64,000 nucleotides of DNA from positions 658,501-722,500 of the forward strand of contig NZ_MQUC01000003.1 in the NCBI RefSeq assembly GCF_002994045.1, in the 5' to 3' direction. The notes under the pieces are model-generated. The model had not been told where the DNA came from. It was given only the letters and a program-made list of their open reading frames with translations, and made no database searches. The first letter of the stretch is position 1. Every line of letters begins with the position of its first letter. Origin of the DNA: Nonlabens agnitus (lineage in GTDB: Bacteria; Bacteroidota; Bacteroidia; Flavobacteriales; Flavobacteriaceae). Below are positions 1 through 64,000 of this stretch, one piece after another. Position numbers and translations under genes: made by a program.

Positions 1-153
1 ACTGTTACTGGTGATGGTGTCAATTTCTGACTGTGCTAATGAGATCGCTTTCGCGAAAGCGGACTCAAAATGAGCCTCTTCAATCACGGCAAACGGTGCC
101 GTTTGAAAAGGCGTTTCAAACGTCTGTAATAGGGGATTGTTTTCTTTACTCAT
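1..153 (-). CDS. M3 family metallopeptidase (Dcp/oligopeptidase A type), N-terminal fragment
   Basis: The first 51 codons of a gene that runs off the left edge of the window. The product begins MSKENNPLLQTF and continues with FETPFQTAPF and EEAHFESAFAKAI, a pattern I recognise from the start of M3 zinc peptidases (peptidyl-dipeptidase Dcp / oligopeptidase A), which cut short peptides in the cytoplasm or periplasm. No signal peptide is visible. The zinc site (HExxH) lies outside the window, so the family call rests on the N-terminus only. The ATG is at 153-151. The CGCTTTCGCGAAAGCG palindrome at 46-61 lies inside the reading frame and encodes the SAFAKA stretch. Confidence 0.65.
   Translation of the reverse strand, partial: MSKENNPLLQTFETPFQTAPFAVIEEAHFESAFAKAISLAQSEIDTITSNS
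46..61. repeat. CGCTTTCGCGAAAGCG palindrome, inside M3 peptidase gene
   Basis: Perfect 16-bp copy. It is read on the minus strand as SAFAKA in the peptidase N-terminus. Flanks extend it partly (GAT on the left, GACTC on the right). Confidence 0.95.
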
Positions 154-227
154 GGTCGTAAAAGTACGAGCCAGAGGTCTAAGGTTTTATAGGGATTTGT
201 TAAATACTTTCACATTTTTTGGCAATT

Positions 228-467
228 TTAAAGGATAAAATGACCATATGCGAAAAATACTACACCTGACACCACATGAATCCAACCTAAATAATTGATA
301 TCCTTCGTGGTAAACTGGCGATTGATAATGATGGACATGATGATATGAATGGCACCAACCGTCAAAAAATGCCACTTTACAAAATGATGTAATTGGAACT
401 CATAGATCAACCAGATCACAGTCAAACTTATCATGATAATCGAGCTGTAGAGAAAAGGTTTACTCAT
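228..467 (-). CDS. small integral membrane protein, unknown
   Basis: 79 residues, nearly all hydrophobic, with two or three membrane-spanning stretches (about 8-25, 31-47 and 58-77). The only charged or polar parts are short loops such as [11 protein letters not shown] do not recognise a family. Its ATG (467-465) overlaps the end of purE by eight bases, so it is probably translationally coupled to purE and co-transcribed with it. An overlapping reading frame in the same region has no such features. The main alternative is that it is not expressed, but the composition and coupling argue for a real gene. Confidence 0.6.
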
Positions 468-954
468 GAGAACGCATATGCGCTGCAGCGTCTGTCACCT
501 TTTTCTTCAACGTTTCCTTATAGTCCACGATACGATCGCGGATATCTTCTTGCGTGGCGCCTAAGATTTGGGCAGCTAGAATACCTGCGTTTTTGGCACC
601 GTTAAGTGCCACAGTCGCAACTGGAACGCCACCAGGCATTTGCAAAATGGAAAGAACACTATCCCAACCATCTATGGAATTACTAGACTTAACGGGAACA
701 CCTATAACTGGTAATGGAGACAGGCTGGCTACCATTCCAGGCAAGTGTGCTGCACCGCCAGCACCTGCGATGATAACAGCAATACCGCGATTGTGGGCGT
801 TTTTACCAAAATCAAACATTTTTTCTGGCGTACGATGGGCACTAACCACATCTACAACCGTTTCTATCTGTAACTCTTTGAGGACGTCGATGGCGTCCTG
901 CATCACTGGCAGGTCGCTCATTGATCCCATGATGATGGCAACTTTCTTATTCAT
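460..954 (-). CDS. purE: N5-carboxyaminoimidazole ribonucleotide mutase
   Basis: 164 residues, the usual length for a class I PurE. It converts N5-CAIR to CAIR in de novo purine synthesis in the cytoplasm. Family motifs are all present: GSMSD near residue 10 (phosphate binding), SAHRTP near 40 (the catalytic histidine loop), and [12 protein letters not shown] near 63-74. The start is ATG at 954-952. The partner purK, often next to purE, is not adjacent here: the next gene upstream (msrB) is on the other strand and a small membrane protein lies downstream. Confidence 0.95.
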
Positions 955-1082
955 ATGACAAAAATAGCATTTTGCTGGATTACACCACAGCAGATTTGAG
1001 CTCGTCCCAAGTTAAGGCAGATTAACATTGTACCAACAGTGTATGGAACAGTTGTGGATTAACTTTATAAAAAATATTAAAG

Positions 1083-1613
1083 ATGATCAAGAATGTAATT
1101 TTAGGAATGCTTGCGGTTGCAGCAGTTTCCTGTAAATCAAATGCACAAGACAAGCCAACGGAAGAAACCGCGATGGCGTCCAACGAACAACAAGCTTATA
1201 AAGTCTCCAAAACTGAGGCTCAATGGGAAGCTATATTAACTCCAGAAGAGTTTGAAGTCTTGCGCAAAGCAGGAACCGAACGACCATTCACTAGTCCGCT
1301 AAATGATGAAACCAGTCCAGGAACCTTAATTTGCGCAGCATGTTATGCTCCACTATATGATAATGCGCATAAATTCAAATCAGGTACAGGATGGCCTAGT
1401 TATGACCGCGCGATGGACGGTGCTATCGTTTTAGACAGCGATATGAAAATAGGGTACAAAAGAGATGAAGCTAAATGTGCTACCTGTGGTAGTCACTTAG
1501 GTCATATTTTTAACGATGGACCTCAAGAAACCACTGGAAAGAGACATTGTATCAATGGTGTGGCTTTGGATTTTGTTCCAGAAGGACAGCCATTACCAGA
1601 ACTTAGAAAATAA
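1083..1613 (+). CDS. msrB: peptide-methionine (R)-S-oxide reductase, exported lipoprotein form
   Basis: 176 residues. It reduces methionine-R-sulfoxide in damaged proteins. The N-terminus (MIKNVILGMLAVAAVSC) is a lipoprotein signal with the lipid-modified cysteine at 17, so the enzyme should sit in the periplasm or outer membrane. The SelR/MsrB domain covers about 45-170, with two zinc CxxC pairs (C84/C87 and C132/C135) and the catalytic cysteine in RHCING (C156). A second, cytoplasmic msrB follows after nine bases, so the two probably form one transcript that protects two compartments. Confidence 0.93.
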   Translation: MIKNVILGMLAVAAVSCKSNAQDKPTEETAMASNEQQAYKVSKTEAQWEAILTPEEFEVLRKAGTERPFTSPLNDETSPGTLICAACYAPLYDNAHKFKSGTGWPSYDRAMDGAIVLDSDMKIGYKRDEAKCATCGSHLGHIFNDGPQETTGKRHCINGVALDFVPEGQPLPELRK

Positions 1614-1622
1614 TCTATAACG

Positions 1623-1997
1623 ATGACTGAAGAAGAATATAAAAGCAAATTGACGCCAGAGCAATATCATGTTTTACGTGAGAAAGGTACTGAGCGTCCT
1701 TTTACTGGAGAATACAATACTCATTATGAAGACGGTGTTTATAGTTGCGCCGCGTGCGGTAATGAATTATACAAATCTGAAGCTAAGTTTGACAGCGGTT
1801 GCGGCTGGCCATCATTTGATGATGAGATAGAAGGAGCCATTGAACGCAAACGCGACTCTACTCACGGCATGATACGTACGGAAATCTTATGCGCCAACTG
1901 TGGCAGCCATTTGGGTCATGTTTTTAACGATGGACCGACAAATACTGGAATCAGACATTGTGTGAATAGCTTGTGTCTGGACTTTGAGAAGAAGTAA
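1623..1997 (+). CDS. msrB: peptide-methionine (R)-S-oxide reductase, cytoplasmic form
   Basis: 124 residues with no signal peptide, hence cytoplasmic. It has the same MsrB fold as its upstream neighbour: zinc cysteines C42/C45 and C90/C93, the GWPSF substrate loop, and catalytic C113 in RHCVNS. It begins nine bases after the exported paralogue and is followed by a hairpin terminator, so the pair is a two-gene operon. The proteins differ enough that this is not a recent duplication. Confidence 0.93.
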   Translation: MTEEEYKSKLTPEQYHVLREKGTERPFTGEYNTHYEDGVYSCAACGNELYKSEAKFDSGCGWPSFDDEIEGAIERKRDSTHGMIRTEILCANCGSHLGHVFNDGPTNTGIRHCVNSLCLDFEKK

Positions 1998-2029
1998 TCT
2001 AACTAAAGCCTAAGCTGAAATCAAATTTA

Positions 2030-2055
2030 AAAGTCTCAATTCGTTGGGGCTTTTT
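2030..2055 (+). terminator. terminator after msrB pair
   Basis: AAAGTCTC (2030-2037) pairs with GGGGCTTT (2046-2053), two of the pairs being G-T, with an eight-base loop and a T run after the stem. Confidence 0.7.
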
Positions 2056-2096
2056 TTGTTGCAATTGGGAATGTTACGAATTATATGATTCCTGTT

Positions 2097-2171
2097 TCGA
2101 GCTGCAGTCGAGAAAAGGAATTTGTTCGAAATAATGATTGTAAATCAAACCATATCTCGACTGCCGCTCGA
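2097..2171. repeat. inverted pair of TCGAG..GCAGTCGAGA REP-like units
   Basis: TCGAGCTGCAGTCGAGA (2097-2113) and its near-perfect inverse TCTCGACTGCCGCTCGA (2155-2171) face each other across 41 bases, with one mismatch. Each unit is itself partly palindromic. The layout is that of a REP doublet, a class of repeat that I recall being common between flavobacterial genes. It lies between the msrB terminator and a broken lipoprotein gene. Confidence 0.7.
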
Positions 2172-2219
2172 TACTGGTTTATAAGATTTAGTTCAAACCT
2201 GGAGCTGGCGGTGGCGGAA

Positions 2220-2864
2220 CTATAAAAGAAAACTCATTGAACATAAGCGAAGTGAGTTATTGGATTTAAACTCATCTAATTGACTTTGATTAGCTTTAGA
2301 AATAGCTAATTGAAACTTCCTTTCAAATTCATTTTCTATATATGCAGTGTAACAAATAATAATGGTTGACAATATTTCTCTTAATTCATTGGCGGTAATA
2401 CCATCGTGAGATTTAAAGACAATAAAAAAATGCGCTTTAACATCTGTGTTTTCTTCGAAAAACTCTTTGCTCTTTGAAAAGATTTCGGTTTTATCTATTT
2501 TCCTTTGATCCAATATAACTTCGCTGCCAAAAGTTTCTAGGCGTAAAGTTTTCCAATGGGCTGCTGGTGGAAATTCATAACAAAATTCTAGAGCAACACT
2601 TTGAATTACTATGTTTCCAATGTCGTAATTAAAATGGAATACATCAAAACAGTCTTGTTGAGTGTAATCATTTATTATTTCAAATACTTTATCTATACTA
2701 TACGTGGCAGGAAAATCAAAAGTTGGCACTAAGCTATCATGGTTCTTCTACAAATAGGACTGATAATCAAAAGAATCTTTTCCAGAATCTGTAGAAGTAT
2801 CTTCATGTATACAACTAGAAAACGACAGCATAAATAGCAAGGAATAAAGTATAGTTTTAATCAT
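2220..2864 (-). pseudogene. lipoprotein gene interrupted by an in-frame TAG
   Basis: A start at 2864 gives MIKTILYSLLFMLSFSSC, a lipoprotein signal with cysteine 18, and runs 38 residues to a TAG at 2750-2748. The same frame then stays open for another 176 codons to 2220. Its second part would start with a GTG at 2729 (PTFDFPATYSIDKVFEII...) and has a sensible, mixed composition but no signal of its own. The simplest reading is one lipoprotein of about 214 residues broken by a single nonsense change. Otherwise there are two genes: a 38-residue lipoprotein and a 169-residue cytoplasmic protein. I recognise no domain in either part. Confidence 0.65.
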
Positions 2865-2903
2865 AAAAAGCAATCATCAATATTGATGCCGTCGGCAGAC
2901 TGT

Positions 2904-4040
2904 TTAAGAATTCCACTCTGGTAAATCTTCCATCCAGACTTTCATCTTGGTCTTTTTCTGGATGACTCGCATGTGGAGTGCTTCGTCTGGAGTGACTAGC
3001 GAGATGACCGTTCCTGGATTTTCTGCGCGGCCGGTTCTTCCAATGCGGTGGATGTAATCTTTAGGTGATCTAGGCAATTCGTAATTGATGACGTATCGTA
3101 AGAAATCTATATCAATACCACGAGAAAGCAAATCAGTTGTGACTAGGCAGCGCACCTCGCTATCAGCATCTTTGAATTCGTTGAGGTGTGATTGTCTTGT
3201 TCCTTGAGCTTTTTTACCGTGAATAGCTTTAGAAGTAATACCGTTTGTGTTGAGCTTGTCGTTGACATGTTCCACTTGATAGGTAGAGGAGCAGAATATC
3301 AACACTTGCTGCATCTCGTGCTTCTCAATAAGATGTCTTAATAAAACTCCTTTCTTTTCTTCGGTGACTCGGTAGCCCAATTGTTTGATGTTGGAAAGAT
3401 CCTCTTCAGGAACTTGAACATCAATGACCACTGGGTCCTTGAGTAAGTTTTCCTTTATCTCTGTGACTTGGTTAGAAAGCGTTGCAGAGAATAACAGCGT
3501 TTGTTTTTTAGTAGGAAGCCTATTAAAAATAAGATCCATTTCTGCTTGAAATCCAGCAGATAGCATTTTATCAGCCTCATCCAATACCAGGATTTTAGTC
3601 TTGGCAATCTTTACCGCATTCTTCTCGATCAATTCCAATAGACGTCCTGGAGTAGCTACTAGAATGTCCACGGTGTTCATCTTCATCATTTGCGGATTGA
3701 TGCTCACACCACCATAAACCGCCATCGTGATCAGTGGGTTTTTCAAAGCTTTTGAGAATAAAATGATTGTCTCACTTACCTGTACGGCAAGCTCGCGGGT
3801 AGGTACCATGACCAGCGCTTGAATCTCTCTATTTTCTGATCGCTTATTCTGTAAGCGGTCGAGTAGTGGCAGCACGTAGGCTAGAGTCTTTCCAGAACCC
3901 GTTTTAGCAATTCCCATAACGTCCTTTCCCTCCAGAATAGGCGCGATGACCTGTTCTTGAATAGGAGTTGGACTGGCAAATTGGTTTTTCTCCAGTTGGC
4001 TAAGTAGTGCACTGGAAAGCTTGAGATCTTGAAAAGTCAT
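2904..4040 (-). CDS. DEAD-box ATP-dependent RNA helicase
   Basis: 378 residues, the two RecA-like domains with almost no C-terminal tail. It unwinds RNA duplexes in the cytoplasm, probably in ribosome assembly or RNA turnover. Motifs in order: Q motif (FASPTPIQ, 21-28), Walker A AKTGSGKT (45-52), PTREL (80-84), TPGR, DEAD (154-157), SAT (185-187), and HRIGRTGR near 335. RhlE-like proteins usually carry a basic tail that is missing here, so the exact subfamily is open. Start ATG at 4040. Confidence 0.93.
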   Translation of the reverse strand: MTFQDLKLSSALLSQLEKNQFASPTPIQEQVIAPILEGKDVMGIAKTGSGKTLAYVLPLLDRLQNKRSENREIQALVMVPTRELAVQVSETIILFSKALKNPLITMAVYGGVSINPQMMKMNTVDILVATPGRLLELIEKNAVKIAKTKILVLDEADKMLSAGFQAEMDLIFNRLPTKKQTLLFSATLSNQVTEIKENLLKDPVVIDVQVPEEDLSNIKQLGYRVTEEKKGVLLRHLIEKHEMQQVLIFCSSTYQVEHVNDKLNTNGITSKAIHGKKAQGTRQSHLNEFKDADSEVRCLVTTDLLSRGIDIDFLRYVINYELPRSPKDYIHRIGRTGRAENPGTVISLVTPDEALHMRVIQKKTKMKVWMEDLPEWNS

Positions 4041-4143
4041 ATAATAAGGTAAAGCTGCAAAGGTACAGCCTTAAGATGCTAAACCTTTATTAAGATCGTA
4101 GCCTCAAGCCAGACGGCTTGAAGATCCGTTGTAATTTAGATTC

Positions 4144-4788
4144 ATGTCTACTACAAAACTTCCTGCCAGCTATTACCAGCACGACGATGTGGTATTCCTT
4201 GCCAAAGATCTAATAGGCAAAACCATCGTCTCCATGGTGGACGATCAACGTACCAGCGCCATCATTACAGAAACCGAAGCCTATCGAGGTGTAGGCGACA
4301 AGGCTTGCCATGCCCATCTGGGTAGATTTACAGATCGCACTAAAATCATGTATGAAACCGGCGGCGTAGCATATGTCTATCTATGCTATGGCATTCACAA
4401 CCTTTTCAACATTATTACAAATACGAACGAGCAGGCAGACGCGATTCTCATTCGCGCTGTGGAACCTGTCGATGGTATTGATGTGATGCTGGCGCGTCGT
4501 GGCAAGTCAACCGTGGACAAGACTTTGACCTCAGGACCTGGAAATTTCAGTAAGGCTTTTGGGTTGGATCGATCGCATTATGGTGCAGATCTGACCGGTG
4601 ATACGGTGTGGATTGCTTCGACTCCGATCACTTCGACTCCGCTCAGTGACCTCGCTTCGACGCCGCTCAATTACCGCAGTGAGCAGATAACTACCAGTAA
4701 AAGAATAGGGATTGATTATGCCGAGGAAGACAAGGATTTGCCGTGGCGATTCTATCTCAACACTTCAAAATTTGTGAGCAAACGCTAG
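4144..4788 (+). CDS. mpg: 3-methyladenine DNA glycosylase (AAG/MPG family)
   Basis: 214 residues. It excises alkylated and deaminated purines in base-excision repair. Typical features are LIGK near 23, ITETEAYRG near 40-48 (catalytic Glu and nearby Tyr), YVYLCYGIHNLFNI near 78-91, ILIRAVEP, and SGPGN. Residues of about 159-179 (STPITSTPLSDLASTPLNY) are encoded by a triplicated TTCGACTCC/GCCGCTCA-type sequence at 4617-4672. It looks like an inserted repeat in a surface region just before the final strand block (SKRIGID). Confidence 0.92.
   Translation: MSTTKLPASYYQHDDVVFLAKDLIGKTIVSMVDDQRTSAIITETEAYRGVGDKACHAHLGRFTDRTKIMYETGGVAYVYLCYGIHNLFNIITNTNEQADAILIRAVEPVDGIDVMLARRGKSTVDKTLTSGPGNFSKAFGLDRSHYGADLTGDTVWIASTPITSTPLSDLASTPLNYRSEQITTSKRIGIDYAEEDKDLPWRFYLNTSKFVSKR
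4617..4672. repeat. short tandem TTCGACTCCG-type repeats inside mpg
   Basis: Three diverged copies of a roughly 16-20 base unit (CTTCGACTCCGATCA, CTTCGACTCCGCTCAG, CTTCGACGCCGCTCAA). They stay in frame and encode STP-rich sequence. Confidence 0.65.
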
Positions 4789-4889
4789 TCGTTTTACTGG
4801 ATGCTTCTGCCATCTTCGGCAAAAAAATGTCAGGTTGTCATTTGTATTGCTTTGGTACTCGATTTGACCATTGAGGATGAAGGCGTTCC

Positions 4890-4905
4890 CGCTTTCGCGA
4901 AAGCG
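4890..4905. repeat. CGCTTTCGCGAAAGCG palindrome, upstream of htpG
   Basis: Perfect copy 35 bases before the htpG start codon, the only intergenic copy this close to a start codon. Confidence 0.95.
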
Positions 4906-4940
4906 TACTTAAACACAAACTTTAAAACACAATACATCAT

Positions 4941-6830
4941 ATGTCACAACAAGGAAAGATTAATGTAGCGGTGGAGAATATTTTCCCGCTCATCAAAAAA
5001 TTCTTATACAGCGATCACGAGATTTTCCTGCGCGAGCTGGTTTCTAACGCCACAGATGCGACCCTTAAATTGAAACACCTGGCCATGATAGGCGAGGCTA
5101 ATGTAGAGTTGGGCGACCAACAGATTGAGGTGAAAATCAACAAAGAAGATGGAACGTTACATATTATAGACCAAGGTCTAGGTATGACTGAGGATGAGGT
5201 GCAGAAGTATATCAACGACATTGCATTCTCTGGTGCCGAGGAGTTCCTTGAAAAATATAAGGACAGCGCCAAAGATAGTGGGATTATAGGACATTTTGGT
5301 CTAGGATTCTATTCTGCTTTTATGGTGGCTGATAAAGTAGAAATCATCACGAAGTCTTATAAAGACGAGCCAGCAGTACACTGGAGCTGTGATGGATCTC
5401 CTAACTATACGATTGAACCGGCAGAGAAAGAACACTTTGGTACAGAGATCATCTTGCATATAAGCGATGACGAGAAGGAGTTTCTTGAGGAGAGTAAGAT
5501 ACGCGAGCTGTTGACCAAGTACAACAAGTTCATGCCAGTGCCTATCAAGTTTGGTACAAAAACCGAAACTCTTGAAAAGCCAGAAGGAGCCAAAAAAGAT
5601 GACCCAGCACCTACTAAGGAAGTGGACAACATCATCAACAATCCAAATCCAGCCTGGACAAAACAACCTACTGAACTAGAAGATAAAGACTACAAAGACT
5701 TCTACCGCGAGTTATACCCTATGCAGTTTGAAGAGCCGTTGTTCCACATTCACTTGAATGTTGACTATCCATTCAACCTGACAGGAATATTGTACTTCCC
5801 TAAGATGACTGCAGATCTTAACGTGCAAAAGGATCGCATCCAGTTATATCAAAATCAGGTATTTGTCACAGATAATGTGGAAGGCATCGTACCAGAATTC
5901 CTGACCATGTTGCGCGGTGTGATTGATAGCCCAGACATACCATTGAACGTTTCCAGATCCTATTTACAGGCAGATGGTGCCGTGAAAAAGATATCAAGCT
6001 ACATCACCCGTAAAGTAGCCGATAAGTTGAAGTCTTTATTTAATGAAGACCGTGCTGCATTTGAGGAGAAATGGAACGACATCAAGATCGTTATTGAATA
6101 CGGTATGTTGAGCGAGGATAAGTTCTTTGAAAAGTCTGATGCCTTTGCATTGTATCCAACAGTTGATGGTTCATTCTGCACTTGGGATGAGTTGATGGAG
6201 AAAATCAAGCCAGCCCAGACGGACAAGGATGGTAAGACGGTTGTTCTATATGCTTCTAATAAAGAGGCACAGCATAGTTATCTTGCTTCCGCGAAAGCGA
6301 AAGGATATGAAGTCCTATTGCTAGATTCTCCTATCGTATCACACTTGATGCAAAAGCTGGAGCAATCTAAGGAGAACGTCACTTTTGCCCGAGTAGATGC
6401 AGATAGTGTTGATAATCTGATCAAGAAAGAAGAAGAGCAAATCTCTAAGCTTTCTGACGACGAGAAAGAAACTTTGAAGAAGAGCATTACAGAAACCATA
6501 GCAGACACCAGCTATAACGTGCAGGTTGAAGCCATGAGTAGTGATAGTGCGCCATTCATGATTACGCAACCAGAATTCATGCGTCGTATGAAAGAGATGC
6601 AGGCTACAGGTGGTGGCGGTATGATGGGCTTTGGTAACATGCCAGACATGTATAATCTTGTGGTAAATGCAAATCACGAATTGATTCAAGAGATCATGGC
6701 AACAAAAACTGCCAAGAAAAAAGAGCGACTGATCAAACAATCGGTTGATCTTGCAAAGCTTTCCCAAGGATTACTGAAAGGTGAAGCCTTGACAGAATTT
6801 GTGAACAGAAGCTATGAGTTGATTAAGTAA
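4941..6830 (+). CDS. htpG: Hsp90-family molecular chaperone HtpG
   Basis: 629 residues. It is an ATP-dependent chaperone acting as a cytoplasmic dimer. The GHKL ATPase comes first: FLRELVSNATDA (about 28-39), DQGLGMT, and GHFGLGFYSAFMVAD (116-130). The middle domain has the arginine-bearing stretch LNVSRSYLQ near 337, and the C-terminal dimerisation domain follows. Residues near 449 (ASAKAK) are encoded by a diverged copy of the local palindrome. A strong terminator follows, so it appears monocistronic. Start ATG at 4941. Confidence 0.97.
   Translation: MSQQGKINVAVENIFPLIKKFLYSDHEIFLRELVSNATDATLKLKHLAMIGEANVELGDQQIEVKINKEDGTLHIIDQGLGMTEDEVQKYINDIAFSGAEEFLEKYKDSAKDSGIIGHFGLGFYSAFMVADKVEIITKSYKDEPAVHWSCDGSPNYTIEPAEKEHFGTEIILHISDDEKEFLEESKIRELLTKYNKFMPVPIKFGTKTETLEKPEGAKKDDPAPTKEVDNIINNPNPAWTKQPTELEDKDYKDFYRELYPMQFEEPLFHIHLNVDYPFNLTGILYFPKMTADLNVQKDRIQLYQNQVFVTDNVEGIVPEFLTMLRGVIDSPDIPLNVSRSYLQADGAVKKISSYITRKVADKLKSLFNEDRAAFEEKWNDIKIVIEYGMLSEDKFFEKSDAFALYPTVDGSFCTWDELMEKIKPAQTDKDGKTVVLYASNKEAQHSYLASAKAKGYEVLLLDSPIVSHLMQKLEQSKENVTFARVDADSVDNLIKKEEEQISKLSDDEKETLKKSITETIADTSYNVQVEAMSSDSAPFMITQPEFMRRMKEMQATGGGGMMGFGNMPDMYNLVVNANHELIQEIMATKTAKKKERLIKQSVDLAKLSQGLLKGEALTEFVNRSYELIK
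6284..6299. repeat. diverged palindrome copy inside htpG
   Basis: TGCTTCCGCGAAAGCG, two mismatches to the consensus, read as ASAKA. It could be chance convergence in this gene. Confidence 0.5.
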
Positions 6831-6852
6831 TACTGCTCATTTTGTTTTATTG

Positions 6853-6879
6853 AAAAGCCCTCATTTTGAGGGCTTTTTT
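6853..6879 (+). terminator. htpG terminator
   Basis: AAAGCCCTCA / TGAGGGCTTT stem with a short T loop, followed by a T run. Confidence 0.9.
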
Positions 6880-6946
6880 ATGAAATTCATTTAAAATTGA
6901 ATATAGTATAAAAGATGTTATAAGGTTAAGAATAAGACAGATTCAT

Positions 6947-7303
6947 TTCACAATTGTTTATAAGTTTCAATAGCCTCAACGTTGTTTATCAGACTATTTT
7001 GCTTTAACATAAAATTAACAACTGTTAACAATGCGTTGATTTTACGGTACTTGTAAGTTTTAATTGTAGTACCTTTCATACGCTGCTTTTTATCGATTCC
7101 TTTTATAAAACATTTATTCCTATTTATATTTACCTAACTCGACAAAACAAGTTCCCATTTCGTTTAGAGCTTGGTAAATTCCCTTTTTACCAGAATTATT
7201 CCCCTAAATAACCTTTTGAAATTCCCCTTGATTAAATCAGACGCGTAAGGTCTGTATTTAGTGGCTCATAGTTGTGTATTTATTAATTCTAAATATTTTA
7301 ATT
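6947..7303 (+). promoter_or_regulatory. curlin leader A: upstream box, promoter and structured 5' leader
   Basis: This is one of three matching upstream regions of curlin genes. TTCACAATTGTTTA (6947-6960) lies 357 bases before the start codon. A TATATTTA -7 type box is at 7125-7132. A hairpin is formed by TGGTAAA (7172-7178) and TTTACCA (7186-7192). The last 63 bases (7241-7303), beginning GCGTAAGGTCTGTATT, are almost identical to the other copies and run straight into the ATG. No good -33 box is visible, which would suit a promoter that needs an activator. Confidence 0.75.
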
Positions 7304-8341
7304 ATGAAACGAATAATTCTAAGTGCAGCAGCACTAATGTTTGGAGCGGTAGCTCTCGGTCAAACCAATGACAGTAATGTTACTCAAACGGGTACAGACC
7401 ATGTAGCCACTGTAACGCAAGCAGGAACCACTAACGATAGTGATGTAGTTCAAAATGGTGCTTCAAACCAAGCGCTGGTAGAACAGTTAGGAGCTTCTAA
7501 CATTTCATTGGTAGACCAGGCAGATGGCGATTTAGGTGAAAACGCTAATAGTGAGGCTTCTGTATTCCAAGATGGGTCAGGTAACGACTCTGATGTTCTT
7601 CAAAGAGGTGATGATCAGATCGCGTTAATAGTTCAGGTTGGAACTGGTAACATGTCAGCTACGGAACAGTATGGATCTTCAAACTATGCTGACGTAGACC
7701 AGAATGGTACCGGCAATGATTCTTATATTTTTCAGTCCGGTAGTGCTGGAAATATAGAGCCGAATAATGAAGCATATGTTTTCCAGGATGGGACTTCAAA
7801 CGATGCAGATACTTATCAACAAGGTGAAACCAATATTTCTAGAATCAATCAAGTAGGTACTTTGAACACTGCTCTGACTTATCAAGGAAGATTTTTTGGT
7901 GGAAGTGTTGAAAACAATGAAAGTTACGTCAATCAAAATGGAGACGGCAACACATCGGACGTATATCAATTGGATCAAATAGGTGGAATGGATAATTTAT
8001 CAACTGTTGATCAATCAGGAGCTGACCATTATTCCTTTGTACAGCAAGAAGCTAGTGGTAACACTGCTGATATTGATCAGTTAGGGGCTAATAATGAATC
8101 ATTTTCTTACCAGATAGGAGTAGACAATACTTCAGTAGTTTTTCAAGATGGTCAAGGCAATACTTCATTAGTGAGACAAGGTACTTTTGGGCCATTAGGA
8201 TTTAGTGATGGTAGTGAATCTTCAGTTTCTCAATTAGGAGATTTTAATACAAGTGATGTTAGACAATACGGCAATAATCATATCAGCTCTGTAAGTCAGA
8301 ATGGAGCGGGAAATACTGCTACAGTTACTCAAAACAATTAA
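7304..8341 (+). CDS. large curlin-repeat protein (CsgA-like fibre subunit) 1
   Basis: 345 residues from the ATG at 7304. An upstream GTG at 7274 is in frame, but all paralogues start at MK(R/K). Signal peptide MKRIILSAAALMFGAVALGQ, then an array of curlin-type units of about 11 residues (pattern N-x-S/A-x-V-x-Q-x-G) to the last residue, ending TVTQNN. E. coli CsgA has five 22-residue repeats in 131 residues in total, so this is nearly three times as long. It should be exported through CsgG and polymerise into extracellular amyloid. The next curlin gene starts nine bases later. The repeats are asparagine-, aspartate- and glutamine-rich with almost no lysine. Confidence 0.9.
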   Translation: MKRIILSAAALMFGAVALGQTNDSNVTQTGTDHVATVTQAGTTNDSDVVQNGASNQALVEQLGASNISLVDQADGDLGENANSEASVFQDGSGNDSDVLQRGDDQIALIVQVGTGNMSATEQYGSSNYADVDQNGTGNDSYIFQSGSAGNIEPNNEAYVFQDGTSNDADTYQQGETNISRINQVGTLNTALTYQGRFFGGSVENNESYVNQNGDGNTSDVYQLDQIGGMDNLSTVDQSGADHYSFVQQEASGNTADIDQLGANNESFSYQIGVDNTSVVFQDGQGNTSLVRQGTFGPLGFSDGSESSVSQLGDFNTSDVRQYGNNHISSVSQNGAGNTATVTQNN

Positions 8342-8350
8342 AAATATCTC

Positions 8351-9433
8351 ATGAAAAAAATAATAGTAGGTGCAGCAGCACTAATGATTGGAGCTGTTGG
8401 TTTCGCACAGTCGAACAACAGTGATGTCGTTTCTACAGGAAATAATAACACGGCTACCGTTTCACAAACGGAAAACAGAAATGATTCTGATATAGATCAA
8501 ATGGGTGATGGGAATCGTGCCAACGTCATACAATTAGGTTTGGAAAACACTTCAGCAATCACTCAAACAGGGAACGGTAATGGGACCTCAGTGGATCAAC
8601 AAGGAGCCTTTCAAGGCGCCGTTATTAGTCAAATAGGTGACGGTAATACTGGAAGTGTATTTCAAAGAGGAGAAGTCAATAATGCCAACATATCTTCTGT
8701 TGGGGATCGTAACATAGTAAGCATCTCTCAATTAGGAGTTCGAAATATGAGTGATGTGATACAATCAGGTAATGACAATGGAGCAACATCTTTTGTGCAA
8801 GGAGATGATAACGATGTGGATATCGATCAAAATGGTGACGGAAACAGTGCGCTTATAGACGCTACTTTAAGCAATCCTTTCTTTTTCTCTAGCCGTAATG
8901 TCATGAGTTCCTTTCAAACAGGAGATGGGAATACATTAGAGTCAAGAGTTTCTGGAGGTAACGACAATAATATTACCTCTACCCAGGATGGTGAATCTAA
9001 TTACTTTAGACTTAGCGTGAGAGGTGATGAAAATACAATCACAGCAGACCAAGATGGAGATAATAATAGAGCTGATTGGGTGGTAAGTGATGGTTATCCT
9101 CCAAGTGCGGATAATAACACGGTGAACCTGACACAAAATGGATTTAGAAATTATGCTACTGGTAGTATTGCTGGAGATAATAATGGAGTGATTGTCAATC
9201 AAATGGGTTCAAACAACAGAGTAGGTACCTCTTGGTTTACTAAAGATGGTGTTGTAATAGTTGGTAATGATAATATTGCAAATATTTTGCAGGATGGAGA
9301 TATGAATCAAGCTTTTTCATCCCAAACAGGCGATTTGAATCAAAGCTACACAACCCAAAGTGGTTTAGGCCATCTCAGCAACATCATTCAATCTGGTGTG
9401 AGCAACATAGCAACTGTAACACAATCCAATTAG
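8351..9433 (+). CDS. large curlin-repeat protein 2
   Basis: 360 residues, signal peptide MKKIIVGAAALMIGAVGFAQ, then curlin-like N-x-(S/A)-x-(V/I)-x-Q-x-G units throughout, ending TVTQSN. The units are less regular in the middle (about 170-300), where longer spacers such as NPFFFSSRNVMSS break the rhythm. It has no leader of its own: it follows curlin 1 after nine bases and is closed by a strong terminator, so the two make one transcript. It could be a second fibre subunit or a nucleator; the sequence does not decide. Confidence 0.88.
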   Translation: MKKIIVGAAALMIGAVGFAQSNNSDVVSTGNNNTATVSQTENRNDSDIDQMGDGNRANVIQLGLENTSAITQTGNGNGTSVDQQGAFQGAVISQIGDGNTGSVFQRGEVNNANISSVGDRNIVSISQLGVRNMSDVIQSGNDNGATSFVQGDDNDVDIDQNGDGNSALIDATLSNPFFFSSRNVMSSFQTGDGNTLESRVSGGNDNNITSTQDGESNYFRLSVRGDENTITADQDGDNNRADWVVSDGYPPSADNNTVNLTQNGFRNYATGSIAGDNNGVIVNQMGSNNRVGTSWFTKDGVVIVGNDNIANILQDGDMNQAFSSQTGDLNQSYTTQSGLGHLSNIIQSGVSNIATVTQSN

Positions 9434-9468
9434 CGCTATCATAATATTTTAAGTTATTCAATATTTCG

Positions 9469-9499
9469 AAAAGCTGCTTTTTTATAAAGCAGCTTTTTT
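9469..9499 (+). terminator. terminator of curlin 1-2 transcript
   Basis: AAAGCTGCTTT and AAAGCAGCTTT form a perfect stem around TTTAT, followed by T6. Confidence 0.9.
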
Positions 9500-10311
9500 C
9501 GTTTATATAGACAGCCTGTGAATGTGTGATAGGGAGATATATTTTAGTGGCGAATTATGTACTTCTCATTGTGAAGTGAGGCTACGTAGTAATGTCCCAA
9601 CTGCGAGTGTATTTAAATTCTTTTGCTTTCGCGAAAGAGAAACCTTTATTTCTAAAAACACGTTAACCATCTGTTGTCAAACAAAACTGATCGTTTCAAA
9701 CCATCGCCTATTATTATAGAACTGTAAAGGATGAAAAACTCGTTTTTCTCAGTTCAAGGCTTTGTTCGATTTAAATATAATGGGTAGGAGGCATATTATG
9801 CATGAGTGCACCTCAATTCTACGAATACTATTGTTCTTAAATTTATTCAGAACATAGTATAACGGCAAAGGTATAATGCGTGTGAGGCGTTCCCTCGCGT
9901 TTGGCTGTTACCTTGCCATTGATTGGTTTTGATGGAGGATGATAGTTATTGTTGATGAATAGTAGCCTCGCTTGGAGCATTTGGAATGCCTTATGCGTTT
10001 TATGCTATGTTCGTGCTAATTGGTGGAGGAAGCGTAGCCTTGCCAAGTATACACTTCTCTATTGATCAAGGCGTTTCACACCTTTGCCGTTCAGGCCAAT
10101 TGAGTAGATCGGGAGCCTGCCTGCCGGCAGGCAGGTCTTGAAATTTTGAAGCGCTTCAGGCTGATTAGTGGTTTTAGCCATATTTACATTCGAATTGATC
10201 GGTGCTCAAGCCTTAAAATTAAAATTTCATAGCGGAGAGCTACGGCCGTAGGCAATTGGCCTGAACTATGATTAATCACAACTTTTTACCTCATATATAG
10301 CATCTTATTCT
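9500..10311. other. long non-coding stretch with nested inverted repeats
   Basis: I find no credible gene in these 800 bases. A 65-codon frame at 9522 has no good start and unlikely composition. Instead there is a decayed copy of the local palindrome (9624-9639), an 11-bp inverted pair AACGGCAAAGG (9861-9871) / CCTTTGCCGTT (10081-10091), and a 13-bp pair TTCAGGCCAATTG (10090-10102) / CAATTGGCCTGAA (10253-10265). Inside the second pair is a perfect 20-bp palindrome at 10116-10135 (CCTGCCTGCC and its inverse), the pair TGAAATTTT (10141-10149) / AAAATTTCA (10221-10229), and TACGGCCGTA (10241-10250). This looks like a small non-coding mobile or cassette-like element, or remnants of several. Confidence 0.6.
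9624..9639. repeat. diverged palindrome copy
   Basis: TGCTTTCGCGAAAGAG, two mismatches to CGCTTTCGCGAAAGCG, in non-coding sequence. Confidence 0.8.
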
Positions 10312-10656
10312 TTCACAATTATTTATTTTTTATTATCACATTAGTGTCATACATCGACATTTTATAATTAACTTTTAATTAACAACTATGTTTATCTCTA
10401 ATATCCGTTAGGTTTTAAAACAATTTTTTCTATGTACCATTTATCGATCGCTTGTTTAAAACATTCATTCCTACTTATATTTGAATATCTCAAAAAACAA
10501 GCTCCCCTTCAGTTTCAGAGATAGGTAGAGTCCCTTTTTACCTTTTATATTTCCCCTAAGTAATTCTTTAAAATTCCCTATTTATTAAATCAGATGCGTA
10601 AGGTCTGTATTTAGTGGCTCATAGTTGTGTATTTATTAATTCTAAATATTTAAATT
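10312..10656 (+). promoter_or_regulatory. curlin leader B
   Basis: Second copy of the curlin upstream region. TTCACAATTATTTA is at 10312-10325, 345 bases before the ATG. A TATATTTG -7 box is at 10476-10483, with a possible TTG at 10452. The hairpin is AGGTAGAG (10523-10530) / TTTTTACCT (10535-10543), which uses G-T pairs where leader A has A-T. The near-identical end block covers 10593-10656. A transcript starting just after the -7 box would have a leader of about 165 bases. Confidence 0.75.
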
Positions 10657-11799
10657 ATGAAAAGAGTACTTTTAAGCGCAGCAGCGCTACTAATTGGAGC
10701 AATTGGGTTTGCTCAAACGAACGACAGTTCGGTAAGTTCAACAGGAAACAATAATGGCGCGACAGTGTCTCAAACTGGTTCCATAAATAATTCTACCATA
10801 AGACAGGTAGGTGATTTTAACGTAAGTAATGTTACTTCTGTAGGGAGAAATAACAATTCTACCACAGGGCAGGTTGATCAACGTAACACCAGTACTGTAA
10901 ACCAGGTTGGAAGTAATCAAACTTCACGCGTTAATCAAGGTCAAATTAGTAGTAACGGTAATATTTCGCGTCTTGGTAGAGATAATACAAGTACAGTTTC
11001 CCAAGTAGGTGAGCGTAACACTTCAGTTGTTTTCCAGCGCGATTCTAATGTCTTGATCGGTGAGTTTAATGATTCCGGCGTTAGTCAGGACGGTGTGCGC
11101 AATGTAAGTGACGTTTCACAACAAGGAGATCGTAACTTTAGTAGATTGGGTCAAAATGGAGATGATAATAACAGTGATTTAGATCAAACAGGTAGTGATA
11201 ACCGAGGTGTTGTTAGAATTTTTGGATCTGAAAACACTACTAAAATTGACCAATTAGGTGATCGTAACAATAGTGTTATTGAATCTACTGGCGGTGATCT
11301 AAACAATATTTTAGTTGATCAAGATGGAGATGACAACAGTGCGCTTGTTGACGTAAAGGGTGGAAGCAATGATGTAGATGTCATTCAATTAGGGAATGGT
11401 AACAACGCTGGTGATGATTTTTTACCTGGTGATGGAGCTAATATTATTGGAAGCGACAACATTATAATGATAGAGCAAATTGGAGATGACAATGATGGTT
11501 TTGCAAGAATTACTGGTGATGATAACGAAACTTATACTTATCAAACAGGTAATGGAAACACATCATTTTCTGACCAAGTTGGTGATTTGAATGAATCTAC
11601 AGTAACTCAAACTGGAGATAGTAACACAGCAAATATCGATCAAGGAGTAATGGGAACTACAAGTTTAGATTCATTATCTAACCTATTACAGTTAGGTAAC
11701 ATGAATAGAGCTACTGTACTTCAAACGGGAACTACACAAATCAGTGCTATAACTCAAACAGGTAATGGTAATATGGCTAACGTAAGTCAGTCAAACTAA
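10657..11799 (+). CDS. large curlin-repeat protein 3
   Basis: 380 residues, signal peptide MKRVLLSAAALLIGAIGFAQ, then curlin-like units across the whole mature part. The unit is close to N-x-S-x-V-x-Q-x-G-x-x, and aspartate is rich between about 165 and 290 (DGDDNS, IGDDND). The end (LGNMNRATVLQTG...TQTGNGNMANVSQSN) is nearly the same as in curlin 4, suggesting a conserved terminal capping or contact surface. It is a single-gene unit with its own leader and terminator. An exported amyloid subunit is the likely role. Confidence 0.9.
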   Translation: MKRVLLSAAALLIGAIGFAQTNDSSVSSTGNNNGATVSQTGSINNSTIRQVGDFNVSNVTSVGRNNNSTTGQVDQRNTSTVNQVGSNQTSRVNQGQISSNGNISRLGRDNTSTVSQVGERNTSVVFQRDSNVLIGEFNDSGVSQDGVRNVSDVSQQGDRNFSRLGQNGDDNNSDLDQTGSDNRGVVRIFGSENTTKIDQLGDRNNSVIESTGGDLNNILVDQDGDDNSALVDVKGGSNDVDVIQLGNGNNAGDDFLPGDGANIIGSDNIIMIEQIGDDNDGFARITGDDNETYTYQTGNGNTSFSDQVGDLNESTVTQTGDSNTANIDQGVMGTTSLDSLSNLLQLGNMNRATVLQTGTTQISAITQTGNGNMANVSQSN

Positions 11800-11837
11800 G
11801 CAATCATTAATATTTTACCTATAATAGGTGTGATTGG

Positions 11838-11871
11838 AAATTGCCGCTACTAAAGAGCGGCAATTTTTTTT
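11838..11871 (+). terminator. terminator of curlin 3
   Basis: AAATTGCCGCT and AGCGGCAATTT form a perfect stem around a six-base loop, followed by a T run. Confidence 0.9.
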
Positions 11872-12169
11872 GAAAAATTTTTTAGTATTGGGTTATTGTA
11901 ACTGTAAAATAAGTACTCCATTCCTTATCTAGACGAGACCGTGTTTGGTATCAGTCTACTGATTTCTTCCTAAATAGGTATTTTAGTTAAAACAGTGCAG
12001 AGCGTTAATCGTGGAAAAAGAATGCAAATATCATCGCTTTCGCGAAAGCGAGATTAAAAATAGAAACTCTAACAACTAATCTATTCATAAAATCATCTCT
12101 ATTTTACAAAGAGATTAGATTAGGTTAGCCAAATCGCAAATAGTAAAGTAGTCAAAGTCATTTATAGAA
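11872..12169. other. non-coding spacer between curlin units
   Basis: No gene seen. It holds one perfect palindrome copy and AT-rich sequence, and ends where the next leader region begins. Confidence 0.6.
12035..12050. repeat. CGCTTTCGCGAAAGCG palindrome
   Basis: Perfect copy in the spacer between curlin 3 and curlin 4. Confidence 0.95.
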
Positions 12170-12526
12170 TTCACAATTGTTTAAGTATTCCTACAATAGT
12201 AATGTAAAACAACTGGTAATTATGTATTAACAATATATTAACTAATACCCGACTGTCAATAATGACAAGGTATTCGAGCAAGAATGTGGATAGTTTCTTA
12301 CACTGACTTTAATCGATTTGTTTCTGAAAACATATATTCCTACATATATTTGAATGTCTTAAAGAAGCAATTCCCCTTCAGCTTCAGAGACAGGTAAAAT
12401 CCCTTTTTACCATAATAGTTTCCCCTAAACAAAAATTTTAAAACCCCTTATTAAATAAAAGACGCGTAAGGTCTTCAATTTAATTGCTCATAGTTGCGTA
12501 TTTATTAATTCTAAATATATATAATT
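12170..12526 (+). promoter_or_regulatory. curlin leader C
   Basis: Third copy. TTCACAATTGTTTA is at 12170-12183, exactly 357 bases before the ATG as in leader A. TATATTTG is at 12345-12352. The hairpin is GGTAAAA (12393-12399) / TTTTACC (12405-12411). The end block covers 12461-12526, with a few changes such as GTCTTCAATTTAATTGCTC in place of GTCTGTATTTAGTGGCTC. Confidence 0.75.
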
Positions 12527-13717
12527 ATGAAAAGAGTAATTTTAAGTGCAGCAGCACTAATGATCGGAACAATAGCTTTCGCTCAAACAAATGATAGTGA
12601 TGTTGTTCAATCTGGAACAGCAAATGAAGCTACAGTGGTTCAAGCAGGTAACATAAATGTTTCTAAAGTCCTTCAACAAGGAGGTTCAGAAAATGAAGCT
12701 ACTGTAACACAAACAGGTGTGAACAATAATTCAAAGGTTGAGCAAGCTGGTTCCCAACCTAATAGAGTGCAACGAAATCTGGCGACAATTGTGCAAACTG
12801 GTAATGACAATGTTTCATTTGTACGATCTCAAGACGGAGAAGAAAATGACAATACAACGACACAGGTCGGATTTGTAAATGATGCTTATGTAAAGCAAAT
12901 TGGATCTCGTAATGCAAGTACTATTGATCAACAAGGTGACGATAATGAGGCTAGATCAACAGTAACGTTTAGCGACGGTAACACTTCAACTATTTCACAA
13001 GATGGAAATGGAAATGTTTCTAGAACTGCTCAAACATTCGGTCCAGCAAGAGGTGATGGAGGTGGTAATACTTCCACAGTAACTGTGACTGGTGATGATA
13101 ACGATGCCTTTACTAATCAAGCAGGAGGCTTGAATACATCTACTATTAAACAAAATCGTGACCTTAACTTGTCTAATGTTGACCAAGTAGGCGATGGTAA
13201 TACTTCTAGTATAGATCAAAGAAGTAGTTTTAATGATGCAGACGTAGATCAAAATGGTAATGATAATAGATCAACAGTTATACAAAATGAATCTGATATT
13301 GCTGTGACTTCTCAATCAGGTAATGATAATGGCGCTAGAATTAGACAACTATCTAGATTTAATAAAGGTTACATTACACAAACTGGTGATGGTAATAATG
13401 CAGACGTAAGACAATTCGGAAATGATGATAACCTATCAAATCTAACCCAAGATGGTATTGGTAATAGATCAGATGTAGAACAATTTGGTGGAAATAATGA
13501 GTCTACGATTACGAGTACTGGAGATGGTAACATTAACGTTGTAAATCAAGGTAATCAGAGCATCGGTAATCAGGCAAGAAGTTTTGATTCAGATAGTTCA
13601 ATTATTCAATTAGGTAACATGAATAGAGGAACTATCAACCAGTTCGGAAATGGTCAGATTAGTACCGTAACTCAAACAGGAAATGGTAACGCTGCAACGG
13701 TTACACAATCTAACTAA
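12527..13717 (+). CDS. large curlin-repeat protein 4
   Basis: 396 residues, the longest of the four. Signal peptide MKRVILSAAALMIGTIAFAQ, then curlin-type units to the end (TQTGNGNAATVTQSN). Several units carry arginine (NRSDVEQFG, NRSTVIQ), giving a less acidic protein than curlin 3. Its first 35 residues match curlin 1 and 3 very closely, in line with gene duplication together with the upstream leader. It is followed by a hairpin, and then by the operon that encodes the export machinery. Confidence 0.9.
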   Translation: MKRVILSAAALMIGTIAFAQTNDSDVVQSGTANEATVVQAGNINVSKVLQQGGSENEATVTQTGVNNNSKVEQAGSQPNRVQRNLATIVQTGNDNVSFVRSQDGEENDNTTTQVGFVNDAYVKQIGSRNASTIDQQGDDNEARSTVTFSDGNTSTISQDGNGNVSRTAQTFGPARGDGGGNTSTVTVTGDDNDAFTNQAGGLNTSTIKQNRDLNLSNVDQVGDGNTSSIDQRSSFNDADVDQNGNDNRSTVIQNESDIAVTSQSGNDNGARIRQLSRFNKGYITQTGDGNNADVRQFGNDDNLSNLTQDGIGNRSDVEQFGGNNESTITSTGDGNINVVNQGNQSIGNQARSFDSDSSIIQLGNMNRGTINQFGNGQISTVTQTGNGNAATVTQSN

Positions 13718-13758
13718 GGTTAAGCCTATACAATGGTTTTAGGGACCATTAATTAATA

Positions 13759-13790
13759 CAGTAGGGTCAAGATTGTTTCTTGATCCTACT
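13759..13790 (+). terminator. hairpin after curlin 4
   Basis: AGTAGGGTCAAGA and TCTTGATCCTACT pair with one mismatch around a short loop. There is no clean T run, so it may weaken rather than stop transcription into the csg operon. Confidence 0.55.
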
Positions 13791-13869
13791 TATTATACTT
13801 AAAGTAAAGGAGTAAGTTTATCAATAAAATCATAATAGATAACGCTTAGAAATAATAAAATACAAGACC

Positions 13870-14385
13870 ATGAAACACGTTATAAATATATTCGCATTTC
13901 TATTGATTGCAACGGTTTCGTCGGCACAGACATACGTTAATGATGCTCCTATTATTAACGCCAACTCTTTAAGCAATCAAAATGAACAACTAAACGTTGC
14001 TCAAAAACAATCTTTTTCTAACCAACAACCTTCGACTACAGCTCCAACCGGGAACACTGTATTTATTCAACAAGTAGGTTTTGGTAATGTTGGATTAATA
14101 GATGTTACCTCTAATAATAGCGAGGTTACACTGTTGCAATCAGGTTATAAAAACAAAGCGCTTGTTTTGCTGAGGGCTGACAACATTCAAGAAAACATAC
14201 AGCAAATAGGGAATAGAAACTTATTCTTAGATTATAGCCTACACGGCGCAGAAACTCACAATGTTGATGTACAGCAAAATGGTAGTTATAACTCCATAAT
14301 AAGTGTAGGGAAAAATAGTATTTCTGAACGTTTACAATTACAACAAACAGGAATTGGTAAAGCAGCATTCATCATACACAACTAA
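13870..14385 (+). CDS. minor curlin (CsgB-like)
   Basis: 171 residues, signal peptide MKHVINIFAFLLIATVSSAQ. After about 50 residues of low-complexity, Gln/Ser/Asn-rich linker come four to five degenerate curlin units (VFIQQVGFGNVGLIDV, VTLLQSGYKNKALV, IQQIGNRN, VDVQQNGSYN, LQLQQTGIGKAAFIIHN). It is shorter, less regular and more basic than the four large curlins, and is the first gene of the csgEFG operon. By analogy with E. coli CsgB it may nucleate fibres at the surface. Its stop codon abuts the csgE ATG with no gap. Confidence 0.75.
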   Translation: MKHVINIFAFLLIATVSSAQTYVNDAPIINANSLSNQNEQLNVAQKQSFSNQQPSTTAPTGNTVFIQQVGFGNVGLIDVTSNNSEVTLLQSGYKNKALVLLRADNIQENIQQIGNRNLFLDYSLHGAETHNVDVQQNGSYNSIISVGKNSISERLQLQQTGIGKAAFIIHN

Positions 14386-15111
14386 ATGAAATATGCATTA
14401 TTTCTTCTTTTATTAATTACCGGCTTTTCAGAAGCCCAAGAATCTCTTTATAACAAAACTGTCAAAGCCGAAATTTTGATGGAGGATCAAGGAGGTTTTT
14501 TAAATATTACGGGTATGGCCTCCAACCTGACAGATGCGGACCAAAGTATACATTATGAATTAGCTGTAATTAAAAAAGATACCGCCACAAATAACAACAC
14601 TAAAAACAATCAAACGGGTAGAGGAGTCTTAAAATCAAAAACTCAAGGTGTATTATCTACAACTAAAGTAAACCTGAATATTCCAGACTTATTGACAATC
14701 ATGTTATTAATCTATGATGAAGATGATAAGTTAATAGGCAAAGATCTAAAAAGGATAGAACCTAACACCATACAACTGGAAAAGAAACCAGTCACTACTT
14801 ATGACGGTATTGAAATCACGGGTTTAGTCACTAGAGATATAAGGACGGCACCAGCTCGTAGATTTTACGATTACTTTTATAAGGAATACAAGAAGTACCG
14901 TTTAAATGGTAGTAAAGTAGTCACTATAAATGAACAGTTTGGTCAAGGTCGCTTTACAAGGATCGAGGTGCTTGTAGGAACTGAGGTAATCTACCAATTT
15001 TTTCTAAACCCTAACCTGGATTTCATTGAACAAATGGGCGATTACTGTATTCGTTTGGTCTATCAAAAATTTCAAAAAGATAAATTAATTCAAGCTCAAT
15101 TAAATAACTAA
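14386..15111 (+). CDS. csgE: curli assembly factor CsgE with CsgC/CsgH-like N-terminal domain
   Basis: 241 residues, about twice the length of E. coli CsgE (129). Signal peptide MKYALFLLLLITGFSEAQ. The C-terminal half (about 140-235) is the CsgE domain: GLVTRDIRTAPARRFYDYFY, then VTINEQFGQGRFTRIEV and IYQFFLNP as in the periplasmic CsgG adaptor. The N-terminal part (about 22-125) has the look of a small beta-sandwich: AEILMEDQGGFLNITGMA, YELAVIKKD, GVLSTTKVNLN. To me this resembles the CsgH/CsgC amyloid-inhibiting chaperones of alphaproteobacteria, but that is by pattern only. A fusion would couple holding of unfolded curlin to gating of the pore. It lies between the minor curlin and csgF. 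Confidence 0.88.
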   Translation: MKYALFLLLLITGFSEAQESLYNKTVKAEILMEDQGGFLNITGMASNLTDADQSIHYELAVIKKDTATNNNTKNNQTGRGVLKSKTQGVLSTTKVNLNIPDLLTIMLLIYDEDDKLIGKDLKRIEPNTIQLEKKPVTTYDGIEITGLVTRDIRTAPARRFYDYFYKEYKKYRLNGSKVVTINEQFGQGRFTRIEVLVGTEVIYQFFLNPNLDFIEQMGDYCIRLVYQKFQKDKLIQAQLNN

Positions 15112-15113
15112 AT

Positions 15114-15539
15114 ATGCTCAAGAAAATTACAACACTGCTCCCGTTGTTATTTGCGTTTTGCTTTTGTACAGATCTCAGCGCACAGCAATTCACCTATAAA
15201 CCTATTAATCCTGCTTTTGGAGGTGATACCTTCAACTACCAGTGGATGCTTCAAAGTGCAGAGGCTCAAAATAAATTTACTGATCCCAATGCGAGTCGCG
15301 GTCGAGAAGATCAATCAGATCTTGACTCTTTCGCTGACGGGCTCAACAGGCAGCTTCTAAGTCAGTTGTCGAGATCCCTTTTACAGTCTCAATTTGATTT
15401 TAACGAGGGTTTGCAGCCAGGTACTTTTTCTTTTGGTAATCTAGAGGTAGAGGTTCTACAATCCCTAGACGGTTTAGTGGTCAATATATTGGACACGAGT
15501 ACTGGAGATACCACCCAGGTAGTTATACCAAATAACTAA
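15114..15539 (+). CDS. csgF: curli assembly factor CsgF
   Basis: 141 residues, same length class as E. coli CsgF (138). Signal peptide MLKKITTLLPLLFAFCFCTDLSAQ. The mature start FTYKPINPAFGGDTFNYQWMLQSAEAQNKFTDP matches the conserved CsgF head (NPxFGGxxxNxxxLLxxAxAQN) that inserts in the CsgG pore. The end TSTGDTTQVVIPNN matches the family's TGxTTxIxVP tail. It acts at the outer membrane with CsgG to bring the nucleator to the surface. It begins two bases after csgE. Confidence 0.95.
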   Translation: MLKKITTLLPLLFAFCFCTDLSAQQFTYKPINPAFGGDTFNYQWMLQSAEAQNKFTDPNASRGREDQSDLDSFADGLNRQLLSQLSRSLLQSQFDFNEGLQPGTFSFGNLEVEVLQSLDGLVVNILDTSTGDTTQVVIPNN

Positions 15540-15549
15540 AAGAGCGTCC

Positions 15550-17064
15550 ATGAATTACTTCAAAAGGCCGCTTGGGCTTATATTGCTTTTGTTGATAGTC
15601 ACCAGCTGTGGTTCTTACTTTAGCCAGCCATTAGACATACAGAACGCGAGAATAGGTGAAACTACAGATGCGACCTACACCTTAAGGAACCTGCCACCAC
15701 CAACAGCACCCGCTGTAGTTGGAGTTTATCGATTTGAAGATCAAACAGGTCAATTTAAGCAAACCGAAAATGGTTCTACCTTTAGTAATGCGGTTACTCA
15801 AGGTGGAACAACAATTCTAATTAAGGCACTTGAAGATTCTCGATGGTTTACACCTATAGAAAGAGAAAATCTAGACAATTTGCTTAATGAACGTCAGATT
15901 ATTAATACGACACGTAAAGATTATGCTCTTCAAACAGGTACTCAACAACAACCTTTACCAGCATTATTATATGCAGGTGTATTAATAGAAGGTGGTATTG
16001 TTTCATATGACACTAACGTATTAACTGGTGGAGTGGGCGCACGATATTTTGGCGCGGGAGGATCCAGTAAATACCGTCAAGATCGTGTCACCATTTATTT
16101 GAGAGCCGTGAATACACAAACTGGTAAAATTGCAAAAACGGTTTATGTTTCTAAATCAATTTACTCACAGGCTGTCGACGCAAGTCTGTTTAGATATGTA
16201 AACTTTAGGCGCTTACTAGAAGCCGAAACTGGATTCACAAGAAATGAACCGGGCCAATTAGCTGTTAAGGAAGCTATCGAAAAGGCTGTTGAAGCATTGA
16301 TAATAGAAGGAATCGAAGTGGGCTTGTGGTACCCTGAAGGAGGTGATACAGTAGCGCAAAAGTTGATAACCGATTATAGAAGCGAAAAAGAAGTTGCAGA
16401 ACGTACAGACGTATATCAACGCGAGCTTCTAGACCGTCGCAGTAAATGGCGCTTTGAAGCAGGTGCGGGTGGTACTTACGCAAATAACGATTTAGGAAAT
16501 CCCTACTATGAATACTCTCTGACTGCAGGTCTAAAGTACAACCTCTCACCATTCTTAGGCATCAATGCCCAGGGTAACGGCTACCGTATTAAAAATACGG
16601 GATTGCTTAATAGGCAATTTGTAAGTACAGACCTGAATTTAGAATTCACCGTTTTACCTTATGAGAAATTCTCCCCTTTTATATATGCAGGTCCAGGAAT
16701 TAATTTTGCTAATAGTTTTAAAATTAGCGACTTTAAGGCGCAAGCAGGCTTAGGGTTTGAGTACTTGATTTCTCCTAGCATTGGAATAAAGGTTTATGGT
16801 GATTACAACGTTGTGTTTAGCGATCAAATGGATTACGAGGTTGCTGGAGTACGTGATGACCAGTACTATAAGTTTGGCGCAGGAATCAATATTTATTTGG
16901 GTAATAATCAGGCAAAAGAAAACTCACCTAATTACATACAACGTCGTGAAGCCAGAGAGCTTAAAAGATTAAGCAAACGGCAAAATGAAAATGATAGCAC
17001 AGGCATTATTGTGGATTCGCTTTCGCGAAAGCGAACTAATCAAAATTCAAATCAAGGACAATGA
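15550..17064 (+). CDS. csgG: curli secretion pore CsgG with extra C-terminal beta-barrel
   Basis: 504 residues against 277 in E. coli. Lipoprotein signal ending LLLLIVTSC (Cys 20). Residues of about 50-280 are the CsgG fold: VGVYRFEDQTGQFK, DSRWFTPIERENLDNLLNER, and NVLTGGVGARYFGAG (a transmembrane hairpin). At the constriction the E. coli Phe56 is kept (STFSNAV), but the residues matching Tyr51 and Asn55 differ. After about 300 a second module of alternating beta strands (RKWRFEAGAGG ... YYKFGAGINIYLG) looks like an 8-strand OmpA-type barrel. A basic tail follows, carrying the local palindrome (SLSRKR). The next gene overlaps by four bases (ATGA). Confidence 0.95.
   Translation: MNYFKRPLGLILLLLIVTSCGSYFSQPLDIQNARIGETTDATYTLRNLPPPTAPAVVGVYRFEDQTGQFKQTENGSTFSNAVTQGGTTILIKALEDSRWFTPIERENLDNLLNERQIINTTRKDYALQTGTQQQPLPALLYAGVLIEGGIVSYDTNVLTGGVGARYFGAGGSSKYRQDRVTIYLRAVNTQTGKIAKTVYVSKSIYSQAVDASLFRYVNFRRLLEAETGFTRNEPGQLAVKEAIEKAVEALIIEGIEVGLWYPEGGDTVAQKLITDYRSEKEVAERTDVYQRELLDRRSKWRFEAGAGGTYANNDLGNPYYEYSLTAGLKYNLSPFLGINAQGNGYRIKNTGLLNRQFVSTDLNLEFTVLPYEKFSPFIYAGPGINFANSFKISDFKAQAGLGFEYLISPSIGIKVYGDYNVVFSDQMDYEVAGVRDDQYYKFGAGINIYLGNNQAKENSPNYIQRREARELKRLSKRQNENDSTGIIVDSLSRKRTNQNSNQGQ
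17018..17033. repeat. CGCTTTCGCGAAAGCG palindrome inside csgG tail
   Basis: Perfect copy, read as SLSRKR near the CsgG C-terminus. Confidence 0.95.
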
Positions 17065-18542
17065 GAAAGTTACAATATTTGATCATCGCTGTCCTGGCGA
17101 TTTTAGTAGCAGGATGTACGGAAGAAACACTTTCTATAGATGGTGGTAGAGGGACTATAACTGGAACGGTTGTCCAAGACATCACATTCGAACCGCTAGT
17201 CAATGTGAAAATTTCAACTAATCCTAATTCCAATACGGTCTTTACAGATGCTTCAGGGAAATTTTCTATCGAGGCTGAACAGGGAACTTATGCAGTGAAG
17301 GCAGAGAAAGAGGGCTTTTTAGTTGAGTTTGAGTCTGCCGAAGTGGCGACTGATGAGGATACACAAGTTGTTTTTGAGCTTCAATTATCAACTGCTAATA
17401 ATAGGCCGCCAGTGGCTCCAGACCTCATTTTTCCTGAAGACAATGCAACTAACATCAATTCTGAAGTCACTTTTAATTGGGATGCAACAGATCCAGATGA
17501 GGATGCTTTGACTTATACTCTTGAAATTCGTAATGCGACGACTGATGCTGTCCAACGATTTACTGATCTTGAGACGAGTGAACAGGAAGTGACTTTAGAG
17601 TTTGGGACCTCATATTTTTGGCAGGTTACAGTGAATGATGGTGTTAACGAATCCGTGAATAGCACAGTAAATAGTTTTACGACGGCTCCGTTTCCAGCAA
17701 ATAGATTTCATTATGTGCGCAAAGTATCTGGGAATAATATTATTTATAGTGCAGATGCTGATGGGAACGAAATCCAACTAACGGCTTCTTCAAATAACAG
17801 TTACCGCCCGCGGACTAATAGAGTGGTTTCAAAGATCGCCTTTTTGCGCAGCGTTGGTGCTAATACGCATGTATTCGTGATGGATCAAGATGGAAGAAAT
17901 AAGCGCCAGGTGACTAATACGGTTCCTGTAGCAGGATTTAACATGGATGAAGTAGATATTTCATGGAATAATAATGGATCAGTTATCTATTATCCATCGC
18001 TAGACAAATTGTATAGGATAAACGCAGATGGTAGTGGTTTATCGTTAGTATTTCAATTAAGCAATGGAAATCTGATTACAGAGGTTGACTATAATGATGG
18101 TGTAATAGCCCTTAAAACCAATAACTTTAGTGGTTACAATGTCGAGATCTTTACGATTTCAGAAGCAGGACAGGTTTTAAACACTGTATTAAGTGGTGTA
18201 AAGGGTGCCGCTGGTGGTTTAGAATTAAGTATTGATAATAGCAAATTATTATATACCTATGATGTTTCTGAATTTGAAAGTTCTAATTATCGTCAAATTA
18301 ATTCGAGGGTTTTTGTACACACCTTTAGCACATCGACTGCCACTGATGAGTCAGATGACAAGATAGCTGGGACGAATGACTTAGACGCAAGATTCTCACC
18401 AACAGATGCTCAAATCATTGTGAATAATAGGTCTAACGATAGTAATTCTGGTGGTACCATTCAAGTAATTGATATCAACTCAAATATTGTGAATCCTAGA
18501 AACGACTTATTTAATAATGCCTTTATGCCAGACTGGGAATAG
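17061..18542 (+). CDS. lipoprotein with CarboxypepD_reg-like, FnIII-like and TolB-like propeller domains
   Basis: 493 residues. Lipoprotein signal MRKLQYLIIAVLAILVAGC (Cys 19). Residues of about 32-110 look like a carboxypeptidase-regulatory/Ig-like domain (GTITGTVVQDITFEPLVNVKIS ... YAVKAEKEGF). About 115-210 look like a fibronectin-III-type domain (PDLIFPEDNATNINSEVTFNWDATDPD). The rest is a TolB/WD40-like propeller (ADGNEIQLT, MDQDGRNKRQVT, INADGSGL). It overlaps csgG by four bases, so it belongs to the curli operon, though no E. coli counterpart exists. It may tether or organise fibres at the outer membrane; this is inference from linkage. Confidence 0.8.
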   Translation: MRKLQYLIIAVLAILVAGCTEETLSIDGGRGTITGTVVQDITFEPLVNVKISTNPNSNTVFTDASGKFSIEAEQGTYAVKAEKEGFLVEFESAEVATDEDTQVVFELQLSTANNRPPVAPDLIFPEDNATNINSEVTFNWDATDPDEDALTYTLEIRNATTDAVQRFTDLETSEQEVTLEFGTSYFWQVTVNDGVNESVNSTVNSFTTAPFPANRFHYVRKVSGNNIIYSADADGNEIQLTASSNNSYRPRTNRVVSKIAFLRSVGANTHVFVMDQDGRNKRQVTNTVPVAGFNMDEVDISWNNNGSVIYYPSLDKLYRINADGSGLSLVFQLSNGNLITEVDYNDGVIALKTNNFSGYNVEIFTISEAGQVLNTVLSGVKGAAGGLELSIDNSKLLYTYDVSEFESSNYRQINSRVFVHTFSTSTATDESDDKIAGTNDLDARFSPTDAQIIVNNRSNDSNSGGTIQVIDINSNIVNPRNDLFNNAFMPDWE

Positions 18543-18930
18543 CATCCTTTTATCTATGAAGAGATGCGTAATCTCTTCTTAAGAAGTATGAATCTCTGAG
18601 CAAGATTCAATAAATTTCAGATAACCGAATATGATACTTACGCGCATCAATATTTATGTTGCTATTCCTTTACTGGTACAAATATGAGTACAAAAAGAAA
18701 GCCAAGTTCAAGATTTAGGGAATCTTTTACTTGGCTTTTTATTTATTCTAAATATGCGTTCAATATAAGAACTATAAAGTTTAATCAACGAATTATTCTT
18801 TCAAATAACGTTTAATTAAGTCGATAAACAGTTAATCGATCGACAATTGGGTAAAAGTAGAGTGATTTTAACTTGATATTTTGAGCTATTAGTAGATTTC
18901 CTACGTCTACAGCCAAAATTATCGTGAGCC
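18543..18930. other. intergenic region between curli operon and beta-helix operon
   Basis: Apart from one terminator hairpin (18698-18738) I see no gene, RNA or repeat here; the rest is AT-rich. Confidence 0.6.
18698..18740 (+). terminator. terminator downstream of curli operon
   Basis: AAAGCCAAGT (18698-18707) pairs with ACTTGGCTTT (18729-18738) around a 21-base loop, followed by T residues. Confidence 0.75.
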
Positions 18931-20466
18931 TTATAACTCTAAATCCACACTTTCAAACGCACCGGCATCTGGTTCATCGCCACGCAAAGCACCACTAATG
19001 TCTATCGTGGTAGCAGTACTGGAGTTTGCGATGGCATTTGCGCCGCTCTCATCGTCTATTCGTAGTAGATTACGAGCAACATCTTCAAAAAGAGGCTCTT
19101 GATTTAGAATGACTTGAGAGAAAATGGCTGGATTATTAAAATCGTATAGCGCATTTTGGGCAAAGTCATCAAATAAATCATTGAAACGCAATAGGCTGTT
19201 CTCAAAGGAATAATTGAAGTCCACACCATCAAAGGCACCTAAGATGAATTCAATATTACGATCGCCATAAACGATACCGTTTGTAAAACTGAATTGTGTC
19301 AAAGGCTCAGTGAGTTCAGTGTTTGGGATAGTGTTGGAAACAAAGAGTGCTGGGTCTTGTCTAAAACCTTTATTCCAGTAGTTTGAGATCGTGCAATTAT
19401 TGAACGCATAGGTACCACCTAATCTAGCTACAAGAGCTGATTGCCCAGCATTGTGAATGATTAGATTTTCGGCCGTTATGTTTGCAGTAGTAGCCAATAA
19501 ACCAACATTAGAAGAGTTAAAAATTTTGGAATTATCAATTTTTAAAGTAGCTCCGTCAGCTACCTGGTTCTGGTTGTCCATGATAATACCGATGCTTGCA
19601 TTTTTGATGGTAGTATAAGATATCTCGTGATTTTTGCTACCATCCGTCAACCAGATTCCAAACCACTGCCCAGTGACATTTTCAAAAGAAGGCTCCAATC
19701 GATCACCTTCAAAAATGACTTCATTTTCCATGGCCTCTGTGGTGGAAAGGGCGCCATTGATTTTTACACTGGATTCATTTGCGGCAATAATGCCACTTTG
19801 ATTATGAAAAAATAAACGTGCTCCAGCTTCTACGGTCATCGTCTTGTCTGGCGGCACAGCGGCAAACCCATAGATTACATAAGGTTTTTCATTGGTGAAG
19901 TTGAGTTGATCGTCATCCAGGAAAAATCCTGAAATCCTAATCTCATTGTTCTCATCATCTGTTCCTAACAATAGGGTTTCTTCTATCCCAGTCGCATCAC
20001 GTTCTGGAAATAAAAATATGGCATCCTTTACCAGTGTTATGAGTTGAACATTCTGCTGATTTGCACCAATATCAAATTCAATGACGTCCTCATATAGGAA
20101 TTCATTACCACTAGAAAAGTCATCAATGTCCACCGTTGTTTCTACAAAAACATAAAGAGAATCGTTAGCTAACAATTCTACGTTTTCAAATATCTGTCCA
20201 GGGACACCATCTACTGCCAGTCGGTATCTGGAATCATTACCTCTTGATAACGCTACTCTTGGAATTACGATATCATCATCGCTACGATTGTACACTTTAA
20301 AAGTCCTGGTGCTACTGCCTATGTTGCTAAAAATAGTATCCAGAAAAATAGTGTCTTGGGAGAATCCTAGATTACCAGAGCTTTGGGCAAATTCAAAATC
20401 ATTACGACAAGACGATAGTCCTATAATGAGGATCAAGATCAATCCGGTAAGTAGCTGTTTTTTCAT
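18931..20466 (-). CDS. right-handed beta-helix lipoprotein
   Basis: 511 residues. Lipoprotein signal MKKQLLTGLILILIIGLSSC (Cys 20). The first 150 residues look like an Ig-like domain (DTIFSNIGSSTRTFKVYNRSDDDIVIPRVAL). From about 200 to 420 are parallel beta-helix rungs (ARLFFHNQSGIIAANESSVKINGAL, ISYTTIKNASIGIIMDNQN, IFNSSNVGLLATTANITAENLIIHNAGQSALVAR). The C-terminus has PDAGAFES, as in other surface beta-helix proteins. I recognise the type but know no function; an outer-surface carbohydrate-binding or structural role is possible. Its ATG overlaps the thioesterase stop (ATGA), so the genes are coupled. Confidence 0.8.
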   Translation of the reverse strand: MKKQLLTGLILILIIGLSSCRNDFEFAQSSGNLGFSQDTIFLDTIFSNIGSSTRTFKVYNRSDDDIVIPRVALSRGNDSRYRLAVDGVPGQIFENVELLANDSLYVFVETTVDIDDFSSGNEFLYEDVIEFDIGANQQNVQLITLVKDAIFLFPERDATGIEETLLLGTDDENNEIRISGFFLDDDQLNFTNEKPYVIYGFAAVPPDKTMTVEAGARLFFHNQSGIIAANESSVKINGALSTTEAMENEVIFEGDRLEPSFENVTGQWFGIWLTDGSKNHEISYTTIKNASIGIIMDNQNQVADGATLKIDNSKIFNSSNVGLLATTANITAENLIIHNAGQSALVARLGGTYAFNNCTISNYWNKGFRQDPALFVSNTIPNTELTEPLTQFSFTNGIVYGDRNIEFILGAFDGVDFNYSFENSLLRFNDLFDDFAQNALYDFNNPAIFSQVILNQEPLFEDVARNLLRIDDESGANAIANSSTATTIDISGALRGDEPDAGAFESVDLEL

Positions 20467-20870
20467 TCCTTTATTTCAAAAAGGTCTCGCAATTCTTGAG
20501 AGATGCGCACCGGTTTTCCTTCTTTGTCTATAGCGCACCAGTCAGATACCGTTTTGGCCAGTAATTTATTGGTCGCTGCATGGTAGATCTCTATAAAACG
20601 CTCGTACCTAACATTTGTTGCTCGTCCTACTTGAGTCTTGATCTTGATAAGATCGTTTAATACTGCAGATCTTTTATACTCGATACAATGTTTGATCATG
20701 ACCCAATCATATTTGTCAAGAATTTCTTGAGGTGCCACCGTCAACCAGTGTTTCATGGCAATATCATTAGCCCATTGGACATAAACGACATTATTGACAT
20801 GGTCTAGGTCATCGATTTCATCACGAGAAACCGTGCGTTGATCTTCAAAAATGGGAAGGCTGTGGTCCAA
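20463..20870 (-). CDS. acyl-CoA thioesterase, hotdog fold (4HBT family)
   Basis: 135 residues. The hotdog-fold signature DEIDDLDHVNNVVYVQWAND near 16-35 places it in the 4-hydroxybenzoyl-CoA thioesterase-like group, which hydrolyses acyl-CoA or acyl-ACP thioesters in the cytoplasm. The start is a TTG at 20870-20868, one base after the stop of the upstream gene. No ATG gives a complete domain, so TTG is the best choice. The substrate cannot be read from the sequence. Confidence 0.85.
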   Translation of the reverse strand: MDHSLPIFEDQRTVSRDEIDDLDHVNNVVYVQWANDIAMKHWLTVAPQEILDKYDWVMIKHCIEYKRSAVLNDLIKIKTQVGRATNVRYERFIEIYHAATNKLLAKTVSDWCAIDKEGKPVRISQELRDLFEIKE

Positions 20871-20871
20871 T

Positions 20872-21924
20872 CTATTCTGTGATTTCTATTTCAAACATTT
20901 TATGCCAGCGTTTTCCAGTCACAAATAAACGGTTGGTAGACTTGTCATAAGCAATACCATTAAGGACATTATCTTCTTTGTCCCAGTTAGGGATTTGATC
21001 TTTTAAAGTAGTCATGTTTAGGACACCTTCCAGCGCACCTGTTTTGGGGTCTAAAATAAAAACAGCGTTTTCCTGATAGATGTTTGCATAGATTTTACCG
21101 TCAACATATTCCAGTTCATTGATTTTTTCAAACGTCTTTTTATTGGAAACTATCTGGATATACTCCAGCTCTTCATAGGTATCAGGATCCAGTTTCCAGA
21201 TCTTGTCGCTACCATCGCTTTTATACAGAAACTCACCGTCGTTGCACAAGCCCCAACCTTCCTTACTTTGATTGTATTTAAATGTATCAGTTTCATTAAG
21301 GTTAAGGTCATAAACATACCCAAAACGACTTCTCCAGGTCAATTGATACACCTTGTCATCTAGAATGGTAAGGCCTTCTGCAAATATGTCTTTGCCCAGT
21401 TCTTTTTTCTCCAGTACCTCTCCAGTTTCCACTTGTGTGATACGTACATCAGATTCCCCATATTGCCCAGTACTTTCGTATAATTTCCCATTGTGGAACT
21501 CAAGCCCTTGCGTATAAGCCGACTCATCATGAGGGTAAGTGTTTACAATATTGTAATTATAAATCTTTGGTGCTGCAGGATTCATTCGGTTTATGCTCGT
21601 TGCAGCGGTGGCCACCATATTATTGCGGTAGACCACAGCCTTGTAGGTAAGTGTACCTAGAGGTTGGTTAGTTAGCTTTCGCGAAAGCGTATTACCCTCA
21701 GCATCCTCTAATTTACGGGCATTTTGATACCATACGATACTGTCTGCACCCATGGAAGCGTCGTCCACCAAAGAAATTTGCACGGTATCATCATCACTCC
21801 AATTATTTTTTTCATTGGTTATTTCCAGAGAATAGTTGGACTTGAATCGGTCCAACTCTGTTTTACAACTTGATAATGAGAGTGCTACAAAGGCAACTAA
21901 AACGCAATATTTCCAGTTCATCAT
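20872..21924 (-). CDS. glutaminyl-peptide cyclotransferase (glutamine cyclotransferase family), lipoprotein
   Basis: About 350 residues from the ATG at 21924 (MMNWKYCVLVAFVALSLSSC, lipid Cys 20). A longer frame from 21981 would run into the promoter of the SRP RNA gene and adds a poor N-terminus, so I reject it. After an Ig-like stretch, the domain from about 125 on (NTYPHDESAYTQGLEFHNGKLYESTGQYGES) is the five-blade propeller of the plant/bacterial type glutamine cyclotransferase, which turns N-terminal Gln into pyroglutamate. Blades continue with LTWRSRFGYVYD, WGLCNDGEFLYKSDGS and NELEYVDGKIYANIYQ. A palindrome near-copy encodes TLSRKL in the Ig-like part. Confidence 0.9.
   Translation of the reverse strand: MMNWKYCVLVAFVALSLSSCKTELDRFKSNYSLEITNEKNNWSDDDTVQISLVDDASMGADSIVWYQNARKLEDAEGNTLSRKLTNQPLGTLTYKAVVYRNNMVATAATSINRMNPAAPKIYNYNIVNTYPHDESAYTQGLEFHNGKLYESTGQYGESDVRITQVETGEVLEKKELGKDIFAEGLTILDDKVYQLTWRSRFGYVYDLNLNETDTFKYNQSKEGWGLCNDGEFLYKSDGSDKIWKLDPDTYEELEYIQIVSNKKTFEKINELEYVDGKIYANIYQENAVFILDPKTGALEGVLNMTTLKDQIPNWDKEDNVLNGIAYDKSTNRLFVTGKRWHKMFEIEITE
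21674..21689. repeat. palindrome near-copy inside glutamine cyclotransferase gene
   Basis: AGCTTTCGCGAAAGCG, one mismatch, read on the minus strand as LSRKL. Confidence 0.9.
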
Positions 21925-21974
21925 GGACTTGTTATGTTGCCGAAATATAGTGAGAAAAATGATGCTTAAAAACC

Positions 21975-22005
21975 TTTGCACAGCTCAAAGGAGACCTTAT
22001 ATTTG
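21975..22005 (+). promoter_or_regulatory. Bacteroidota-type promoter of the SRP RNA gene
   Basis: TTTG (21975-21978), a 19-base spacer, and TATATTTG (21998-22005): an exact match to the -33/-7 consensus. The RNA begins about five bases later. Confidence 0.85.
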
Positions 22006-22009
22006 CACC

Positions 22010-22112
22010 GGGCAAGTCCTACACAACCAGCTCCTGCTGAACTCCTCCAGGGCGGGAACGCAGCAAAGGTAAGCGGTCGTAGCGGTGTGATGTAGGTAGC
22101 TTGCCTTTTTTT
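22010..22112 (+). ncRNA. ffs: signal recognition particle RNA (4.5S type)
   Basis: A bacterial small SRP RNA of about 97 bases. The ends GGGCAAGTCCTAC and GTAGGTAGCTTGCC pair. The apical part carries the conserved Ffh-binding hairpin (CTCCTCCAGGGCGGGAACGC, then AGCAAAGGTAAG). It guides ribosomes making membrane proteins together with Ffh and FtsY. A T run directly after the closing helix (22106-22112) serves as terminator. It sits alone between two divergently placed protein genes. Confidence 0.93.
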
Positions 22113-22154
22113 GTGCTTTATACCGAAATATAAACATCTGAATATTAAGTGTTT

Positions 22155-22958
22155 ATGAAAAAAGTAGTTTTGATTACCGGCGGCTCGTCTGGAATAGGAA
22201 AGGCCATCGCTATTTATTTACAACAAGCCGGATACACTGTCTACGGCACCAGTCGCAATCCCGATCGATATCCAGATTCTCCAGTCCCGTTAGTTGCCAT
22301 GGATGTGCAGGATGAAGCATCTATCTCTACAGCCGTTTCTACCATAATCGAGAAAGAAAAAACCATTGATATTCTAATCAACAATGCTGGCGTTGGAATC
22401 ACTGGACCTATGGAAGAGACGCCTATAGAAGAGGTCAAGAATGCCATGGAAACCAACTTTTACGGTCCCTTAAGAGTGCTACAGGCCGTCTTGCCCATCA
22501 TGCGTCAGCAACGCAGTGGTCGTGTCATTAATATTACCAGTATCGCAGGTTATATGGGATTACCATATCGCGGTATTTATAGTGCCAGTAAAGGAGCGCT
22601 GGGAATCGCTACAGAGGCTTACCGTATGGAATGTGCGCATCTTAATATTCACTTTAGCAACGTTGCTCCAGGTGATTTTGCCACAAATATTGCTGCCGGT
22701 AGGTTTCATTCACCGTTTAAGGAAGGAAGTGACTACGCTGCTGGCTATTCCCATACCTTAAAATTGATCGACGATCATGTAGACGATGGTAGCGATCCTA
22801 TTGAGGTGGCCAAAAAAATCAAGGAGATCATCGAAATGAAGAATCCAGGCATTCATTATAAAGTAGGTAGCTTTTTACAAAAGTTTTCTATCGTGCTTAA
22901 AAAGATACTTCCAGAAAAACGATATGAACGCATGCTTAAAAAGCATTACGGATTGTAG
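22155..22958 (+). CDS. short-chain dehydrogenase/reductase
   Basis: 267 residues from the ATG at 22155; a GTG two codons earlier is in frame but less likely. Rossmann motif TGGSSGIGKAIA (about 8-19), NNAGVG near 80, and active-site Ser (ITSIAG) and YSASK (about 150). This is the classical SDR type; the C-terminal part (HYKVGSFLQKFSIVLKKILPEKRYERMLKKHYGL) is typical of flavobacterial SDRs acting on lipids or steroids. The substrate is unknown. The next gene follows after a short gap. Confidence 0.9.
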   Translation: MKKVVLITGGSSGIGKAIAIYLQQAGYTVYGTSRNPDRYPDSPVPLVAMDVQDEASISTAVSTIIEKEKTIDILINNAGVGITGPMEETPIEEVKNAMETNFYGPLRVLQAVLPIMRQQRSGRVINITSIAGYMGLPYRGIYSASKGALGIATEAYRMECAHLNIHFSNVAPGDFATNIAAGRFHSPFKEGSDYAAGYSHTLKLIDDHVDDGSDPIEVAKKIKEIIEMKNPGIHYKVGSFLQKFSIVLKKILPEKRYERMLKKHYGL

Positions 22959-22973
22959 GAATTTTACCTTAAT

Positions 22974-24335
22974 TTGTTGGGTTCAAAATTTTCAAGATTG
23001 TTCCGTTTCTTCTATCTGTGTTTTTTGATACTCTTTACTTGGACCGTCAAGGCTCAAGAGGTAGGTATATATTACGATCAGACCGGCGATCTTACACTAC
23101 CTCAAATGGAGGTTCAAGATTTTAAGCCAATATCTAGCGGTTATTCCAATGGTTTGCAACAAGGAATCTACTGGTTGAAAATCTCACCTTCAAGGGAAAC
23201 CATTTTCCAGCTTGAAAACAATCACATTAAAAAGATAGAGGGCTTTTCCAATTCAAACCCGATAAAGCTGGATAGGTTTACTGGTTTTACAAGCTTTTAT
23301 TTAAATCAGGAAGCGCCTACCTATATTAAAATGCTTATCGATAAAGAGGCCTATTTCCCTTATACCATTAAGAGTAGAGAGGACTTTAGGCGAGCAACGG
23401 TCATCAACCATATAGGAATGGGTCTTTTTTATGGTTTTGCAACCGTTTGCTTTCTTTTGAATATGGGTTTGTTCTATAATTCAAAGGATTTCTCATTTCT
23501 ATTTTATTCCATTTTCTTGTTTTTGATTCTATCAGTCATTGCGCATCGGGATGGTCTGGTAGAAATTTTGGGTTTGTCAGATTCCATGAAGGAAATAACG
23601 GAACCACTTTCCATTTCTATAGGTGGTTTGATGTGCGCTGTTTTTGCAAACGAGAGTGTCAAGATCAAGAATTATTTCCCATTCTTGGTTTACAGTTATT
23701 GGGTACTAGCCGTTTTAAGCATGATTTTGTTGGCTCTGTATTTCTCGACCCAGGACTATCTCTTTTTGGTTGGGATCTATTTTGTGTGTTTGTACATTTT
23801 TTTAAGCTCTTGGATCTCATCTCTTTTACTTATTCGGGTTCAAAGTTTTGCCATCGTGTTTTGTGTGGCCTATTTTTTCATGATGATCCTTGCGATCTTA
23901 TTCTATTTAGGTCCAGCGTTTGATCTGCAGTTTTTTGAGATGAAGAAAAGCTACCTTAAAGTGGGCGCTCTAGTAGAAATGGTCATTATCACGCTAGCCA
24001 TTCTTTATAGACTTAGAGTGATGGAACGCAATCAAAACCAGATGCGTGAAGAAATGAAATTTTATCTCTCACAAATATCTTTTTTGAATGAAGAGCTTGA
24101 GAAAAATCAATTGGGTCAGGACAACATCTTCACAAAATTTGACCTAACCTCGCGAGAGAGCGAAGTCCTGGATCTAATTGCCGCTGGAAAAACCAATAAG
24201 GAAATCGCAGATGAACTTTACATTTCCATCAACACGGTAAAATTCCATGTCAAAAAGGTTTATGAAAAGCTGGAAGTTTCCAACCGCAAAGAAGCTTATC
24301 AAATCGTAAAGTCCTCAAATGGAGAAATCTTGTAG
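22974..24335 (+). CDS. membrane-bound LuxR-type regulator with 7TM sensor region
   Basis: About 453 residues from a TTG at 22974 (22977 is equally possible; no ATG is available before the signal sequence). A signal-like N-terminus (FFYLCFLILFTWTVKAQ) is followed by an extracytoplasmic part of about 110 residues, then six to seven membrane helices (about 145-345), a short coiled linker and a C-terminal LuxR DNA-binding domain (LTSRESEVLDLIAAGKTNKEIADELYISINTVKFHVKKVY). The layout matches the 7TMR-DISM class of Bacteroidota regulators. It would sense something outside and bind DNA from the membrane. Targets are unknown. E. coli CsgD, the curli activator, is also LuxR-type, but linkage over 4 kb is weak evidence. 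Confidence 0.85.
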   Translation: MLGSKFSRLFRFFYLCFLILFTWTVKAQEVGIYYDQTGDLTLPQMEVQDFKPISSGYSNGLQQGIYWLKISPSRETIFQLENNHIKKIEGFSNSNPIKLDRFTGFTSFYLNQEAPTYIKMLIDKEAYFPYTIKSREDFRRATVINHIGMGLFYGFATVCFLLNMGLFYNSKDFSFLFYSIFLFLILSVIAHRDGLVEILGLSDSMKEITEPLSISIGGLMCAVFANESVKIKNYFPFLVYSYWVLAVLSMILLALYFSTQDYLFLVGIYFVCLYIFLSSWISSLLLIRVQSFAIVFCVAYFFMMILAILFYLGPAFDLQFFEMKKSYLKVGALVEMVIITLAILYRLRVMERNQNQMREEMKFYLSQISFLNEELEKNQLGQDNIFTKFDLTSRESEVLDLIAAGKTNKEIADELYISINTVKFHVKKVYEKLEVSNRKEAYQIVKSSNGEIL

Positions 24336-24488
24336 CGAATAGATGTTTTTTTGATATTGAAAATGAGATGATTATCAAGTAATAGCGGCACACTACCCGT
24401 TTACTACCCTATTATTTTTTCCATAAATTCCCTTAGCAAGATAAATTTACATTATAAAGTAATAGTCAAGGAAAAAGGATTTATTTCG

Positions 24489-24544
24489 AAGTGGAACCGA
24501 TGATCAACAAACGTAGGGTACGTTGAGAATCGTTCCACTTTTTT
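24489..24544. terminator. long hairpin between convergent genes
   Basis: AAGTGGAAC (24489-24497) pairs with GTTCCACTT (24532-24540), with a second inner hairpin AACGTA-GGG-TACGTT (24509-24523). T residues follow on the plus strand. It lies between the LuxR gene and the oppositely directed hydroxylase gene and could end both transcripts. Confidence 0.7.
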
Positions 24545-24553
24545 GATTGAGTT

Positions 24554-24569
24554 CGCTTTCGCGAAAGCG
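24554..24569. repeat. CGCTTTCGCGAAAGCG palindrome
   Basis: Perfect copy, extended on the left to GAGTT, at the 3' end of the hydroxylase gene. Confidence 0.95.
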
Positions 24570-24583
24570 ATATCACGACAGTC

Positions 24584-25456
24584 TTACTTACTCTTAAAAG
24601 GTCGGGTCATTTGCCCACCTAAATCCTCAGGAAAATCTTCGTCTCCCGCAAATCCCAATTCTAGATTGGGGTCGTGATAGGGAACATGCGCCGTTCCAAA
24701 AAGGTAGTCCCAAATGCTGAGCGACAAACCATAATTCATCCCGTATTTATGGTTTTCAGGTAGTTCTTTGGCGTGGTGCCACAGGTGCATTTTGGGATTG
24801 TTCAAAATGTATTTGAATGGTCCATAATCCCAGTTGAGGTTTGCGTGATTTAGGTGACCAATGAATACGCCCAACATGTGGACCACAAAGAACTGTTGGA
24901 TCCCAAAACCTATCATTGCCAGTGGCACGTATTGTAAGGTCTTATAAATGATGGTTTCCATAAAATGGAATCTAAATTGTGCCGCAAAACCCATCTCTTT
25001 GACGCTGTGGTGCACCTTATGAAATTCCCACAACCACGGCACTCTATGTAATAATCTGTGGATATTCCACTGGATAAAATCTGCGACTATAAACATAAGA
25101 AGCAGTTGTGACCAGGCTGGCCAGCTGCGTACTTCAAACGCGACCACATTTTCCAACCCAACGAAATTCAGCAAGTCGTTGAACAATTGAACACCTACGT
25201 TTGATAGAGCATTGTAACCAATTAACGAAAACAGAAAAAAATTGAAGAAAAGGTAGAATAGATCCAACCAAAAATCTTTTCGGAAAATCTTCTGGTCTTT
25301 TCTCCACGGCAACCAGATTTCAAGCCCAAACACTAAAAGCGACAAACCTACCAACCAATAGAAATAGTTATCCCAAGCGGGCTGTGTTATCTCGCTCCAC
25401 AGGTAATTACCATAATCAGTAAATGAGTTGAGCAGTATATCCAGATAGATCTCCAT
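24584..25456 (-). CDS. sterol desaturase / fatty acid hydroxylase superfamily protein
   Basis: 290 residues. A di-iron membrane enzyme with about four to five membrane helices and the family's histidine boxes: HRLLH near 135, HKVHH near 148, HLNHANLNW, and HLWHHAKE near 237. It would hydroxylate or desaturate a lipid at the membrane; the substrate is unknown. The N-terminal segment (SFTDYGNYLWSEITQPAWDNYFYWLVGLSLLVFGLEIWLPWRKDQK) is typical of the Bacteroidota subgroup. Single gene, start ATG at 25456. Confidence 0.88.
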   Translation of the reverse strand: MEIYLDILLNSFTDYGNYLWSEITQPAWDNYFYWLVGLSLLVFGLEIWLPWRKDQKIFRKDFWLDLFYLFFNFFLFSLIGYNALSNVGVQLFNDLLNFVGLENVVAFEVRSWPAWSQLLLMFIVADFIQWNIHRLLHRVPWLWEFHKVHHSVKEMGFAAQFRFHFMETIIYKTLQYVPLAMIGFGIQQFFVVHMLGVFIGHLNHANLNWDYGPFKYILNNPKMHLWHHAKELPENHKYGMNYGLSLSIWDYLFGTAHVPYHDPNLELGFAGDEDFPEDLGGQMTRPFKSK

Positions 25457-25552
25457 GAACGGTTAAGTCGGTTTTTAACGGTATTTCTTACCCATTGGGA
25501 CTTAGTATAGAAGCTATATTTTCCTATTTTTGAGAAGATCTAAAAGTACAAA

Positions 25553-27223
25553 ATGAAGAACTTCTTATTATCCATATGCCTTATGGCTTTATGTGCAAGT
25601 TGCAACTCTAACAAAAACCCAGATACTGTTCCAACGGTGCAAGCTGAGACTTACTTTGATTGGGATGCAGCAAATGTATATTTTCTCTTGACAGATCGAT
25701 TTAACAATGGGGACACTGCAAACGATACAATAGTCAAAAGAGATGAAGAAACTGCGGTGTTAAGAGGCTTTGAAGGCGGCGATTTTGCGGGAATACAACA
25801 AAAAATAGAAGAAGATTACTTTACAGATCTAGGTGTGAATGCCATCTGGCTCACGCCCATTTTTGAACAAGTAAAAGGTGGCGTTGATGAAGGCACGGGC
25901 TTTACATATGCGTATCATGGATATTGGGCTAAAGACTGGACGGCAGTAGAGCCTTCCTATGGCACCATGGAAGAATTTAAGGAACTTGTGAAAGCTGCTC
26001 ATGGTAAGAACATCAGAATCTTACTCGACGTGGTAATCAATCACACAGGACCTGTAACGGCGCAAGATCCACAGTGGCCTGACGATTGGGTACGCACTGG
26101 ACCTACCTGTACCTATCAAGATCAAGAAACTGCGGTAAGCTGTACGCTAACCAATAATCTACCAGACATAAGAACAGATAGTACTACCGAAGTTGAGCTA
26201 CCACAACTACTAGCCGAAAAATGGAAGCAGGAAGGCCGTTATGATCAAGAGATGGAAGAATTGGACACGTTCTTCAAAAACTCTGGACTGGCAAGAACAC
26301 CGGTAAATTACATTATCAAATGGGTCACTGACTATGCTCGCGAGACCGGTGTGGATGGTTTTAGAATTGATACCGTTAAACATGTAGAAGAAGAAGTATG
26401 GACCACTTTTATAGAGCAATCCAGGATAGCCTATGAAGAGTGGAAAGACCTTCATCCTGATGAGATGATTCATGATGATGAGTTCTTTATTCTAGGCGAA
26501 CTCTATGGCTACTATGCTGCAGGTGGTCGGGAATATTATTTTAATGGCGATCCAGTCAATTATTTCGATTCTGGATATGATGCGATGATCAATTTTGGCT
26601 TTAAAGAAGATGCCAAAAAAGATTATAAATCACTGTTCACCCAATATCAGTCCATCAATGACAGTCTCAATGCCTCAACTACCACTGGTGATGTTGCATT
26701 TATGAACTACATCAGTTCCCATGATGATGGCCAGCCATTGGATCCCATGAGAGAAAATTCAATGGAAACTGGCACTAAACTTTTGCTAACCACTGGAATG
26801 TCACAGGTCTATTATGGTGACGAAACCGCAAGAGTTCTCATTGCAGAAAACGCACAAGGTGACGCTAATTTGCGTACCAATATGAACTGGGATGGCATTG
26901 ATCAAAATACTTTAAAGCATTGGCAAAAACTGGGAACCTTCCGCAGTAAGCATCCAGCGGTTGGTGCTGGTAAGGCCTACGATTTAGTTTATGATGGACC
27001 TGGATACGTGACCGCTAGGCTTTATGAAAAAAAGGACTACAAAGACGATGTCATCATAGGTGTTGGATTGCCTGATGGTAACACAACGGTAGATGTTTCC
27101 AAAGTTTTCAAAGATCAAAAACAGCTCCATAATGCTTATACGGATCAAACCCTCGAAATCAAAAATGGTAGAATAGAAGTAATGGCCCAAAATGGTGTCG
27201 TGCTCCTGGAAGCTCTTAAATAG
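25553..27223 (+). CDS. alpha-amylase family (GH13) lipoprotein
   Basis: 556 residues. Lipoprotein signal MKNFLLSICLMALCASC (Cys 17), so the enzyme is exported and membrane-anchored. The GH13 barrel starts at about 40 (VYFLLTDRFNNGDTAND), with the conserved DVVINHTG near 160 and the three catalytic acids: Asp 273 (GFRIDTVKH), Glu 316 (FILGELYG) and Asp 391 (ISSHDDG). A small C-terminal beta domain closes the protein. It cleaves alpha-glucans; no glycan-uptake genes flank it, so it is an isolated enzyme. Confidence 0.93.
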   Translation: MKNFLLSICLMALCASCNSNKNPDTVPTVQAETYFDWDAANVYFLLTDRFNNGDTANDTIVKRDEETAVLRGFEGGDFAGIQQKIEEDYFTDLGVNAIWLTPIFEQVKGGVDEGTGFTYAYHGYWAKDWTAVEPSYGTMEEFKELVKAAHGKNIRILLDVVINHTGPVTAQDPQWPDDWVRTGPTCTYQDQETAVSCTLTNNLPDIRTDSTTEVELPQLLAEKWKQEGRYDQEMEELDTFFKNSGLARTPVNYIIKWVTDYARETGVDGFRIDTVKHVEEEVWTTFIEQSRIAYEEWKDLHPDEMIHDDEFFILGELYGYYAAGGREYYFNGDPVNYFDSGYDAMINFGFKEDAKKDYKSLFTQYQSINDSLNASTTTGDVAFMNYISSHDDGQPLDPMRENSMETGTKLLLTTGMSQVYYGDETARVLIAENAQGDANLRTNMNWDGIDQNTLKHWQKLGTFRSKHPAVGAGKAYDLVYDGPGYVTARLYEKKDYKDDVIIGVGLPDGNTTVDVSKVFKDQKQLHNAYTDQTLEIKNGRIEVMAQNGVVLLEALK

Positions 27224-27244
27224 ATCCCTGTTGTCTTAAGAGTT

Positions 27245-27260
27245 CGCTTTCGCGAAAGCG
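27245..27260. repeat. CGCTTTCGCGAAAGCG palindrome
   Basis: Perfect copy 22 bases after the amylase stop codon, extended to GAGTT on the left and GAGCTC on the right. Confidence 0.95.
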
Positions 27261-27373
27261 AGCTCTTCATAAATATCGTCGCTCGTTAACATAATTTGGC
27301 AGTATCCAGATAAAATTGATATTTAGTTGGCTATCGTGCGTTGTAAACCTCAATATCTTTAAAATAAAAAGAT

Positions 27374-27877
27374 ATGAGCACAAAAAATTTATCCAACGAC
27401 GAGGCACAACAGAAATATAAAACAATGGTAGAAAGTATCGATTTTGCCATGATGCTAACACATTTAGACCAGACACCACTGCACGCGATACCTATGAGTA
27501 CAAAACGAGTGGATGACAATGGAACTACATATTTCCTTAGTAATGCCGACAGCGAACACAATGCTAATATTGAAAGCGATTCCAGATGTCAATTGTTGTA
27601 TTCTGAAAAGCACTCCATGGAATTTTTAAGTGTCTATGGAAAGGCCGTGATAACACGTGATAAGGCGTTGATTCATGATTTATATTCTTCAAGTGATGAC
27701 AACTGGTTTGATGGTAAGGATGATCCTAATATTACGGTGATTACGTTCCACCCAGAAGAAGGACACTACTGGGATTCTAAATCCAATGCATTGGTGAGCT
27801 TGTTTAAAATGGGCTATGGCGCCATCACTGGTGAAAAAATGGATGTAGGTGAATCTGGTAGTCTAGATAACATCTAG
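27374..27877 (+). CDS. pyridoxamine 5'-phosphate oxidase-related general stress protein
   Basis: 167 residues. A flavin-binding split-barrel protein of the general-stress (GsiB/YdaG-like) type: ESIDFAMMLTHL, PLHAIPMSTKRVDDNGTTYFLSNADSEHNANIES, LLYSEKHSMEFLSVYGKA. These proteins bind FMN or FAD, and their physiological reaction is unclear. It is followed 60 bases later by a DUF3140 gene; both types are often seen among stress-response genes. Start ATG at 27374. Confidence 0.88.
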   Translation: MSTKNLSNDEAQQKYKTMVESIDFAMMLTHLDQTPLHAIPMSTKRVDDNGTTYFLSNADSEHNANIESDSRCQLLYSEKHSMEFLSVYGKAVITRDKALIHDLYSSSDDNWFDGKDDPNITVITFHPEEGHYWDSKSNALVSLFKMGYGAITGEKMDVGESGSLDNI

Positions 27878-27938
27878 TAGATCAAGTGACCTAAAATATT
27901 AAGTGTTTTCAATTGCTAATAAAGAGTAACGAGTACAA

Positions 27939-28277
27939 ATGGCAGATTACGATAAAGAAGAAGTCTGGGAAGAATTTCAAACCAAACAAAATATGACGAG
28001 TAAAGAGTTGGAAGACTGGTTAGAAACTGACGAGTCTAAAAACGCTGGAAAGGAAATGGACAATGGCGAGACCATAGGTCACTCCAGTGGTCGTAGTATC
28101 TTGAAAATTAAGAGTAAAAACAAATCTGACCTGACTAAGGCGAACTGGGATAAGATCAATGAAACTGTAGGTTACTATCATCAAAACCTGCATGAATCCC
28201 AAAAGCCAAGCAGTGATGTGGAAACCAGCCCATGGTACTATGCCCTTAAAAATTGGGGACATGACGCTTTAAAATAA
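27939..28277 (+). CDS. DUF3140 domain protein
   Basis: 112 residues, acidic and helical, with the DUF3140 pattern WEEFQTKQNMTSKELEDWLETDES, GHSSGRSIL, and WYYALKNWGHDALK. Function unknown; homologues often sit next to stress proteins, as here. It is soluble, with no signal peptide. A strong terminator follows at once. Confidence 0.88.
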   Translation: MADYDKEEVWEEFQTKQNMTSKELEDWLETDESKNAGKEMDNGETIGHSSGRSILKIKSKNKSDLTKANWDKINETVGYYHQNLHESQKPSSDVETSPWYYALKNWGHDALK

Positions 28278-28295
28278 TTGAAAAAAAGAATTAGA

Positions 28296-28325
28296 AAAGC
28301 CCGATCGAAAGATCGGGCTTTTTTT
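28296..28325 (+). terminator. terminator of stress gene pair
   Basis: AAAGCCCGATC / GATCGGGCTTT stem with a GAAA tetraloop and T tail. Confidence 0.95.
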
Positions 28326-28368
28326 ATCCAATGCTTTTCCAAGGCTAAGATGCCTTATCAAGCTTTCA

Positions 28369-29133
28369 TTAGATCCCTAAGGCTTGACCACCACCTACTT
28401 GAATGGTCTCTGCAGTGAGGAAAGCGGCATCTTTGCTGGCTAGAAACGACACCACTCCAGCCACATCTTCAGGTTGACCAAGCCTACCTAGCATGATGTT
28501 ATTGGCCCAGGATGCAAAGACTTCAGGTTTAGTTGATTTTATCTGCGCGTGGAAAGGCGTGTCTATGGTTCCCGGCGATACCGCATTGACGCGTATGCCA
28601 TATTCTGCAAGATCTTTTGCTAGAGCTCTGGTAATCGCGTGAACTCCAGCCTTAGAAGTTCCATAAATACCAGCTCCAGGTCCACCGGCATTCCATCCAG
28701 CATTAGAGGTATAGTTGATAATAGTAGGATCTTCACCTTTTTTTAGAAACGGAATCGCAGCTCTAGAGGCAAAAAACACAGAGTCCAGATTCAAAGCCAT
28801 CACAGACCGATAGAATTCCGTTGTCATTTCTTCAAATCTTGAACGGCCACCTAGACCACCAGCATTGTTGACCAGCACATCTATCTTACCGTATTTCTCA
28901 CCTATTTTTTTAATGTGGGCCGTTACCAGTTCATCTTTAGTAACGTCAAAGCCTACATACTCTGCTGTAATTCCTTCAGCTTTTAATTCGGCCACGCGAT
29001 CTGCTCCAGCTTGATCATCGATACCGTTCAATACTACAGTATAACCATCATTACCTAACCTTTTTGCTACGGCAAATCCTATACCGCCAGTAGCTCCGGT
29101 TATGACGGCTATTTTTCCGTTTGATTCTTTCAT
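28369..29133 (-). CDS. SDR reductase of the alginate operon (probable DEH reductase)
   Basis: 254 residues. Classical SDR: TGATGGIGFAVAKRL (about 13-27), NNAGG near 90, Ser/Tyr/Lys site with YGTSKAG near 158, and NAVSPGTIDTPFH. In marine alginate operons, an SDR in this place reduces 4-deoxy-L-erythro-5-hexoseulose uronate (DEH), the open-chain product of alginate breakdown, to 2-keto-3-deoxygluconate. That role is inferred from its neighbours PL6, PL17 and KdgF. Last gene of the operon, 10 bases after the GntR gene. Confidence 0.85.
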   Translation of the reverse strand: MKESNGKIAVITGATGGIGFAVAKRLGNDGYTVVLNGIDDQAGADRVAELKAEGITAEYVGFDVTKDELVTAHIKKIGEKYGKIDVLVNNAGGLGGRSRFEEMTTEFYRSVMALNLDSVFFASRAAIPFLKKGEDPTIINYTSNAGWNAGGPGAGIYGTSKAGVHAITRALAKDLAEYGIRVNAVSPGTIDTPFHAQIKSTKPEVFASWANNIMLGRLGQPEDVAGVVSFLASKDAAFLTAETIQVGGGQALGI

Positions 29134-29143
29134 GTTCTCGTTT

Positions 29144-29908
29144 TTAGTTTTGGTTATTTTCGTTCTGGTTGCAGTATTTATAAAGTTCTGAAAAGTGTGT
29201 TTTCATCATTGCTTTTGCCGCAACCTCATCTTTTTCTTTGATGGTCTTATAAATCGCTTCATGCTGGCTTATACCTTTGATCGCTAGGTCTTTGCCACAA
29301 ACGTGGTGTTTCTCAAAGTTTGTGATGATTCCTGGAGTTATGATTAACATCAAGGTTCTCAAGGTCGTGTTGCCACTAGCTCTCGCAATCGCCAAATGGA
29401 AAAGCAGGTCTTCTTGTACGGCGCTCTCACCGTTGAGTACCTTTTCTTGATAGGCTTCCATCGCTGCTTTGATGTTCTTCAATTCTTCTTGTGATCTATT
29501 TTTAGCTGCAAGACAGACCGTTTTAAGCTCCAACAGAATTCTCGTTTCCACCAGCGATTTGAAATCAGGTGTTTCCAGATCCATGATATCATCGATCATT
29601 CCATTCATCGCGGTCACGCCTATGTTTGCTACAAAGGTTCCGCTTTGAGGGACGCTATAGACAAGTCCATAGAATTCCAATTTTTGAATGGCTTCCCTAA
29701 CAATATTTCTGGGTACTCGAAACTTGTCTGCAAGTACTCTTTCAGACGGCAATTTATCTCCAGGCTCTAGATTTTTATTGTTGATCAATTGCTTGATATC
29801 TGCAATGATCAACTTCTGGATGCTGGCCTTCTCATTGATAATGAATTTGTCTACTCTCACAATATTGGTTTTATTCCATAAAATCTTCTCGTATGGGCGA
29901 GAATACAT
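29144..29908 (-). CDS. GntR-family (FadR subfamily) regulator
   Basis: About 238-254 residues. The N-terminal winged helix (EPGDKLPSERVLADKFRVPRNIVREAIQKLEFYGLVYSVPQSGTFV) is GntR type. The all-helical C-terminal ligand domain (FCD: ETRILLELKTVCLAA ... DLLFHLAIARASGN) marks the FadR subgroup. The longest frame starts at 29908 and overlaps kdgF by 38 bases. A GTG at 29860, 11 bases past the kdgF stop, may be the true start. Placed inside the alginate operon, it most likely responds to a uronate intermediate and controls the operon through the TGGTTAACCA site near 34855. Confidence 0.9.
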   Translation of the reverse strand: MYSRPYEKILWNKTNIVRVDKFIINEKASIQKLIIADIKQLINNKNLEPGDKLPSERVLADKFRVPRNIVREAIQKLEFYGLVYSVPQSGTFVANIGVTAMNGMIDDIMDLETPDFKSLVETRILLELKTVCLAAKNRSQEELKNIKAAMEAYQEKVLNGESAVQEDLLFHLAIARASGNTTLRTLMLIITPGIITNFEKHHVCGKDLAIKGISQHEAIYKTIKEKDEVAAKAMMKTHFSELYKYCNQNENNQN

Positions 29909-30218
29909 CGATCAACATACCGGCCTCAAGGCATAAAGCGCCATGCATGACGTTAGTAGGAATGTAAAAACTGTCGCCAGTTTTCAATGTTTTAGTCTCG
30001 CCATCTATGGTCATTTCAAATGCGCCACTCTCGACATAGGTCACTTGAGAATGATGATGCTGGTGCATCGCACCTACACCGCCTTTTTCAAAGTGCACTT
30101 TGACAAGCATGATCTTGTCGTCATAACCCATTATTTTACGTTTCACGCCTTCGCCTACGGTTTCCCATTCTTGATCTGCGTCAAAAAGAAACTCTTTACT
30201 TGTTCCGAATGATTTCAT
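29871..30218 (-). CDS. kdgF: cupin protein KdgF (unsaturated uronate linearisation)
   Basis: 115 residues, a single cupin barrel. Metal-binding motif 1 is AMHQHHHSQVTYVESGAFE (about 50-68), motif 2 PTNVMHGALCLE (about 86-97). KdgF proteins speed up conversion of the unsaturated monouronates released by alginate and pectin lyases into the open-chain ketouronate. It lies seven bases after the oligoalginate lyase gene, which supports this role. Cytoplasmic. Confidence 0.9.
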   Translation of the reverse strand: MKSFGTSKEFLFDADQEWETVGEGVKRKIMGYDDKIMLVKVHFEKGGVGAMHQHHHSQVTYVESGAFEMTIDGETKTLKTGDSFYIPTNVMHGALCLEAGMLIDVFSPIREDFME

Positions 30219-30225
30219 CTGTTTA

Positions 30226-32502
30226 TTAATTGATTTGACCGTACCAATAGGGTCCGGTCCATTTATAATTTTTGTTATTGATTGTCATATCGTGATCGGT
30301 GTCCTTTTCGTGATCTCTCAATGTCACGATGAGCATTTGCATGATACCTTTTTTAGTGGTTAACACCAAACCAATATAATCCTCATTGCTGGACACGATC
30401 TCTAAGTTACTTAAACTACCATAAGCACCACTGCTCAATTCTGATACGGGATCATAACTGCCGTGAGCTTCAATCGCCATGGCAAAAACGGCTTCTTTGG
30501 TAGTTGATTTACGCTGTATAACACCTGGCTGTGTTTTTAGATTGTTGAAAGGATCGTTTGCTCCCAAATCCACAAATATCAACTGGTCTCCTTGACTTGT
30601 AGCCATGGTCGCCGTATAAAAACGTTTATAGGCATCCAGCCAGTTCAATGTGGTATTGTCGGAATTTGCCGTCGCAACACCACTTTTCCATAGATGTTGA
30701 TATCCGTTTTGAGTGCCTAATGGTTTTAGCTCATTGCCTTTCTTTACTTTCTGATTGACTTGCAAAATCTGGCCTTGATAGTATAAGGGTAAATCATATT
30801 GATGGGACTCGTTGGAATTGATTTTTAAAATATCAACAACTACATCGTGGTCCACGCCAGGCACCTGCAGCATCGCTATCGTGCGATTCATGGAGGTTCC
30901 AGGATAGGCATTTTGTTCTGTGGCTTGAACTATTTTCGCTTTCGCGAAAGCGAAATCATAAAACTCCAATTGCGAGTGATGTGCTGCGCCGGTTTCATAA
31001 TCACCATCAAAATGGGACTTCTCATCCTGTACCAACGTATTGTGAGCAACGGTTTGTTTTGCCCAGGTCTTGTTTTCCTTGAGATAGCCACCACCATTTT
31101 TTTGTTCTACGTTCACAAAACGAGCCAGTCCATAATCTGGAATTACTTCATGACCATCCTGATATAGCGAGTAGGAAAGCTTGTCGTAATGACCGTGACT
31201 TAGTCCTTGGCCAGTGAATTTAAACAGCAGTTCAAGATCCTGTCTATCGCTGCGTATGACTGCTAGGCCACCTTCATCGCCTTGAGAACCATCACGCAAC
31301 ATTAAGGACCTTTTCTCAAATGGCTTTACGTTCCCATTTGCAGCTGCCTGTGCCACGGCAAGTCCTGTTTGATCCAGCTGCACCTGGCCTTGTTTTATGG
31401 CTAGATCTACTAAAGAAGGATTTCTGGAACCGTAGTAATACGCAATATTTACAGCGCTTACCAACTCGCGGGAATAGTAGGACATCCCTTTTTGACCATC
31501 GTTGATGGGAAAGAAATCACCGTCAGAATCTGTGAGTTGGAGTAAGGCATCTACCGCTTTAAGCAACACACTGTCTTTGTATTCAAAAATCTTGAGATCT
31601 GGTCGTTTGTTTTGCAGGCCTTGGGCAAATACTAAAAATGGATACATGGCATAGCGTTGATAATATGGACCTTCTGTATAATAACCGTCAGGTGAAAAAG
31701 GCTCTTCCAGATTTGCCAAAAAACCAGCTTTTTGATCTGCCGTGCGAATAAAGCCGCCATCATTATCTTTTTGCCCTATGGTAGTGCTATCGATTTCCAT
31801 ACCGTACAAAGCTCTATCAATCAATTCTTGATTATCCATAGCTAACCCTATCATGCCTACAGCTACATTGCCCCAAGTGCTATGATTGTGAATGCGATTG
31901 AAAAATTGTGGCGTTTCCAGCGAAAGAAAATCTGCCATGGGAACAAAAAGATGTTTTTCCAATATGCTTATTTCTTGCGGAGTCAAATATGAATGGATAG
32001 CATCATATGCTTGACTCATGTAGACCAACCAATTAGCATCATTGAGGCATTGCCAGAATAGTTTCCCTCTAGCATAGGATCTAGGTTCAGGATGTAGGGG
32101 CAGGTCTTTATAGATTTTGGCATATTCCAGCAGCATATCTCTTACATAGATCGCGTACGGTTCTTCTTGAGTAATTTGATACAACACCGCTGCTTTTTGA
32201 GCATTCAAATAATTGTTCTTGTGGCGTGTATGCGTATAGCCACCAGCCATATCCTTGGGAATAGGTACTTCTATGCTATCTTTAATTACATCGCTGATTT
32301 CTTTAATGTTCGCTTTTACCGTTGCATCCCATAGTGGATATTTATCCATGCTATTTTGAAGGCCTTCTAACGCGTCATGAGCAATCATCAAGGATGGATA
32401 CTTATCGTTGTAAGCAGCGTCCGCCATTATCACGGACGTTTTCTCATCACAAGAAGTGCAGATGATATGAATAATTAAAAAAAGTAGAATGGATTTCTGC
32501 AC
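30226..32502 (-). CDS. oligoalginate lyase, PL17 family, lipoprotein
   Basis: 758 residues. Lipoprotein signal MQKSILLFLIIHIICTSC (Cys 18). The first half is the alpha-toroid lyase domain, with Asn206/His207 in IHNHSTWGNVAVGM and DGYYTEGPYYQRYA near 272-285. The His of GLSHGHYDKLSYSL starts the heparinase II/III-like beta domain. These match the known catalytic residues of PL17 exo-lyases, which release unsaturated monouronates from alginate oligomers. The palindrome at 30937-30952 is in frame and encodes FAFAKA in the beta domain. It follows the PL6 gene by four bases. Confidence 0.93.
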   Translation of the reverse strand: MQKSILLFLIIHIICTSCDEKTSVIMADAAYNDKYPSLMIAHDALEGLQNSMDKYPLWDATVKANIKEISDVIKDSIEVPIPKDMAGGYTHTRHKNNYLNAQKAAVLYQITQEEPYAIYVRDMLLEYAKIYKDLPLHPEPRSYARGKLFWQCLNDANWLVYMSQAYDAIHSYLTPQEISILEKHLFVPMADFLSLETPQFFNRIHNHSTWGNVAVGMIGLAMDNQELIDRALYGMEIDSTTIGQKDNDGGFIRTADQKAGFLANLEEPFSPDGYYTEGPYYQRYAMYPFLVFAQGLQNKRPDLKIFEYKDSVLLKAVDALLQLTDSDGDFFPINDGQKGMSYYSRELVSAVNIAYYYGSRNPSLVDLAIKQGQVQLDQTGLAVAQAAANGNVKPFEKRSLMLRDGSQGDEGGLAVIRSDRQDLELLFKFTGQGLSHGHYDKLSYSLYQDGHEVIPDYGLARFVNVEQKNGGGYLKENKTWAKQTVAHNTLVQDEKSHFDGDYETGAAHHSQLEFYDFAFAKAKIVQATEQNAYPGTSMNRTIAMLQVPGVDHDVVVDILKINSNESHQYDLPLYYQGQILQVNQKVKKGNELKPLGTQNGYQHLWKSGVATANSDNTTLNWLDAYKRFYTATMATSQGDQLIFVDLGANDPFNNLKTQPGVIQRKSTTKEAVFAMAIEAHGSYDPVSELSSGAYGSLSNLEIVSSNEDYIGLVLTTKKGIMQMLIVTLRDHEKDTDHDMTINNKNYKWTGPYWYGQIN
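30937..30952. repeat. CGCTTTCGCGAAAGCG palindrome inside PL17 gene
   Basis: Perfect copy, read on the minus strand as FAFAKA. Confidence 0.95.
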
Positions 32503-32506
32503 AGAT

Positions 32507-34831
32507 TTAATTTTCTTGAAGGCCTATGATAGATCCGTTTTTTCCGGTGGTTCTCAATGGAGAAGTATCAGGAAGTTGATAGTTTGCATTTAATTGCGGA
32601 TCGATACTCGTATTGTTTTTTAGAACGAAGCGTTGATCACCTGTGATTACCGGTGTTGGTGTTTGATAAAAATTATTGTTGGTGATATTAACAATAGGAT
32701 CTCCAACCACCAAATGTGTTGCAATAGATGCACTTTGAATCCATAAGTTGGAATGAATATCCTGAACCTGAACACCATGTAAACTAATACTGCCGTTAGA
32801 CTTATTGCGCTTACCATAGCCCACATGATTAAGAACATTATTATTCATTTCCAGAAATGGACCAAAGGTGCTTTCATCGTTTCCACCTCTATAGAGAGTT
32901 GCGATGCTGCCTTCAACATCCTTAAAAATGTTGTTTTTAATAATAATATATTCACCATTATATATTCCAGCGTCATCTGTTTCTTTATCCATCGCCATGA
33001 TATGACCGGTAACCTTTTCAAAGCGAGAGTTGGTAATACTAACAGAATCTGCAAAAGTATTTTTGGCGACTCTCAATACATCAAAGCTGTGATTGATGTC
33101 CAAGTCCATAAAATCACAGTTCTCAATAAAGAGCTTGTAGTTGTTATTCATTGAATATTTACTGGTGGAGATTACTGCATTGCCAGAGTTATCTGAAGTT
33201 TCTGCACCGCTTATCTTAAGGTTATTCAATTCTAGAGAACCGCCATTGTTGATCTCAAAAAGAGCTGTTTGTTGGTAGGTGATTAATGGCTTTTCTGATA
33301 AATTGGAAGTAAAAGTGAGCGCATGATTTACTGGGATTTTTTTGCTCAACTCATAAGGTCCTTCATCCACAAGTTCGATAATATCTCCAGTTTCACTAGC
33401 CATCGCAGCATCGTATAAGCTGTTGAGCGCATTGGAAACTTGATGTGTTTTCCCTACTTTGAATGCATTTTCTTTGGAGCTTTTAGGATACCAGCTTACT
33501 CCAGTTTCTTCTTTTGTAGGAACGCCATACTTGAAATTTATGTCCAATTCATCTGTGGTAGGAATCAACCATCCGCGATCATTTTTTGCGAATTCTATTT
33601 TTTGACTCACTAAACCTGTTTCTACTATAGGAATAACATTAGGACTAATAATATTATTTTTAAAAGTGATCCCGGAAATATCATCCCAAACCGTGAACAG
33701 TGAATCAACCTTTGTATTGTAAAAAATATTGTGGGTCATTTTGCTATCTACTGGTGGTGCGGTACGCTCCTCATCGCTACCAGCACCCAACTGCACGTGA
33801 TCAGAATCGATTAGTAGATTTTTAGTGATGTTGGCATTTACAACTTGACCGTATCTATTGATGGGTGCATTATAGATACCGTTCATCACCACTAGCGCAC
33901 CTCTAAAGCGGTATCCTTTCAAACCACTCATATAATTGTGACGCACCGTCTGGTCGCCATTGATGACTCTAATACCGCCAGTACTGGGTTTGTTGTTCCC
34001 AAGAAATACATTATTTTCAACCAAAGTACCATTACCATGACGCATGGTTAGTGTGCCTTGACATTCATCAAAGACATTGTTTTTATAAGTATTGCTACCT
34101 GATTTATTGGAAACGATTTCAAGTTCACCTGAGCAGTGGTCAAAATAGTTATGAGAAACGACGCTATTGCTACTGGTTAAACTGTAATGACTTGTACCTA
34201 TGCGCATGCTTTCGCCACCGTTAGAGCCCAATGTTTGTCGTTTACCAAAATAATTGTGATCGATCTGGTGGTTGTTTTCCTGACTCTCTTCAGAGTTAAG
34301 ACGCACGACCAGCGTGACGCCTTTATTTTTCTTATTCGCAAAATGGGAATGGTCCACGCGGTTATTTTTTCCATACAATACGACCCAGTTGTCAGGCTCC
34401 TGACGTTCTGGATTGCTAAAGTTGTCAATCACGCACTGCGTTACACGAGAATTGTAGGCCAGATTCTCACCATTTTCCCTAAAACTAATTACCTCGCCAG
34501 TTTCTGTAAATCCGTTTTTGAAGACTAAACCTCGCACTTCTAGAAACTCTCCAGCAATCCTCAAATTGGACGAGCCTGTGAAGATGACTTTACCCATAGT
34601 TTCTGCTACGAGTTTTATGGGCTTATCAGCAGTTCCATAGGCTTTGAAAAGTAATTCCGTATTGTTCCATTCACCATTAGCAAGTATAATGGAATCGCCA
34701 GGCTTGACGATAGACAGCCTTTTTTCAAATTCTTCCATAGTATACACCACTGGTGAATCTGTAACAGATTCGCAGGATGGAAAACAAAGGATTAGAAATA
34801 GAATAAGGCTAGGAGCAAAGTAGGATCTCAT
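32507..34831 (-). CDS. alginate lyase, PL6 family, lipoprotein
   Basis: 774 residues. Lipoprotein signal MRSYFAPSLILFLILCFPSC (Cys 20). Two parallel beta-helices. The first holds the PL6/chondroitinase-B motifs NGGESMRIG, EIVSNKS (the Lys base), GTLTMRHGNG (the Arg acid) and TGGIRVING. The second (about 470-770) resembles the C-terminal helix of two-domain PL6 enzymes such as AlyGC. It cuts alginate on the cell surface. First gene of the operon, with a palindromic operator and a -7 box just upstream. Confidence 0.93.
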   Translation of the reverse strand: MRSYFAPSLILFLILCFPSCESVTDSPVVYTMEEFEKRLSIVKPGDSIILANGEWNNTELLFKAYGTADKPIKLVAETMGKVIFTGSSNLRIAGEFLEVRGLVFKNGFTETGEVISFRENGENLAYNSRVTQCVIDNFSNPERQEPDNWVVLYGKNNRVDHSHFANKKNKGVTLVVRLNSEESQENNHQIDHNYFGKRQTLGSNGGESMRIGTSHYSLTSSNSVVSHNYFDHCSGELEIVSNKSGSNTYKNNVFDECQGTLTMRHGNGTLVENNVFLGNNKPSTGGIRVINGDQTVRHNYMSGLKGYRFRGALVVMNGIYNAPINRYGQVVNANITKNLLIDSDHVQLGAGSDEERTAPPVDSKMTHNIFYNTKVDSLFTVWDDISGITFKNNIISPNVIPIVETGLVSQKIEFAKNDRGWLIPTTDELDINFKYGVPTKEETGVSWYPKSSKENAFKVGKTHQVSNALNSLYDAAMASETGDIIELVDEGPYELSKKIPVNHALTFTSNLSEKPLITYQQTALFEINNGGSLELNNLKISGAETSDNSGNAVISTSKYSMNNNYKLFIENCDFMDLDINHSFDVLRVAKNTFADSVSITNSRFEKVTGHIMAMDKETDDAGIYNGEYIIIKNNIFKDVEGSIATLYRGGNDESTFGPFLEMNNNVLNHVGYGKRNKSNGSISLHGVQVQDIHSNLWIQSASIATHLVVGDPIVNITNNNFYQTPTPVITGDQRFVLKNNTSIDPQLNANYQLPDTSPLRTTGKNGSIIGLQEN

Positions 34832-34849
34832 AAATTTTGGTCATGACAA

Positions 34850-34863
34850 ACTGGTTAACCAAT
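34850..34863. promoter_or_regulatory. candidate GntR operator of the alginate operon
   Basis: ACTGGTTAACCAAT with perfect palindromic core TGGTTAACCA (34852-34861), about 20 bases upstream of the PL6 start. It resembles the TTGGT-NN-ACCAA pattern bound by uronate-responsive GntR proteins such as UxuR. Confidence 0.6.
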
Positions 34864-34872
34864 CTGCAAAAC

Positions 34873-34880
34873 CAAATGTA
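34873..34880 (-). promoter_or_regulatory. -7 box of the alginate operon promoter
   Basis: TACATTTG on the minus strand fits TAnnTTTG. No exact TTTG at -33. Transcription would begin at about 34866, so the palindrome at 34852-34861 would overlap the start of the transcript. Confidence 0.55.
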
Positions 34881-34953
34881 TGCATTAATCATGGTAATAA
34901 AAAATGGTCTTCATTACTTTTAAAATTTCTATGAAAAGAACTGTTGCAGTCTG

Positions 34954-36516
34954 CTAACTACTGCAACTCAATTGCGATGATCCTGGTTTGTTTCTTGCCC
35001 AATCGGGTCGTTTCACATACCAGTGATCCATTGAAGGCTGGTCGTCATATGGGTTTTTGAGCATCTCATGAACTTCTTTCAACATTTTGTAATTCCCAGC
35101 TTCGGCTTGATCGATGACCATTTGCGCGATGTAGTTGCGCAGCACATACTTGGGATTCGTTTGCTGCATTTGTTTTGTTCTCGCTTTCGCGAAAGCGGAC
35201 TCTTTTTCAAGACGTTTTACATACAAAGTCAACCATTCCATCCAACGGTTTTGGATAGGTGCAGGCATATCCTCAACGTCGTAATAGCTTTTGGAAATGG
35301 TTTGCCACGCGTCTTCAGCGTTTGTGGTATGATTTACTGTGATGAGTTCTCTATAGAAAAGGGTCATGTCAGTCTCGTATGCCACGAGCAGTTCCAGTAA
35401 ATCCTCAAAAAGGCTCTCATCTTGTGGCTCATAGGTTTGCAAACCAAGTTTTGCCTGCATCATTTGCCTGCGTTGAATGGGATATGACACTTTATAGGAA
35501 TCCAGCACACGCTCCAGCGCTTTTGCATCTTCAATAAGCGGAAATAAAGCATTAGCCAACTGCCATAGATTCCATAAACCGATTTCTGGCTGTGCGCCAT
35601 ATCGATACCGTTTATGCTGATTGTCTGTAGTGTTGGGCGTCCAGTTGGGATCATAATCATCCAGCCAGCCGTATGGTCCATAATCAATCGTCAATCCCAG
35701 AATGGATAGATTGTCCGTATTCATTACTCCATGCACAAAACCTGCGCGTTGCCAGTGCATGATGGTGGTCAATGTGGATGTAGCAACTTCCTGAAAAAAT
35801 GTGATGTATTTATCGGGATCGTTAGCATCAATATGAGGGAAATGTTGACGGATCGTATAATCCACCAGCTGCTGCAGTTCTTTGATCTCACCATTTGCAG
35901 CAAAAATCTGAAAATTTCCAAAACGTATAAATGATGGAGCCACACGACAGACTACAGCACCTTTCTCATAGGCGGCATTGCCATCATAAAACATGTCTCT
36001 ATATACCTGCTCGCCGGTAACGGCAAGAGAAAGAGATCTCGTGGTAGGAATACCTAGATGGTGCATGGCCTCGCTACACAAATGCTCACGTATGCTGGAT
36101 CTAAGAACGGCATAACCATCACCACGCCTGGAATAAGGTGTAGGTCCAGCGCCTTTGAGCTGCAATTGCCATATTTTTTGGTCGTTTTCTATCTCGCCTA
36201 TGTTGATGGCTCTACCGTCACCCAATTGTCCAGCCCAATTCCCAAATTGATGACCACCATAATTCATGGCAAAGGACTTGTCATGGTAGTCGCCTTTACC
36301 AACCACCAAATCCTCAAACTTTTCGGTTTCCAGATCATTGTTATTGAAACCTAATTTTTGGGATAATTCTTTACTCACATGAATCAATTCAGCATTTTTG
36401 AATTGCTGGCAATCGACAAGGCTATAGTGCGATTGGGAAACTTTTCTAGGTTCTAAAACTCTAGACGGGTCTGCAGTGAGTTCGTTTGAAAAGGATGATG
36501 GCTGTAATGACTTCAT
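34954..36516 (-). CDS. selO: protein adenylyltransferase SelO
   Basis: 520 residues. SelO is a pseudokinase-fold enzyme that transfers AMP from ATP to protein hydroxyls, linked to redox stress. Signature stretches: YGGHQFGNWAGQLGDGRA near 85-102, LQLKGAGPTPYSRRGDGYAVLRSS near 117-140, and GVMNTDNLSILGLTIDYGPYGWLDDY near 265-290. The C-terminal SCSS carries the cysteine that replaces selenocysteine of animal SelO. The palindrome at 35182-35197 encodes SAFAKA in the C-terminal helical part. Single gene. Confidence 0.95.
   Translation of the reverse strand: MKSLQPSSFSNELTADPSRVLEPRKVSQSHYSLVDCQQFKNAELIHVSKELSQKLGFNNNDLETEKFEDLVVGKGDYHDKSFAMNYGGHQFGNWAGQLGDGRAINIGEIENDQKIWQLQLKGAGPTPYSRRGDGYAVLRSSIREHLCSEAMHHLGIPTTRSLSLAVTGEQVYRDMFYDGNAAYEKGAVVCRVAPSFIRFGNFQIFAANGEIKELQQLVDYTIRQHFPHIDANDPDKYITFFQEVATSTLTTIMHWQRAGFVHGVMNTDNLSILGLTIDYGPYGWLDDYDPNWTPNTTDNQHKRYRYGAQPEIGLWNLWQLANALFPLIEDAKALERVLDSYKVSYPIQRRQMMQAKLGLQTYEPQDESLFEDLLELLVAYETDMTLFYRELITVNHTTNAEDAWQTISKSYYDVEDMPAPIQNRWMEWLTLYVKRLEKESAFAKARTKQMQQTNPKYVLRNYIAQMVIDQAEAGNYKMLKEVHEMLKNPYDDQPSMDHWYVKRPDWARNKPGSSQLSCSS
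35182..35197. repeat. CGCTTTCGCGAAAGCG palindrome inside selO
   Basis: Perfect copy, read on the minus strand as SAFAKA. Confidence 0.95.
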
Positions 36517-36688
36517 AAAAGAACTTCTTTTTCCATTAAAGGTTTAAAGTCTAAAATTTAGCACACTTAAACCTTCACATTTGTTAATTAATTATATATT
36601 TGTGCGCCCTAAAATTTGAAATTGTATTGTTGAAATCTGTGCCGTAAGGCCATGGTTTCAAGTGATATTATTTCGCACAAATTGCCCT

Positions 36689-37117
36689 ATGAAAACACCA
36701 CAGTCAGGTCTAAAGATAGCAAACGAACGCCACACTGATTCTGCTAGTATTTACTTCATTGACAATATTGCTATTGTAGAAATTATGCAGCATACGATTT
36801 TGGGAAAAACGGTGATGTCGCCCATTTTGGATGCTATTGAAGACCAATACAAAGACCTAAGCAACATTCATTATGTCTCCAATCGTACGGAAGCTTACTC
36901 TTTGAAACCCGTTGAGCTCAAAGAATTGAAACCGCGCATTGATCTATTCAAAAGTTACTCTGTAATTCTTTATGGACAGAGCGGTAAAACAAATCTTGAT
37001 TTTGAACGCATGTTTCTCAATAAGCCTATTATCAAATATCAAAACCTAGAAGAAGCCATTCTTGCTGCAAAAATAAAGGACGGCATCAAGCCTGAATTAT
37101 TTCGTGACCAAGAGTAG
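36689..37117 (+). CDS. hypothetical protein, STAS/SpoIIAA-like
   Basis: 142 residues from the ATG at 36689; a GTG at 36662 would add nine residues. The alternation of short strands and helices (IYFIDNIAIVEIM, IHYVSNRTEAYSLKPVELKELKPRIDLFKSYSVILYG, FERMFLNKPIIKYQNLEEAILAAK) resembles small STAS/SEC14-like proteins of Flavobacteriaceae. The resemblance is by pattern only. No catalytic residues stand out. Soluble, single gene. Confidence 0.6.
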   Translation: MKTPQSGLKIANERHTDSASIYFIDNIAIVEIMQHTILGKTVMSPILDAIEDQYKDLSNIHYVSNRTEAYSLKPVELKELKPRIDLFKSYSVILYGQSGKTNLDFERMFLNKPIIKYQNLEEAILAAKIKDGIKPELFRDQE

Positions 37118-37210
37118 CACGCGAGTTAGACAACTAGCAAACGACCTTCTATCGTTAATATTGATTCAATTGTGGTGGTCAATCTTTAGGTTTTCATTTT
37201 CTTAGCCCAC

Positions 37211-38167
37211 ATGAAGACCGAGACCGTTTCAAAAGAAAAATTCTCCTTTAAGCATTTGCCTAAATTGCTTTGGGAAAGTGCCAAACAATGGAATCAAGAT
37301 GATGTGTGGCAACTTTCTGCCAGTATTGCTTATTATGCCATTCTTTCCTTGCCGGGATTGCTTATCATATTGATCAGTCTGGTTGGTTTGATCTGGGATC
37401 AAGATATAGCTACCGGTAGATTGACCAGTGACCTTTCTGCACTTATAGGTTGGGATGCTGCCGAGTATATCAACGAGATGCTCAAGGCAACGGAAAAAGA
37501 TAATGGACTGGTCGCGTCACTTGTTGGTCTAGCGACCTTACTTTTTGGTGCCACAGGTCTTTTTTATCAATTGCAAATGTCACTCAACAAGATCTGGAGA
37601 CTTAAGATCAATCCCAAAACGCCATGGTGGAAGATCTTGACAGACCGTGCCAAAAGTTTTGGATTCATACTCGTCGTGGGATTCCTTATTTTGATAAGCT
37701 TCATACTTTCTGCGATGATAGGAGTGCTGCAGGATGTGATCCAAGATAACTTTGCAGATTACCTCTTGTATGTCGCTTACATACTTAACTTTTTTATTGC
37801 GCTGGGTATCATTTCTGTACTCTTTGGGTTGATGTTTAGATACCTGCCAGATGCCAATGTCAAGTGGAAGATGATCTGGCCTGGAGCCATTATCACAGGT
37901 TTGCTTTTTGAGTTGGGTAAATTCATGTTAGAATTGTATTTCACCAATTCTTCACCAGCTAGTGTATATGGAGCCGCAGGTATTATTGTTCTACTATTGC
38001 TTTGGGTTTCCTATAGTGCGCTTATACTTTTCTTTGGCGCAGAGTTTGTCAAAATCTACGCACAGCGCTACGATCAGGGCATTTTTCCGAACAGCAAAGC
38101 CCTAAAATATCGCGAGGAAGTGGTCGAGATCGAGGTTCATCAGCCCAAAAATTCTGAGACGACTTAG
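37211..38167 (+). CDS. YihY/BrkB family inner-membrane protein
   Basis: 318 residues with six membrane helices and the family pattern: WNQDDVWQLSASIAYYAILSLPGLLIILISL near the start, GLATLLFGATGLFYQLQMSLNKIW, PGAIITGLLFELGKFMLELYF, and SVYGAAGIIVLLLLWVSYSALILFFGAEFVKIYA near the end. Proposed roles for the family (virulence factor, RNase BN) are old names and not supported by this sequence. The true function is open, perhaps a transporter. Start ATG at 37211. Confidence 0.9.
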   Translation: MKTETVSKEKFSFKHLPKLLWESAKQWNQDDVWQLSASIAYYAILSLPGLLIILISLVGLIWDQDIATGRLTSDLSALIGWDAAEYINEMLKATEKDNGLVASLVGLATLLFGATGLFYQLQMSLNKIWRLKINPKTPWWKILTDRAKSFGFILVVGFLILISFILSAMIGVLQDVIQDNFADYLLYVAYILNFFIALGIISVLFGLMFRYLPDANVKWKMIWPGAIITGLLFELGKFMLELYFTNSSPASVYGAAGIIVLLLLWVSYSALILFFGAEFVKIYAQRYDQGIFPNSKALKYREEVVEIEVHQPKNSETT

Positions 38168-38199
38168 ATCGATGTAGATCTTGAATGTTGTTGGGAGTT

Positions 38200-38215
38200 C
38201 GCTTTCGCGAAAGCG
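38200..38215. repeat. CGCTTTCGCGAAAGCG palindrome
   Basis: Perfect copy, extended to GAGTT on the left, between the convergent BrkB and nhaD genes. Confidence 0.95.
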
Positions 38216-38235
38216 AAACCTCTTCCAGCTTCTCT

Positions 38236-39531
38236 CTAATTCAAAAGCATAAAAGCAAGGATACCAGCAATATAACCAACCAAAGCCAATAAGCTGATAT
38301 TCTTGAGATACCACATAAAATCGATCTTGAGAATTCCCATAATCGCCACGCCAGCCGCAGACCCTATGATCAAAATACTGCCACCGGTACCGGCACAATA
38401 GGCAAGAAGTTCCCAGAAGGTGTTGTCCACAGGATAGGTCTCTAGAGAATACATTCCCATGGCTGCCGCAACTAATGGGACGTTGTCGACAATGGAGGAC
38501 AGCACACCTATAGATGCGTTCACCGCAAAAATATTGTTGAAATTCTCATCCAGAACCGTAGCCAGATCTACCAGATGTCCAGCAGACTGTAAACTGCCTA
38601 CCGCGATCAAAATCCCTAGGAAAAACAGGATGCTAGGCGTATCGATTCTGCGCAAGACGCCAGCAATGGTTAAAGAATGTTTGTGTTTTGCTGCTTTGGA
38701 TTTATGAATAAGCTCCGTTAGAATCCACACAATCCCTAAACCGAATAATATTCCCAAAAACGGTGGAAGTCCTGTTAGACTTTTAAAAACGGGAACAAAT
38801 AAGAGAACACCTATTCCAACGAAGAAAACCACTTTCTTTTCATAATTGGTCACTGGCACGACCTCATGGGAGGTTTTGTGAGCAGATTCAATGTTCCCTT
38901 TAAATCTAAAGGACATGATCAATAATGGAACCAGTAAACAAACCAGACTAGGTATAAAGATTTGGGTTATGATGTTAGAAGCTGTTACTTGACCACCTAT
39001 CCATAACATGATCGTGGTGACATCACCAATAGGTGACCAGGCGCCACCAGCATTAGCGGCGATGATGAGTATTCCAGCAAACATCCAAAGATCTTTTTTG
39101 TCTTTGATCATTTTGCGCAGTAAGGCGGCCATGACAATGGCTGTTGTCAAATTGTCCAATGCTGCCGAAAGGAAAAATGTGAGTATTCCCAATATCCACA
39201 ATAGCTTCACCCTGTGCGTGGTTGTGATTCTATCTGTGATAATGGAGAAACCTTCATGAGCATCGATGATCTCTACAATAGTCATCGCACCCATCAGGAA
39301 GAAGAGTATTTCACCTATTTCTCCCAGATGCTCTTTTAGTTGCTCATCGATCCAGCTGGTAGATTCTGAAGCTTCTATTTGAGGAATTAGGGAATCTGAC
39401 CCATAAACGAAAAGCACCCAACAAAGGGTGCCTGTAAGCAGTGCAATGGCGGCTTTATCAATTTTAAGGGAATGCTCCATGGCAATTCCCAAATAGCCTA
39501 AAACAAAAACGATAATAATTGCGATGTACAT
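38236..39531 (-). CDS. nhaD: Na+/H+ antiporter NhaD
   Basis: 431 residues, about 11-12 membrane helices, ion-transporter superfamily. Features include FFLMGAMTIVEIIDAHEGF near 93, LSAALDNLTTAIVMAALLRKM near 131 (a discontinuous helix with an acidic residue), IIAANAGGAWSPIGDVTTIMLWIGG, and LSSIVDNVPLVAAAMGMY. NhaD exports sodium in exchange for protons, fitting a marine organism. A gap of about 100 bases separates it from gltD upstream, so it may have its own promoter. Confidence 0.92.
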   Translation of the reverse strand: MYIAIIIVFVLGYLGIAMEHSLKIDKAAIALLTGTLCWVLFVYGSDSLIPQIEASESTSWIDEQLKEHLGEIGEILFFLMGAMTIVEIIDAHEGFSIITDRITTTHRVKLLWILGILTFFLSAALDNLTTAIVMAALLRKMIKDKKDLWMFAGILIIAANAGGAWSPIGDVTTIMLWIGGQVTASNIITQIFIPSLVCLLVPLLIMSFRFKGNIESAHKTSHEVVPVTNYEKKVVFFVGIGVLLFVPVFKSLTGLPPFLGILFGLGIVWILTELIHKSKAAKHKHSLTIAGVLRRIDTPSILFFLGILIAVGSLQSAGHLVDLATVLDENFNNIFAVNASIGVLSSIVDNVPLVAAAMGMYSLETYPVDNTFWELLAYCAGTGGSILIIGSAAGVAIMGILKIDFMWYLKNISLLALVGYIAGILAFMLLN

Positions 39532-39633
39532 CGAAACCTGTTGAATTAAGAATCAAATATGCATCAAATTTAAATACGTGTGATCGCCGTTATAAAAATT
39601 CTAAGAGATCAAAACTTACGTTTTTGGTCTCGT

Positions 39634-41100
39634 CTAAACCCGTGGTAAGTCGTTGTCATCTTTAAGCGGTAAGCTAGAACTTCCCATCAAATACTTATCT
39701 ACGTGATGTGCCGCCTGACGGCCTTCAGAGATGGCCCATACAATCAATGATTGACCTCTACGCATATCTCCAGCGGTAAATATCCCAGGAACATTAGTCG
39801 CATAATCTTTGACGGTAGCCTTGATGTTGGTTCTAAAATCCATCTCTAGACCAAATTGATCTGCCAGTGTTTTTTCTGAGCCTGTGAAACCTAAAGCCAA
39901 TAAAGCAAGATCACAATCCCATAGTTTTTCGGTTCCTGGCAATTCTTTCAATTCAGGTCGTTCACCATCTTTGAAAATCCATTCGACCTCAACCGTTTTT
40001 AATCCCGTAAGCTCTCCATCCTTGTTACCTATAAATTCTTTTGTAGAAACACTAAAAACACGTTCTACACCTTCTTTATGAGAAGATGAAGTGCGCAGGC
40101 GCATGGGCCAATAGGGCCACGGTTGGTTTGCAGGACGACCTTCAGTAGGCTTGTCTAGAATTTCAAAGTTGGTCACGCTTTTAGCACCATGGCGGTTACT
40201 GGTACCTATACAATCAGATCCTGTATCACCACCACCTATAACGATGACATTTTTACCTGTCGCTTGAATGATGCCTTCAAAGTCGCACAAGTTGTCCACA
40301 TATTGATTATTAGCTTTTAAGAAGTCCATAGCCTGTACCACACCTTTAAGGTGGCTACCGGGAATGGGAATATTTCTTCTTACTGTGGCCCCACCACAAA
40401 GAACGATGGAGTCGTAATCTGCTTTTAAAGTTTCTACACTAACGTTGTCACCAACATGCGCATTGACTTTAAATTTGATGCCTTCATCCTTCATCACCGC
40501 AATACGTCTGTCGATCACGTGCTTTTCCATTTTAAAATCTGGAATACCGTACCTCAATAGACCACCTACTTTAGCATCACGCTCATAAACGGTGACATCA
40601 TGACCAGCACGATTTAATTGCTGTGCAGCAGCAAGTCCTGCAGGACCAGAACCTATGACAGCCACTTTTTTGTCGGTTCTGTTTTTTGGTGGATGGGCTT
40701 CAATCCAACCTTCCTTAAAGGCTGTTTCAACAATATTTTTCTCAATATTTTCAATACTTACAGGGTCTTCATTGATACCTAATACGCAAGCTTCCTCACA
40801 AGGTGCAGGGCAAAGTCGTCCCGTAAATTCTGGAAAATTGTTTGTGGAATGTAATATGCGCGATGCCTCTTTCCATTTACCCTTATATACGGCATCGTTA
40901 AAATCTGGAATGAGGTTTCCTAAGGGGCAACCACTATGGCAAAATGGTATCCCACAATCCATACAGCGAGCTCCTTGGCTCTTTAATTTTTCTTCTTCAA
41001 GTGGTATTTTAAATTCCTTATAATTTTTGACACGCTCATCCGGTTGCACCGCTGGCTCATCAATACGTTCGTACTCTAAAAATCCTGTGATCTTTCCCAT
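39634..41100 (-). CDS. gltD: glutamate synthase small subunit
   Basis: 488 residues. Cysteine clusters CMDCGIPFCHSGCPLGNL (about 47-64) and CPAPCEEACVLG bind 4Fe-4S centres. Then come the FAD-binding GSGPAGLAAAQQLNRAGHDVTVYERD (about 150-173) and the NADPH-binding GGGDTGSDCIGTSNR. It feeds electrons from NADPH to GltB for making two glutamates from glutamine and 2-oxoglutarate. It follows gltB by nine bases, the same operon. Confidence 0.96.
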   Translation of the reverse strand: MGKITGFLEYERIDEPAVQPDERVKNYKEFKIPLEEEKLKSQGARCMDCGIPFCHSGCPLGNLIPDFNDAVYKGKWKEASRILHSTNNFPEFTGRLCPAPCEEACVLGINEDPVSIENIEKNIVETAFKEGWIEAHPPKNRTDKKVAVIGSGPAGLAAAQQLNRAGHDVTVYERDAKVGGLLRYGIPDFKMEKHVIDRRIAVMKDEGIKFKVNAHVGDNVSVETLKADYDSIVLCGGATVRRNIPIPGSHLKGVVQAMDFLKANNQYVDNLCDFEGIIQATGKNVIVIGGGDTGSDCIGTSNRHGAKSVTNFEILDKPTEGRPANQPWPYWPMRLRTSSSHKEGVERVFSVSTKEFIGNKDGELTGLKTVEVEWIFKDGERPELKELPGTEKLWDCDLALLALGFTGSEKTLADQFGLEMDFRTNIKATVKDYATNVPGIFTAGDMRRGQSLIVWAISEGRQAAHHVDKYLMGSSSLPLKDDNDLPRV

Positions 41101-41109
41101 GTTCTCCTT

Positions 41110-44100
41110 CTACGTAGTTATTAAATTTTCTTCTTCCAACCTTAGCAAGGCTTGTCGATATTCTTCTGGCAATACTTTAAGGAAATGTGGTAGTTCCTGC
41201 TTCCAGTTTTCAAGTAATCGTTGAGCTAGCGGACTGAATGTAGCATTGTAATGCTGTTCTATCAAGTCCCTTAACTTATTGATATCTTCAGCATCAGTTA
41301 CTGGATCGATATTTAATCCTTCGGCATTCACTTGACGCTCAAAGGTTTTCTCCTTGTCGTATATGAAAGCAATACCGCCGCTCATTCCTGCTCCAAAGTT
41401 TCTATCTACAGGTCCCAAAACAACGGCGACTCCACCAGTCATGTATTCACAACCATGATCACCTATTCCTTCTACAACCGCTGTAGCACCTGAATTACGT
41501 ACACAGAATCGCTCGCCGGCCTTACCATTGATGTAGGCTTCACCAGCTGTCGCGCCATATAATGCCACATTTCCAATAATGACATTTTCTTCTGGCTTGA
41601 TGGTGGCTTCCTCATGTACCTTCACAATCAGTTTTGCACCTGACAATCCTTTACCTATATAATCATTTGTGTTTCCAGTAACTGATAAGGTAAGGCCATG
41701 CGTCGCAAATGCTCCAAAACTTTGTCCTGCAGATCCTGAAAAATTGATTTTCAAGGTGTTTTCTGGTAATCCTTGAGAGCCGTAGATCTTAGAGATCTCG
41801 TTGCTAAGGATTGCTCCAACTGCACGGTCTTCGTTCGTTATCTTAAAATCTAAAATGGTTTTCTCTTTTCTAAACAATGCTGGGTGCGCTTTACTTATGA
41901 TTTCTAAATCCAACGCATCCTCCATCTGGTGATCTTGCTTTTCTGTATTGTAAAGTTTGGTTCCAGCTGGAACATCAATTTTGTGTAGAATAGGCGAGAG
42001 GTCAATACCTCGAGTTTTATAAAAATCTATGGCTTTGTTTCGATCTAGTTTTCCTACCTGACCCACCATTTCATCTACTGTTCTAAATCCTAGTTGCGCC
42101 ATGATCTCACGCAATTCCTGTGCGATGAAATACATGTAGTTCACCACGTGCTCTGGTTTTCCTTTGAATTTTTTACGCAATTCTGGATTCTGTGTGGCGA
42201 TACCAACAGGACAAGTATTTAAGTGACAAACACGCATCATGATACAGCCCGAAGCTACCAGCGGTGCGGTAGCAAACCCAAACTCTTCGGCGCCCAGTAA
42301 ACAAGCGACAGCAACATCACGTCCAGTTTTCATTTGACCATCGCATTCTACAACGATGCGGTTGCGTAAGTCGTTCATGACTAGGGTCTGTTGAGCTTCA
42401 GCTAGTCCTAGTTCCCAAGGCAGACCACAGTGTTTGAGTGACGTAAGCGGCGATGCACCGGTACCACCATCAAAACCAGAGATCAAAACCACATCGGCCT
42501 TAGCTTTTGCCACACCAGCTGCAACAGTTCCTACACCAACCTCGCTTACCAACTTCACATTAATACGAGCTTCACGGTTAGCCGATTTCAAATCGTAAAT
42601 CAATTGCGATAAATCTTCAATCGAGTAAATATCGTGGTGTGGTGGTGGAGATATCAAGCCAACGTATGGTGTTGAATTCCTAGTTTTGGCAATTTGTGGA
42701 TTTACTTTAGGTCCAGGCAACTGGCCACCTTCTCCAGGTTTTGCACCTTGCGCCATTTTGATTTGAATCTCTGAGGCATTGGTCAAGTAGTTAGAGGTTA
42801 CTCCAAATCTACCAGAAGCCACTTGCTTGATCGCACTGTTTTTCCAGTCACCAGTAGCATCTTTATAGAAGCGTGATTCATCTTCACCACCTTCACCGCT
42901 ATTACTTTTACCACCTATACGGTTCATGGCTACGGCTAGATTTTCATGAGCCTCTGCACTAATAGATCCATAAGACATTGCGCCTGTTTTGAATCGCTTT
43001 ACAATATTGGTCCAAGGCTCTACTTCTTCTAATGGTATGGGATCATAATTTGTAAATTCAAAAAGACCACGTATCGTCATCAACCGTCTGGATTGGTCAT
43101 TGATAATTTCAGAATATTCCTTGTAGGTAGTTGCCTTGTTCGTACGAACGGCTTCCTGCAGTTTAGCTACAGACAATGGATTGAACATGTGGTGCTCGCC
43201 ATTGCGTCTCCAGCGATACTCGCCGCCCATTTCAAGGTCTAGGCTGCCATCGATTTCTTGACGCTCATAAGCTTGTTTATAGCGTTTGTTGATCTCCTTT
43301 TCCAGCTGGTGCAGTCCTACACCTTGAATTCTAGTGGTCGTTTTAGGGAAATAAGCATTCACAACTTCAGTGTTAATACCTATACATTCAAACAATTGCG
43401 CACCACGATAAGAATTAAGTGTGGAAATCCCAATCTTGTTCATCACCTTCAAGATTCCTTTACCAACGGCTTTATTGTAATTTTCTATCGCCTCAAGAGG
43501 TGTGATGGAAGTGTCATTTAGTTCCTCAAGCTGCTCTTCAATAATTTCATTGACCATATAAGGATTGACAGCGCTGGCACCGTAGCCAAACAATAGAGCA
43601 AAATGGTGTACTTCTCGAGGTTCTGCAGATTCGATGATGATGCTGATCTTTGACCTAAGACCCAATCGTTGTAATCCACTGTTAATATGGGAACAAGCAA
43701 GTAAAGCAGGAATAGGCGCAAGTTCTTTGCTCGTATTACGGTCTGATAAAATGATAATGTTGTATCCTTTTTTCGCTTTCGCGGAAGCGGTCTGCAACAT
43801 CTCTTCAAGAGCATCTTCTAATCCATTGTGGCCACGCTTGATGTCGTACAACATTGGGATCTCTGTGATCTTGATATCTGGATTTTGGTAACTTTTTATT
43901 TTGTCCAGATCCTGCTTAGAAATTACGGGATTCTGGATCTTTAATTTTTTACAGTGTGCATCGCTAACTTCAAAAATATTGGCGTCCTTACCTAGAGTCA
44001 AACTTATATCTGTAATGAGTTGCTCTCTAATACCATCCAATGGCGGATTTGTCACCTGTGCGAACAGCTGCTTGAAATAATTATAGATGAGTTGTGATCG

Positions 44101-45612
44101 CTGTGAAAGCACGGCAATTGGTGTGTCGCTTCCCATGGAACCGATGGGCTCCTTGCTGTTTTTGGCCATAGGCAATATGATGGTGTCCACATCTTCCTGT
44201 GTGTAACCAAAAACTACTTTGCGTTTTTCTAAGGTCTCCTCATTAAGAAAAACCGGGCAATCGTTATAAGGTATATCCTTTAAATGAACGAGGTTCTCAT
44301 TGAGCCATTTGCGGTACGGATGTTTAGCTGCTACGGCATTTTTGATTTCGTCATCGTTGACGATGCGACCTTCTTTCATGTTTACCAAGAACATTTTCCC
44401 AGGTTCCAATCTACCGTGAAACTGTAGGTTGCTAGGCTCGATTTCTACCACGCCAGTTTCTGAGGACATTATCACATAACCATCTTTAGTCACGCTATAT
44501 CTAGATGGGCGTAAACCATTTCTATCAAGTACGGCGCCTATGTAAGTCCCATCAGTAAATGGAATGGAGGCTGGACCATCCCAAGGCTCCATCAAACAAG
44601 AATTGAATTCATAGAATGCTCGTTTCTCATCTGGCATATATGGGTTTTTCTCCCAAGCTTCTGGAACCAGCATCATCATTACTTCAGGAAGTGATCTACC
44701 GGTCATGAGTAATAATTCTACTACCATGTCCATGGATGCGCTATCTGATTTACCAGGCAACACGATAGGCAGAATTTCTTTTATATCATCGCCAAAGGCT
44801 TTGCTCTCCATCAACTCCTGTCTGGAAAACATTCTGGAGACATTACCTCTTAACGTGTTGATCTCACCATTGTGACACATATATCTAAAAGGCTGTGCCA
44901 GATCCCATGTAGGGAATGTATTGGTAGAAAAACGCTGGTGTACTAAGGCTAATCTAGTTACAAACGATGGATCGTTCAGGTCCTTGTAATAGCCTTTGAT
45001 GTCACCTGGCATCAACAAACCTTTGTAGATTATAATTTTAGTAGAAAGGCTGGGCAGATAAAACTTACCGCTTTCTGAAATTTTAGAGGAATAGATCTCG
45101 TGTTCTGCTTTTTTACGAGCGATAAAGAGCTTTCTGGTAAATTCAAAATCAGATTGTTTATCGTCTGATTTCCTTATGAAAATCTGCTTGATAAACGGTT
45201 CTGTAGTCGTTGCGATTTTACCTAAATGATTGGCATCCACAGGAACGTCACGCCATCCTAAGATATTGAGACCCATTATATTCAAATGGTTTTCTAGCGT
45301 GTTCAAACAGTATTGACGCTGGTTCGACTTTTTGGGCAAAAAGACATTGCTCACGGCATAATTACCGGCCTTGGGCAATTTGAAATCCACATTTTTTAGA
45401 AAAAACTCGTGGGGTATATCTATCAAAATACCTGCACCATCACCGGTGCGACCATCTGCACTCACGGCACCGCGATGTTCTAGTTTTTCTAGAATTTGTA
45501 ATGCCTTGTGAATAATATCGTTAGACTTTTCTCCTTTAAGACTACAAATAAACCCAGCACCACAATTGTCGTGCTCGTATTCTGGATAATATAAACCTTG
45601 TTGCTTCAACAT
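41110..45612 (-). CDS. gltB: glutamate synthase large subunit
   Basis: 1500 residues, full length. The type-2 amidotransferase domain starts after a short propeptide, with Cys 17 in EHDNCGAGF as the nucleophile. Then come the central domain, the FMN domain (GFDGGTGASPLTSLKHCGLPWELGLAEAQ), the 3Fe-4S cluster motif CIMMRVCHLNTCP and the GXGXG-rich C-terminal domain (GAFATHGLTLSVTGNTNDYIGKGLSGA). With GltD it forms the NADPH-dependent GOGAT enzyme of ammonium assimilation. A palindrome variant at 43774-43789 encodes TASAKAKK in an exposed stretch of the central domain. Confidence 0.97.
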   Translation of the reverse strand: MLKQQGLYYPEYEHDNCGAGFICSLKGEKSNDIIHKALQILEKLEHRGAVSADGRTGDGAGILIDIPHEFFLKNVDFKLPKAGNYAVSNVFLPKKSNQRQYCLNTLENHLNIMGLNILGWRDVPVDANHLGKIATTTEPFIKQIFIRKSDDKQSDFEFTRKLFIARKKAEHEIYSSKISESGKFYLPSLSTKIIIYKGLLMPGDIKGYYKDLNDPSFVTRLALVHQRFSTNTFPTWDLAQPFRYMCHNGEINTLRGNVSRMFSRQELMESKAFGDDIKEILPIVLPGKSDSASMDMVVELLLMTGRSLPEVMMMLVPEAWEKNPYMPDEKRAFYEFNSCLMEPWDGPASIPFTDGTYIGAVLDRNGLRPSRYSVTKDGYVIMSSETGVVEIEPSNLQFHGRLEPGKMFLVNMKEGRIVNDDEIKNAVAAKHPYRKWLNENLVHLKDIPYNDCPVFLNEETLEKRKVVFGYTQEDVDTIILPMAKNSKEPIGSMGSDTPIAVLSQRSQLIYNYFKQLFAQVTNPPLDGIREQLITDISLTLGKDANIFEVSDAHCKKLKIQNPVISKQDLDKIKSYQNPDIKITEIPMLYDIKRGHNGLEDALEEMLQTASAKAKKGYNIIILSDRNTSKELAPIPALLACSHINSGLQRLGLRSKISIIIESAEPREVHHFALLFGYGASAVNPYMVNEIIEEQLEELNDTSITPLEAIENYNKAVGKGILKVMNKIGISTLNSYRGAQLFECIGINTEVVNAYFPKTTTRIQGVGLHQLEKEINKRYKQAYERQEIDGSLDLEMGGEYRWRRNGEHHMFNPLSVAKLQEAVRTNKATTYKEYSEIINDQSRRLMTIRGLFEFTNYDPIPLEEVEPWTNIVKRFKTGAMSYGSISAEAHENLAVAMNRIGGKSNSGEGGEDESRFYKDATGDWKNSAIKQVASGRFGVTSNYLTNASEIQIKMAQGAKPGEGGQLPGPKVNPQIAKTRNSTPYVGLISPPPHHDIYSIEDLSQLIYDLKSANREARINVKLVSEVGVGTVAAGVAKAKADVVLISGFDGGTGASPLTSLKHCGLPWELGLAEAQQTLVMNDLRNRIVVECDGQMKTGRDVAVACLLGAEEFGFATAPLVASGCIMMRVCHLNTCPVGIATQNPELRKKFKGKPEHVVNYMYFIAQELREIMAQLGFRTVDEMVGQVGKLDRNKAIDFYKTRGIDLSPILHKIDVPAGTKLYNTEKQDHQMEDALDLEIISKAHPALFRKEKTILDFKITNEDRAVGAILSNEISKIYGSQGLPENTLKINFSGSAGQSFGAFATHGLTLSVTGNTNDYIGKGLSGAKLIVKVHEEATIKPEENVIIGNVALYGATAGEAYINGKAGERFCVRNSGATAVVEGIGDHGCEYMTGGVAVVLGPVDRNFGAGMSGGIAFIYDKEKTFERQVNAEGLNIDPVTDAEDINKLRDLIEQHYNATFSPLAQRLLENWKQELPHFLKVLPEEYRQALLRLEEENLITT
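43774..43789. repeat. palindrome near-copy inside gltB
   Basis: CGCTTTCGCGGAAGCG, one mismatch, read on the minus strand as ASAKA. Confidence 0.85.
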
Positions 45613-45956
45613 AAACCTTGCTTTTGAGTATCTAAAACTCTTAAATATATCCTAATATAAAGTAAGCCTAACGATTTAAAAAATGGAAGGAACACTTTTG
45701 CCAGATCAGGAAAATGCTGCTTATCAGATTATTAAATAAGGATTAATCGACTGCCAAACTTGTCATATTCCTATTTGAAAAGACAGCTTCTTCAAGCTAG
45801 ATCTGTTAAAGCTAAAATGGTGATTGCAGGTAGGATGGATGGATTTGTTTCGCTTTCGCGAAAGCGAACTTTATATCACACTTTATCAATACCTAACTAA
45901 ACTATAACATCGTGATCTGATAAATATGGATAGATTTGTATCAAGATTCTTTTCCG
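45613..45956. other. divergent promoter region between gltB and TrkA-C protein gene
   Basis: 344 bases with no credible gene. It contains a perfect palindrome copy, AT-rich sequence that must hold the gltB promoter on the minus strand, and the promoter of the plus-strand gene. I cannot place either with confidence. Confidence 0.55.
45851..45866. repeat. CGCTTTCGCGAAAGCG palindrome
   Basis: Perfect copy, longer palindromic context TTCGC...GCGAA, in the gltB upstream region. Confidence 0.95.
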
Positions 45957-46730
45957 ATGATTGCTGCGATTTCACTATTTCTTATTGTTACTTTATCTGC
46001 TCTCATTACCAAGATTGCGTCCATTGCTCTGGTCCATACAGGGCTATCTGCAGAAAGTGCCAAGTTCCAAGCCAGGTCTGCCTATACCGGTGCTGGATTA
46101 AGTACAAAGGAAACAGAACTGATTATGAATCATCCTGTAAGACGTAAGATTGTTTATAATCTGATGCTTATAGGTAACGCGGGTATTGTTACGGTAATGT
46201 CCTCTTTGATTTTAACCTTTGTGCTACCCGAAACTACGGCCTCCAGGTTATACGGTTTACTTATTATCGTGGTAGGATTGACGGGCTTATGGTTTGCCAT
46301 ACGCAGCAAATGGGTAGATCGCGGATTGTCCAAAATGATAAGTTCCATGCTGCGACGTTATACAGACCTGCAAGTTCAGGATTTTGAAGCCGTGCTGCAT
46401 CTTAAGAATGATTATAAGATTAGCGAGGCAAATGTGGATAGTGATGGGTGGATGTGTAACCGCACGCTCCAAGAGTTGAATTTGCGTGAGGAAGGAATCA
46501 CTATCCTGGGCGTATACCGTAAAGGTGACAATTATTACGGATCACCTTCAGGTCCATTCAAATTGCAGGCTGATGATGTAGTCACTATATATGGTAAGGC
46601 AGATGGCATCAAGAGTCTCTACCAACGTAAAAAGGATTTTTACGCGCATCTAGAGCACGAGCGCGCGGTGGCCAGAGAAGAGGAGCGTCGCCAGGCCGAA
46701 ATCGCAATGGCAGAAACGGAAGAGGAATAA
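45957..46730 (+). CDS. membrane protein with TrkA-C (RCK-C) domain
   Basis: 257 residues from the ATG at 45957; a TTG at 45936 in the same frame would add seven residues. Three membrane helices (about 5-27, 68-91 and 96-115) are followed by a cytoplasmic TrkA-C/RCK-C domain (about 155-230: LNLREEGITILGVYRKGDNYYGSPSGPFKLQADDVVTIYGKADGIKSL) and a charged, coiled-coil tail ending AMAETEEE. TrkA-C domains bind small ligands, often in potassium or anion transport. Here no pore motif is seen, so it may regulate another channel. Confidence 0.8.
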   Translation: MIAAISLFLIVTLSALITKIASIALVHTGLSAESAKFQARSAYTGAGLSTKETELIMNHPVRRKIVYNLMLIGNAGIVTVMSSLILTFVLPETTASRLYGLLIIVVGLTGLWFAIRSKWVDRGLSKMISSMLRRYTDLQVQDFEAVLHLKNDYKISEANVDSDGWMCNRTLQELNLREEGITILGVYRKGDNYYGSPSGPFKLQADDVVTIYGKADGIKSLYQRKKDFYAHLEHERAVAREEERRQAEIAMAETEEE

Positions 46731-46895
46731 GTTACTTTTTCCATCTTAGCCCAATCAGCTAGAATCAACAACTTTTTTATCTAATTGACTATAGAGAATA
46801 GCGGTCAACTGCTCAATTCTTTAAAGTCGATAGTTCTATAATATAAGGAGATAGTTTTTCCATTTCGCTTCCTCCCAAGAACTTTTTCATGATGA

Positions 46896-46924
46896 TTTCA
46901 TACTGATGGTATGAAAGTTTTTTT
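46896..46924 (+). terminator. terminator-like hairpin
   Basis: TTTCATAC (46896-46903) pairs with GTATGAAA (46909-46916), then a T run. It is 165 bases past the TrkA-C gene: either that gene's terminator or the end of a small RNA. Confidence 0.6.
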
Positions 46925-47086
46925 CATAACAAAATGCTCATTTGTAGCTTACCTGACGTTTTCTCCTACTTTTTAACATGTTATCAAGATGATTTGCATG
47001 TTTTTTTCTGGGTTTTAGCCAAAATTCCTACTAAAATTCAAACGTGAAATTATTGTTAACATAAAAACACAACCTTTTAAATGAGT

Positions 47087-47158
47087 ACCCTATAATTTTT
47101 AGGGTCTTAATTACGATAACGATAAAAATGATGTATTTGACCCCTAAAATATTGGGGT
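47087..47158. promoter_or_regulatory. two related inverted repeats upstream of porin-glnK-amtB
   Basis: ACCCTATAATTTTTAGGGT (47087-47105) and ACCCCTAAAATATTGGGGT (47140-47158) have the same design, ACCCY-N9-RGGGT, with centres 53 bases apart (about five helical turns). They could be binding sites for a dimeric regulator of the nitrogen operon that follows. Confidence 0.5.
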
Positions 47159-47210
47159 TAATTGGTTTAAAATATAGTTTTAGCCCCATAACAACCAAAT
47201 CATTTTTATT

Positions 47211-48191
47211 ATGAAAAAATTACTACTCTTCGTATTTGTGTTATCAACTTTCAGTGTTTTTGCACAAGATGAAACTGAAGAAACCAAGAAATTCACTTTT
47301 GAAGGTAGCGTTGATGCCTATTACCGTACGCAACTTAATGCGAGTGATGACACACCGCAAGGCGTAGCATCTTTTGCAGGACAAACGGGTTTTGCGGTAG
47401 GTATGGCAAATATTATTGCTGGCTATGAAAGTTCTAATGGTAAAGTAGGAGCGGTGGCAGATTTAGTTTTTGGACCTAGAGCAGATGAAGCTACTACCTT
47501 ACCTAATGTAAATCAGCTATACGCATATTGGAATGTTTCAGAATCTACAACGCTTACGTTGGGTAGATTCAATACTTTTTTAGGATACGAGGTAATCTCA
47601 CCGGTAGGAAACTTTAATTACAGTACTTCTTATCTGTTTGCGAGTGGACCATTTTCCCATGTAGGTGTAAAGGCAGACTTTGCGCTTTCTGAAGATTTTA
47701 GCGCAATGATCTTGGTTATGAATCCGACAGATGTCAATGATAACTTGACTGGAGATTATGCACTAGGCGGTCAATTGGGTTACAAAGGTCAATACCTAAA
47801 TCTTTACTACGACTCTGGAGTCGTTCTAGGATTTGAAATAGACTACACCGGTGGTTTTGATGTTTCAGATAGCTTTTTTCTAGGAATCAATGCTGCTTAT
47901 CAAACTAATGATGACGCTGGTTTCTACGGTGCTGCACTCTACCCACAAGTTTCTTTATCAGATAGCTTTGACCTAGGATTGAGAGGTGAGTACTTCTCTT
48001 TACATGGTGGTACAGATGATCCTAGCGTGATCGACCTAACACTTACCGGTAGCTATTCCATTGAAAACTTGACTATAAAACCAGAACTACGTCTTGATAC
48101 GTGGTCTAATGATGAGCCGTTCATTGATTCTGACGGGATGTTTTCAGACAACCTTTCTTCCTTCCTAATTGCGGCCATCTATAAATTTTAA
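47211..48191 (+). CDS. outer-membrane porin of the glnK-amtB operon
   Basis: 326 residues. Signal peptide MKKLLLFVFVLSTFSVFAQ, then amphipathic beta strands throughout (VDAYYRTQLN, AVGMANIIAGYESSNGKVGAVADLVFGP, STTLTLGRFNTFLGYEVISPVGNFNYSTSYLF, ... LSSFLIAAIYKF) ending in an aromatic residue as in outer-membrane barrels. It looks like the porin type with about 16 strands. Being first in line before glnK and amtB (15-base gap to glnK), it may let ammonium or small nitrogen compounds pass the outer membrane. This is inference from position. Confidence 0.85.
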   Translation: MKKLLLFVFVLSTFSVFAQDETEETKKFTFEGSVDAYYRTQLNASDDTPQGVASFAGQTGFAVGMANIIAGYESSNGKVGAVADLVFGPRADEATTLPNVNQLYAYWNVSESTTLTLGRFNTFLGYEVISPVGNFNYSTSYLFASGPFSHVGVKADFALSEDFSAMILVMNPTDVNDNLTGDYALGGQLGYKGQYLNLYYDSGVVLGFEIDYTGGFDVSDSFFLGINAAYQTNDDAGFYGAALYPQVSLSDSFDLGLRGEYFSLHGGTDDPSVIDLTLTGSYSIENLTIKPELRLDTWSNDEPFIDSDGMFSDNLSSFLIAAIYKF

Positions 48192-48206
48192 ATCAAACTG
48201 AATAAC

Positions 48207-48545
48207 ATGAAAAAAATCGAAGCAATTATCAGAAAGTCAAAATTTTCTGCCGTTAAGAAAGCCTTACATGAAGTTGATGTGAATTTCTTCTCCTATTGGG
48301 ATGTTACCGGATTGGGAAATGAAAAGAAAGGATCTGTCTATCGTGGTGTCTCTTACAGCACTAGTGATATACAGCGCAGATATCTTTCCATTGTCGTGAC
48401 TGATGAATTTGAAGAGAAAACCATCAATGCGATTATAGCATCTGCAAAAACCGGCGATGTAGGTGATGGGAAAATCTTTGTTTCCCATGTAGAGGAGAGT
48501 TATAGAATTCGTACTGGTGAAAAAGGCGCTGCTACACTCAAATAG
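48207..48545 (+). CDS. glnK: PII nitrogen regulator GlnK
   Basis: 112 residues. A trimeric signal protein that senses ATP/ADP and 2-oxoglutarate and blocks AmtB. The T-loop (GLGNEKKGSVYRGVSY) is one residue shorter than in E. coli but keeps the two tyrosines (45 and 50); Tyr 50 matches the uridylylation site. The B-loop TGDVGDGKIFV (83-93) and C-loop RIRTGE are intact. The ATG is 15 bases after the porin stop, and amtB follows at 41 bases, the usual glnK-amtB pair. Confidence 0.95.
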   Translation: MKKIEAIIRKSKFSAVKKALHEVDVNFFSYWDVTGLGNEKKGSVYRGVSYSTSDIQRRYLSIVVTDEFEEKTINAIIASAKTGDVGDGKIFVSHVEESYRIRTGEKGAATLK

Positions 48546-48586
48546 ACACAAACAGATTATAATAAAACACATTAAAGATTATAAAT

Positions 48587-49852
48587 ATGAATCAAATTCA
48601 ACAAGAAAGTTTAGATGCGGCAATAGCAAGTGTCAATGGTGACTTGAGCGCCATGTGGATCATGCTGTGCGCCATCCTTGTATTTTTTATGCAGGCTGGA
48701 TTTACGCTCGTAGAAGTAGGGTTTACCAGAGCCAAAAATGCAGGAAACATCATTATGAAAAACGTCATGGACCTAGCGATAGGATCTATAATGTTTCTAT
48801 GTGTAGGATATGCATTTATGTACGGTGATCAGGTAGTAGCTGGAGGCTTTATGAGATTAAGTTCTGCAGAACAGGGTTACTTCTTCTTTCACGCTACAGA
48901 CTGGTACAACCTGTTTTTCCAGACCGTGTTTTGTGCTACGGCAGCTACCATCGTTTCTGGAGCAGTTGCTGGTAGAACAAAGTTCTCCACTTATCTCATA
49001 TTCTCAGCGATTTTAACCACTTTCATCTATCCTATATCAGGAAGCTGGTATTGGCCATTTGATGATGATGCCTGGTTAAATACGTTAGGTTTCATTGATT
49101 TTGCAGGTTCATCAGTAGTGCATGCTGTCGGTGGTGGTGCAGCATTGGTAGCGGCCAAATTGGTTGGCCCTAGAATCGGGAAATATGTAGACGGCAAGGT
49201 AAACGTCATTCCTGGACACAATATGCTTTATGGAGCATTAGGAGTATTTATCCTTTGGTTGGGATGGTTTGGATTTAACGGTGGATCGCAACTCGCATGG
49301 GGTGGTGACGATACCATTGCTGCAGGTAGCGTAATCATCAATACCAATGTTGCAGCTGCGATCGGTGCTGTTTGCGCCATGTTTTTTACTTGGGTGCGTT
49401 ACGGCCGTCCAGACATTTCAATGACACTTAATGGTGGTCTTGCAGGATTGGTGGGAATTACCGCTGGCTGTGGTGCCGTCGATGCCTTCGGTGCGTTATG
49501 TATAGGTCTTATATGTGGCATCATGGTAGTGGTTTCCATAGAATTTTTGGACAAGAAGCTAAGAATAGACGATCCAGTAGGAGCGATATCAGTTCATGGA
49601 ACCTGTGGTTTCCTGGGAACCGTACTTGTTGGAGTATTTGCACTGGAAGGTGGTCTTATATCTGGCGGTGGTTTCAAACTTTTGGGTATCCAGGCGTTAG
49701 GTTCAATTTCCTATATAGGGTGGGCCATGTTGACTACATTTATCATTTTGTTCATCCTTAAAAAGACCATTGGTTTGCGCGTTACAGCAAAACAAGAAGA
49801 AGATGGTCTTGATATGCATGAACATGGTATAACCGTTTATGGAGAAGAATAA
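48587..49852 (+). CDS. amtB: ammonium transporter
   Basis: 421 residues, about 11 membrane helices. The twin pore histidines are His179 (SSVVHAVGGG) and His337 (SVHGTCGFLG), and the outer selectivity region is FFQTVFCATAATIVSGAVAGR. It brings ammonium or ammonia into the cytoplasm under control of GlnK. The C-terminal tail (GLDMHEHGITVYGEE) is the PII-contacting segment. A strong terminator closes the operon. Confidence 0.96.
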   Translation: MNQIQQESLDAAIASVNGDLSAMWIMLCAILVFFMQAGFTLVEVGFTRAKNAGNIIMKNVMDLAIGSIMFLCVGYAFMYGDQVVAGGFMRLSSAEQGYFFFHATDWYNLFFQTVFCATAATIVSGAVAGRTKFSTYLIFSAILTTFIYPISGSWYWPFDDDAWLNTLGFIDFAGSSVVHAVGGGAALVAAKLVGPRIGKYVDGKVNVIPGHNMLYGALGVFILWLGWFGFNGGSQLAWGGDDTIAAGSVIINTNVAAAIGAVCAMFFTWVRYGRPDISMTLNGGLAGLVGITAGCGAVDAFGALCIGLICGIMVVVSIEFLDKKLRIDDPVGAISVHGTCGFLGTVLVGVFALEGGLISGGGFKLLGIQALGSISYIGWAMLTTFIILFILKKTIGLRVTAKQEEDGLDMHEHGITVYGEE

Positions 49853-49883
49853 ACAAAAATAGCTTTTAACCAGCCATGCTTGT

Positions 49884-49916
49884 AAACCGCCTATGTAACC
49901 ATAGGCGGTTTTTTTA
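49884..49916 (+). terminator. terminator of porin-glnK-amtB
   Basis: AAACCGCCTAT / ATAGGCGGTTT perfect stem, six-base loop, T run. Confidence 0.93.
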
Positions 49917-49934
49917 TTGGGTGTTTTATAAGTT

Positions 49935-49950
49935 CGCTTTCGCGAAAGCG
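49935..49950. repeat. CGCTTTCGCGAAAGCG palindrome
   Basis: Perfect copy, 25 bases past the amtB terminator stem and before the DUF2891 gene. Confidence 0.95.
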
Positions 49951-50017
49951 TAACAACTCTCCACCACCGTATTTAAAAATCAATCTTTACATTTACGGGA
50001 ATCCTTCAAACAAACTC

Positions 50018-51136
50018 GTGAAACAACTTCTACTCGTATTTATATTGATCCTGGCTAGCTGCCAGAAAAAAGAGAATGAGGTTCCTACTCAGGAAGCGGA
50101 TAGCTCTACTAACCTTGATAGCATTCCTACACCGCAACTCACATTAGAACAGGCTAATAACCTGGCATTGCTGCCACTGCATTGTGTAGATCAGGAATAT
50201 CCCAACAAAATGGGACATGTCACGGCTGCGCCAGAAGATCAAAAAAGACCAACGGTACAGCATCCGGTATTTTACGGCTGTTTTGACTGGCATAGCGCGG
50301 TGCATGGACACTGGAGTGCTGTGGCACTACTCAAACAGTTTCCAGAGTTGGATAATGCTAGCGAGCTCCTACAAAAGCTCACTTCCAACATCACTGCGGC
50401 AAACGTAGCGGTAGAAATAGATTATCTCAATAGCGAAAACAACCAAACCTTCGAACGCACCTATGGTTGGGCGTGGCTGCTTAAACTGCAACAGGAGCTA
50501 GACACCTGGAACACCGCTGAGGGAAAACAAATGGCGGCAGCACTACAACCGTTGACAGATCTCGTATCGCAGCGATATGTGGAATATCTACCTAAACTCA
50601 ACTATGCTATCAGAGTAGGTGAGCACTCCATTACGGCATTTGGGATAGCCTTTGCTTGGGATTATGCGGTTCATGCAAAAAATGAAGCTCTCAAGCAAGC
50701 GATTGAATCTAAAGCTATGGAGTTCTACAGCAATGATCAAAATTGTCCCATAAGCTGGGAACCTAGTGGTTATGATTTTTTATCTCCATGTCTGGAAGAA
50801 GTGGACATTATGCGCCGCGTTCTTCCAGCCTCAGATTTTCATGAGTGGCTAGCGCAGTTTCTTCCAGGAATCGAAAACGGAAAACTAGATCTTGAACTAG
50901 GCGAGGTTAGCGATAGAACAGATGGTAAGTTGGTTCACATAGATGGGCTTAACTTAAGCAGAGCTTGGGTGCTTTATGGTCTTGCAAATCAATATGACCA
51001 ATACGATAACCTTATTGAGATCGCAGATGAGCACATCACCTACACGCTGCCTAATCTTGTAGCAGACGATTACGAAGGCGGTCACTGGTTGGGAAGTTTT
51101 GCCATCTATGCCTTGCAAGAAGCAGGTAAAAATTGA
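50018..51136 (+). CDS. DUF2891 lipoprotein
   Basis: 372 residues from a GTG start. Lipoprotein signal MKQLLLVFILILASC (Cys 15). The DUF2891 core shows HCVDQEYPNKMGHV, HPVFYGCFDWHSAVHGHWSAVALL, YGWAWLLKLQQEL and EGGHWLGSFAIYAL, consistent with an alpha-helical toroid like those of glycosidases or lyases. Its reaction is unknown. It is the first gene of an operon with an NRAMP-like transporter and pxpABC. I recall DUF2891 genes near pxpA in other bacteria, which hints at a role in 5-oxoproline or related substrate use. Confidence 0.85.
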   Translation: MKQLLLVFILILASCQKKENEVPTQEADSSTNLDSIPTPQLTLEQANNLALLPLHCVDQEYPNKMGHVTAAPEDQKRPTVQHPVFYGCFDWHSAVHGHWSAVALLKQFPELDNASELLQKLTSNITAANVAVEIDYLNSENNQTFERTYGWAWLLKLQQELDTWNTAEGKQMAAALQPLTDLVSQRYVEYLPKLNYAIRVGEHSITAFGIAFAWDYAVHAKNEALKQAIESKAMEFYSNDQNCPISWEPSGYDFLSPCLEEVDIMRRVLPASDFHEWLAQFLPGIENGKLDLELGEVSDRTDGKLVHIDGLNLSRAWVLYGLANQYDQYDNLIEIADEHITYTLPNLVADDYEGGHWLGSFAIYALQEAGKN

Positions 51137-52326
51137 AACGGATCTTCAAAAATATAGGACCTGCAACATTAGTTGCTGCTGCATTTATAGGTCCAGGAAC
51201 CATCACGATTTGTACTATTACTGGTGCATCTTTTGGTTATACGCTTCTTTGGGCAATGGTGTTGTCCATGCTGGCGACCATCATACTACAAGAGATGGCA
51301 GCCAGATTGGGGCTTATTACAGGCAAAGGATTATCAGATATCGTACGCAATCAAATCTCGAGTAAGCCCATCAAAATTGGTATGATCGTATTAATGATCA
51401 GTGCGATATTTGTGGGTAATGCGGCCTATGAGGCTGGAAATATTTCTGGTGGTGTGATAGGCCTGGAAGTCCTTTCGGGTACGGCTTGGTATCAACCGCT
51501 ATTAGTGGGATGCTGTGCTTTTGCGTTATTGATGGTTGGAAACTACAAAGTGCTGGAACGTGTGTTGATAGCTTTGGTTGTGCTCATGGGAATATCATTT
51601 ATCGCCGTGGCGATCGCCATCAAGCCAAATTATTCAGCGGTGTTGGAAGGGCTTTTTAAACCATCGTTTCAAGAGGATCAACTGTTACTCATTTTGGGTT
51701 TGATAGGCACGACCGTTGTTCCCTATAACTTGTTCTTACACGCCTCGCTGGTAAAGGAAAAATGGAACAACCATACCGATTTGAAGTACGTTCGCTGGGA
51801 CACGATTATATCCGTCATTCTTGGTGGTATGGTGTCTATGGCAATCATTATTGCTGCATCGGGATTACAGGGTCAAGACATTAATTCACCGGCAGATTTA
51901 GCCAGGTCACTTGAACCTGTCTACGGTTCATTTTCTACAACCATTTTTGCCATTGGGATCATCGCCGCCGGTATTACTAGTGCCATCACGGCACCGCTTG
52001 CCGCAGCCTATGTGGTTCAAGGTTGTTTGGGATGGAATAGGGATTTGAGAAATTGGCGTTTTAGAATGGTCTGGATGCTAGTGTTGGGAACAGGAGTTCT
52101 CTTTGCATCCATAGGGTTTAAGCCCATACAAGTAATCACTTTTGCCCAGGTTGCCAATGGACTGCTGCTTCCTATCATGGCAGTCATTTTGCTGTGGCTG
52201 GTCAACACCAATATTTTGGATACCTACAAGAACAACATTTTTTTAAATATTATGGCGCTAGCGGTAGTGCTGGTCACTTTGTTTCTAGGTGGTAAAACCA
52301 TTGCAAGCGTAGCGGGAATCTTATGA
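51133..52326 (+). CDS. NRAMP-superfamily transporter, divergent metal site
   Basis: 397 residues, 11 membrane helices, start TTG overlapping the DUF2891 stop (TTGA). The NRAMP fold is clear, but the metal-binding positions are changed: helix 1 has GPGT (20-23) in place of DPGN, and helix 6 has TTVVPYNLFLHASL in place of TVMPHNLYLHSSL. The Asp, Asn and Met that coordinate Mn/Fe, and the following His, are therefore all missing. B. subtilis also has an NRAMP-like gene (ycsG) beside its pxp genes. Import of 5-oxoproline or another organic substrate is a reasonable guess. Confidence 0.85.
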   Translation: MKRIFKNIGPATLVAAAFIGPGTITICTITGASFGYTLLWAMVLSMLATIILQEMAARLGLITGKGLSDIVRNQISSKPIKIGMIVLMISAIFVGNAAYEAGNISGGVIGLEVLSGTAWYQPLLVGCCAFALLMVGNYKVLERVLIALVVLMGISFIAVAIAIKPNYSAVLEGLFKPSFQEDQLLLILGLIGTTVVPYNLFLHASLVKEKWNNHTDLKYVRWDTIISVILGGMVSMAIIIAASGLQGQDINSPADLARSLEPVYGSFSTTIFAIGIIAAGITSAITAPLAAAYVVQGCLGWNRDLRNWRFRMVWMLVLGTGVLFASIGFKPIQVITFAQVANGLLLPIMAVILLWLVNTNILDTYKNNIFLNIMALAVVLVTLFLGGKTIASVAGIL

Positions 52327-53069
52327 AAGTCATTGACCTCAATTGCGATCTGGGCGAAGGCATGAGCAATGACGAGCTCATCATGCCGCACATTTCCTCC
52401 TGCAACATCGCTTGCGGCGGTCATGCTGGCGATGCCGATAGTATAAAATCAAGTTTGCAACTCGCGCAAAAATTTAATGTCAGAGCTGGTGCACATCCAT
52501 CTTTTGAGGATCGGGAAAATTTTGGGCGATTGAAATTGGACTGGTCCAGAGCTCGCTTTCGCGAAAGCGTAACTCGTCAACTTCAACTTTTCACAACCAC
52601 AGCAGCTGATTTACAAATGAAATGGCATCATATCAAGATGCATGGAGCGCTATACCACGCCACGGCTCATGAGGAATCCTTTGCTCAATGGACGGTTGAA
52701 TGGCTTCAAGAGTTTTATCCTGACAAGGCTATTTATAGCTTGCCCAAATCGTTGTTGCATGAAAAATGCAAAGAAGCTGGTCAACCTTTTATTGCCGAGG
52801 TTTTTGTGGATCGTGCCTACTTGAAAAACGGTAGTTTGGTACCTAGATCACAGCAGGAAGCCGTTCACGAGACCACAGAGCAAGCGCTGCATCAATTGAT
52901 ATCTATGGCCCACCATAATCAGGTCACCACGCTAGATGGTGCCAATCTGTTACTAATCGCAGACACCTATTGCATTCATGGTGATAATGTCGAGCTTGTA
53001 AAGCAATTGCCGGTCCTAGTTAAACAGCTGCATCAAAATCAAATTCAAGTTGCCAAATACAAAGCTTAA
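52323..53069 (+). CDS. pxpA: 5-oxoprolinase subunit A (LamB/YcsF family)
   Basis: 248 residues. Signature start DLNCDLGEGMSNDELIMPHISSCNIACGGHAGD, then GAHPSFEDRENFGR, and KMHGALYH near 105. With PxpB and PxpC it forms an ATP-dependent enzyme that opens 5-oxoproline (pyroglutamate) to glutamate in the cytoplasm. The ATG overlaps the transporter stop by four bases. The palindrome at 52554-52569 encodes RFRES (residues 79-83) in a helix near DWSRA. All motifs before and after it are intact, so the enzyme should work. Confidence 0.95.
   Translation: MKVIDLNCDLGEGMSNDELIMPHISSCNIACGGHAGDADSIKSSLQLAQKFNVRAGAHPSFEDRENFGRLKLDWSRARFRESVTRQLQLFTTTAADLQMKWHHIKMHGALYHATAHEESFAQWTVEWLQEFYPDKAIYSLPKSLLHEKCKEAGQPFIAEVFVDRAYLKNGSLVPRSQQEAVHETTEQALHQLISMAHHNQVTTLDGANLLLIADTYCIHGDNVELVKQLPVLVKQLHQNQIQVAKYKA
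52554..52569. repeat. CGCTTTCGCGAAAGCG palindrome inside pxpA
   Basis: Perfect copy, read as RFRES; flanks GAGCT and GTAACTC. Confidence 0.95.
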
Positions 53070-53760
53070 ATATTACCAAGTAAGCGAAAACGCTATTGAA
53101 ATAGGCTGGCCTACTAGCGATGGTTCGGTGTGGTTGGAAAGACATAAGATGGCCTTAGGGTTAGAACGGTTCTATGGTGACCAAGTCGTGGTCAATGAAG
53201 GGTATTTTAGCATCTTGGTGATTTTTAAAAAACCGATTGGGCAATATCAAGAACGACTTAAAGAACTAAGCTCGATGTCGTGCAATCTCGAAAACATTCA
53301 GGGTTTTCAGGGTACTAAATGGCAAATACCCGTTTTATATGATAGAGATAGCGAGGATCTTTTGTCCATAAGCAAACACACCTTGCTCACTTTTGAAAGC
53401 ATTGTAAAGATGCATGGGCAAGCTATTTATACGGTAGAATTCATCGGTTTTTTGCCTGGATTTCCATACCTATCTGGTTTGCCTGAAAAGTTACAAGTCC
53501 CGCGCAGGAAAACGCCCAACCCCAGCATCGCATCTGGCAGTGTTGCCATTGCAGCAGGACAATGCGGTGTGTATCCACAAACGTCACCTGGCGGTTGGTA
53601 TGTATTGGGGAAAAGTCCGTTGGAGTTTTTTGATGTGCATAGAGAACAGCCCAATTTACTGAGTATAGGTGATGAGGTCTCGTTTTATGAAATCAACCAG
53701 CAGGAATATGATAGGATTAAGAACGGTCGGTTGAATGTAAAGGAGTTTTCTAATGAATAA
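53050..53760 (+). CDS. pxpB: 5-oxoprolinase subunit B (KipI family)
   Basis: 236 residues from a TTG at 53050 that overlaps pxpA by 20 bases; no later ATG keeps the domain intact. Motifs of the KipI/allophanate-hydrolase subunit 1 family: FIGFLPGFPYLSGLPEKLQVPRRKTPNPSIASGSVAIAAGQCGVYPQTSPGGWYVLGKSPL. It pairs with PxpC to form the ATP-using part of the enzyme. It was first described in Bacillus as a kinase inhibitor (KipI); the enzymatic role is the better reading in this operon. Confidence 0.93.
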   Translation: MPNTKLKYYQVSENAIEIGWPTSDGSVWLERHKMALGLERFYGDQVVVNEGYFSILVIFKKPIGQYQERLKELSSMSCNLENIQGFQGTKWQIPVLYDRDSEDLLSISKHTLLTFESIVKMHGQAIYTVEFIGFLPGFPYLSGLPEKLQVPRRKTPNPSIASGSVAIAAGQCGVYPQTSPGGWYVLGKSPLEFFDVHREQPNLLSIGDEVSFYEINQQEYDRIKNGRLNVKEFSNE

Positions 53761-54610
53761 GGCAACTATTGTACATCCAGGATTTTACTGCAGCATCCAG
53801 GATTTGGGTAGGTTAGACTATAGAAATGTTGGCGTGCCACAATCTGGTGCAATGGACATGCAACTCGCTAAAAAGACAAATACCATTTTAGGCAACAGCG
53901 AAGAAGCTGCGGTTCTTGAAATGATCCTCATGGGCGTGACAATCTCTTTTGAAACCAAGACCTATGTCTCAATATCTCAAAATGTTGACGGCGCCACGCT
54001 TAATGGTAAGACGATCTCTATGGATAAAGCCATTGCCGTGGAACCTGGCGATGTGCTTAAAATCGGTCACGTCACTCATGGTAATTTTGCCTATGTAGGT
54101 ATTTCTGGCGGATGGAAAACCAAGCCGATCTTGGCTAGTAGGTCGATGTTTGCTGGTATCACGGCCAGTGGTAAGCTCTCAAAAGGTGATACCGTGCCTT
54201 ATGAAAATTGCTTTGAGGTTGTTGAGGAAACTCGCTTTCGCGAAAGCGAACTAAATCAAAATACCCTAATCGATGTTTTTGAAGGTCCAGAATTTCACTT
54301 ACTGTCTGCAACTCATCAAGATCAGTTGCTTAGTCAAACTCTTGAGGTATCTAAATCCTGGAGTCGTATGGCTTTCAAGGTTTCTACTGGTACGCCGTTT
54401 GATTTACCAGAACTTAGAACGGTACCCGTAATGCCCGGAACAGTGCAGTTGACACCAGATGGCGATCTTTTATTCCTGATGCGAGATGCACAAACAACTG
54501 GAGGCTATCCACGTGTATTACAGTTATCTAATGATGCGATTGATAAATTTTCACAACTGCGTACTGGAGTTTCTTTTAACCTGAGTTTAAGGCCTATTAA
54601 CCATTCATAG
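53753..54610 (+). CDS. pxpC: 5-oxoprolinase subunit C (KipA family)
   Basis: 285 residues. Family features: VHPGFYCSIQDLGRLDYRNVGVPQSGAMDMQLAKKTNTILGN near the start, EPGDVLKIGHVTHGNFAYVGISGGW, ASRSMF, and GYPRVLQLSNDAIDKFSQLRTG near the end. The ATG overlaps pxpB by eight bases, completing the operon DUF2891-transporter-pxpA-pxpB-pxpC. The palindrome at 54233-54248 is in frame and encodes RFRESE (residues 161-166) in a linker between subdomains. Confidence 0.94.
   Translation: MNKATIVHPGFYCSIQDLGRLDYRNVGVPQSGAMDMQLAKKTNTILGNSEEAAVLEMILMGVTISFETKTYVSISQNVDGATLNGKTISMDKAIAVEPGDVLKIGHVTHGNFAYVGISGGWKTKPILASRSMFAGITASGKLSKGDTVPYENCFEVVEETRFRESELNQNTLIDVFEGPEFHLLSATHQDQLLSQTLEVSKSWSRMAFKVSTGTPFDLPELRTVPVMPGTVQLTPDGDLLFLMRDAQTTGGYPRVLQLSNDAIDKFSQLRTGVSFNLSLRPINHS
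54233..54248. repeat. CGCTTTCGCGAAAGCG palindrome inside pxpC
   Basis: Perfect copy, read as RFRESE. Confidence 0.95.
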
Positions 54611-54716
54611 AACCTTTTAGTTCATAGATATCGTTACATTCGTACTTTTATCGATGGAATTGCGTTTTGTTAACAGCAATCGGTTTTCATAGATTATAGA
54701 ATTATTCATATCCCTA

Positions 54717-56933
54717 ATGAGGTTAGTTCTTGTTTTACTAGTGTTTTTGTATAGCAGCAAGAATTTATTGGCTCAATCAGAGCCACTGGTTCCTAGATTG
54801 CCTGCACCACCATACAACTTTACTGCAAAGGAACTGGACTCTGTTCTTCAACTCACCTTCAATCTTTATTTTGAGAGCGACTATGTGGCAATTCTAGATA
54901 AAGCACCTGCACTTATTGAATATGCTGAAGAAATTGATGAGCAACGCATCAAGACTAGGTTGCGTGCAGTTTTGGGTAATTCATTTATTCAGTTAGGTGA
55001 TCGTGAGAATGCAGATGCGTTGTATCAAGATGCACTAAAAGAAGCGGTGCAGCGCAAGGACACTTTCCAGCTTATCAATACCTACATCAATTTAGGGAAT
55101 ACCTATTTTGACGCTGATTATGACCTTACCATAGACTATTATACTAAAGCTTTAGAATTACAAAAAGGCGCAAGTACCACTGATTTGCACTATCTCATCA
55201 TTCATCATAATCTCGCTGAGGTTTATGTAAAAAAGAAATTACCGGGCCAGGCCCAGCAGCATATGAATGATGTGGTTAAAGCTTTAGAGAACCCTGAAAT
55301 ACCAGGTTCCAAAGGTCAATTTGTCCCAACTTCCCAAAGTGTTCAAGGAAGTATTTACCTTCTACAAGGGCTTTATTATCGGTCCATAGAGAGTTCGCTA
55401 GAGGCCTTAAATAATGACAGGGATGACATTGATGAAAATTACAGGATCAATTCATACAAGAATTTGATAGAGGCCTACGAGAAAACGAAGCAATACGAAG
55501 CACTCATTGAGGTACGCAAGGTGTATGACTCTTTGATTACCCAGCGCTATGAAGACGGGAAAATCAAACAGCAGCAATTAGCCAACTCAAAATATAAAGC
55601 AGATCGATACCAGCAGGAATTACTCAAATCAGAATTTACTGCTAAATTGATGAAGCAAAAAGCAGATCAAGATAAGATCATCTTTTGGGTATTTACGGTA
55701 GTTGGAATTTTGCTTTTGGTGTTGATCGCTACACTTCTGTATTCGCGATCAAAACGAAACAAACTGCTTGCAGATTTACAAATCAAGAATGCACAGTATC
55801 TGGAAGCCAAAGAAGTTTCAGAAAAACTAGCCACCAAGAATACCAAGTTTCTTTCTACCATTAGCCACGAGTTGCGCACGCCACTTTATGGAATTATAGG
55901 CTTATCCTCTGTTTTCCTGAAAGATAAAAAGTTGAAAGAGTACGATGAAGAGTTCAACTCTCTAAAATTCTCTGCAGATTATTTACTGTCTTTGGTAAAT
56001 GACATTCTCAATATCAACAAGTACGAATCAGAAAAAGGGCGCCAGTTGCAGGAAGAGCACTTCAATCTATCCTTGCTTATGAACAGTATCTTACAGTCCT
56101 TCCATTTTCTAAATGAGAAGAATAATAACGAGTTGGTGCTCAAAGTGGACCCTAAGATTCCAGAGGTGCTTTATGGTGATAAGACTAAACTCTCACAAGT
56201 GATCATGAACTTGTTGAGTAATGCCAGTAAATTCACCCAAGACGGTTCTATCATGATAAGGGTAGATCAATTGTCAAAAGATAATGATCAACTAGAATTG
56301 TTGTTTGCGGTAGAAGATACCGGGCGCGGCATTGAAGAAGAAAACCAGAAAGAGATTTTTGAAGAGTTTACACAAGTACCATCAACCATTACAGAAGGTG
56401 GAACAGGTCTAGGATTGCCTATCGTCAATAAGTTGCTCACCATACTCAATAGTAAATTGCAAATGGAAAGCACCTATGGAATAGGGACGACCTTTTCTTT
56501 TGCTTTACCTATCAAAATAGGATCTGAGCAGAAACTGGAGTCCACCATCAAGGAAAAAGACATCAAGAAGTTGGACCACAAAAAACTTTTGATTGTTGAT
56601 GACAATAAGATCAACCAGCTGGTGACTCAAAAGGTTTTGGAGCAATATCACATGCAGCACGAGACGGCTAACAATGGGCAGGAAGCGGTAGATATGGTCA
56701 AAGAAAACACCTATGATTATGTCCTTATGGACATCAATATGCCTGTCATGAATGGTATTAACGCGACCATTGAGATACGTAAAATGGGCATCACGACACC
56801 GGTCATTGCCTTAACGGCAGCAGACGACTTGAATCTGGAGAGAGACGTTTTTAGCCATGGGATCGACTCCATTCTTGTAAAGCCTTATCACACAGAGCAA
56901 TTACTGGCGCTTTTGATTGAGCATTTGGATTAA
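54717..56933 (+). CDS. TPR-containing hybrid sensor histidine kinase
   Basis: 738 residues. Signal peptide (MRLVLVLLVFLYSSKNLLAQ), a periplasmic region of TPR-like helices (about 40-290: AVLGNSFIQLGDRENADALYQDALKEA, NTYINLGNTYFDADYDLTIDYYTKALELQ), a coiled linker, one membrane helix (about 320-343), HisKA with phospho-acceptor His 384 (STISHELRTP), HATPase (NLLSNASKF, DTGRGI, GGTGLGLPI) and a C-terminal receiver with Asp 672 (VLMDINMPVMNG). There is no DNA-binding output, so a separate partner must receive the signal. No regulator gene is adjacent. Confidence 0.93.
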   Translation: MRLVLVLLVFLYSSKNLLAQSEPLVPRLPAPPYNFTAKELDSVLQLTFNLYFESDYVAILDKAPALIEYAEEIDEQRIKTRLRAVLGNSFIQLGDRENADALYQDALKEAVQRKDTFQLINTYINLGNTYFDADYDLTIDYYTKALELQKGASTTDLHYLIIHHNLAEVYVKKKLPGQAQQHMNDVVKALENPEIPGSKGQFVPTSQSVQGSIYLLQGLYYRSIESSLEALNNDRDDIDENYRINSYKNLIEAYEKTKQYEALIEVRKVYDSLITQRYEDGKIKQQQLANSKYKADRYQQELLKSEFTAKLMKQKADQDKIIFWVFTVVGILLLVLIATLLYSRSKRNKLLADLQIKNAQYLEAKEVSEKLATKNTKFLSTISHELRTPLYGIIGLSSVFLKDKKLKEYDEEFNSLKFSADYLLSLVNDILNINKYESEKGRQLQEEHFNLSLLMNSILQSFHFLNEKNNNELVLKVDPKIPEVLYGDKTKLSQVIMNLLSNASKFTQDGSIMIRVDQLSKDNDQLELLFAVEDTGRGIEEENQKEIFEEFTQVPSTITEGGTGLGLPIVNKLLTILNSKLQMESTYGIGTTFSFALPIKIGSEQKLESTIKEKDIKKLDHKKLLIVDDNKINQLVTQKVLEQYHMQHETANNGQEAVDMVKENTYDYVLMDINMPVMNGINATIEIRKMGITTPVIALTAADDLNLERDVFSHGIDSILVKPYHTEQLLALLIEHLD

Positions 56934-57075
56934 GATTATTTGAAAAACAAGCTGTCTAGTCTTGTTTTCATCGCTCAAAAAATTAACTAAAACCACCTCG
57001 ATATTTAACTAAAATATCGATTGAAAATGGTGGGCATATCTGCAAATTTACCTTGTAATTTAAAGTCATATCATC

Positions 57076-57177
57076 ATGGCAAACAAAGCAAAACCAGCAC
57101 CGAAAAGCGCAAGCAAATCGGCTGCTAAGCCAGCTCCTGCAAAAGGAAAGGCTATGAAGCAAGCTCCTAAAAAGTAG
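57076..57177 (+). CDS. very small basic Lys/Ala/Pro-rich protein
   Basis: 33 residues (MANKAKPAPKSASKSAAKPA... ending KQAPKK), almost entirely Lys, Ala, Pro and Ser, with no acidic residue. The composition is like the tails of histone H1-like bacterial proteins, so it may bind DNA or RNA. It stands alone with a terminator hairpin 46 bases after its stop and about 140 bases of upstream sequence, the layout of an independent small gene. The antisense frame over it is less credible. I know no named family. Confidence 0.65.
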   Translation: MANKAKPAPKSASKSAAKPAPAKGKAMKQAPKK

Positions 57178-57223
57178 CCTTCAAAATAGTTGCGACATGA
57201 TCGCGACCAGTGTCTAACAATCC

Positions 57224-57256
57224 ATGCCGCACTAGAAATAGCGCGGTATTTTTTTG
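57224..57256 (+). terminator. terminator of the small basic protein gene
   Basis: ATGCCGC (57224-57230) pairs with GCGGTAT (57243-57249), one G-T pair, then a T run. Confidence 0.75.
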
Positions 57257-57275
57257 GTAGGTTTTTAAGGTAGTT

Positions 57276-57291
57276 CGCTTTCGCGAAAGCG
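57276..57291. repeat. CGCTTTCGCGAAAGCG palindrome
   Basis: Perfect copy, context AGTT...AATT, between the small gene and the protease gene. Confidence 0.95.
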
Positions 57292-57397
57292 AATTTATCA
57301 ACCATCTACTGCATTAATTTTCTTACGGCTCAAAATCCAATCGGCTTATAGGCAATATTCATATTTGAATTATCTTGCTATGCTCAAAGAATATCAC

Positions 57398-60300
57398 ATG
57401 AAAAGCATAGTATTTCTAGCCTCTTTTTTTATCTCCATTTTTGCCACAGCCCAAAATGATGCGGGCTGGTTGCGTCACAGTGCGATATCTCCAGATGGGT
57501 CGCAAATTGTTTTTACCTACAAGGGCGATTTATATAAAGTGGCTTCTACTGGCGGTAACCCTCAACAACTTACCTTTCACCAAGCCCATGATTATATGGC
57601 GGTATGGAGCGCAGATGGTCAGCGTATCGCCTTTGCATCTAATCGATACGGCAATTTTGATGTGTATGTGATGGATGCCAATGGCGGTAGTGCGACGCGT
57701 TTGACCTTCCATTCCAGTGATGAGGAACCCTATACTTTTAGTGCCGATGGATCGCAGATTTACTTTGGCGGTTTGCGTCAGGACACGGCCCAACACAGAC
57801 AGTTTCCAACCGGTTCACAGCCAGAAGTTTATTCTGTGCCAGTTGCTGGAGGTCGTGTAGATCAATTATTTACCATACCAGCCGAAGAATTGGCCGTGAA
57901 CAGCGATGGATCTACCATACTTTATCAAGATAAAAAAGGTGGTGAGAATGACTGGCGCAAGCACCATACTTCCAGTATCGCTAGAGATTTATGGGCTTAT
58001 GATGTCGCATCAAAAAGCCATAAAATGTTGACCACTTTCAATGGTGAGGATCGACAACCCGTTTATGGTGCTAATGATCAGACGGTTTATTACTTAAGTG
58101 AGCAAAGCGGCAGTTTCAACGTTTTCAAAATGAATTTGAACGAGCCAACGAAGTCCACCCAGTTGACCAATTTTGAAACGCATCCCGTACGATTTTTGAG
58201 CTATGGAAATGGAGTTCTCAGCTTTGGCTACGATGGTAAGCTGTACACTATGAAAGAAGGTGAGCAGCCTAAGAAATTGGTAGTCAACATCACTACTCAA
58301 GCTATTGATAACAGCGATAAATTCATATCAGTTAATGGTGGTGTTCAGGAAATGGCCGTCTCGCCTAATGGCAAGGAAATCGCCTTTATCGCACGAGGTG
58401 AGGTTTTTGTAACCTCAGTCGAAGAATCCTTTACCAAGAGATTGACCAACACGCCAGAAGCAGAGCAATTCGTGACATGGGGACCAGAAGGAAAGTCTGT
58501 AGTTTACAGCAGTGAGCGCGATGGTAAATGGAGCATTTTCAAAACAGAAATTGAGCGTAAAGAAGAACCTTTCTTTTTTGCAGCAACCTTGTTGAAGGAA
58601 ACTCCAGTAATTGAAAATGATAAGGATAACTATCTAGCAAGATATTCTCCAGATGGTAAGAAACTCGCTTTTATAGAAGACCGCAAAACCCTTAAAGTGA
58701 AGGACATCAAGACTGGTGAAGAGGTGGTTCTTTTAACTCCAGAAGAACTTTTTCACATGAGAGATGGTGATAAGTACTTTAGATGGAGTCCTGACAGTAA
58801 ATGGTTGCTCGTAGATTGGAGTCTTTCCCTAAGTAATAGTGATGTGTTGCTTATGGCGGCAGATGGATCCAAAAGAGTGAACCTTAATGAAAGCGGCTAC
58901 TATGATAGCAATCCAGTTTGGGTTAACGATGGCAAACAGATGTTGTGGTTTTCCAATAGAGACGGTTTAAAATCTTACGCCACGAGTGGTTCTACCCAAA
59001 GTGATGTTTACAGCATGTTTTTTACTCAAGACGCATGGGACGAATTCAATTTAAGTAAGGAAGAATACGACTTGATGAAGGAAATCAAAAAGATGTCTGA
59101 AAAGAAATCAGATGAGGATAAGGACGATAAAAACAAAGACAAAAAGAACAAGGACAAAAAAGAGAAAGAGCCTGTCAAAGACTTGACTTTTGATTGGGAT
59201 GAAATGAAAGATCGAGTGAAGAAGTTCACCATTCATTCTTCAAACTTGAGTGATGCCGTTCTTTCCAAAGACAACAGCAAGCTGTATTATCTCACAAGGT
59301 TTGAGGATAAACTGGACTTGTGGGAAACCGACTTGCGCACGCAGGAAACTAAAATGAAAATGAAATTAGGTGCGTCATCTGGTAATCTGGAATGGGATGC
59401 AGATAGAGAAAACCTATTTCTACTGAGTAGTAGCAAGATTTCTAAAATCGATCCAGAAAAGGAAAAGAAAGAAGGCGTCGATATTTCTGGAGAGATGGAA
59501 TATGATGCAGTTGCAGAGCGTCAGGCCATGTTTGATCACGTGTGGTTGCGCACTGATAAGATTTTTTACCATTCCAATTTTCACGGGATCGATTGGAATC
59601 TCATGAAAACAGAATATGAAAAGCATCTTCCATACATAGGCAATAGCACAGAGTTTGCTGAGATGCTCTCTGAAATGCTTGGGGAATTGAATGTGTCTCA
59701 TGCTGGGGCCAGAGGTTCTAGTTACTCCATCGATAATGAAGATGAAACGGCATCGTTAGGTATTTTCATGGATTATGACCATCAAGATGATGGCATCTTG
59801 ATTACCGAGGTGTTGACAGGTGGACCACTGGATAAAGCAAAGTTTGATATCCAACCTGGAATGATCATCCAAAAAATCGATGGTCAGGACATACAGTCTA
59901 ACACAGATATTGCTAAATATTTGAACCGCAAGACCGGTAAATTCACACTTTTGGAAATCAAGGATCCCAACAAGAAGGATAATCTGGTCATCACGGTAAA
60001 ACCCATTTCTCTAGGTGAGGAACGCAGCCTACTGTACAAGCGATGGGTAAAAACCAATGAAAAAGAAGTAGAAAAGAAAAGCAACGGCAAACTGGGATAC
60101 GTTCACATTCCAGGAATGAGCGACGGTCCCTATCGGGATGTGTACGATAAGATGATGGGTAAATATCACGATCGCGCTGGTGTGATCGTCGATACTAGAT
60201 TTAATGGTGGTGGTGACCTCGTGGCAGACCTTGCTGCATTCTTCACGGGTCAGCCCTTTATAATATATGCGACAGAGCAAAAGGTAGTAGGCGGCGAGCC

Positions 60301-60637
60301 TACATCGCGATGGACCAAGCCTACGTTAGCAATGATCAATGAGGCTCAGTACAGTGATGGACACTGTTTTGCCGCAGGTTATAGCGATTTGAAAATAGGA
60401 ACCACGGTAGGTATGCCTATACCAGGTACTTGTAGTTTTGCCGGTTGGGAGCGTTTGCCAGATGGTTCTCGTTGGGGCGTCGTTCCAGTGAGTGCAAAAG
60501 ACATCAATGGTGACTGGATGGAAAACAATCAAACCAATCCTATGATACAGGTCAAAAACATGCCTTCTACCATCATAAACGGGACAGATGAGCAATTGGA
60601 TCGTGCCATTCAAGAACTTCTTAAGGAAGTAGAATAG
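57398..60637 (+). CDS. tricorn-like S41 family protease
   Basis: 1079 residues from the ATG at 57398; earlier in-frame starts at 57365 or 57380 would spoil the signal peptide MKSIVFLASFFISIFATAQ. Two beta-propeller regions (about 20-600: SPDGSQIVFTYKGDLYKV, WSADGQRIAFASNRYGNFDVYVMDANGG) are followed by a very charged KD-rich linker (about 565-600), the C1 domain, PDZ (about 780-865: GILITEVLTGGPLDKAKFDIQPGMIIQKIDG) and the S41 catalytic core (DTRFNGGGDLV, NEAQYSDGHCF with Ser 986). It resembles archaeal tricorn but is exported, so it degrades peptides in the periplasm or outside. Confidence 0.93.
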   Translation: MKSIVFLASFFISIFATAQNDAGWLRHSAISPDGSQIVFTYKGDLYKVASTGGNPQQLTFHQAHDYMAVWSADGQRIAFASNRYGNFDVYVMDANGGSATRLTFHSSDEEPYTFSADGSQIYFGGLRQDTAQHRQFPTGSQPEVYSVPVAGGRVDQLFTIPAEELAVNSDGSTILYQDKKGGENDWRKHHTSSIARDLWAYDVASKSHKMLTTFNGEDRQPVYGANDQTVYYLSEQSGSFNVFKMNLNEPTKSTQLTNFETHPVRFLSYGNGVLSFGYDGKLYTMKEGEQPKKLVVNITTQAIDNSDKFISVNGGVQEMAVSPNGKEIAFIARGEVFVTSVEESFTKRLTNTPEAEQFVTWGPEGKSVVYSSERDGKWSIFKTEIERKEEPFFFAATLLKETPVIENDKDNYLARYSPDGKKLAFIEDRKTLKVKDIKTGEEVVLLTPEELFHMRDGDKYFRWSPDSKWLLVDWSLSLSNSDVLLMAADGSKRVNLNESGYYDSNPVWVNDGKQMLWFSNRDGLKSYATSGSTQSDVYSMFFTQDAWDEFNLSKEEYDLMKEIKKMSEKKSDEDKDDKNKDKKNKDKKEKEPVKDLTFDWDEMKDRVKKFTIHSSNLSDAVLSKDNSKLYYLTRFEDKLDLWETDLRTQETKMKMKLGASSGNLEWDADRENLFLLSSSKISKIDPEKEKKEGVDISGEMEYDAVAERQAMFDHVWLRTDKIFYHSNFHGIDWNLMKTEYEKHLPYIGNSTEFAEMLSEMLGELNVSHAGARGSSYSIDNEDETASLGIFMDYDHQDDGILITEVLTGGPLDKAKFDIQPGMIIQKIDGQDIQSNTDIAKYLNRKTGKFTLLEIKDPNKKDNLVITVKPISLGEERSLLYKRWVKTNEKEVEKKSNGKLGYVHIPGMSDGPYRDVYDKMMGKYHDRAGVIVDTRFNGGGDLVADLAAFFTGQPFIIYATEQKVVGGEPTSRWTKPTLAMINEAQYSDGHCFAAGYSDLKIGTTVGMPIPGTCSFAGWERLPDGSRWGVVPVSAKDINGDWMENNQTNPMIQVKNMPSTIINGTDEQLDRAIQELLKEVE

Positions 60638-60650
60638 AGTAGGTAGAGTT

Positions 60651-60666
60651 CGCTTTCGCGAAAGCG
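60651..60666. repeat. CGCTTTCGCGAAAGCG palindrome
   Basis: Perfect copy 13 bases after the protease stop codon, extended GAGTT...AAATT. Confidence 0.95.
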
Positions 60667-60876
60667 AAATTTACAAAGCTCAAACTATTAAATTAACATT
60701 GGTTAATTAAATTCAGTTTTATACAAGATTTTGAATACCTAATTGGTCTTAGGTTTTACATTTTATCGACGAAATACATAAAAAATACGTATTTTAACCT
60801 TTAATCGATGTTTTTGATTCGTTAGCCCTATTTTTGAGACGTTATATAGTTCATCTTAATAGGCAACTCGACTTTC

Positions 60877-63723
60877 TTGAAACATTCAATATTCTTAGCG
60901 ACCACTTTGATCGTATTCTTTGGCTTGATTCTCAAGCCTGAGTACAGCGCGTGGAATAATGCTACGAAATATAGTGAGGTAGCCAAACCTACAACTACAG
61001 CAAACATCACGTGCCCTTCAGACATTGTAGTAACTGCTGATGCTGGAGAATGTGGAGCTATCGTAAATTTTCCAGATGCTACGGTCACAGGAGTTACTAG
61101 CGCTGATCAAATTATCTTGAGATTTGAAGGCGATCCTCTAGCTCTGCCTGTTTACGAAGAAGAAGGAATGCGACTGCAAGGATTTGATCGCGACCATATC
61201 GATGCTCCATGGCCTATTCCATGTGATAATAGACAAGGTGCATTGATTCATCCTTATACAGGAAATACGTGGACGTACAATGGTGGCCAACCATTCACAC
61301 CTAATCGTGTGTATGTATGTTCTACAAACATGGTTTTTAAGACCGGCGATTGTGGTACAGAATTCGTCCCAACTCAAACGGGTGATGTAGACTTTCCTGA
61401 TACTCCAGAATGGCAAAACATCACATCAATGACTTGGGAAGAAACTGGAGGCACCATTGACACGAGTATTGATAATTTCAGGTTCACACCTACATCTGTC
61501 AAACAAACCGCAGGTCTGGAATCGGGTTGTTTCTTTCCTGTGGGCACTACGCCAGTTACTTTCACGGCTATAGATGAGAATGGTGTGGAAACGAGCTGTA
61601 GTTTTAATGTAACGGTTTTGGACCAGGAAGCTCCACAATTTACGGTACGTAATATTTCGTTGTCGTTAGAAAACACATCTTCAGTCAACATTGCTCCTGA
61701 TGACATTTTAGTTGATCCAGCATTTGACAACTGCGGTATCAAGGATATTTCCTTGAGTAAAGGCACCTTCTTTTGTACTGATACCGGCGATAACTCAGTC
61801 GAAATCACAGTCACTGATATTAACGGTAATGTTACTAGAGGTGCAGCAATTGTTACTATAACAGGCAACGGTAGTTCTGGAGCTATTGATGATATTCCAG
61901 ATGGAGACTATTGCGACAGCTTTACATTTCCAGCAATTACAGGAGTTGCTTTGTCTGGCAATGAAGCTTTTTATTCACAAGTGGACGGCAACGGAATTAA
62001 ATACAGCGCTGGTGACATCATCAATTTTGATGCAGCAGTAACCTATCCGGTGACGTATTATATCTATGACGATGCGCCCAGTAACAATGGCTGTAAAAAT
62101 CAGGTTTCGTTTGACGTAAACATATTGCCTACACCAATGTTGGATCCTGTGGCAGATGTACTTGTTTGTGAGACCTACGTTTTTCCAGAAATCAAAGGTG
62201 AAAAACTATCTGGAAATGAAGCCTACTATACTGAATCTGGTGGTAATGGTACTAAGTATAATTCTGGAGAAACTATTCATATCGACAAGGCCTTAACCTA
62301 TCCACTTACTTTTTACGTGTACGATGTGAGTTCGGCGAACTGTTTTAGTGAACGCAACTTTGATTTGGATCTTACCGTCTGTGATGTCAAAGTAGAAGTA
62401 GAAGCTTCCACAACAGTTATTTGTGATAATGACATGGATGTTGTCACCATAACTGCCATACCGCTGGCACCCGTAAGCGATAGTAATTATGTCTATGAAT
62501 GGAGACAAGATGGAAATCCCAATGTTATTGCCACAACTCCGCAGATTGAGGTGTTGCCATCCACAAGCACCACCTATCGAGTTACCGCTACAGATCCATC
62601 GAGCAGGGCAGCAATTACAAGCGATACGGCTTCCATAACCATTGTTGTGAATGAAGCGCCCATCGCACCATCTAATATTGATGTAGCACAATGCGATGAT
62701 CCTGAGAATGGAATAGGCATAGAATTTATAGACCTGAATGATTATGATGATCAGGTGACCATGGGAATTGAAAATCTCGATATTACCTATCATTTAAATC
62801 AAAATGATGCTGATAATTCGCTGAATTCAATCTCCAATACACTAGAAATTACTACGGGCGAAAACGTGATCTATGCACGATTAACCAATCCCAATACTGG
62901 TTGCTACAGCACAACGATCTTGACATTTGAACTCTTTGAAGCACCAGAACTGATCATCGATCCTACTTCTGTTTCTCTATGCGAGGCAACTACTGGCGAG
63001 TTTTTATCTACGGTAATAAGAACCAATCTTTCCATTGAAGATTATGATTTTATCTGGACCGTAGAAACAGAATCAGGAACAGAGCTGCTTGCAGATGCAA
63101 CGGCGCAGTTGCAGGTCAATGAAGCAGGTATCTATACTGTGGAAGCCATCAACAAAATGACAGGTTGCACTGCCAAAGCTACTGCCACGGTAGACACTGT
63201 ACTGAATCCTATTCAAGCTACCGCGAGTGCAGAGTTGACTGCGGTGTTAAACAATCACGTCATCAATGTTGAGGTAGAAGCCGCCATGGATCAAGAAACT
63301 ACTTATCAGGTCATGCTGGGCGATGGTTCATGGTATGATATGAATGAATTTAATGGCAGCTACACCTATACATTCCGTGGTGTGGAAACCGGCAATGGTA
63401 TTCAAACCATCCAGTTGCGAGATTCCAATGGATGTTGGACACAGACCCTAGAAGTGATTACTTTGGGAATCCCGCAATTTGTCACGCCTAATAATGACGG
63501 CTACAACGACACCTGGAACATCAAAGGTTTAGAGGTTTTGGATCAAGATTCAAAACTTTATGTTTTTGACCGGTATGGCAAATTGCTGGCAGATCTTACC
63601 CTAGATCAACAAGGTTGGAATGGCGTTTTTAATGGAGAGCCATTGCCTTCTACAGACTATTGGTACCGTCTGGAATTGGAAGATGGTCGTACCGTTTCGG
63701 GACACTTTTCTTTAAAGCGATAG
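60877..63723 (+). CDS. HYR-domain surface protein with T9SS type-B sorting domain
   Basis: 948 residues from a TTG at 60877 (MKHSIFLATTLIVFFGLILKPEYSA as signal). It starts like a HYR domain (CPSDIVVTADAGECGAIVNFPDATVTG), but about 125 residues come between that and the HYR second half (FPVGTTPVTFTAIDENGVETSCSFNVTV). Further Ig-like modules follow, two of them near-duplicates (GVALSGNEAFYSQVDGNGIKYSAGD and GEKLSGNEAYYTESGGNGTKYNSGE). The last 90 residues (FVTPNNDGYNDTWNIKGL ... LPSTDYWYRLELEDG) are the CHU_C type-B signal of type IX secretion. Likely a surface adhesin or matrix protein. Confidence 0.92.
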   Translation: MKHSIFLATTLIVFFGLILKPEYSAWNNATKYSEVAKPTTTANITCPSDIVVTADAGECGAIVNFPDATVTGVTSADQIILRFEGDPLALPVYEEEGMRLQGFDRDHIDAPWPIPCDNRQGALIHPYTGNTWTYNGGQPFTPNRVYVCSTNMVFKTGDCGTEFVPTQTGDVDFPDTPEWQNITSMTWEETGGTIDTSIDNFRFTPTSVKQTAGLESGCFFPVGTTPVTFTAIDENGVETSCSFNVTVLDQEAPQFTVRNISLSLENTSSVNIAPDDILVDPAFDNCGIKDISLSKGTFFCTDTGDNSVEITVTDINGNVTRGAAIVTITGNGSSGAIDDIPDGDYCDSFTFPAITGVALSGNEAFYSQVDGNGIKYSAGDIINFDAAVTYPVTYYIYDDAPSNNGCKNQVSFDVNILPTPMLDPVADVLVCETYVFPEIKGEKLSGNEAYYTESGGNGTKYNSGETIHIDKALTYPLTFYVYDVSSANCFSERNFDLDLTVCDVKVEVEASTTVICDNDMDVVTITAIPLAPVSDSNYVYEWRQDGNPNVIATTPQIEVLPSTSTTYRVTATDPSSRAAITSDTASITIVVNEAPIAPSNIDVAQCDDPENGIGIEFIDLNDYDDQVTMGIENLDITYHLNQNDADNSLNSISNTLEITTGENVIYARLTNPNTGCYSTTILTFELFEAPELIIDPTSVSLCEATTGEFLSTVIRTNLSIEDYDFIWTVETESGTELLADATAQLQVNEAGIYTVEAINKMTGCTAKATATVDTVLNPIQATASAELTAVLNNHVINVEVEAAMDQETTYQVMLGDGSWYDMNEFNGSYTYTFRGVETGNGIQTIQLRDSNGCWTQTLEVITLGIPQFVTPNNDGYNDTWNIKGLEVLDQDSKLYVFDRYGKLLADLTLDQQGWNGVFNGEPLPSTDYWYRLELEDGRTVSGHFSLKR

Positions 63724-63878
63724 CACATCTTCTTTAAGGTATGTTCTAATTCTTCTATCCTCATTTTCAAAACTGTAGGATCATATTTATTGATCGTTGG
63801 TGTTGCTTTTAGAATAAGTTAACAGCGTTTGAGGTTACAAAAAATATTAGATCTAGGATATTTGTTTAAAATGCATGT

Positions 63879-64000
63879 ATGAAAAATGTCAAGCTAACCT
63901 TTGCCCTGGTCGTGATAGGCATGGTGCTGGTCGCGGTTTTTGCCTATCTCATGGTTTCCCACCAAAAACCTATGGCTGCATCTACCAACTATGAGATCGT
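63879..64000 (+). CDS. start of an unidentified membrane-anchored protein
   Basis: The first 40 codons (MKNVKLTFALVVIGMVLVAVFAYLMVSHQKP then AASTNYEIV) run off the right edge. One N-terminal membrane helix is followed by an extracytoplasmic part. Too short to assign. Confidence 0.5.
   Translation, partial: MKNVKLTFALVVIGMVLVAVFAYLMVSHQKPMAASTNYEI

Follow-up and report, generated by a model that had tools for sequence, protein, structure and literature searches.

Near-invariant, evenly spaced copies of a 16-bp palindrome suggest a genome-wide signal, perhaps for recognition of own DNA, in Nonlabens agnitus

In Neisseria and the Pasteurellaceae, a receptor prefers DNA that carries an uptake signal, recombination spreads and repairs the copies of that signal, and the flanks of the copies are under weaker constraint. 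Chi sites are short and oriented and have GT-rich surroundings, while parS and Noc-binding sites are of a TTTC...GAAA flavour, in a register that differs from that of the palindrome described here. According to the accessible portion of one source (PMC1939737), uptake sequences are non-palindromic, are recorded as evenly spaced and fall within open reading frames in 65% of cases in H. influenzae and 35% in N. gonorrhoeae; the same portion gives 1008 copies of the E. coli Chi sequence GCTGGTGG in 4.64 Mb. Transformation of Riemerella columbina, a flavobacterial relative, favours the species' own DNA; the accessible part of that report (PMC7965970) establishes no motif behind this preference. 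For the cyanobacterial palindrome HIP1, excerpts of a further paper (PMC4390886) describe a model of DNA methyltransferase action with mismatch repair that reaches saturation near one site per 1000 nt, and variants in which mismatches cluster at the outermost base.

The palindrome described here was predicted from 64,000 nucleotides of N. agnitus DNA (“the window”, meaning the whole stretch that was analyzed), in which 15 perfect and four near-perfect copies had been claimed. A pattern search allowing at most three mismatches returned 19 matches with starts identical to the claimed ones, comprising 15 perfect copies, two with one mismatch and two with two (Table 1). That such copies are not expected by chance was borne out by 100 dinucleotide shuffles of the window, which gave a mean of 0.13 matches and a largest value of 2. 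An extension to GAGTTCGC...GCGAACTC had been described as common and is carried in full by none of the window copies. The left arm GAGTT is present in four (24554, 27245, 38200 and 60651), and AACT directly follows the 16-mer at 17018, 45851 and 54233; the 26-mer with GAGTT...AACTC arms is a consensus rather than a common exact word. Note that htpG, which served as orthology anchor and tree gene, lies outside the element itself.

Table 1. Copies of the palindrome and associated features in the window (a dot marks features given without strand).
Feature	Position	Strand	Remarks
Perfect palindrome CGCTTTCGCGAAAGCG	46..61	.	classed genic, weakly (short predicted gene)
Perfect palindrome, intergenic	4890..4905	.	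~50 bp upstream of htpG
htpG (HSP90 chaperone)	4941..6830	+	NF003555, 663 bits vs cut-off 371
Variant copy, 2 mismatches, within htpG	6284..6299	.	pattern search
Variant copy, 2 mismatches	9624..9639	.	pattern search
Second hairpin CCTGCCTGCCGGCAGGCAGG, free-standing copy	10116..10135	.	
Perfect palindrome, intergenic	12035..12050	.	pattern search and gene calls
Perfect palindrome near gene 3' end	17018..17033	.	kept in G007 and G020
Variant, 1 mismatch at outer base, genic	21674..21689	.	14-mer kept in G007 and with one mismatch in G020
Perfect palindrome, between convergent genes	24554..24569	.	kept in G007 and G020
Perfect palindrome, intergenic	27245..27260	.	kept in G007 and G020
Perfect palindrome, genic	30937..30952	.	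pattern search and gene calls
Perfect palindrome, genic	35182..35197	.	kept in G007; two core substitutions, no gap, in G020
Perfect palindrome, between convergent genes	38200..38215	.	kept in G007 and G020
Variant, 1 mismatch, in glutamate synthase large-subunit gene	43774..43789	.	
Perfect palindrome, between divergent genes	45851..45866	.	kept in G007 and G020
Perfect palindrome, intergenic	49935..49950	.	kept in G007 and G020
Perfect palindrome, genic	52554..52569	.	14-mer kept in G007 and G020
Perfect palindrome, genic	54233..54248	.	14-mer kept in G007 and G020
Perfect palindrome, intergenic	57276..57291	.	14-mer kept in G007 and G020
Perfect palindrome, intergenic	60651..60666	.	kept in G007

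A genome-wide count, which had been proposed as a check, showed the same excess: the 3.216-Mb N. agnitus genome holds 676 perfect 16-mers, or one per 4.7 kb, and none of the reversed control. With up to two mismatches allowed, the numbers were 863 for the palindrome and 4 for the control, and the inner 14-mer is present in 762 copies. Sites were then described in a 464-kb sample of N. agnitus DNA, consisting of the window and 20 stretches that are each 20 kb long. Every site forms a symmetric element of ∼60–70 bp, in which a near-invariant 16-bp palindrome lies between two arms of ∼25 bp. The ∼25 bases 5' of the palindrome are C-poor on both strands, in genic and intergenic copies alike. On each strand, C makes up 9% and G 31% of the positions 10–20 bases 5' of the 14-mer, as against 20% each in the background, and the bias is mostly gone by ∼30 bases. 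Genic (58) and intergenic (46) copies do not differ in this bias, which genic copies show on both sides after alignment to the gene strand, and five control palindromes had no such arms. C-poor arms were also found in congeners, Dokdonia, the genome G250 and the copies on metal islands described below; in G234 they are barely C-poor (C 0.21 at 10–20 bases and 0.12 at 2–10 bases, background 0.23, 15 sites). Sites with up to two mismatches numbered 121 in the 464 kb, of which 99 were perfect and 22 were variants. The arms of these variants do not differ from those of perfect copies, and 15 of their 32 mismatched positions fall at the outermost base.

The 26-base consensus folds into a hairpin of 11 bp that is closed by a CGCG loop. 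Four composites were found in the 464 kb in which a second hairpin of 20–21 bp, resembling the free-standing CCTGCCTGCCGGCAGGCAGG hairpin, is placed exactly beside the CGCG centre with the outer half-sites intact. One composite site is also present in G007. Two further inserts at the same CGCG-adjacent point were found in G004, and G009 has the plain palindrome there. Together with three copies that have one additional base, the four composites make seven sites, all of which lie at least 1 kb from every other site (P 0.016), and they therefore occupy site positions.

To place copies relative to genes, gene calls from a simple script were used, with one further copy at the edge of a stretch left unclassed. 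As claimed originally, both genes and intergenic regions contain copies: of 105 classed, 59 (56%) are genic and 46 intergenic. Genic copies are found at all relative positions within genes and in all three reading frames (29, 19 and 10 of 58). Intergenic copies number 8 in 8.3 kb between convergent genes, 28 in 27.6 kb between tandem genes and 10 in 12.8 kb between divergent genes, about the same number per kb in each case. Copies are enriched between genes and show no preference for gene orientation.

The even spread claimed for the window (coefficient of variation, CV, of spacings 0.34) was also seen in the 464-kb sample, where the CV was 0.43 as against 0.92 for random placement, a value as low being reached in none of 2000 simulations. 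Only 1 of 100 spacings was below 1 kb, with 25.8 expected. For the first 94 listed positions on the main contig the CV was 0.87 due to five gaps of over 12 kb, and was 0.52 without them. Because all but one of the 20 stretches (20 kb each) taken across the chromosome contain copies, no single domain holds them; the lower-GC stretch L070 contained no 14-mer and two variants only. Among congeners, 1 of 92 spacings was below 1 kb (20.2 expected), these data coming mainly from one orthologous region. Exclusion is probable in G250 (2 of 19 spacings, 6.1 expected) and is absent from G234 (2 of 14, 2.4 expected), the spacing of which was indistinguishable from random placement (CV 0.71 versus 0.80 simulated, 20 sites).

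Conservation was assessed against G007, a close species with a mean identity of 92.9% over 45.8 kb of the window, in which 27 of 28 sites have the same number of mismatches as in N. agnitus. For counts of core and arm substitutions, alignments of ∼500 bp or less were left out. At sites picked in N. agnitus, the core differed at 1 of 464 bases, the bases 14–37 from the site centre at 98 of 1341, and sequence at 100–299 bp at 751 of 10804. At sites picked in G007, the core differed at 2 of 480 bases and the surroundings at 760 of 10973. Core divergence is 0.2–0.4% versus 7% in the surroundings, a 16- to 30-fold reduction.

Orthologous positions were compared within the genus using 292 comparisons, which share branches and are non-independent; alignments shorter than 400 bp and sites 40 or fewer columns from an alignment end were left out. 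The 14-mer was kept in 18 of 21 comparisons with flanks more than 90% identical (44% expected), 20 of 22 at 80–90% (10% expected), 88 of 127 at 70–80% (1.6% expected), 46 of 93 at 60–70% (0.3% expected) and 20 of 29 at 50–60%. Among the 100 comparisons with a differing 14-mer, 49 were a single substitution without a gap and 38 had an alignment gap, and differing sites of the latter kind may have originated by small indels. Upstream of htpG, a copy of the inner 12-mer is present in 18 of 20 congeners, in 17 of these at 37–50 bp. At sites intact in both genomes of a pair, using pairs that share branches and are non-independent, arms changed as fast within the genus as distant sequence (289 of 2194 versus 2781 of 21856 bases). 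C–T exchanges made up 12% of arm differences as against 29% in distant sequence, while A–G, A–T and G–T exchanges were up. Because the arms vary at the background rate yet seldom with C, they are held to composition rather than sequence. These data show that constraint on the core keeps the element at the DNA level; its chromosomal places are fixed and its exclusion distance is ∼1 kb.

The palindrome is confined to few relatives. It is present in 180–737 copies in each of 22 other searched genomes of the genus, and near-complete congeners of equal size (2.9 Mb) carry 255 and 653 copies, a 2.5-fold difference in density. Among other relatives, the 16-mer was found in 1 of 13 genomes of the family (four copies) and in 0 of 23 of the order. 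The 14-mer exceeds 100 copies in 5 of 299 family genomes, namely three of this genus, G234 (408) and G250 (857); of the remainder, 56 have 1–19 copies and 238 have none. Across 395 sampled genomes of the class, N. agnitus included, no other genome had more than four copies. The preferred base beside the shared core differs, giving TTCGC in the genus of N. agnitus and TACGC in Dokdonia and G250. Two named Dokdonia loci carry three copies each within 11.5 kb and have the TTACGC flank in common with G250, on which basis G250 is probably a Dokdonia. Two related genera, represented by G234 and G250, share the palindrome. An HtpG tree of 30 genomes united this genus, G250, G234 and G188 in one clade with support of 96/91. 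G188 has nine copies. The tree requires two changes, most simply one gain and one near-total loss in G188. Four features go beyond the original prediction, namely arms poor in C, the exclusion distance, the conservation of positions and the restriction to one clade.

No report of the palindrome was found in an open-access library searched for Nonlabens, Dokdonia and iterated or over-represented palindromes, the matches for the two genera being judged by title and the start of the abstract; the sole text match to TTTCGCGAAAG concerns ThiH, judging by its title. No palindrome of eight or more bases stood out in other genera when one 20-kb stretch was screened from each of 16 genomes, a test of low sensitivity because one of five stretches from motif genomes was missed (L020, from G234). 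The 6-mers CTATAG and TCCGGA and, clearly, CTGCAG in L110 were in excess in this screen. Nothing comparable was found in 60 kb of each of G188, G155, G144, G131 and G120. The over-represented words CTTCAGAA (G131) and CTGCTGAAG (G188) resembled codon usage and were dropped.

The core constraint, composition-bound arms, indifference to genes and mutual exclusion together suggest that the element acts at the DNA level as a signal to a putative factor. We consider the palindrome an inherited DNA address that most closely resembles an uptake or self-recognition sequence, with a probability of about 40%. A dedicated protein or complex would read the element as the address of “own” DNA. By analogy with Neisseria and the Pasteurellaceae, a sequence-specific DNA receptor would favour signal-bearing DNA, recombination would spread and mend the copies, and the C-poor arms could serve a strand-parting step. 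Such a system would also account for the even spacing, since a fragment that already carries one copy would gain nothing from another. Like the DUS, USS and DUES of the Neisseriaceae and Pasteurellaceae, the palindrome has hundreds of clade-specific, evenly spaced copies with flank variants, many of them in open reading frames but enriched between genes, and is sharply peaked on one consensus; the genus-specific base beside the core resembles a dialect. The preference of R. columbina for its own DNA is a further point in favour. The features by which uptake sequences are recognized (over-representation, clade specificity, even spacing, and occurrence in and between genes) were all found, except for spacing in G234. 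To our knowledge, no known uptake sequence has arms that merely avoid C, whereas C scarcity marks the arms here. The element is also a perfect palindrome, unlike the known uptake sequences covered in the accessible portion of PMC1939737. The 2.5-fold range of density among congeners and the atypical spacing and arms of G234 also speak against an uptake function. The element is not classed as an uptake sequence because its palindrome and arms do not match that class. It is possible, though we hold this with less confidence, that it represents a new kind of chromosomal address, with a long palindrome, composition-bound arms and ∼700 fixed, mutually exclusive places, acting as a self-DNA signal for uptake or recombination. 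No established signal of this sort in Bacteroidota was found in the open-access library searched.

A chromosome-maintenance site is nearly as likely as an uptake or self-recognition signal. Candidates within the cell are a Chi-like recombination signal, a hairpin for replication restart or priming, or a site for a nucleoid or chromosome-folding protein; a palindromic site would function in either direction, and its C-poor arms would stay unstructured when single-stranded. Even spacing, fixed positions, orientation blindness, the 11-bp hairpin and the presence of copies in 19 of 20 stretches across the chromosome are all consistent with such a site, and arms that follow composition rather than sequence suggest a single-stranded step. 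The lack of any copy in 238 of 299 family genomes, the near loss of the palindrome in G188 and the 2.5-fold variation between congeners argue against it. Chi has a similar density and a strand-asymmetric composition around the site, but the palindrome here is long and orientation-free, with strong mutual exclusion below 1 kb. Although parS and Noc sites are 14–16 bp palindromes of similar flavour, they number a few dozen rather than hundreds. A ParB- or Noc-like reading is disfavoured, since one strong HTH_ParB match was found in each of 31 of 31 genomes and no strong additional one accompanies the motif; second, weak matches were found in two genomes with the motif (G014 and G019) and two without (G065 and G074). 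The polarity of a KOPS-like segregation site is impossible because a perfect palindrome has no strand bias.

Creation and maintenance of the palindrome by a DNA methyltransferase acting on a TCGCGA or CGCG core, with methylation-directed mismatch repair as proposed for HIP1, is unlikely. Like HIP1 (GCGATCGC) and the alternate HIPs of cyanobacteria, this is an iterated, maintained palindrome of one lineage with uncertain function; its exclusion distance fits the saturation of the HIP1 model near 1 kb, and its variants share the concentration of mismatches at the outermost base. It is iterated above expectation but lacks the GCGATCGC or alternate GC-rich form at about one per kb, being 16 rather than 8 bp long and 4–5 times less dense. 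A methyltransferase site is much shorter than this core, and the model leaves the C-poor arms unexplained. A survey of PF00145 (C5) and PF01555 (N6/N4) matches, from which site specificity is not readable, showed matches to PF00145 to be missing from 10 of 25 motif-rich genomes and those to PF01555 from 6 of 16; G006, G007 and G009 had neither. The methylation model is weakened by these results but not closed.

Spread of a mobile repeat (REP/RAYT or another MITE) followed by decay is very improbable. The palindromic form, the hundreds of copies, the enrichment between genes and the hairpins inserted within some copies would all suit a mobile repeat, and REP and BIME elements are likewise short palindromes in hundreds of copies. 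Y1_Tnp matches were found in 18 of 25 motif-rich genomes, but also in 7 of 15 genomes without the motif, and were lacking in seven motif-rich ones (N. agnitus, G001, G007, G008, G019, G022 and G234). The co-occurring RAYT transposase suggested originally is thus without a Y1_Tnp match in the N. agnitus genome. Different species have orthologous positions in common, 49 of 100 differing comparisons are gap-free single substitutions, and the ratio of 99 perfect copies to 22 with one or two mismatches is unlike decay. Unlike REP or BIME with RAYT, the element combines fixed orthologous positions with half of its copies in genes and no transposase match in its own genome; the fixed positions and the missing Y1_Tnp strongly disfavour a mobile REP/RAYT origin. 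The general kind proposed originally, a highly iterated and maintained palindrome, stood, while the REP/RAYT and KOPS-like suggestions did not. PF00145 and PF01555 methyltransferases were not consistent companions of the motif, and a nucleoid-protein site stays a candidate. A bidirectional terminator or promoter element is equally improbable despite the hairpin and the enrichment between genes, since 59 of 105 copies are genic, convergent regions are no denser than tandem or divergent ones, and an Rfam scan of the window at gathering thresholds matched SRP RNA only and no palindrome copy.

Several genera with low counts carry clustered copies, among the places listed. Ten stretches (L010–L019) from seven low-count genomes consist of DNA common between genera at ∼65–97% identity, and in the two islands read for genes, L010 and L019, copper, cadmium/zinc and Czc-type efflux genes were found. 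Because clustered copies lie on DNA common to different genera, copies outside the clade often mark transferred DNA, most simply explained by transfer from a motif-bearing donor. The palindrome may serve as a marker of such transfer, with the two clusters read for genes lying on heavy-metal efflux islands. We know of no named system that explains the composition rule of the arms. Motifs kept at hundreds of genomic places usually reveal a whole-cell process, such as uptake, recombination, mismatch repair or chromosome folding, and with this palindrome the Bacteroidota would have a self-DNA or chromosome signal that is amenable to study.

In composite copies of the palindrome, the CGCG centre is directly adjoined by an inserted second hairpin of 20-24 bp, which has either the sequence CCTGCCTGCCGnnCAGGCAGG or another sequence. 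The positions of these inserts within sampled DNA stretches are listed in the table, together with separate features of the window. One of the composites is also present in the closely related congeneric genome G007. Among the window features, a full-length large subunit of glutamate synthase was found in only 5 of the 23 genomes of the genus.

Composite palindromes in sampled stretches (L numbers) and separate features of the window
Feature	Location	Remark
Palindrome with hairpin insert	L069 ~10414	
Palindrome with hairpin insert	L076 4156	
Palindrome with hairpin insert	L076 10507	
Palindrome with hairpin insert	L082 15065	
Palindrome with hairpin insert	L126 13201	
Palindrome with hairpin insert	L126 16494	
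Curli-subunit-like gene	window 8351-9433	CsgA/CsgB models, score under curated cut-offs
Curli-subunit-like gene	window 12527-13717	CsgA/CsgB models, score under curated cut-offs
Bacteroidales small SRP RNA	window 22003-22110	sole Rfam match in window
Glutamate synthase large subunit gene	window 41110-45612	

The 37 kb viral contig IMGVR_UViG_3300040781_000495 (L046, L063, L066) carries six copies of the palindrome, a density approximately equal to that of the host, and the flanks of pooled viral sites are moderately C-poor. For genera with few copies (genomes G122, G131, G145, G259, G245, G033 and G155), the palindromes were observed to be grouped on islands (L010-L019). These palindrome-bearing islands are ∼65-97% identical between genera, and both of those read for genes (L010 and L019) carry copper/cadmium/Czc efflux genes. 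Among the matches listed, the same pair of palindromes, spaced 933 bp apart, occurs in at least five genomes (G122, G131, G145, G259 and G204).

Long repeated words were also noted in G155 (L166-L168) and G144 (L169-L171), such as ACGGTCTTGGTTAA (n = 5) and GGACTAGTTCCACC (n = 10). Genome G120 (genus g95; L110, L175-L177) has its own iterated motif, the non-palindromic CTTCGGAAATAT; in 60 kb of this genome, CTTCGGAAA is present in 14 copies versus 0.27 expected. The G120 motif CTTCGGAAATAT may be a signal similar in type to the palindrome but not related to it.
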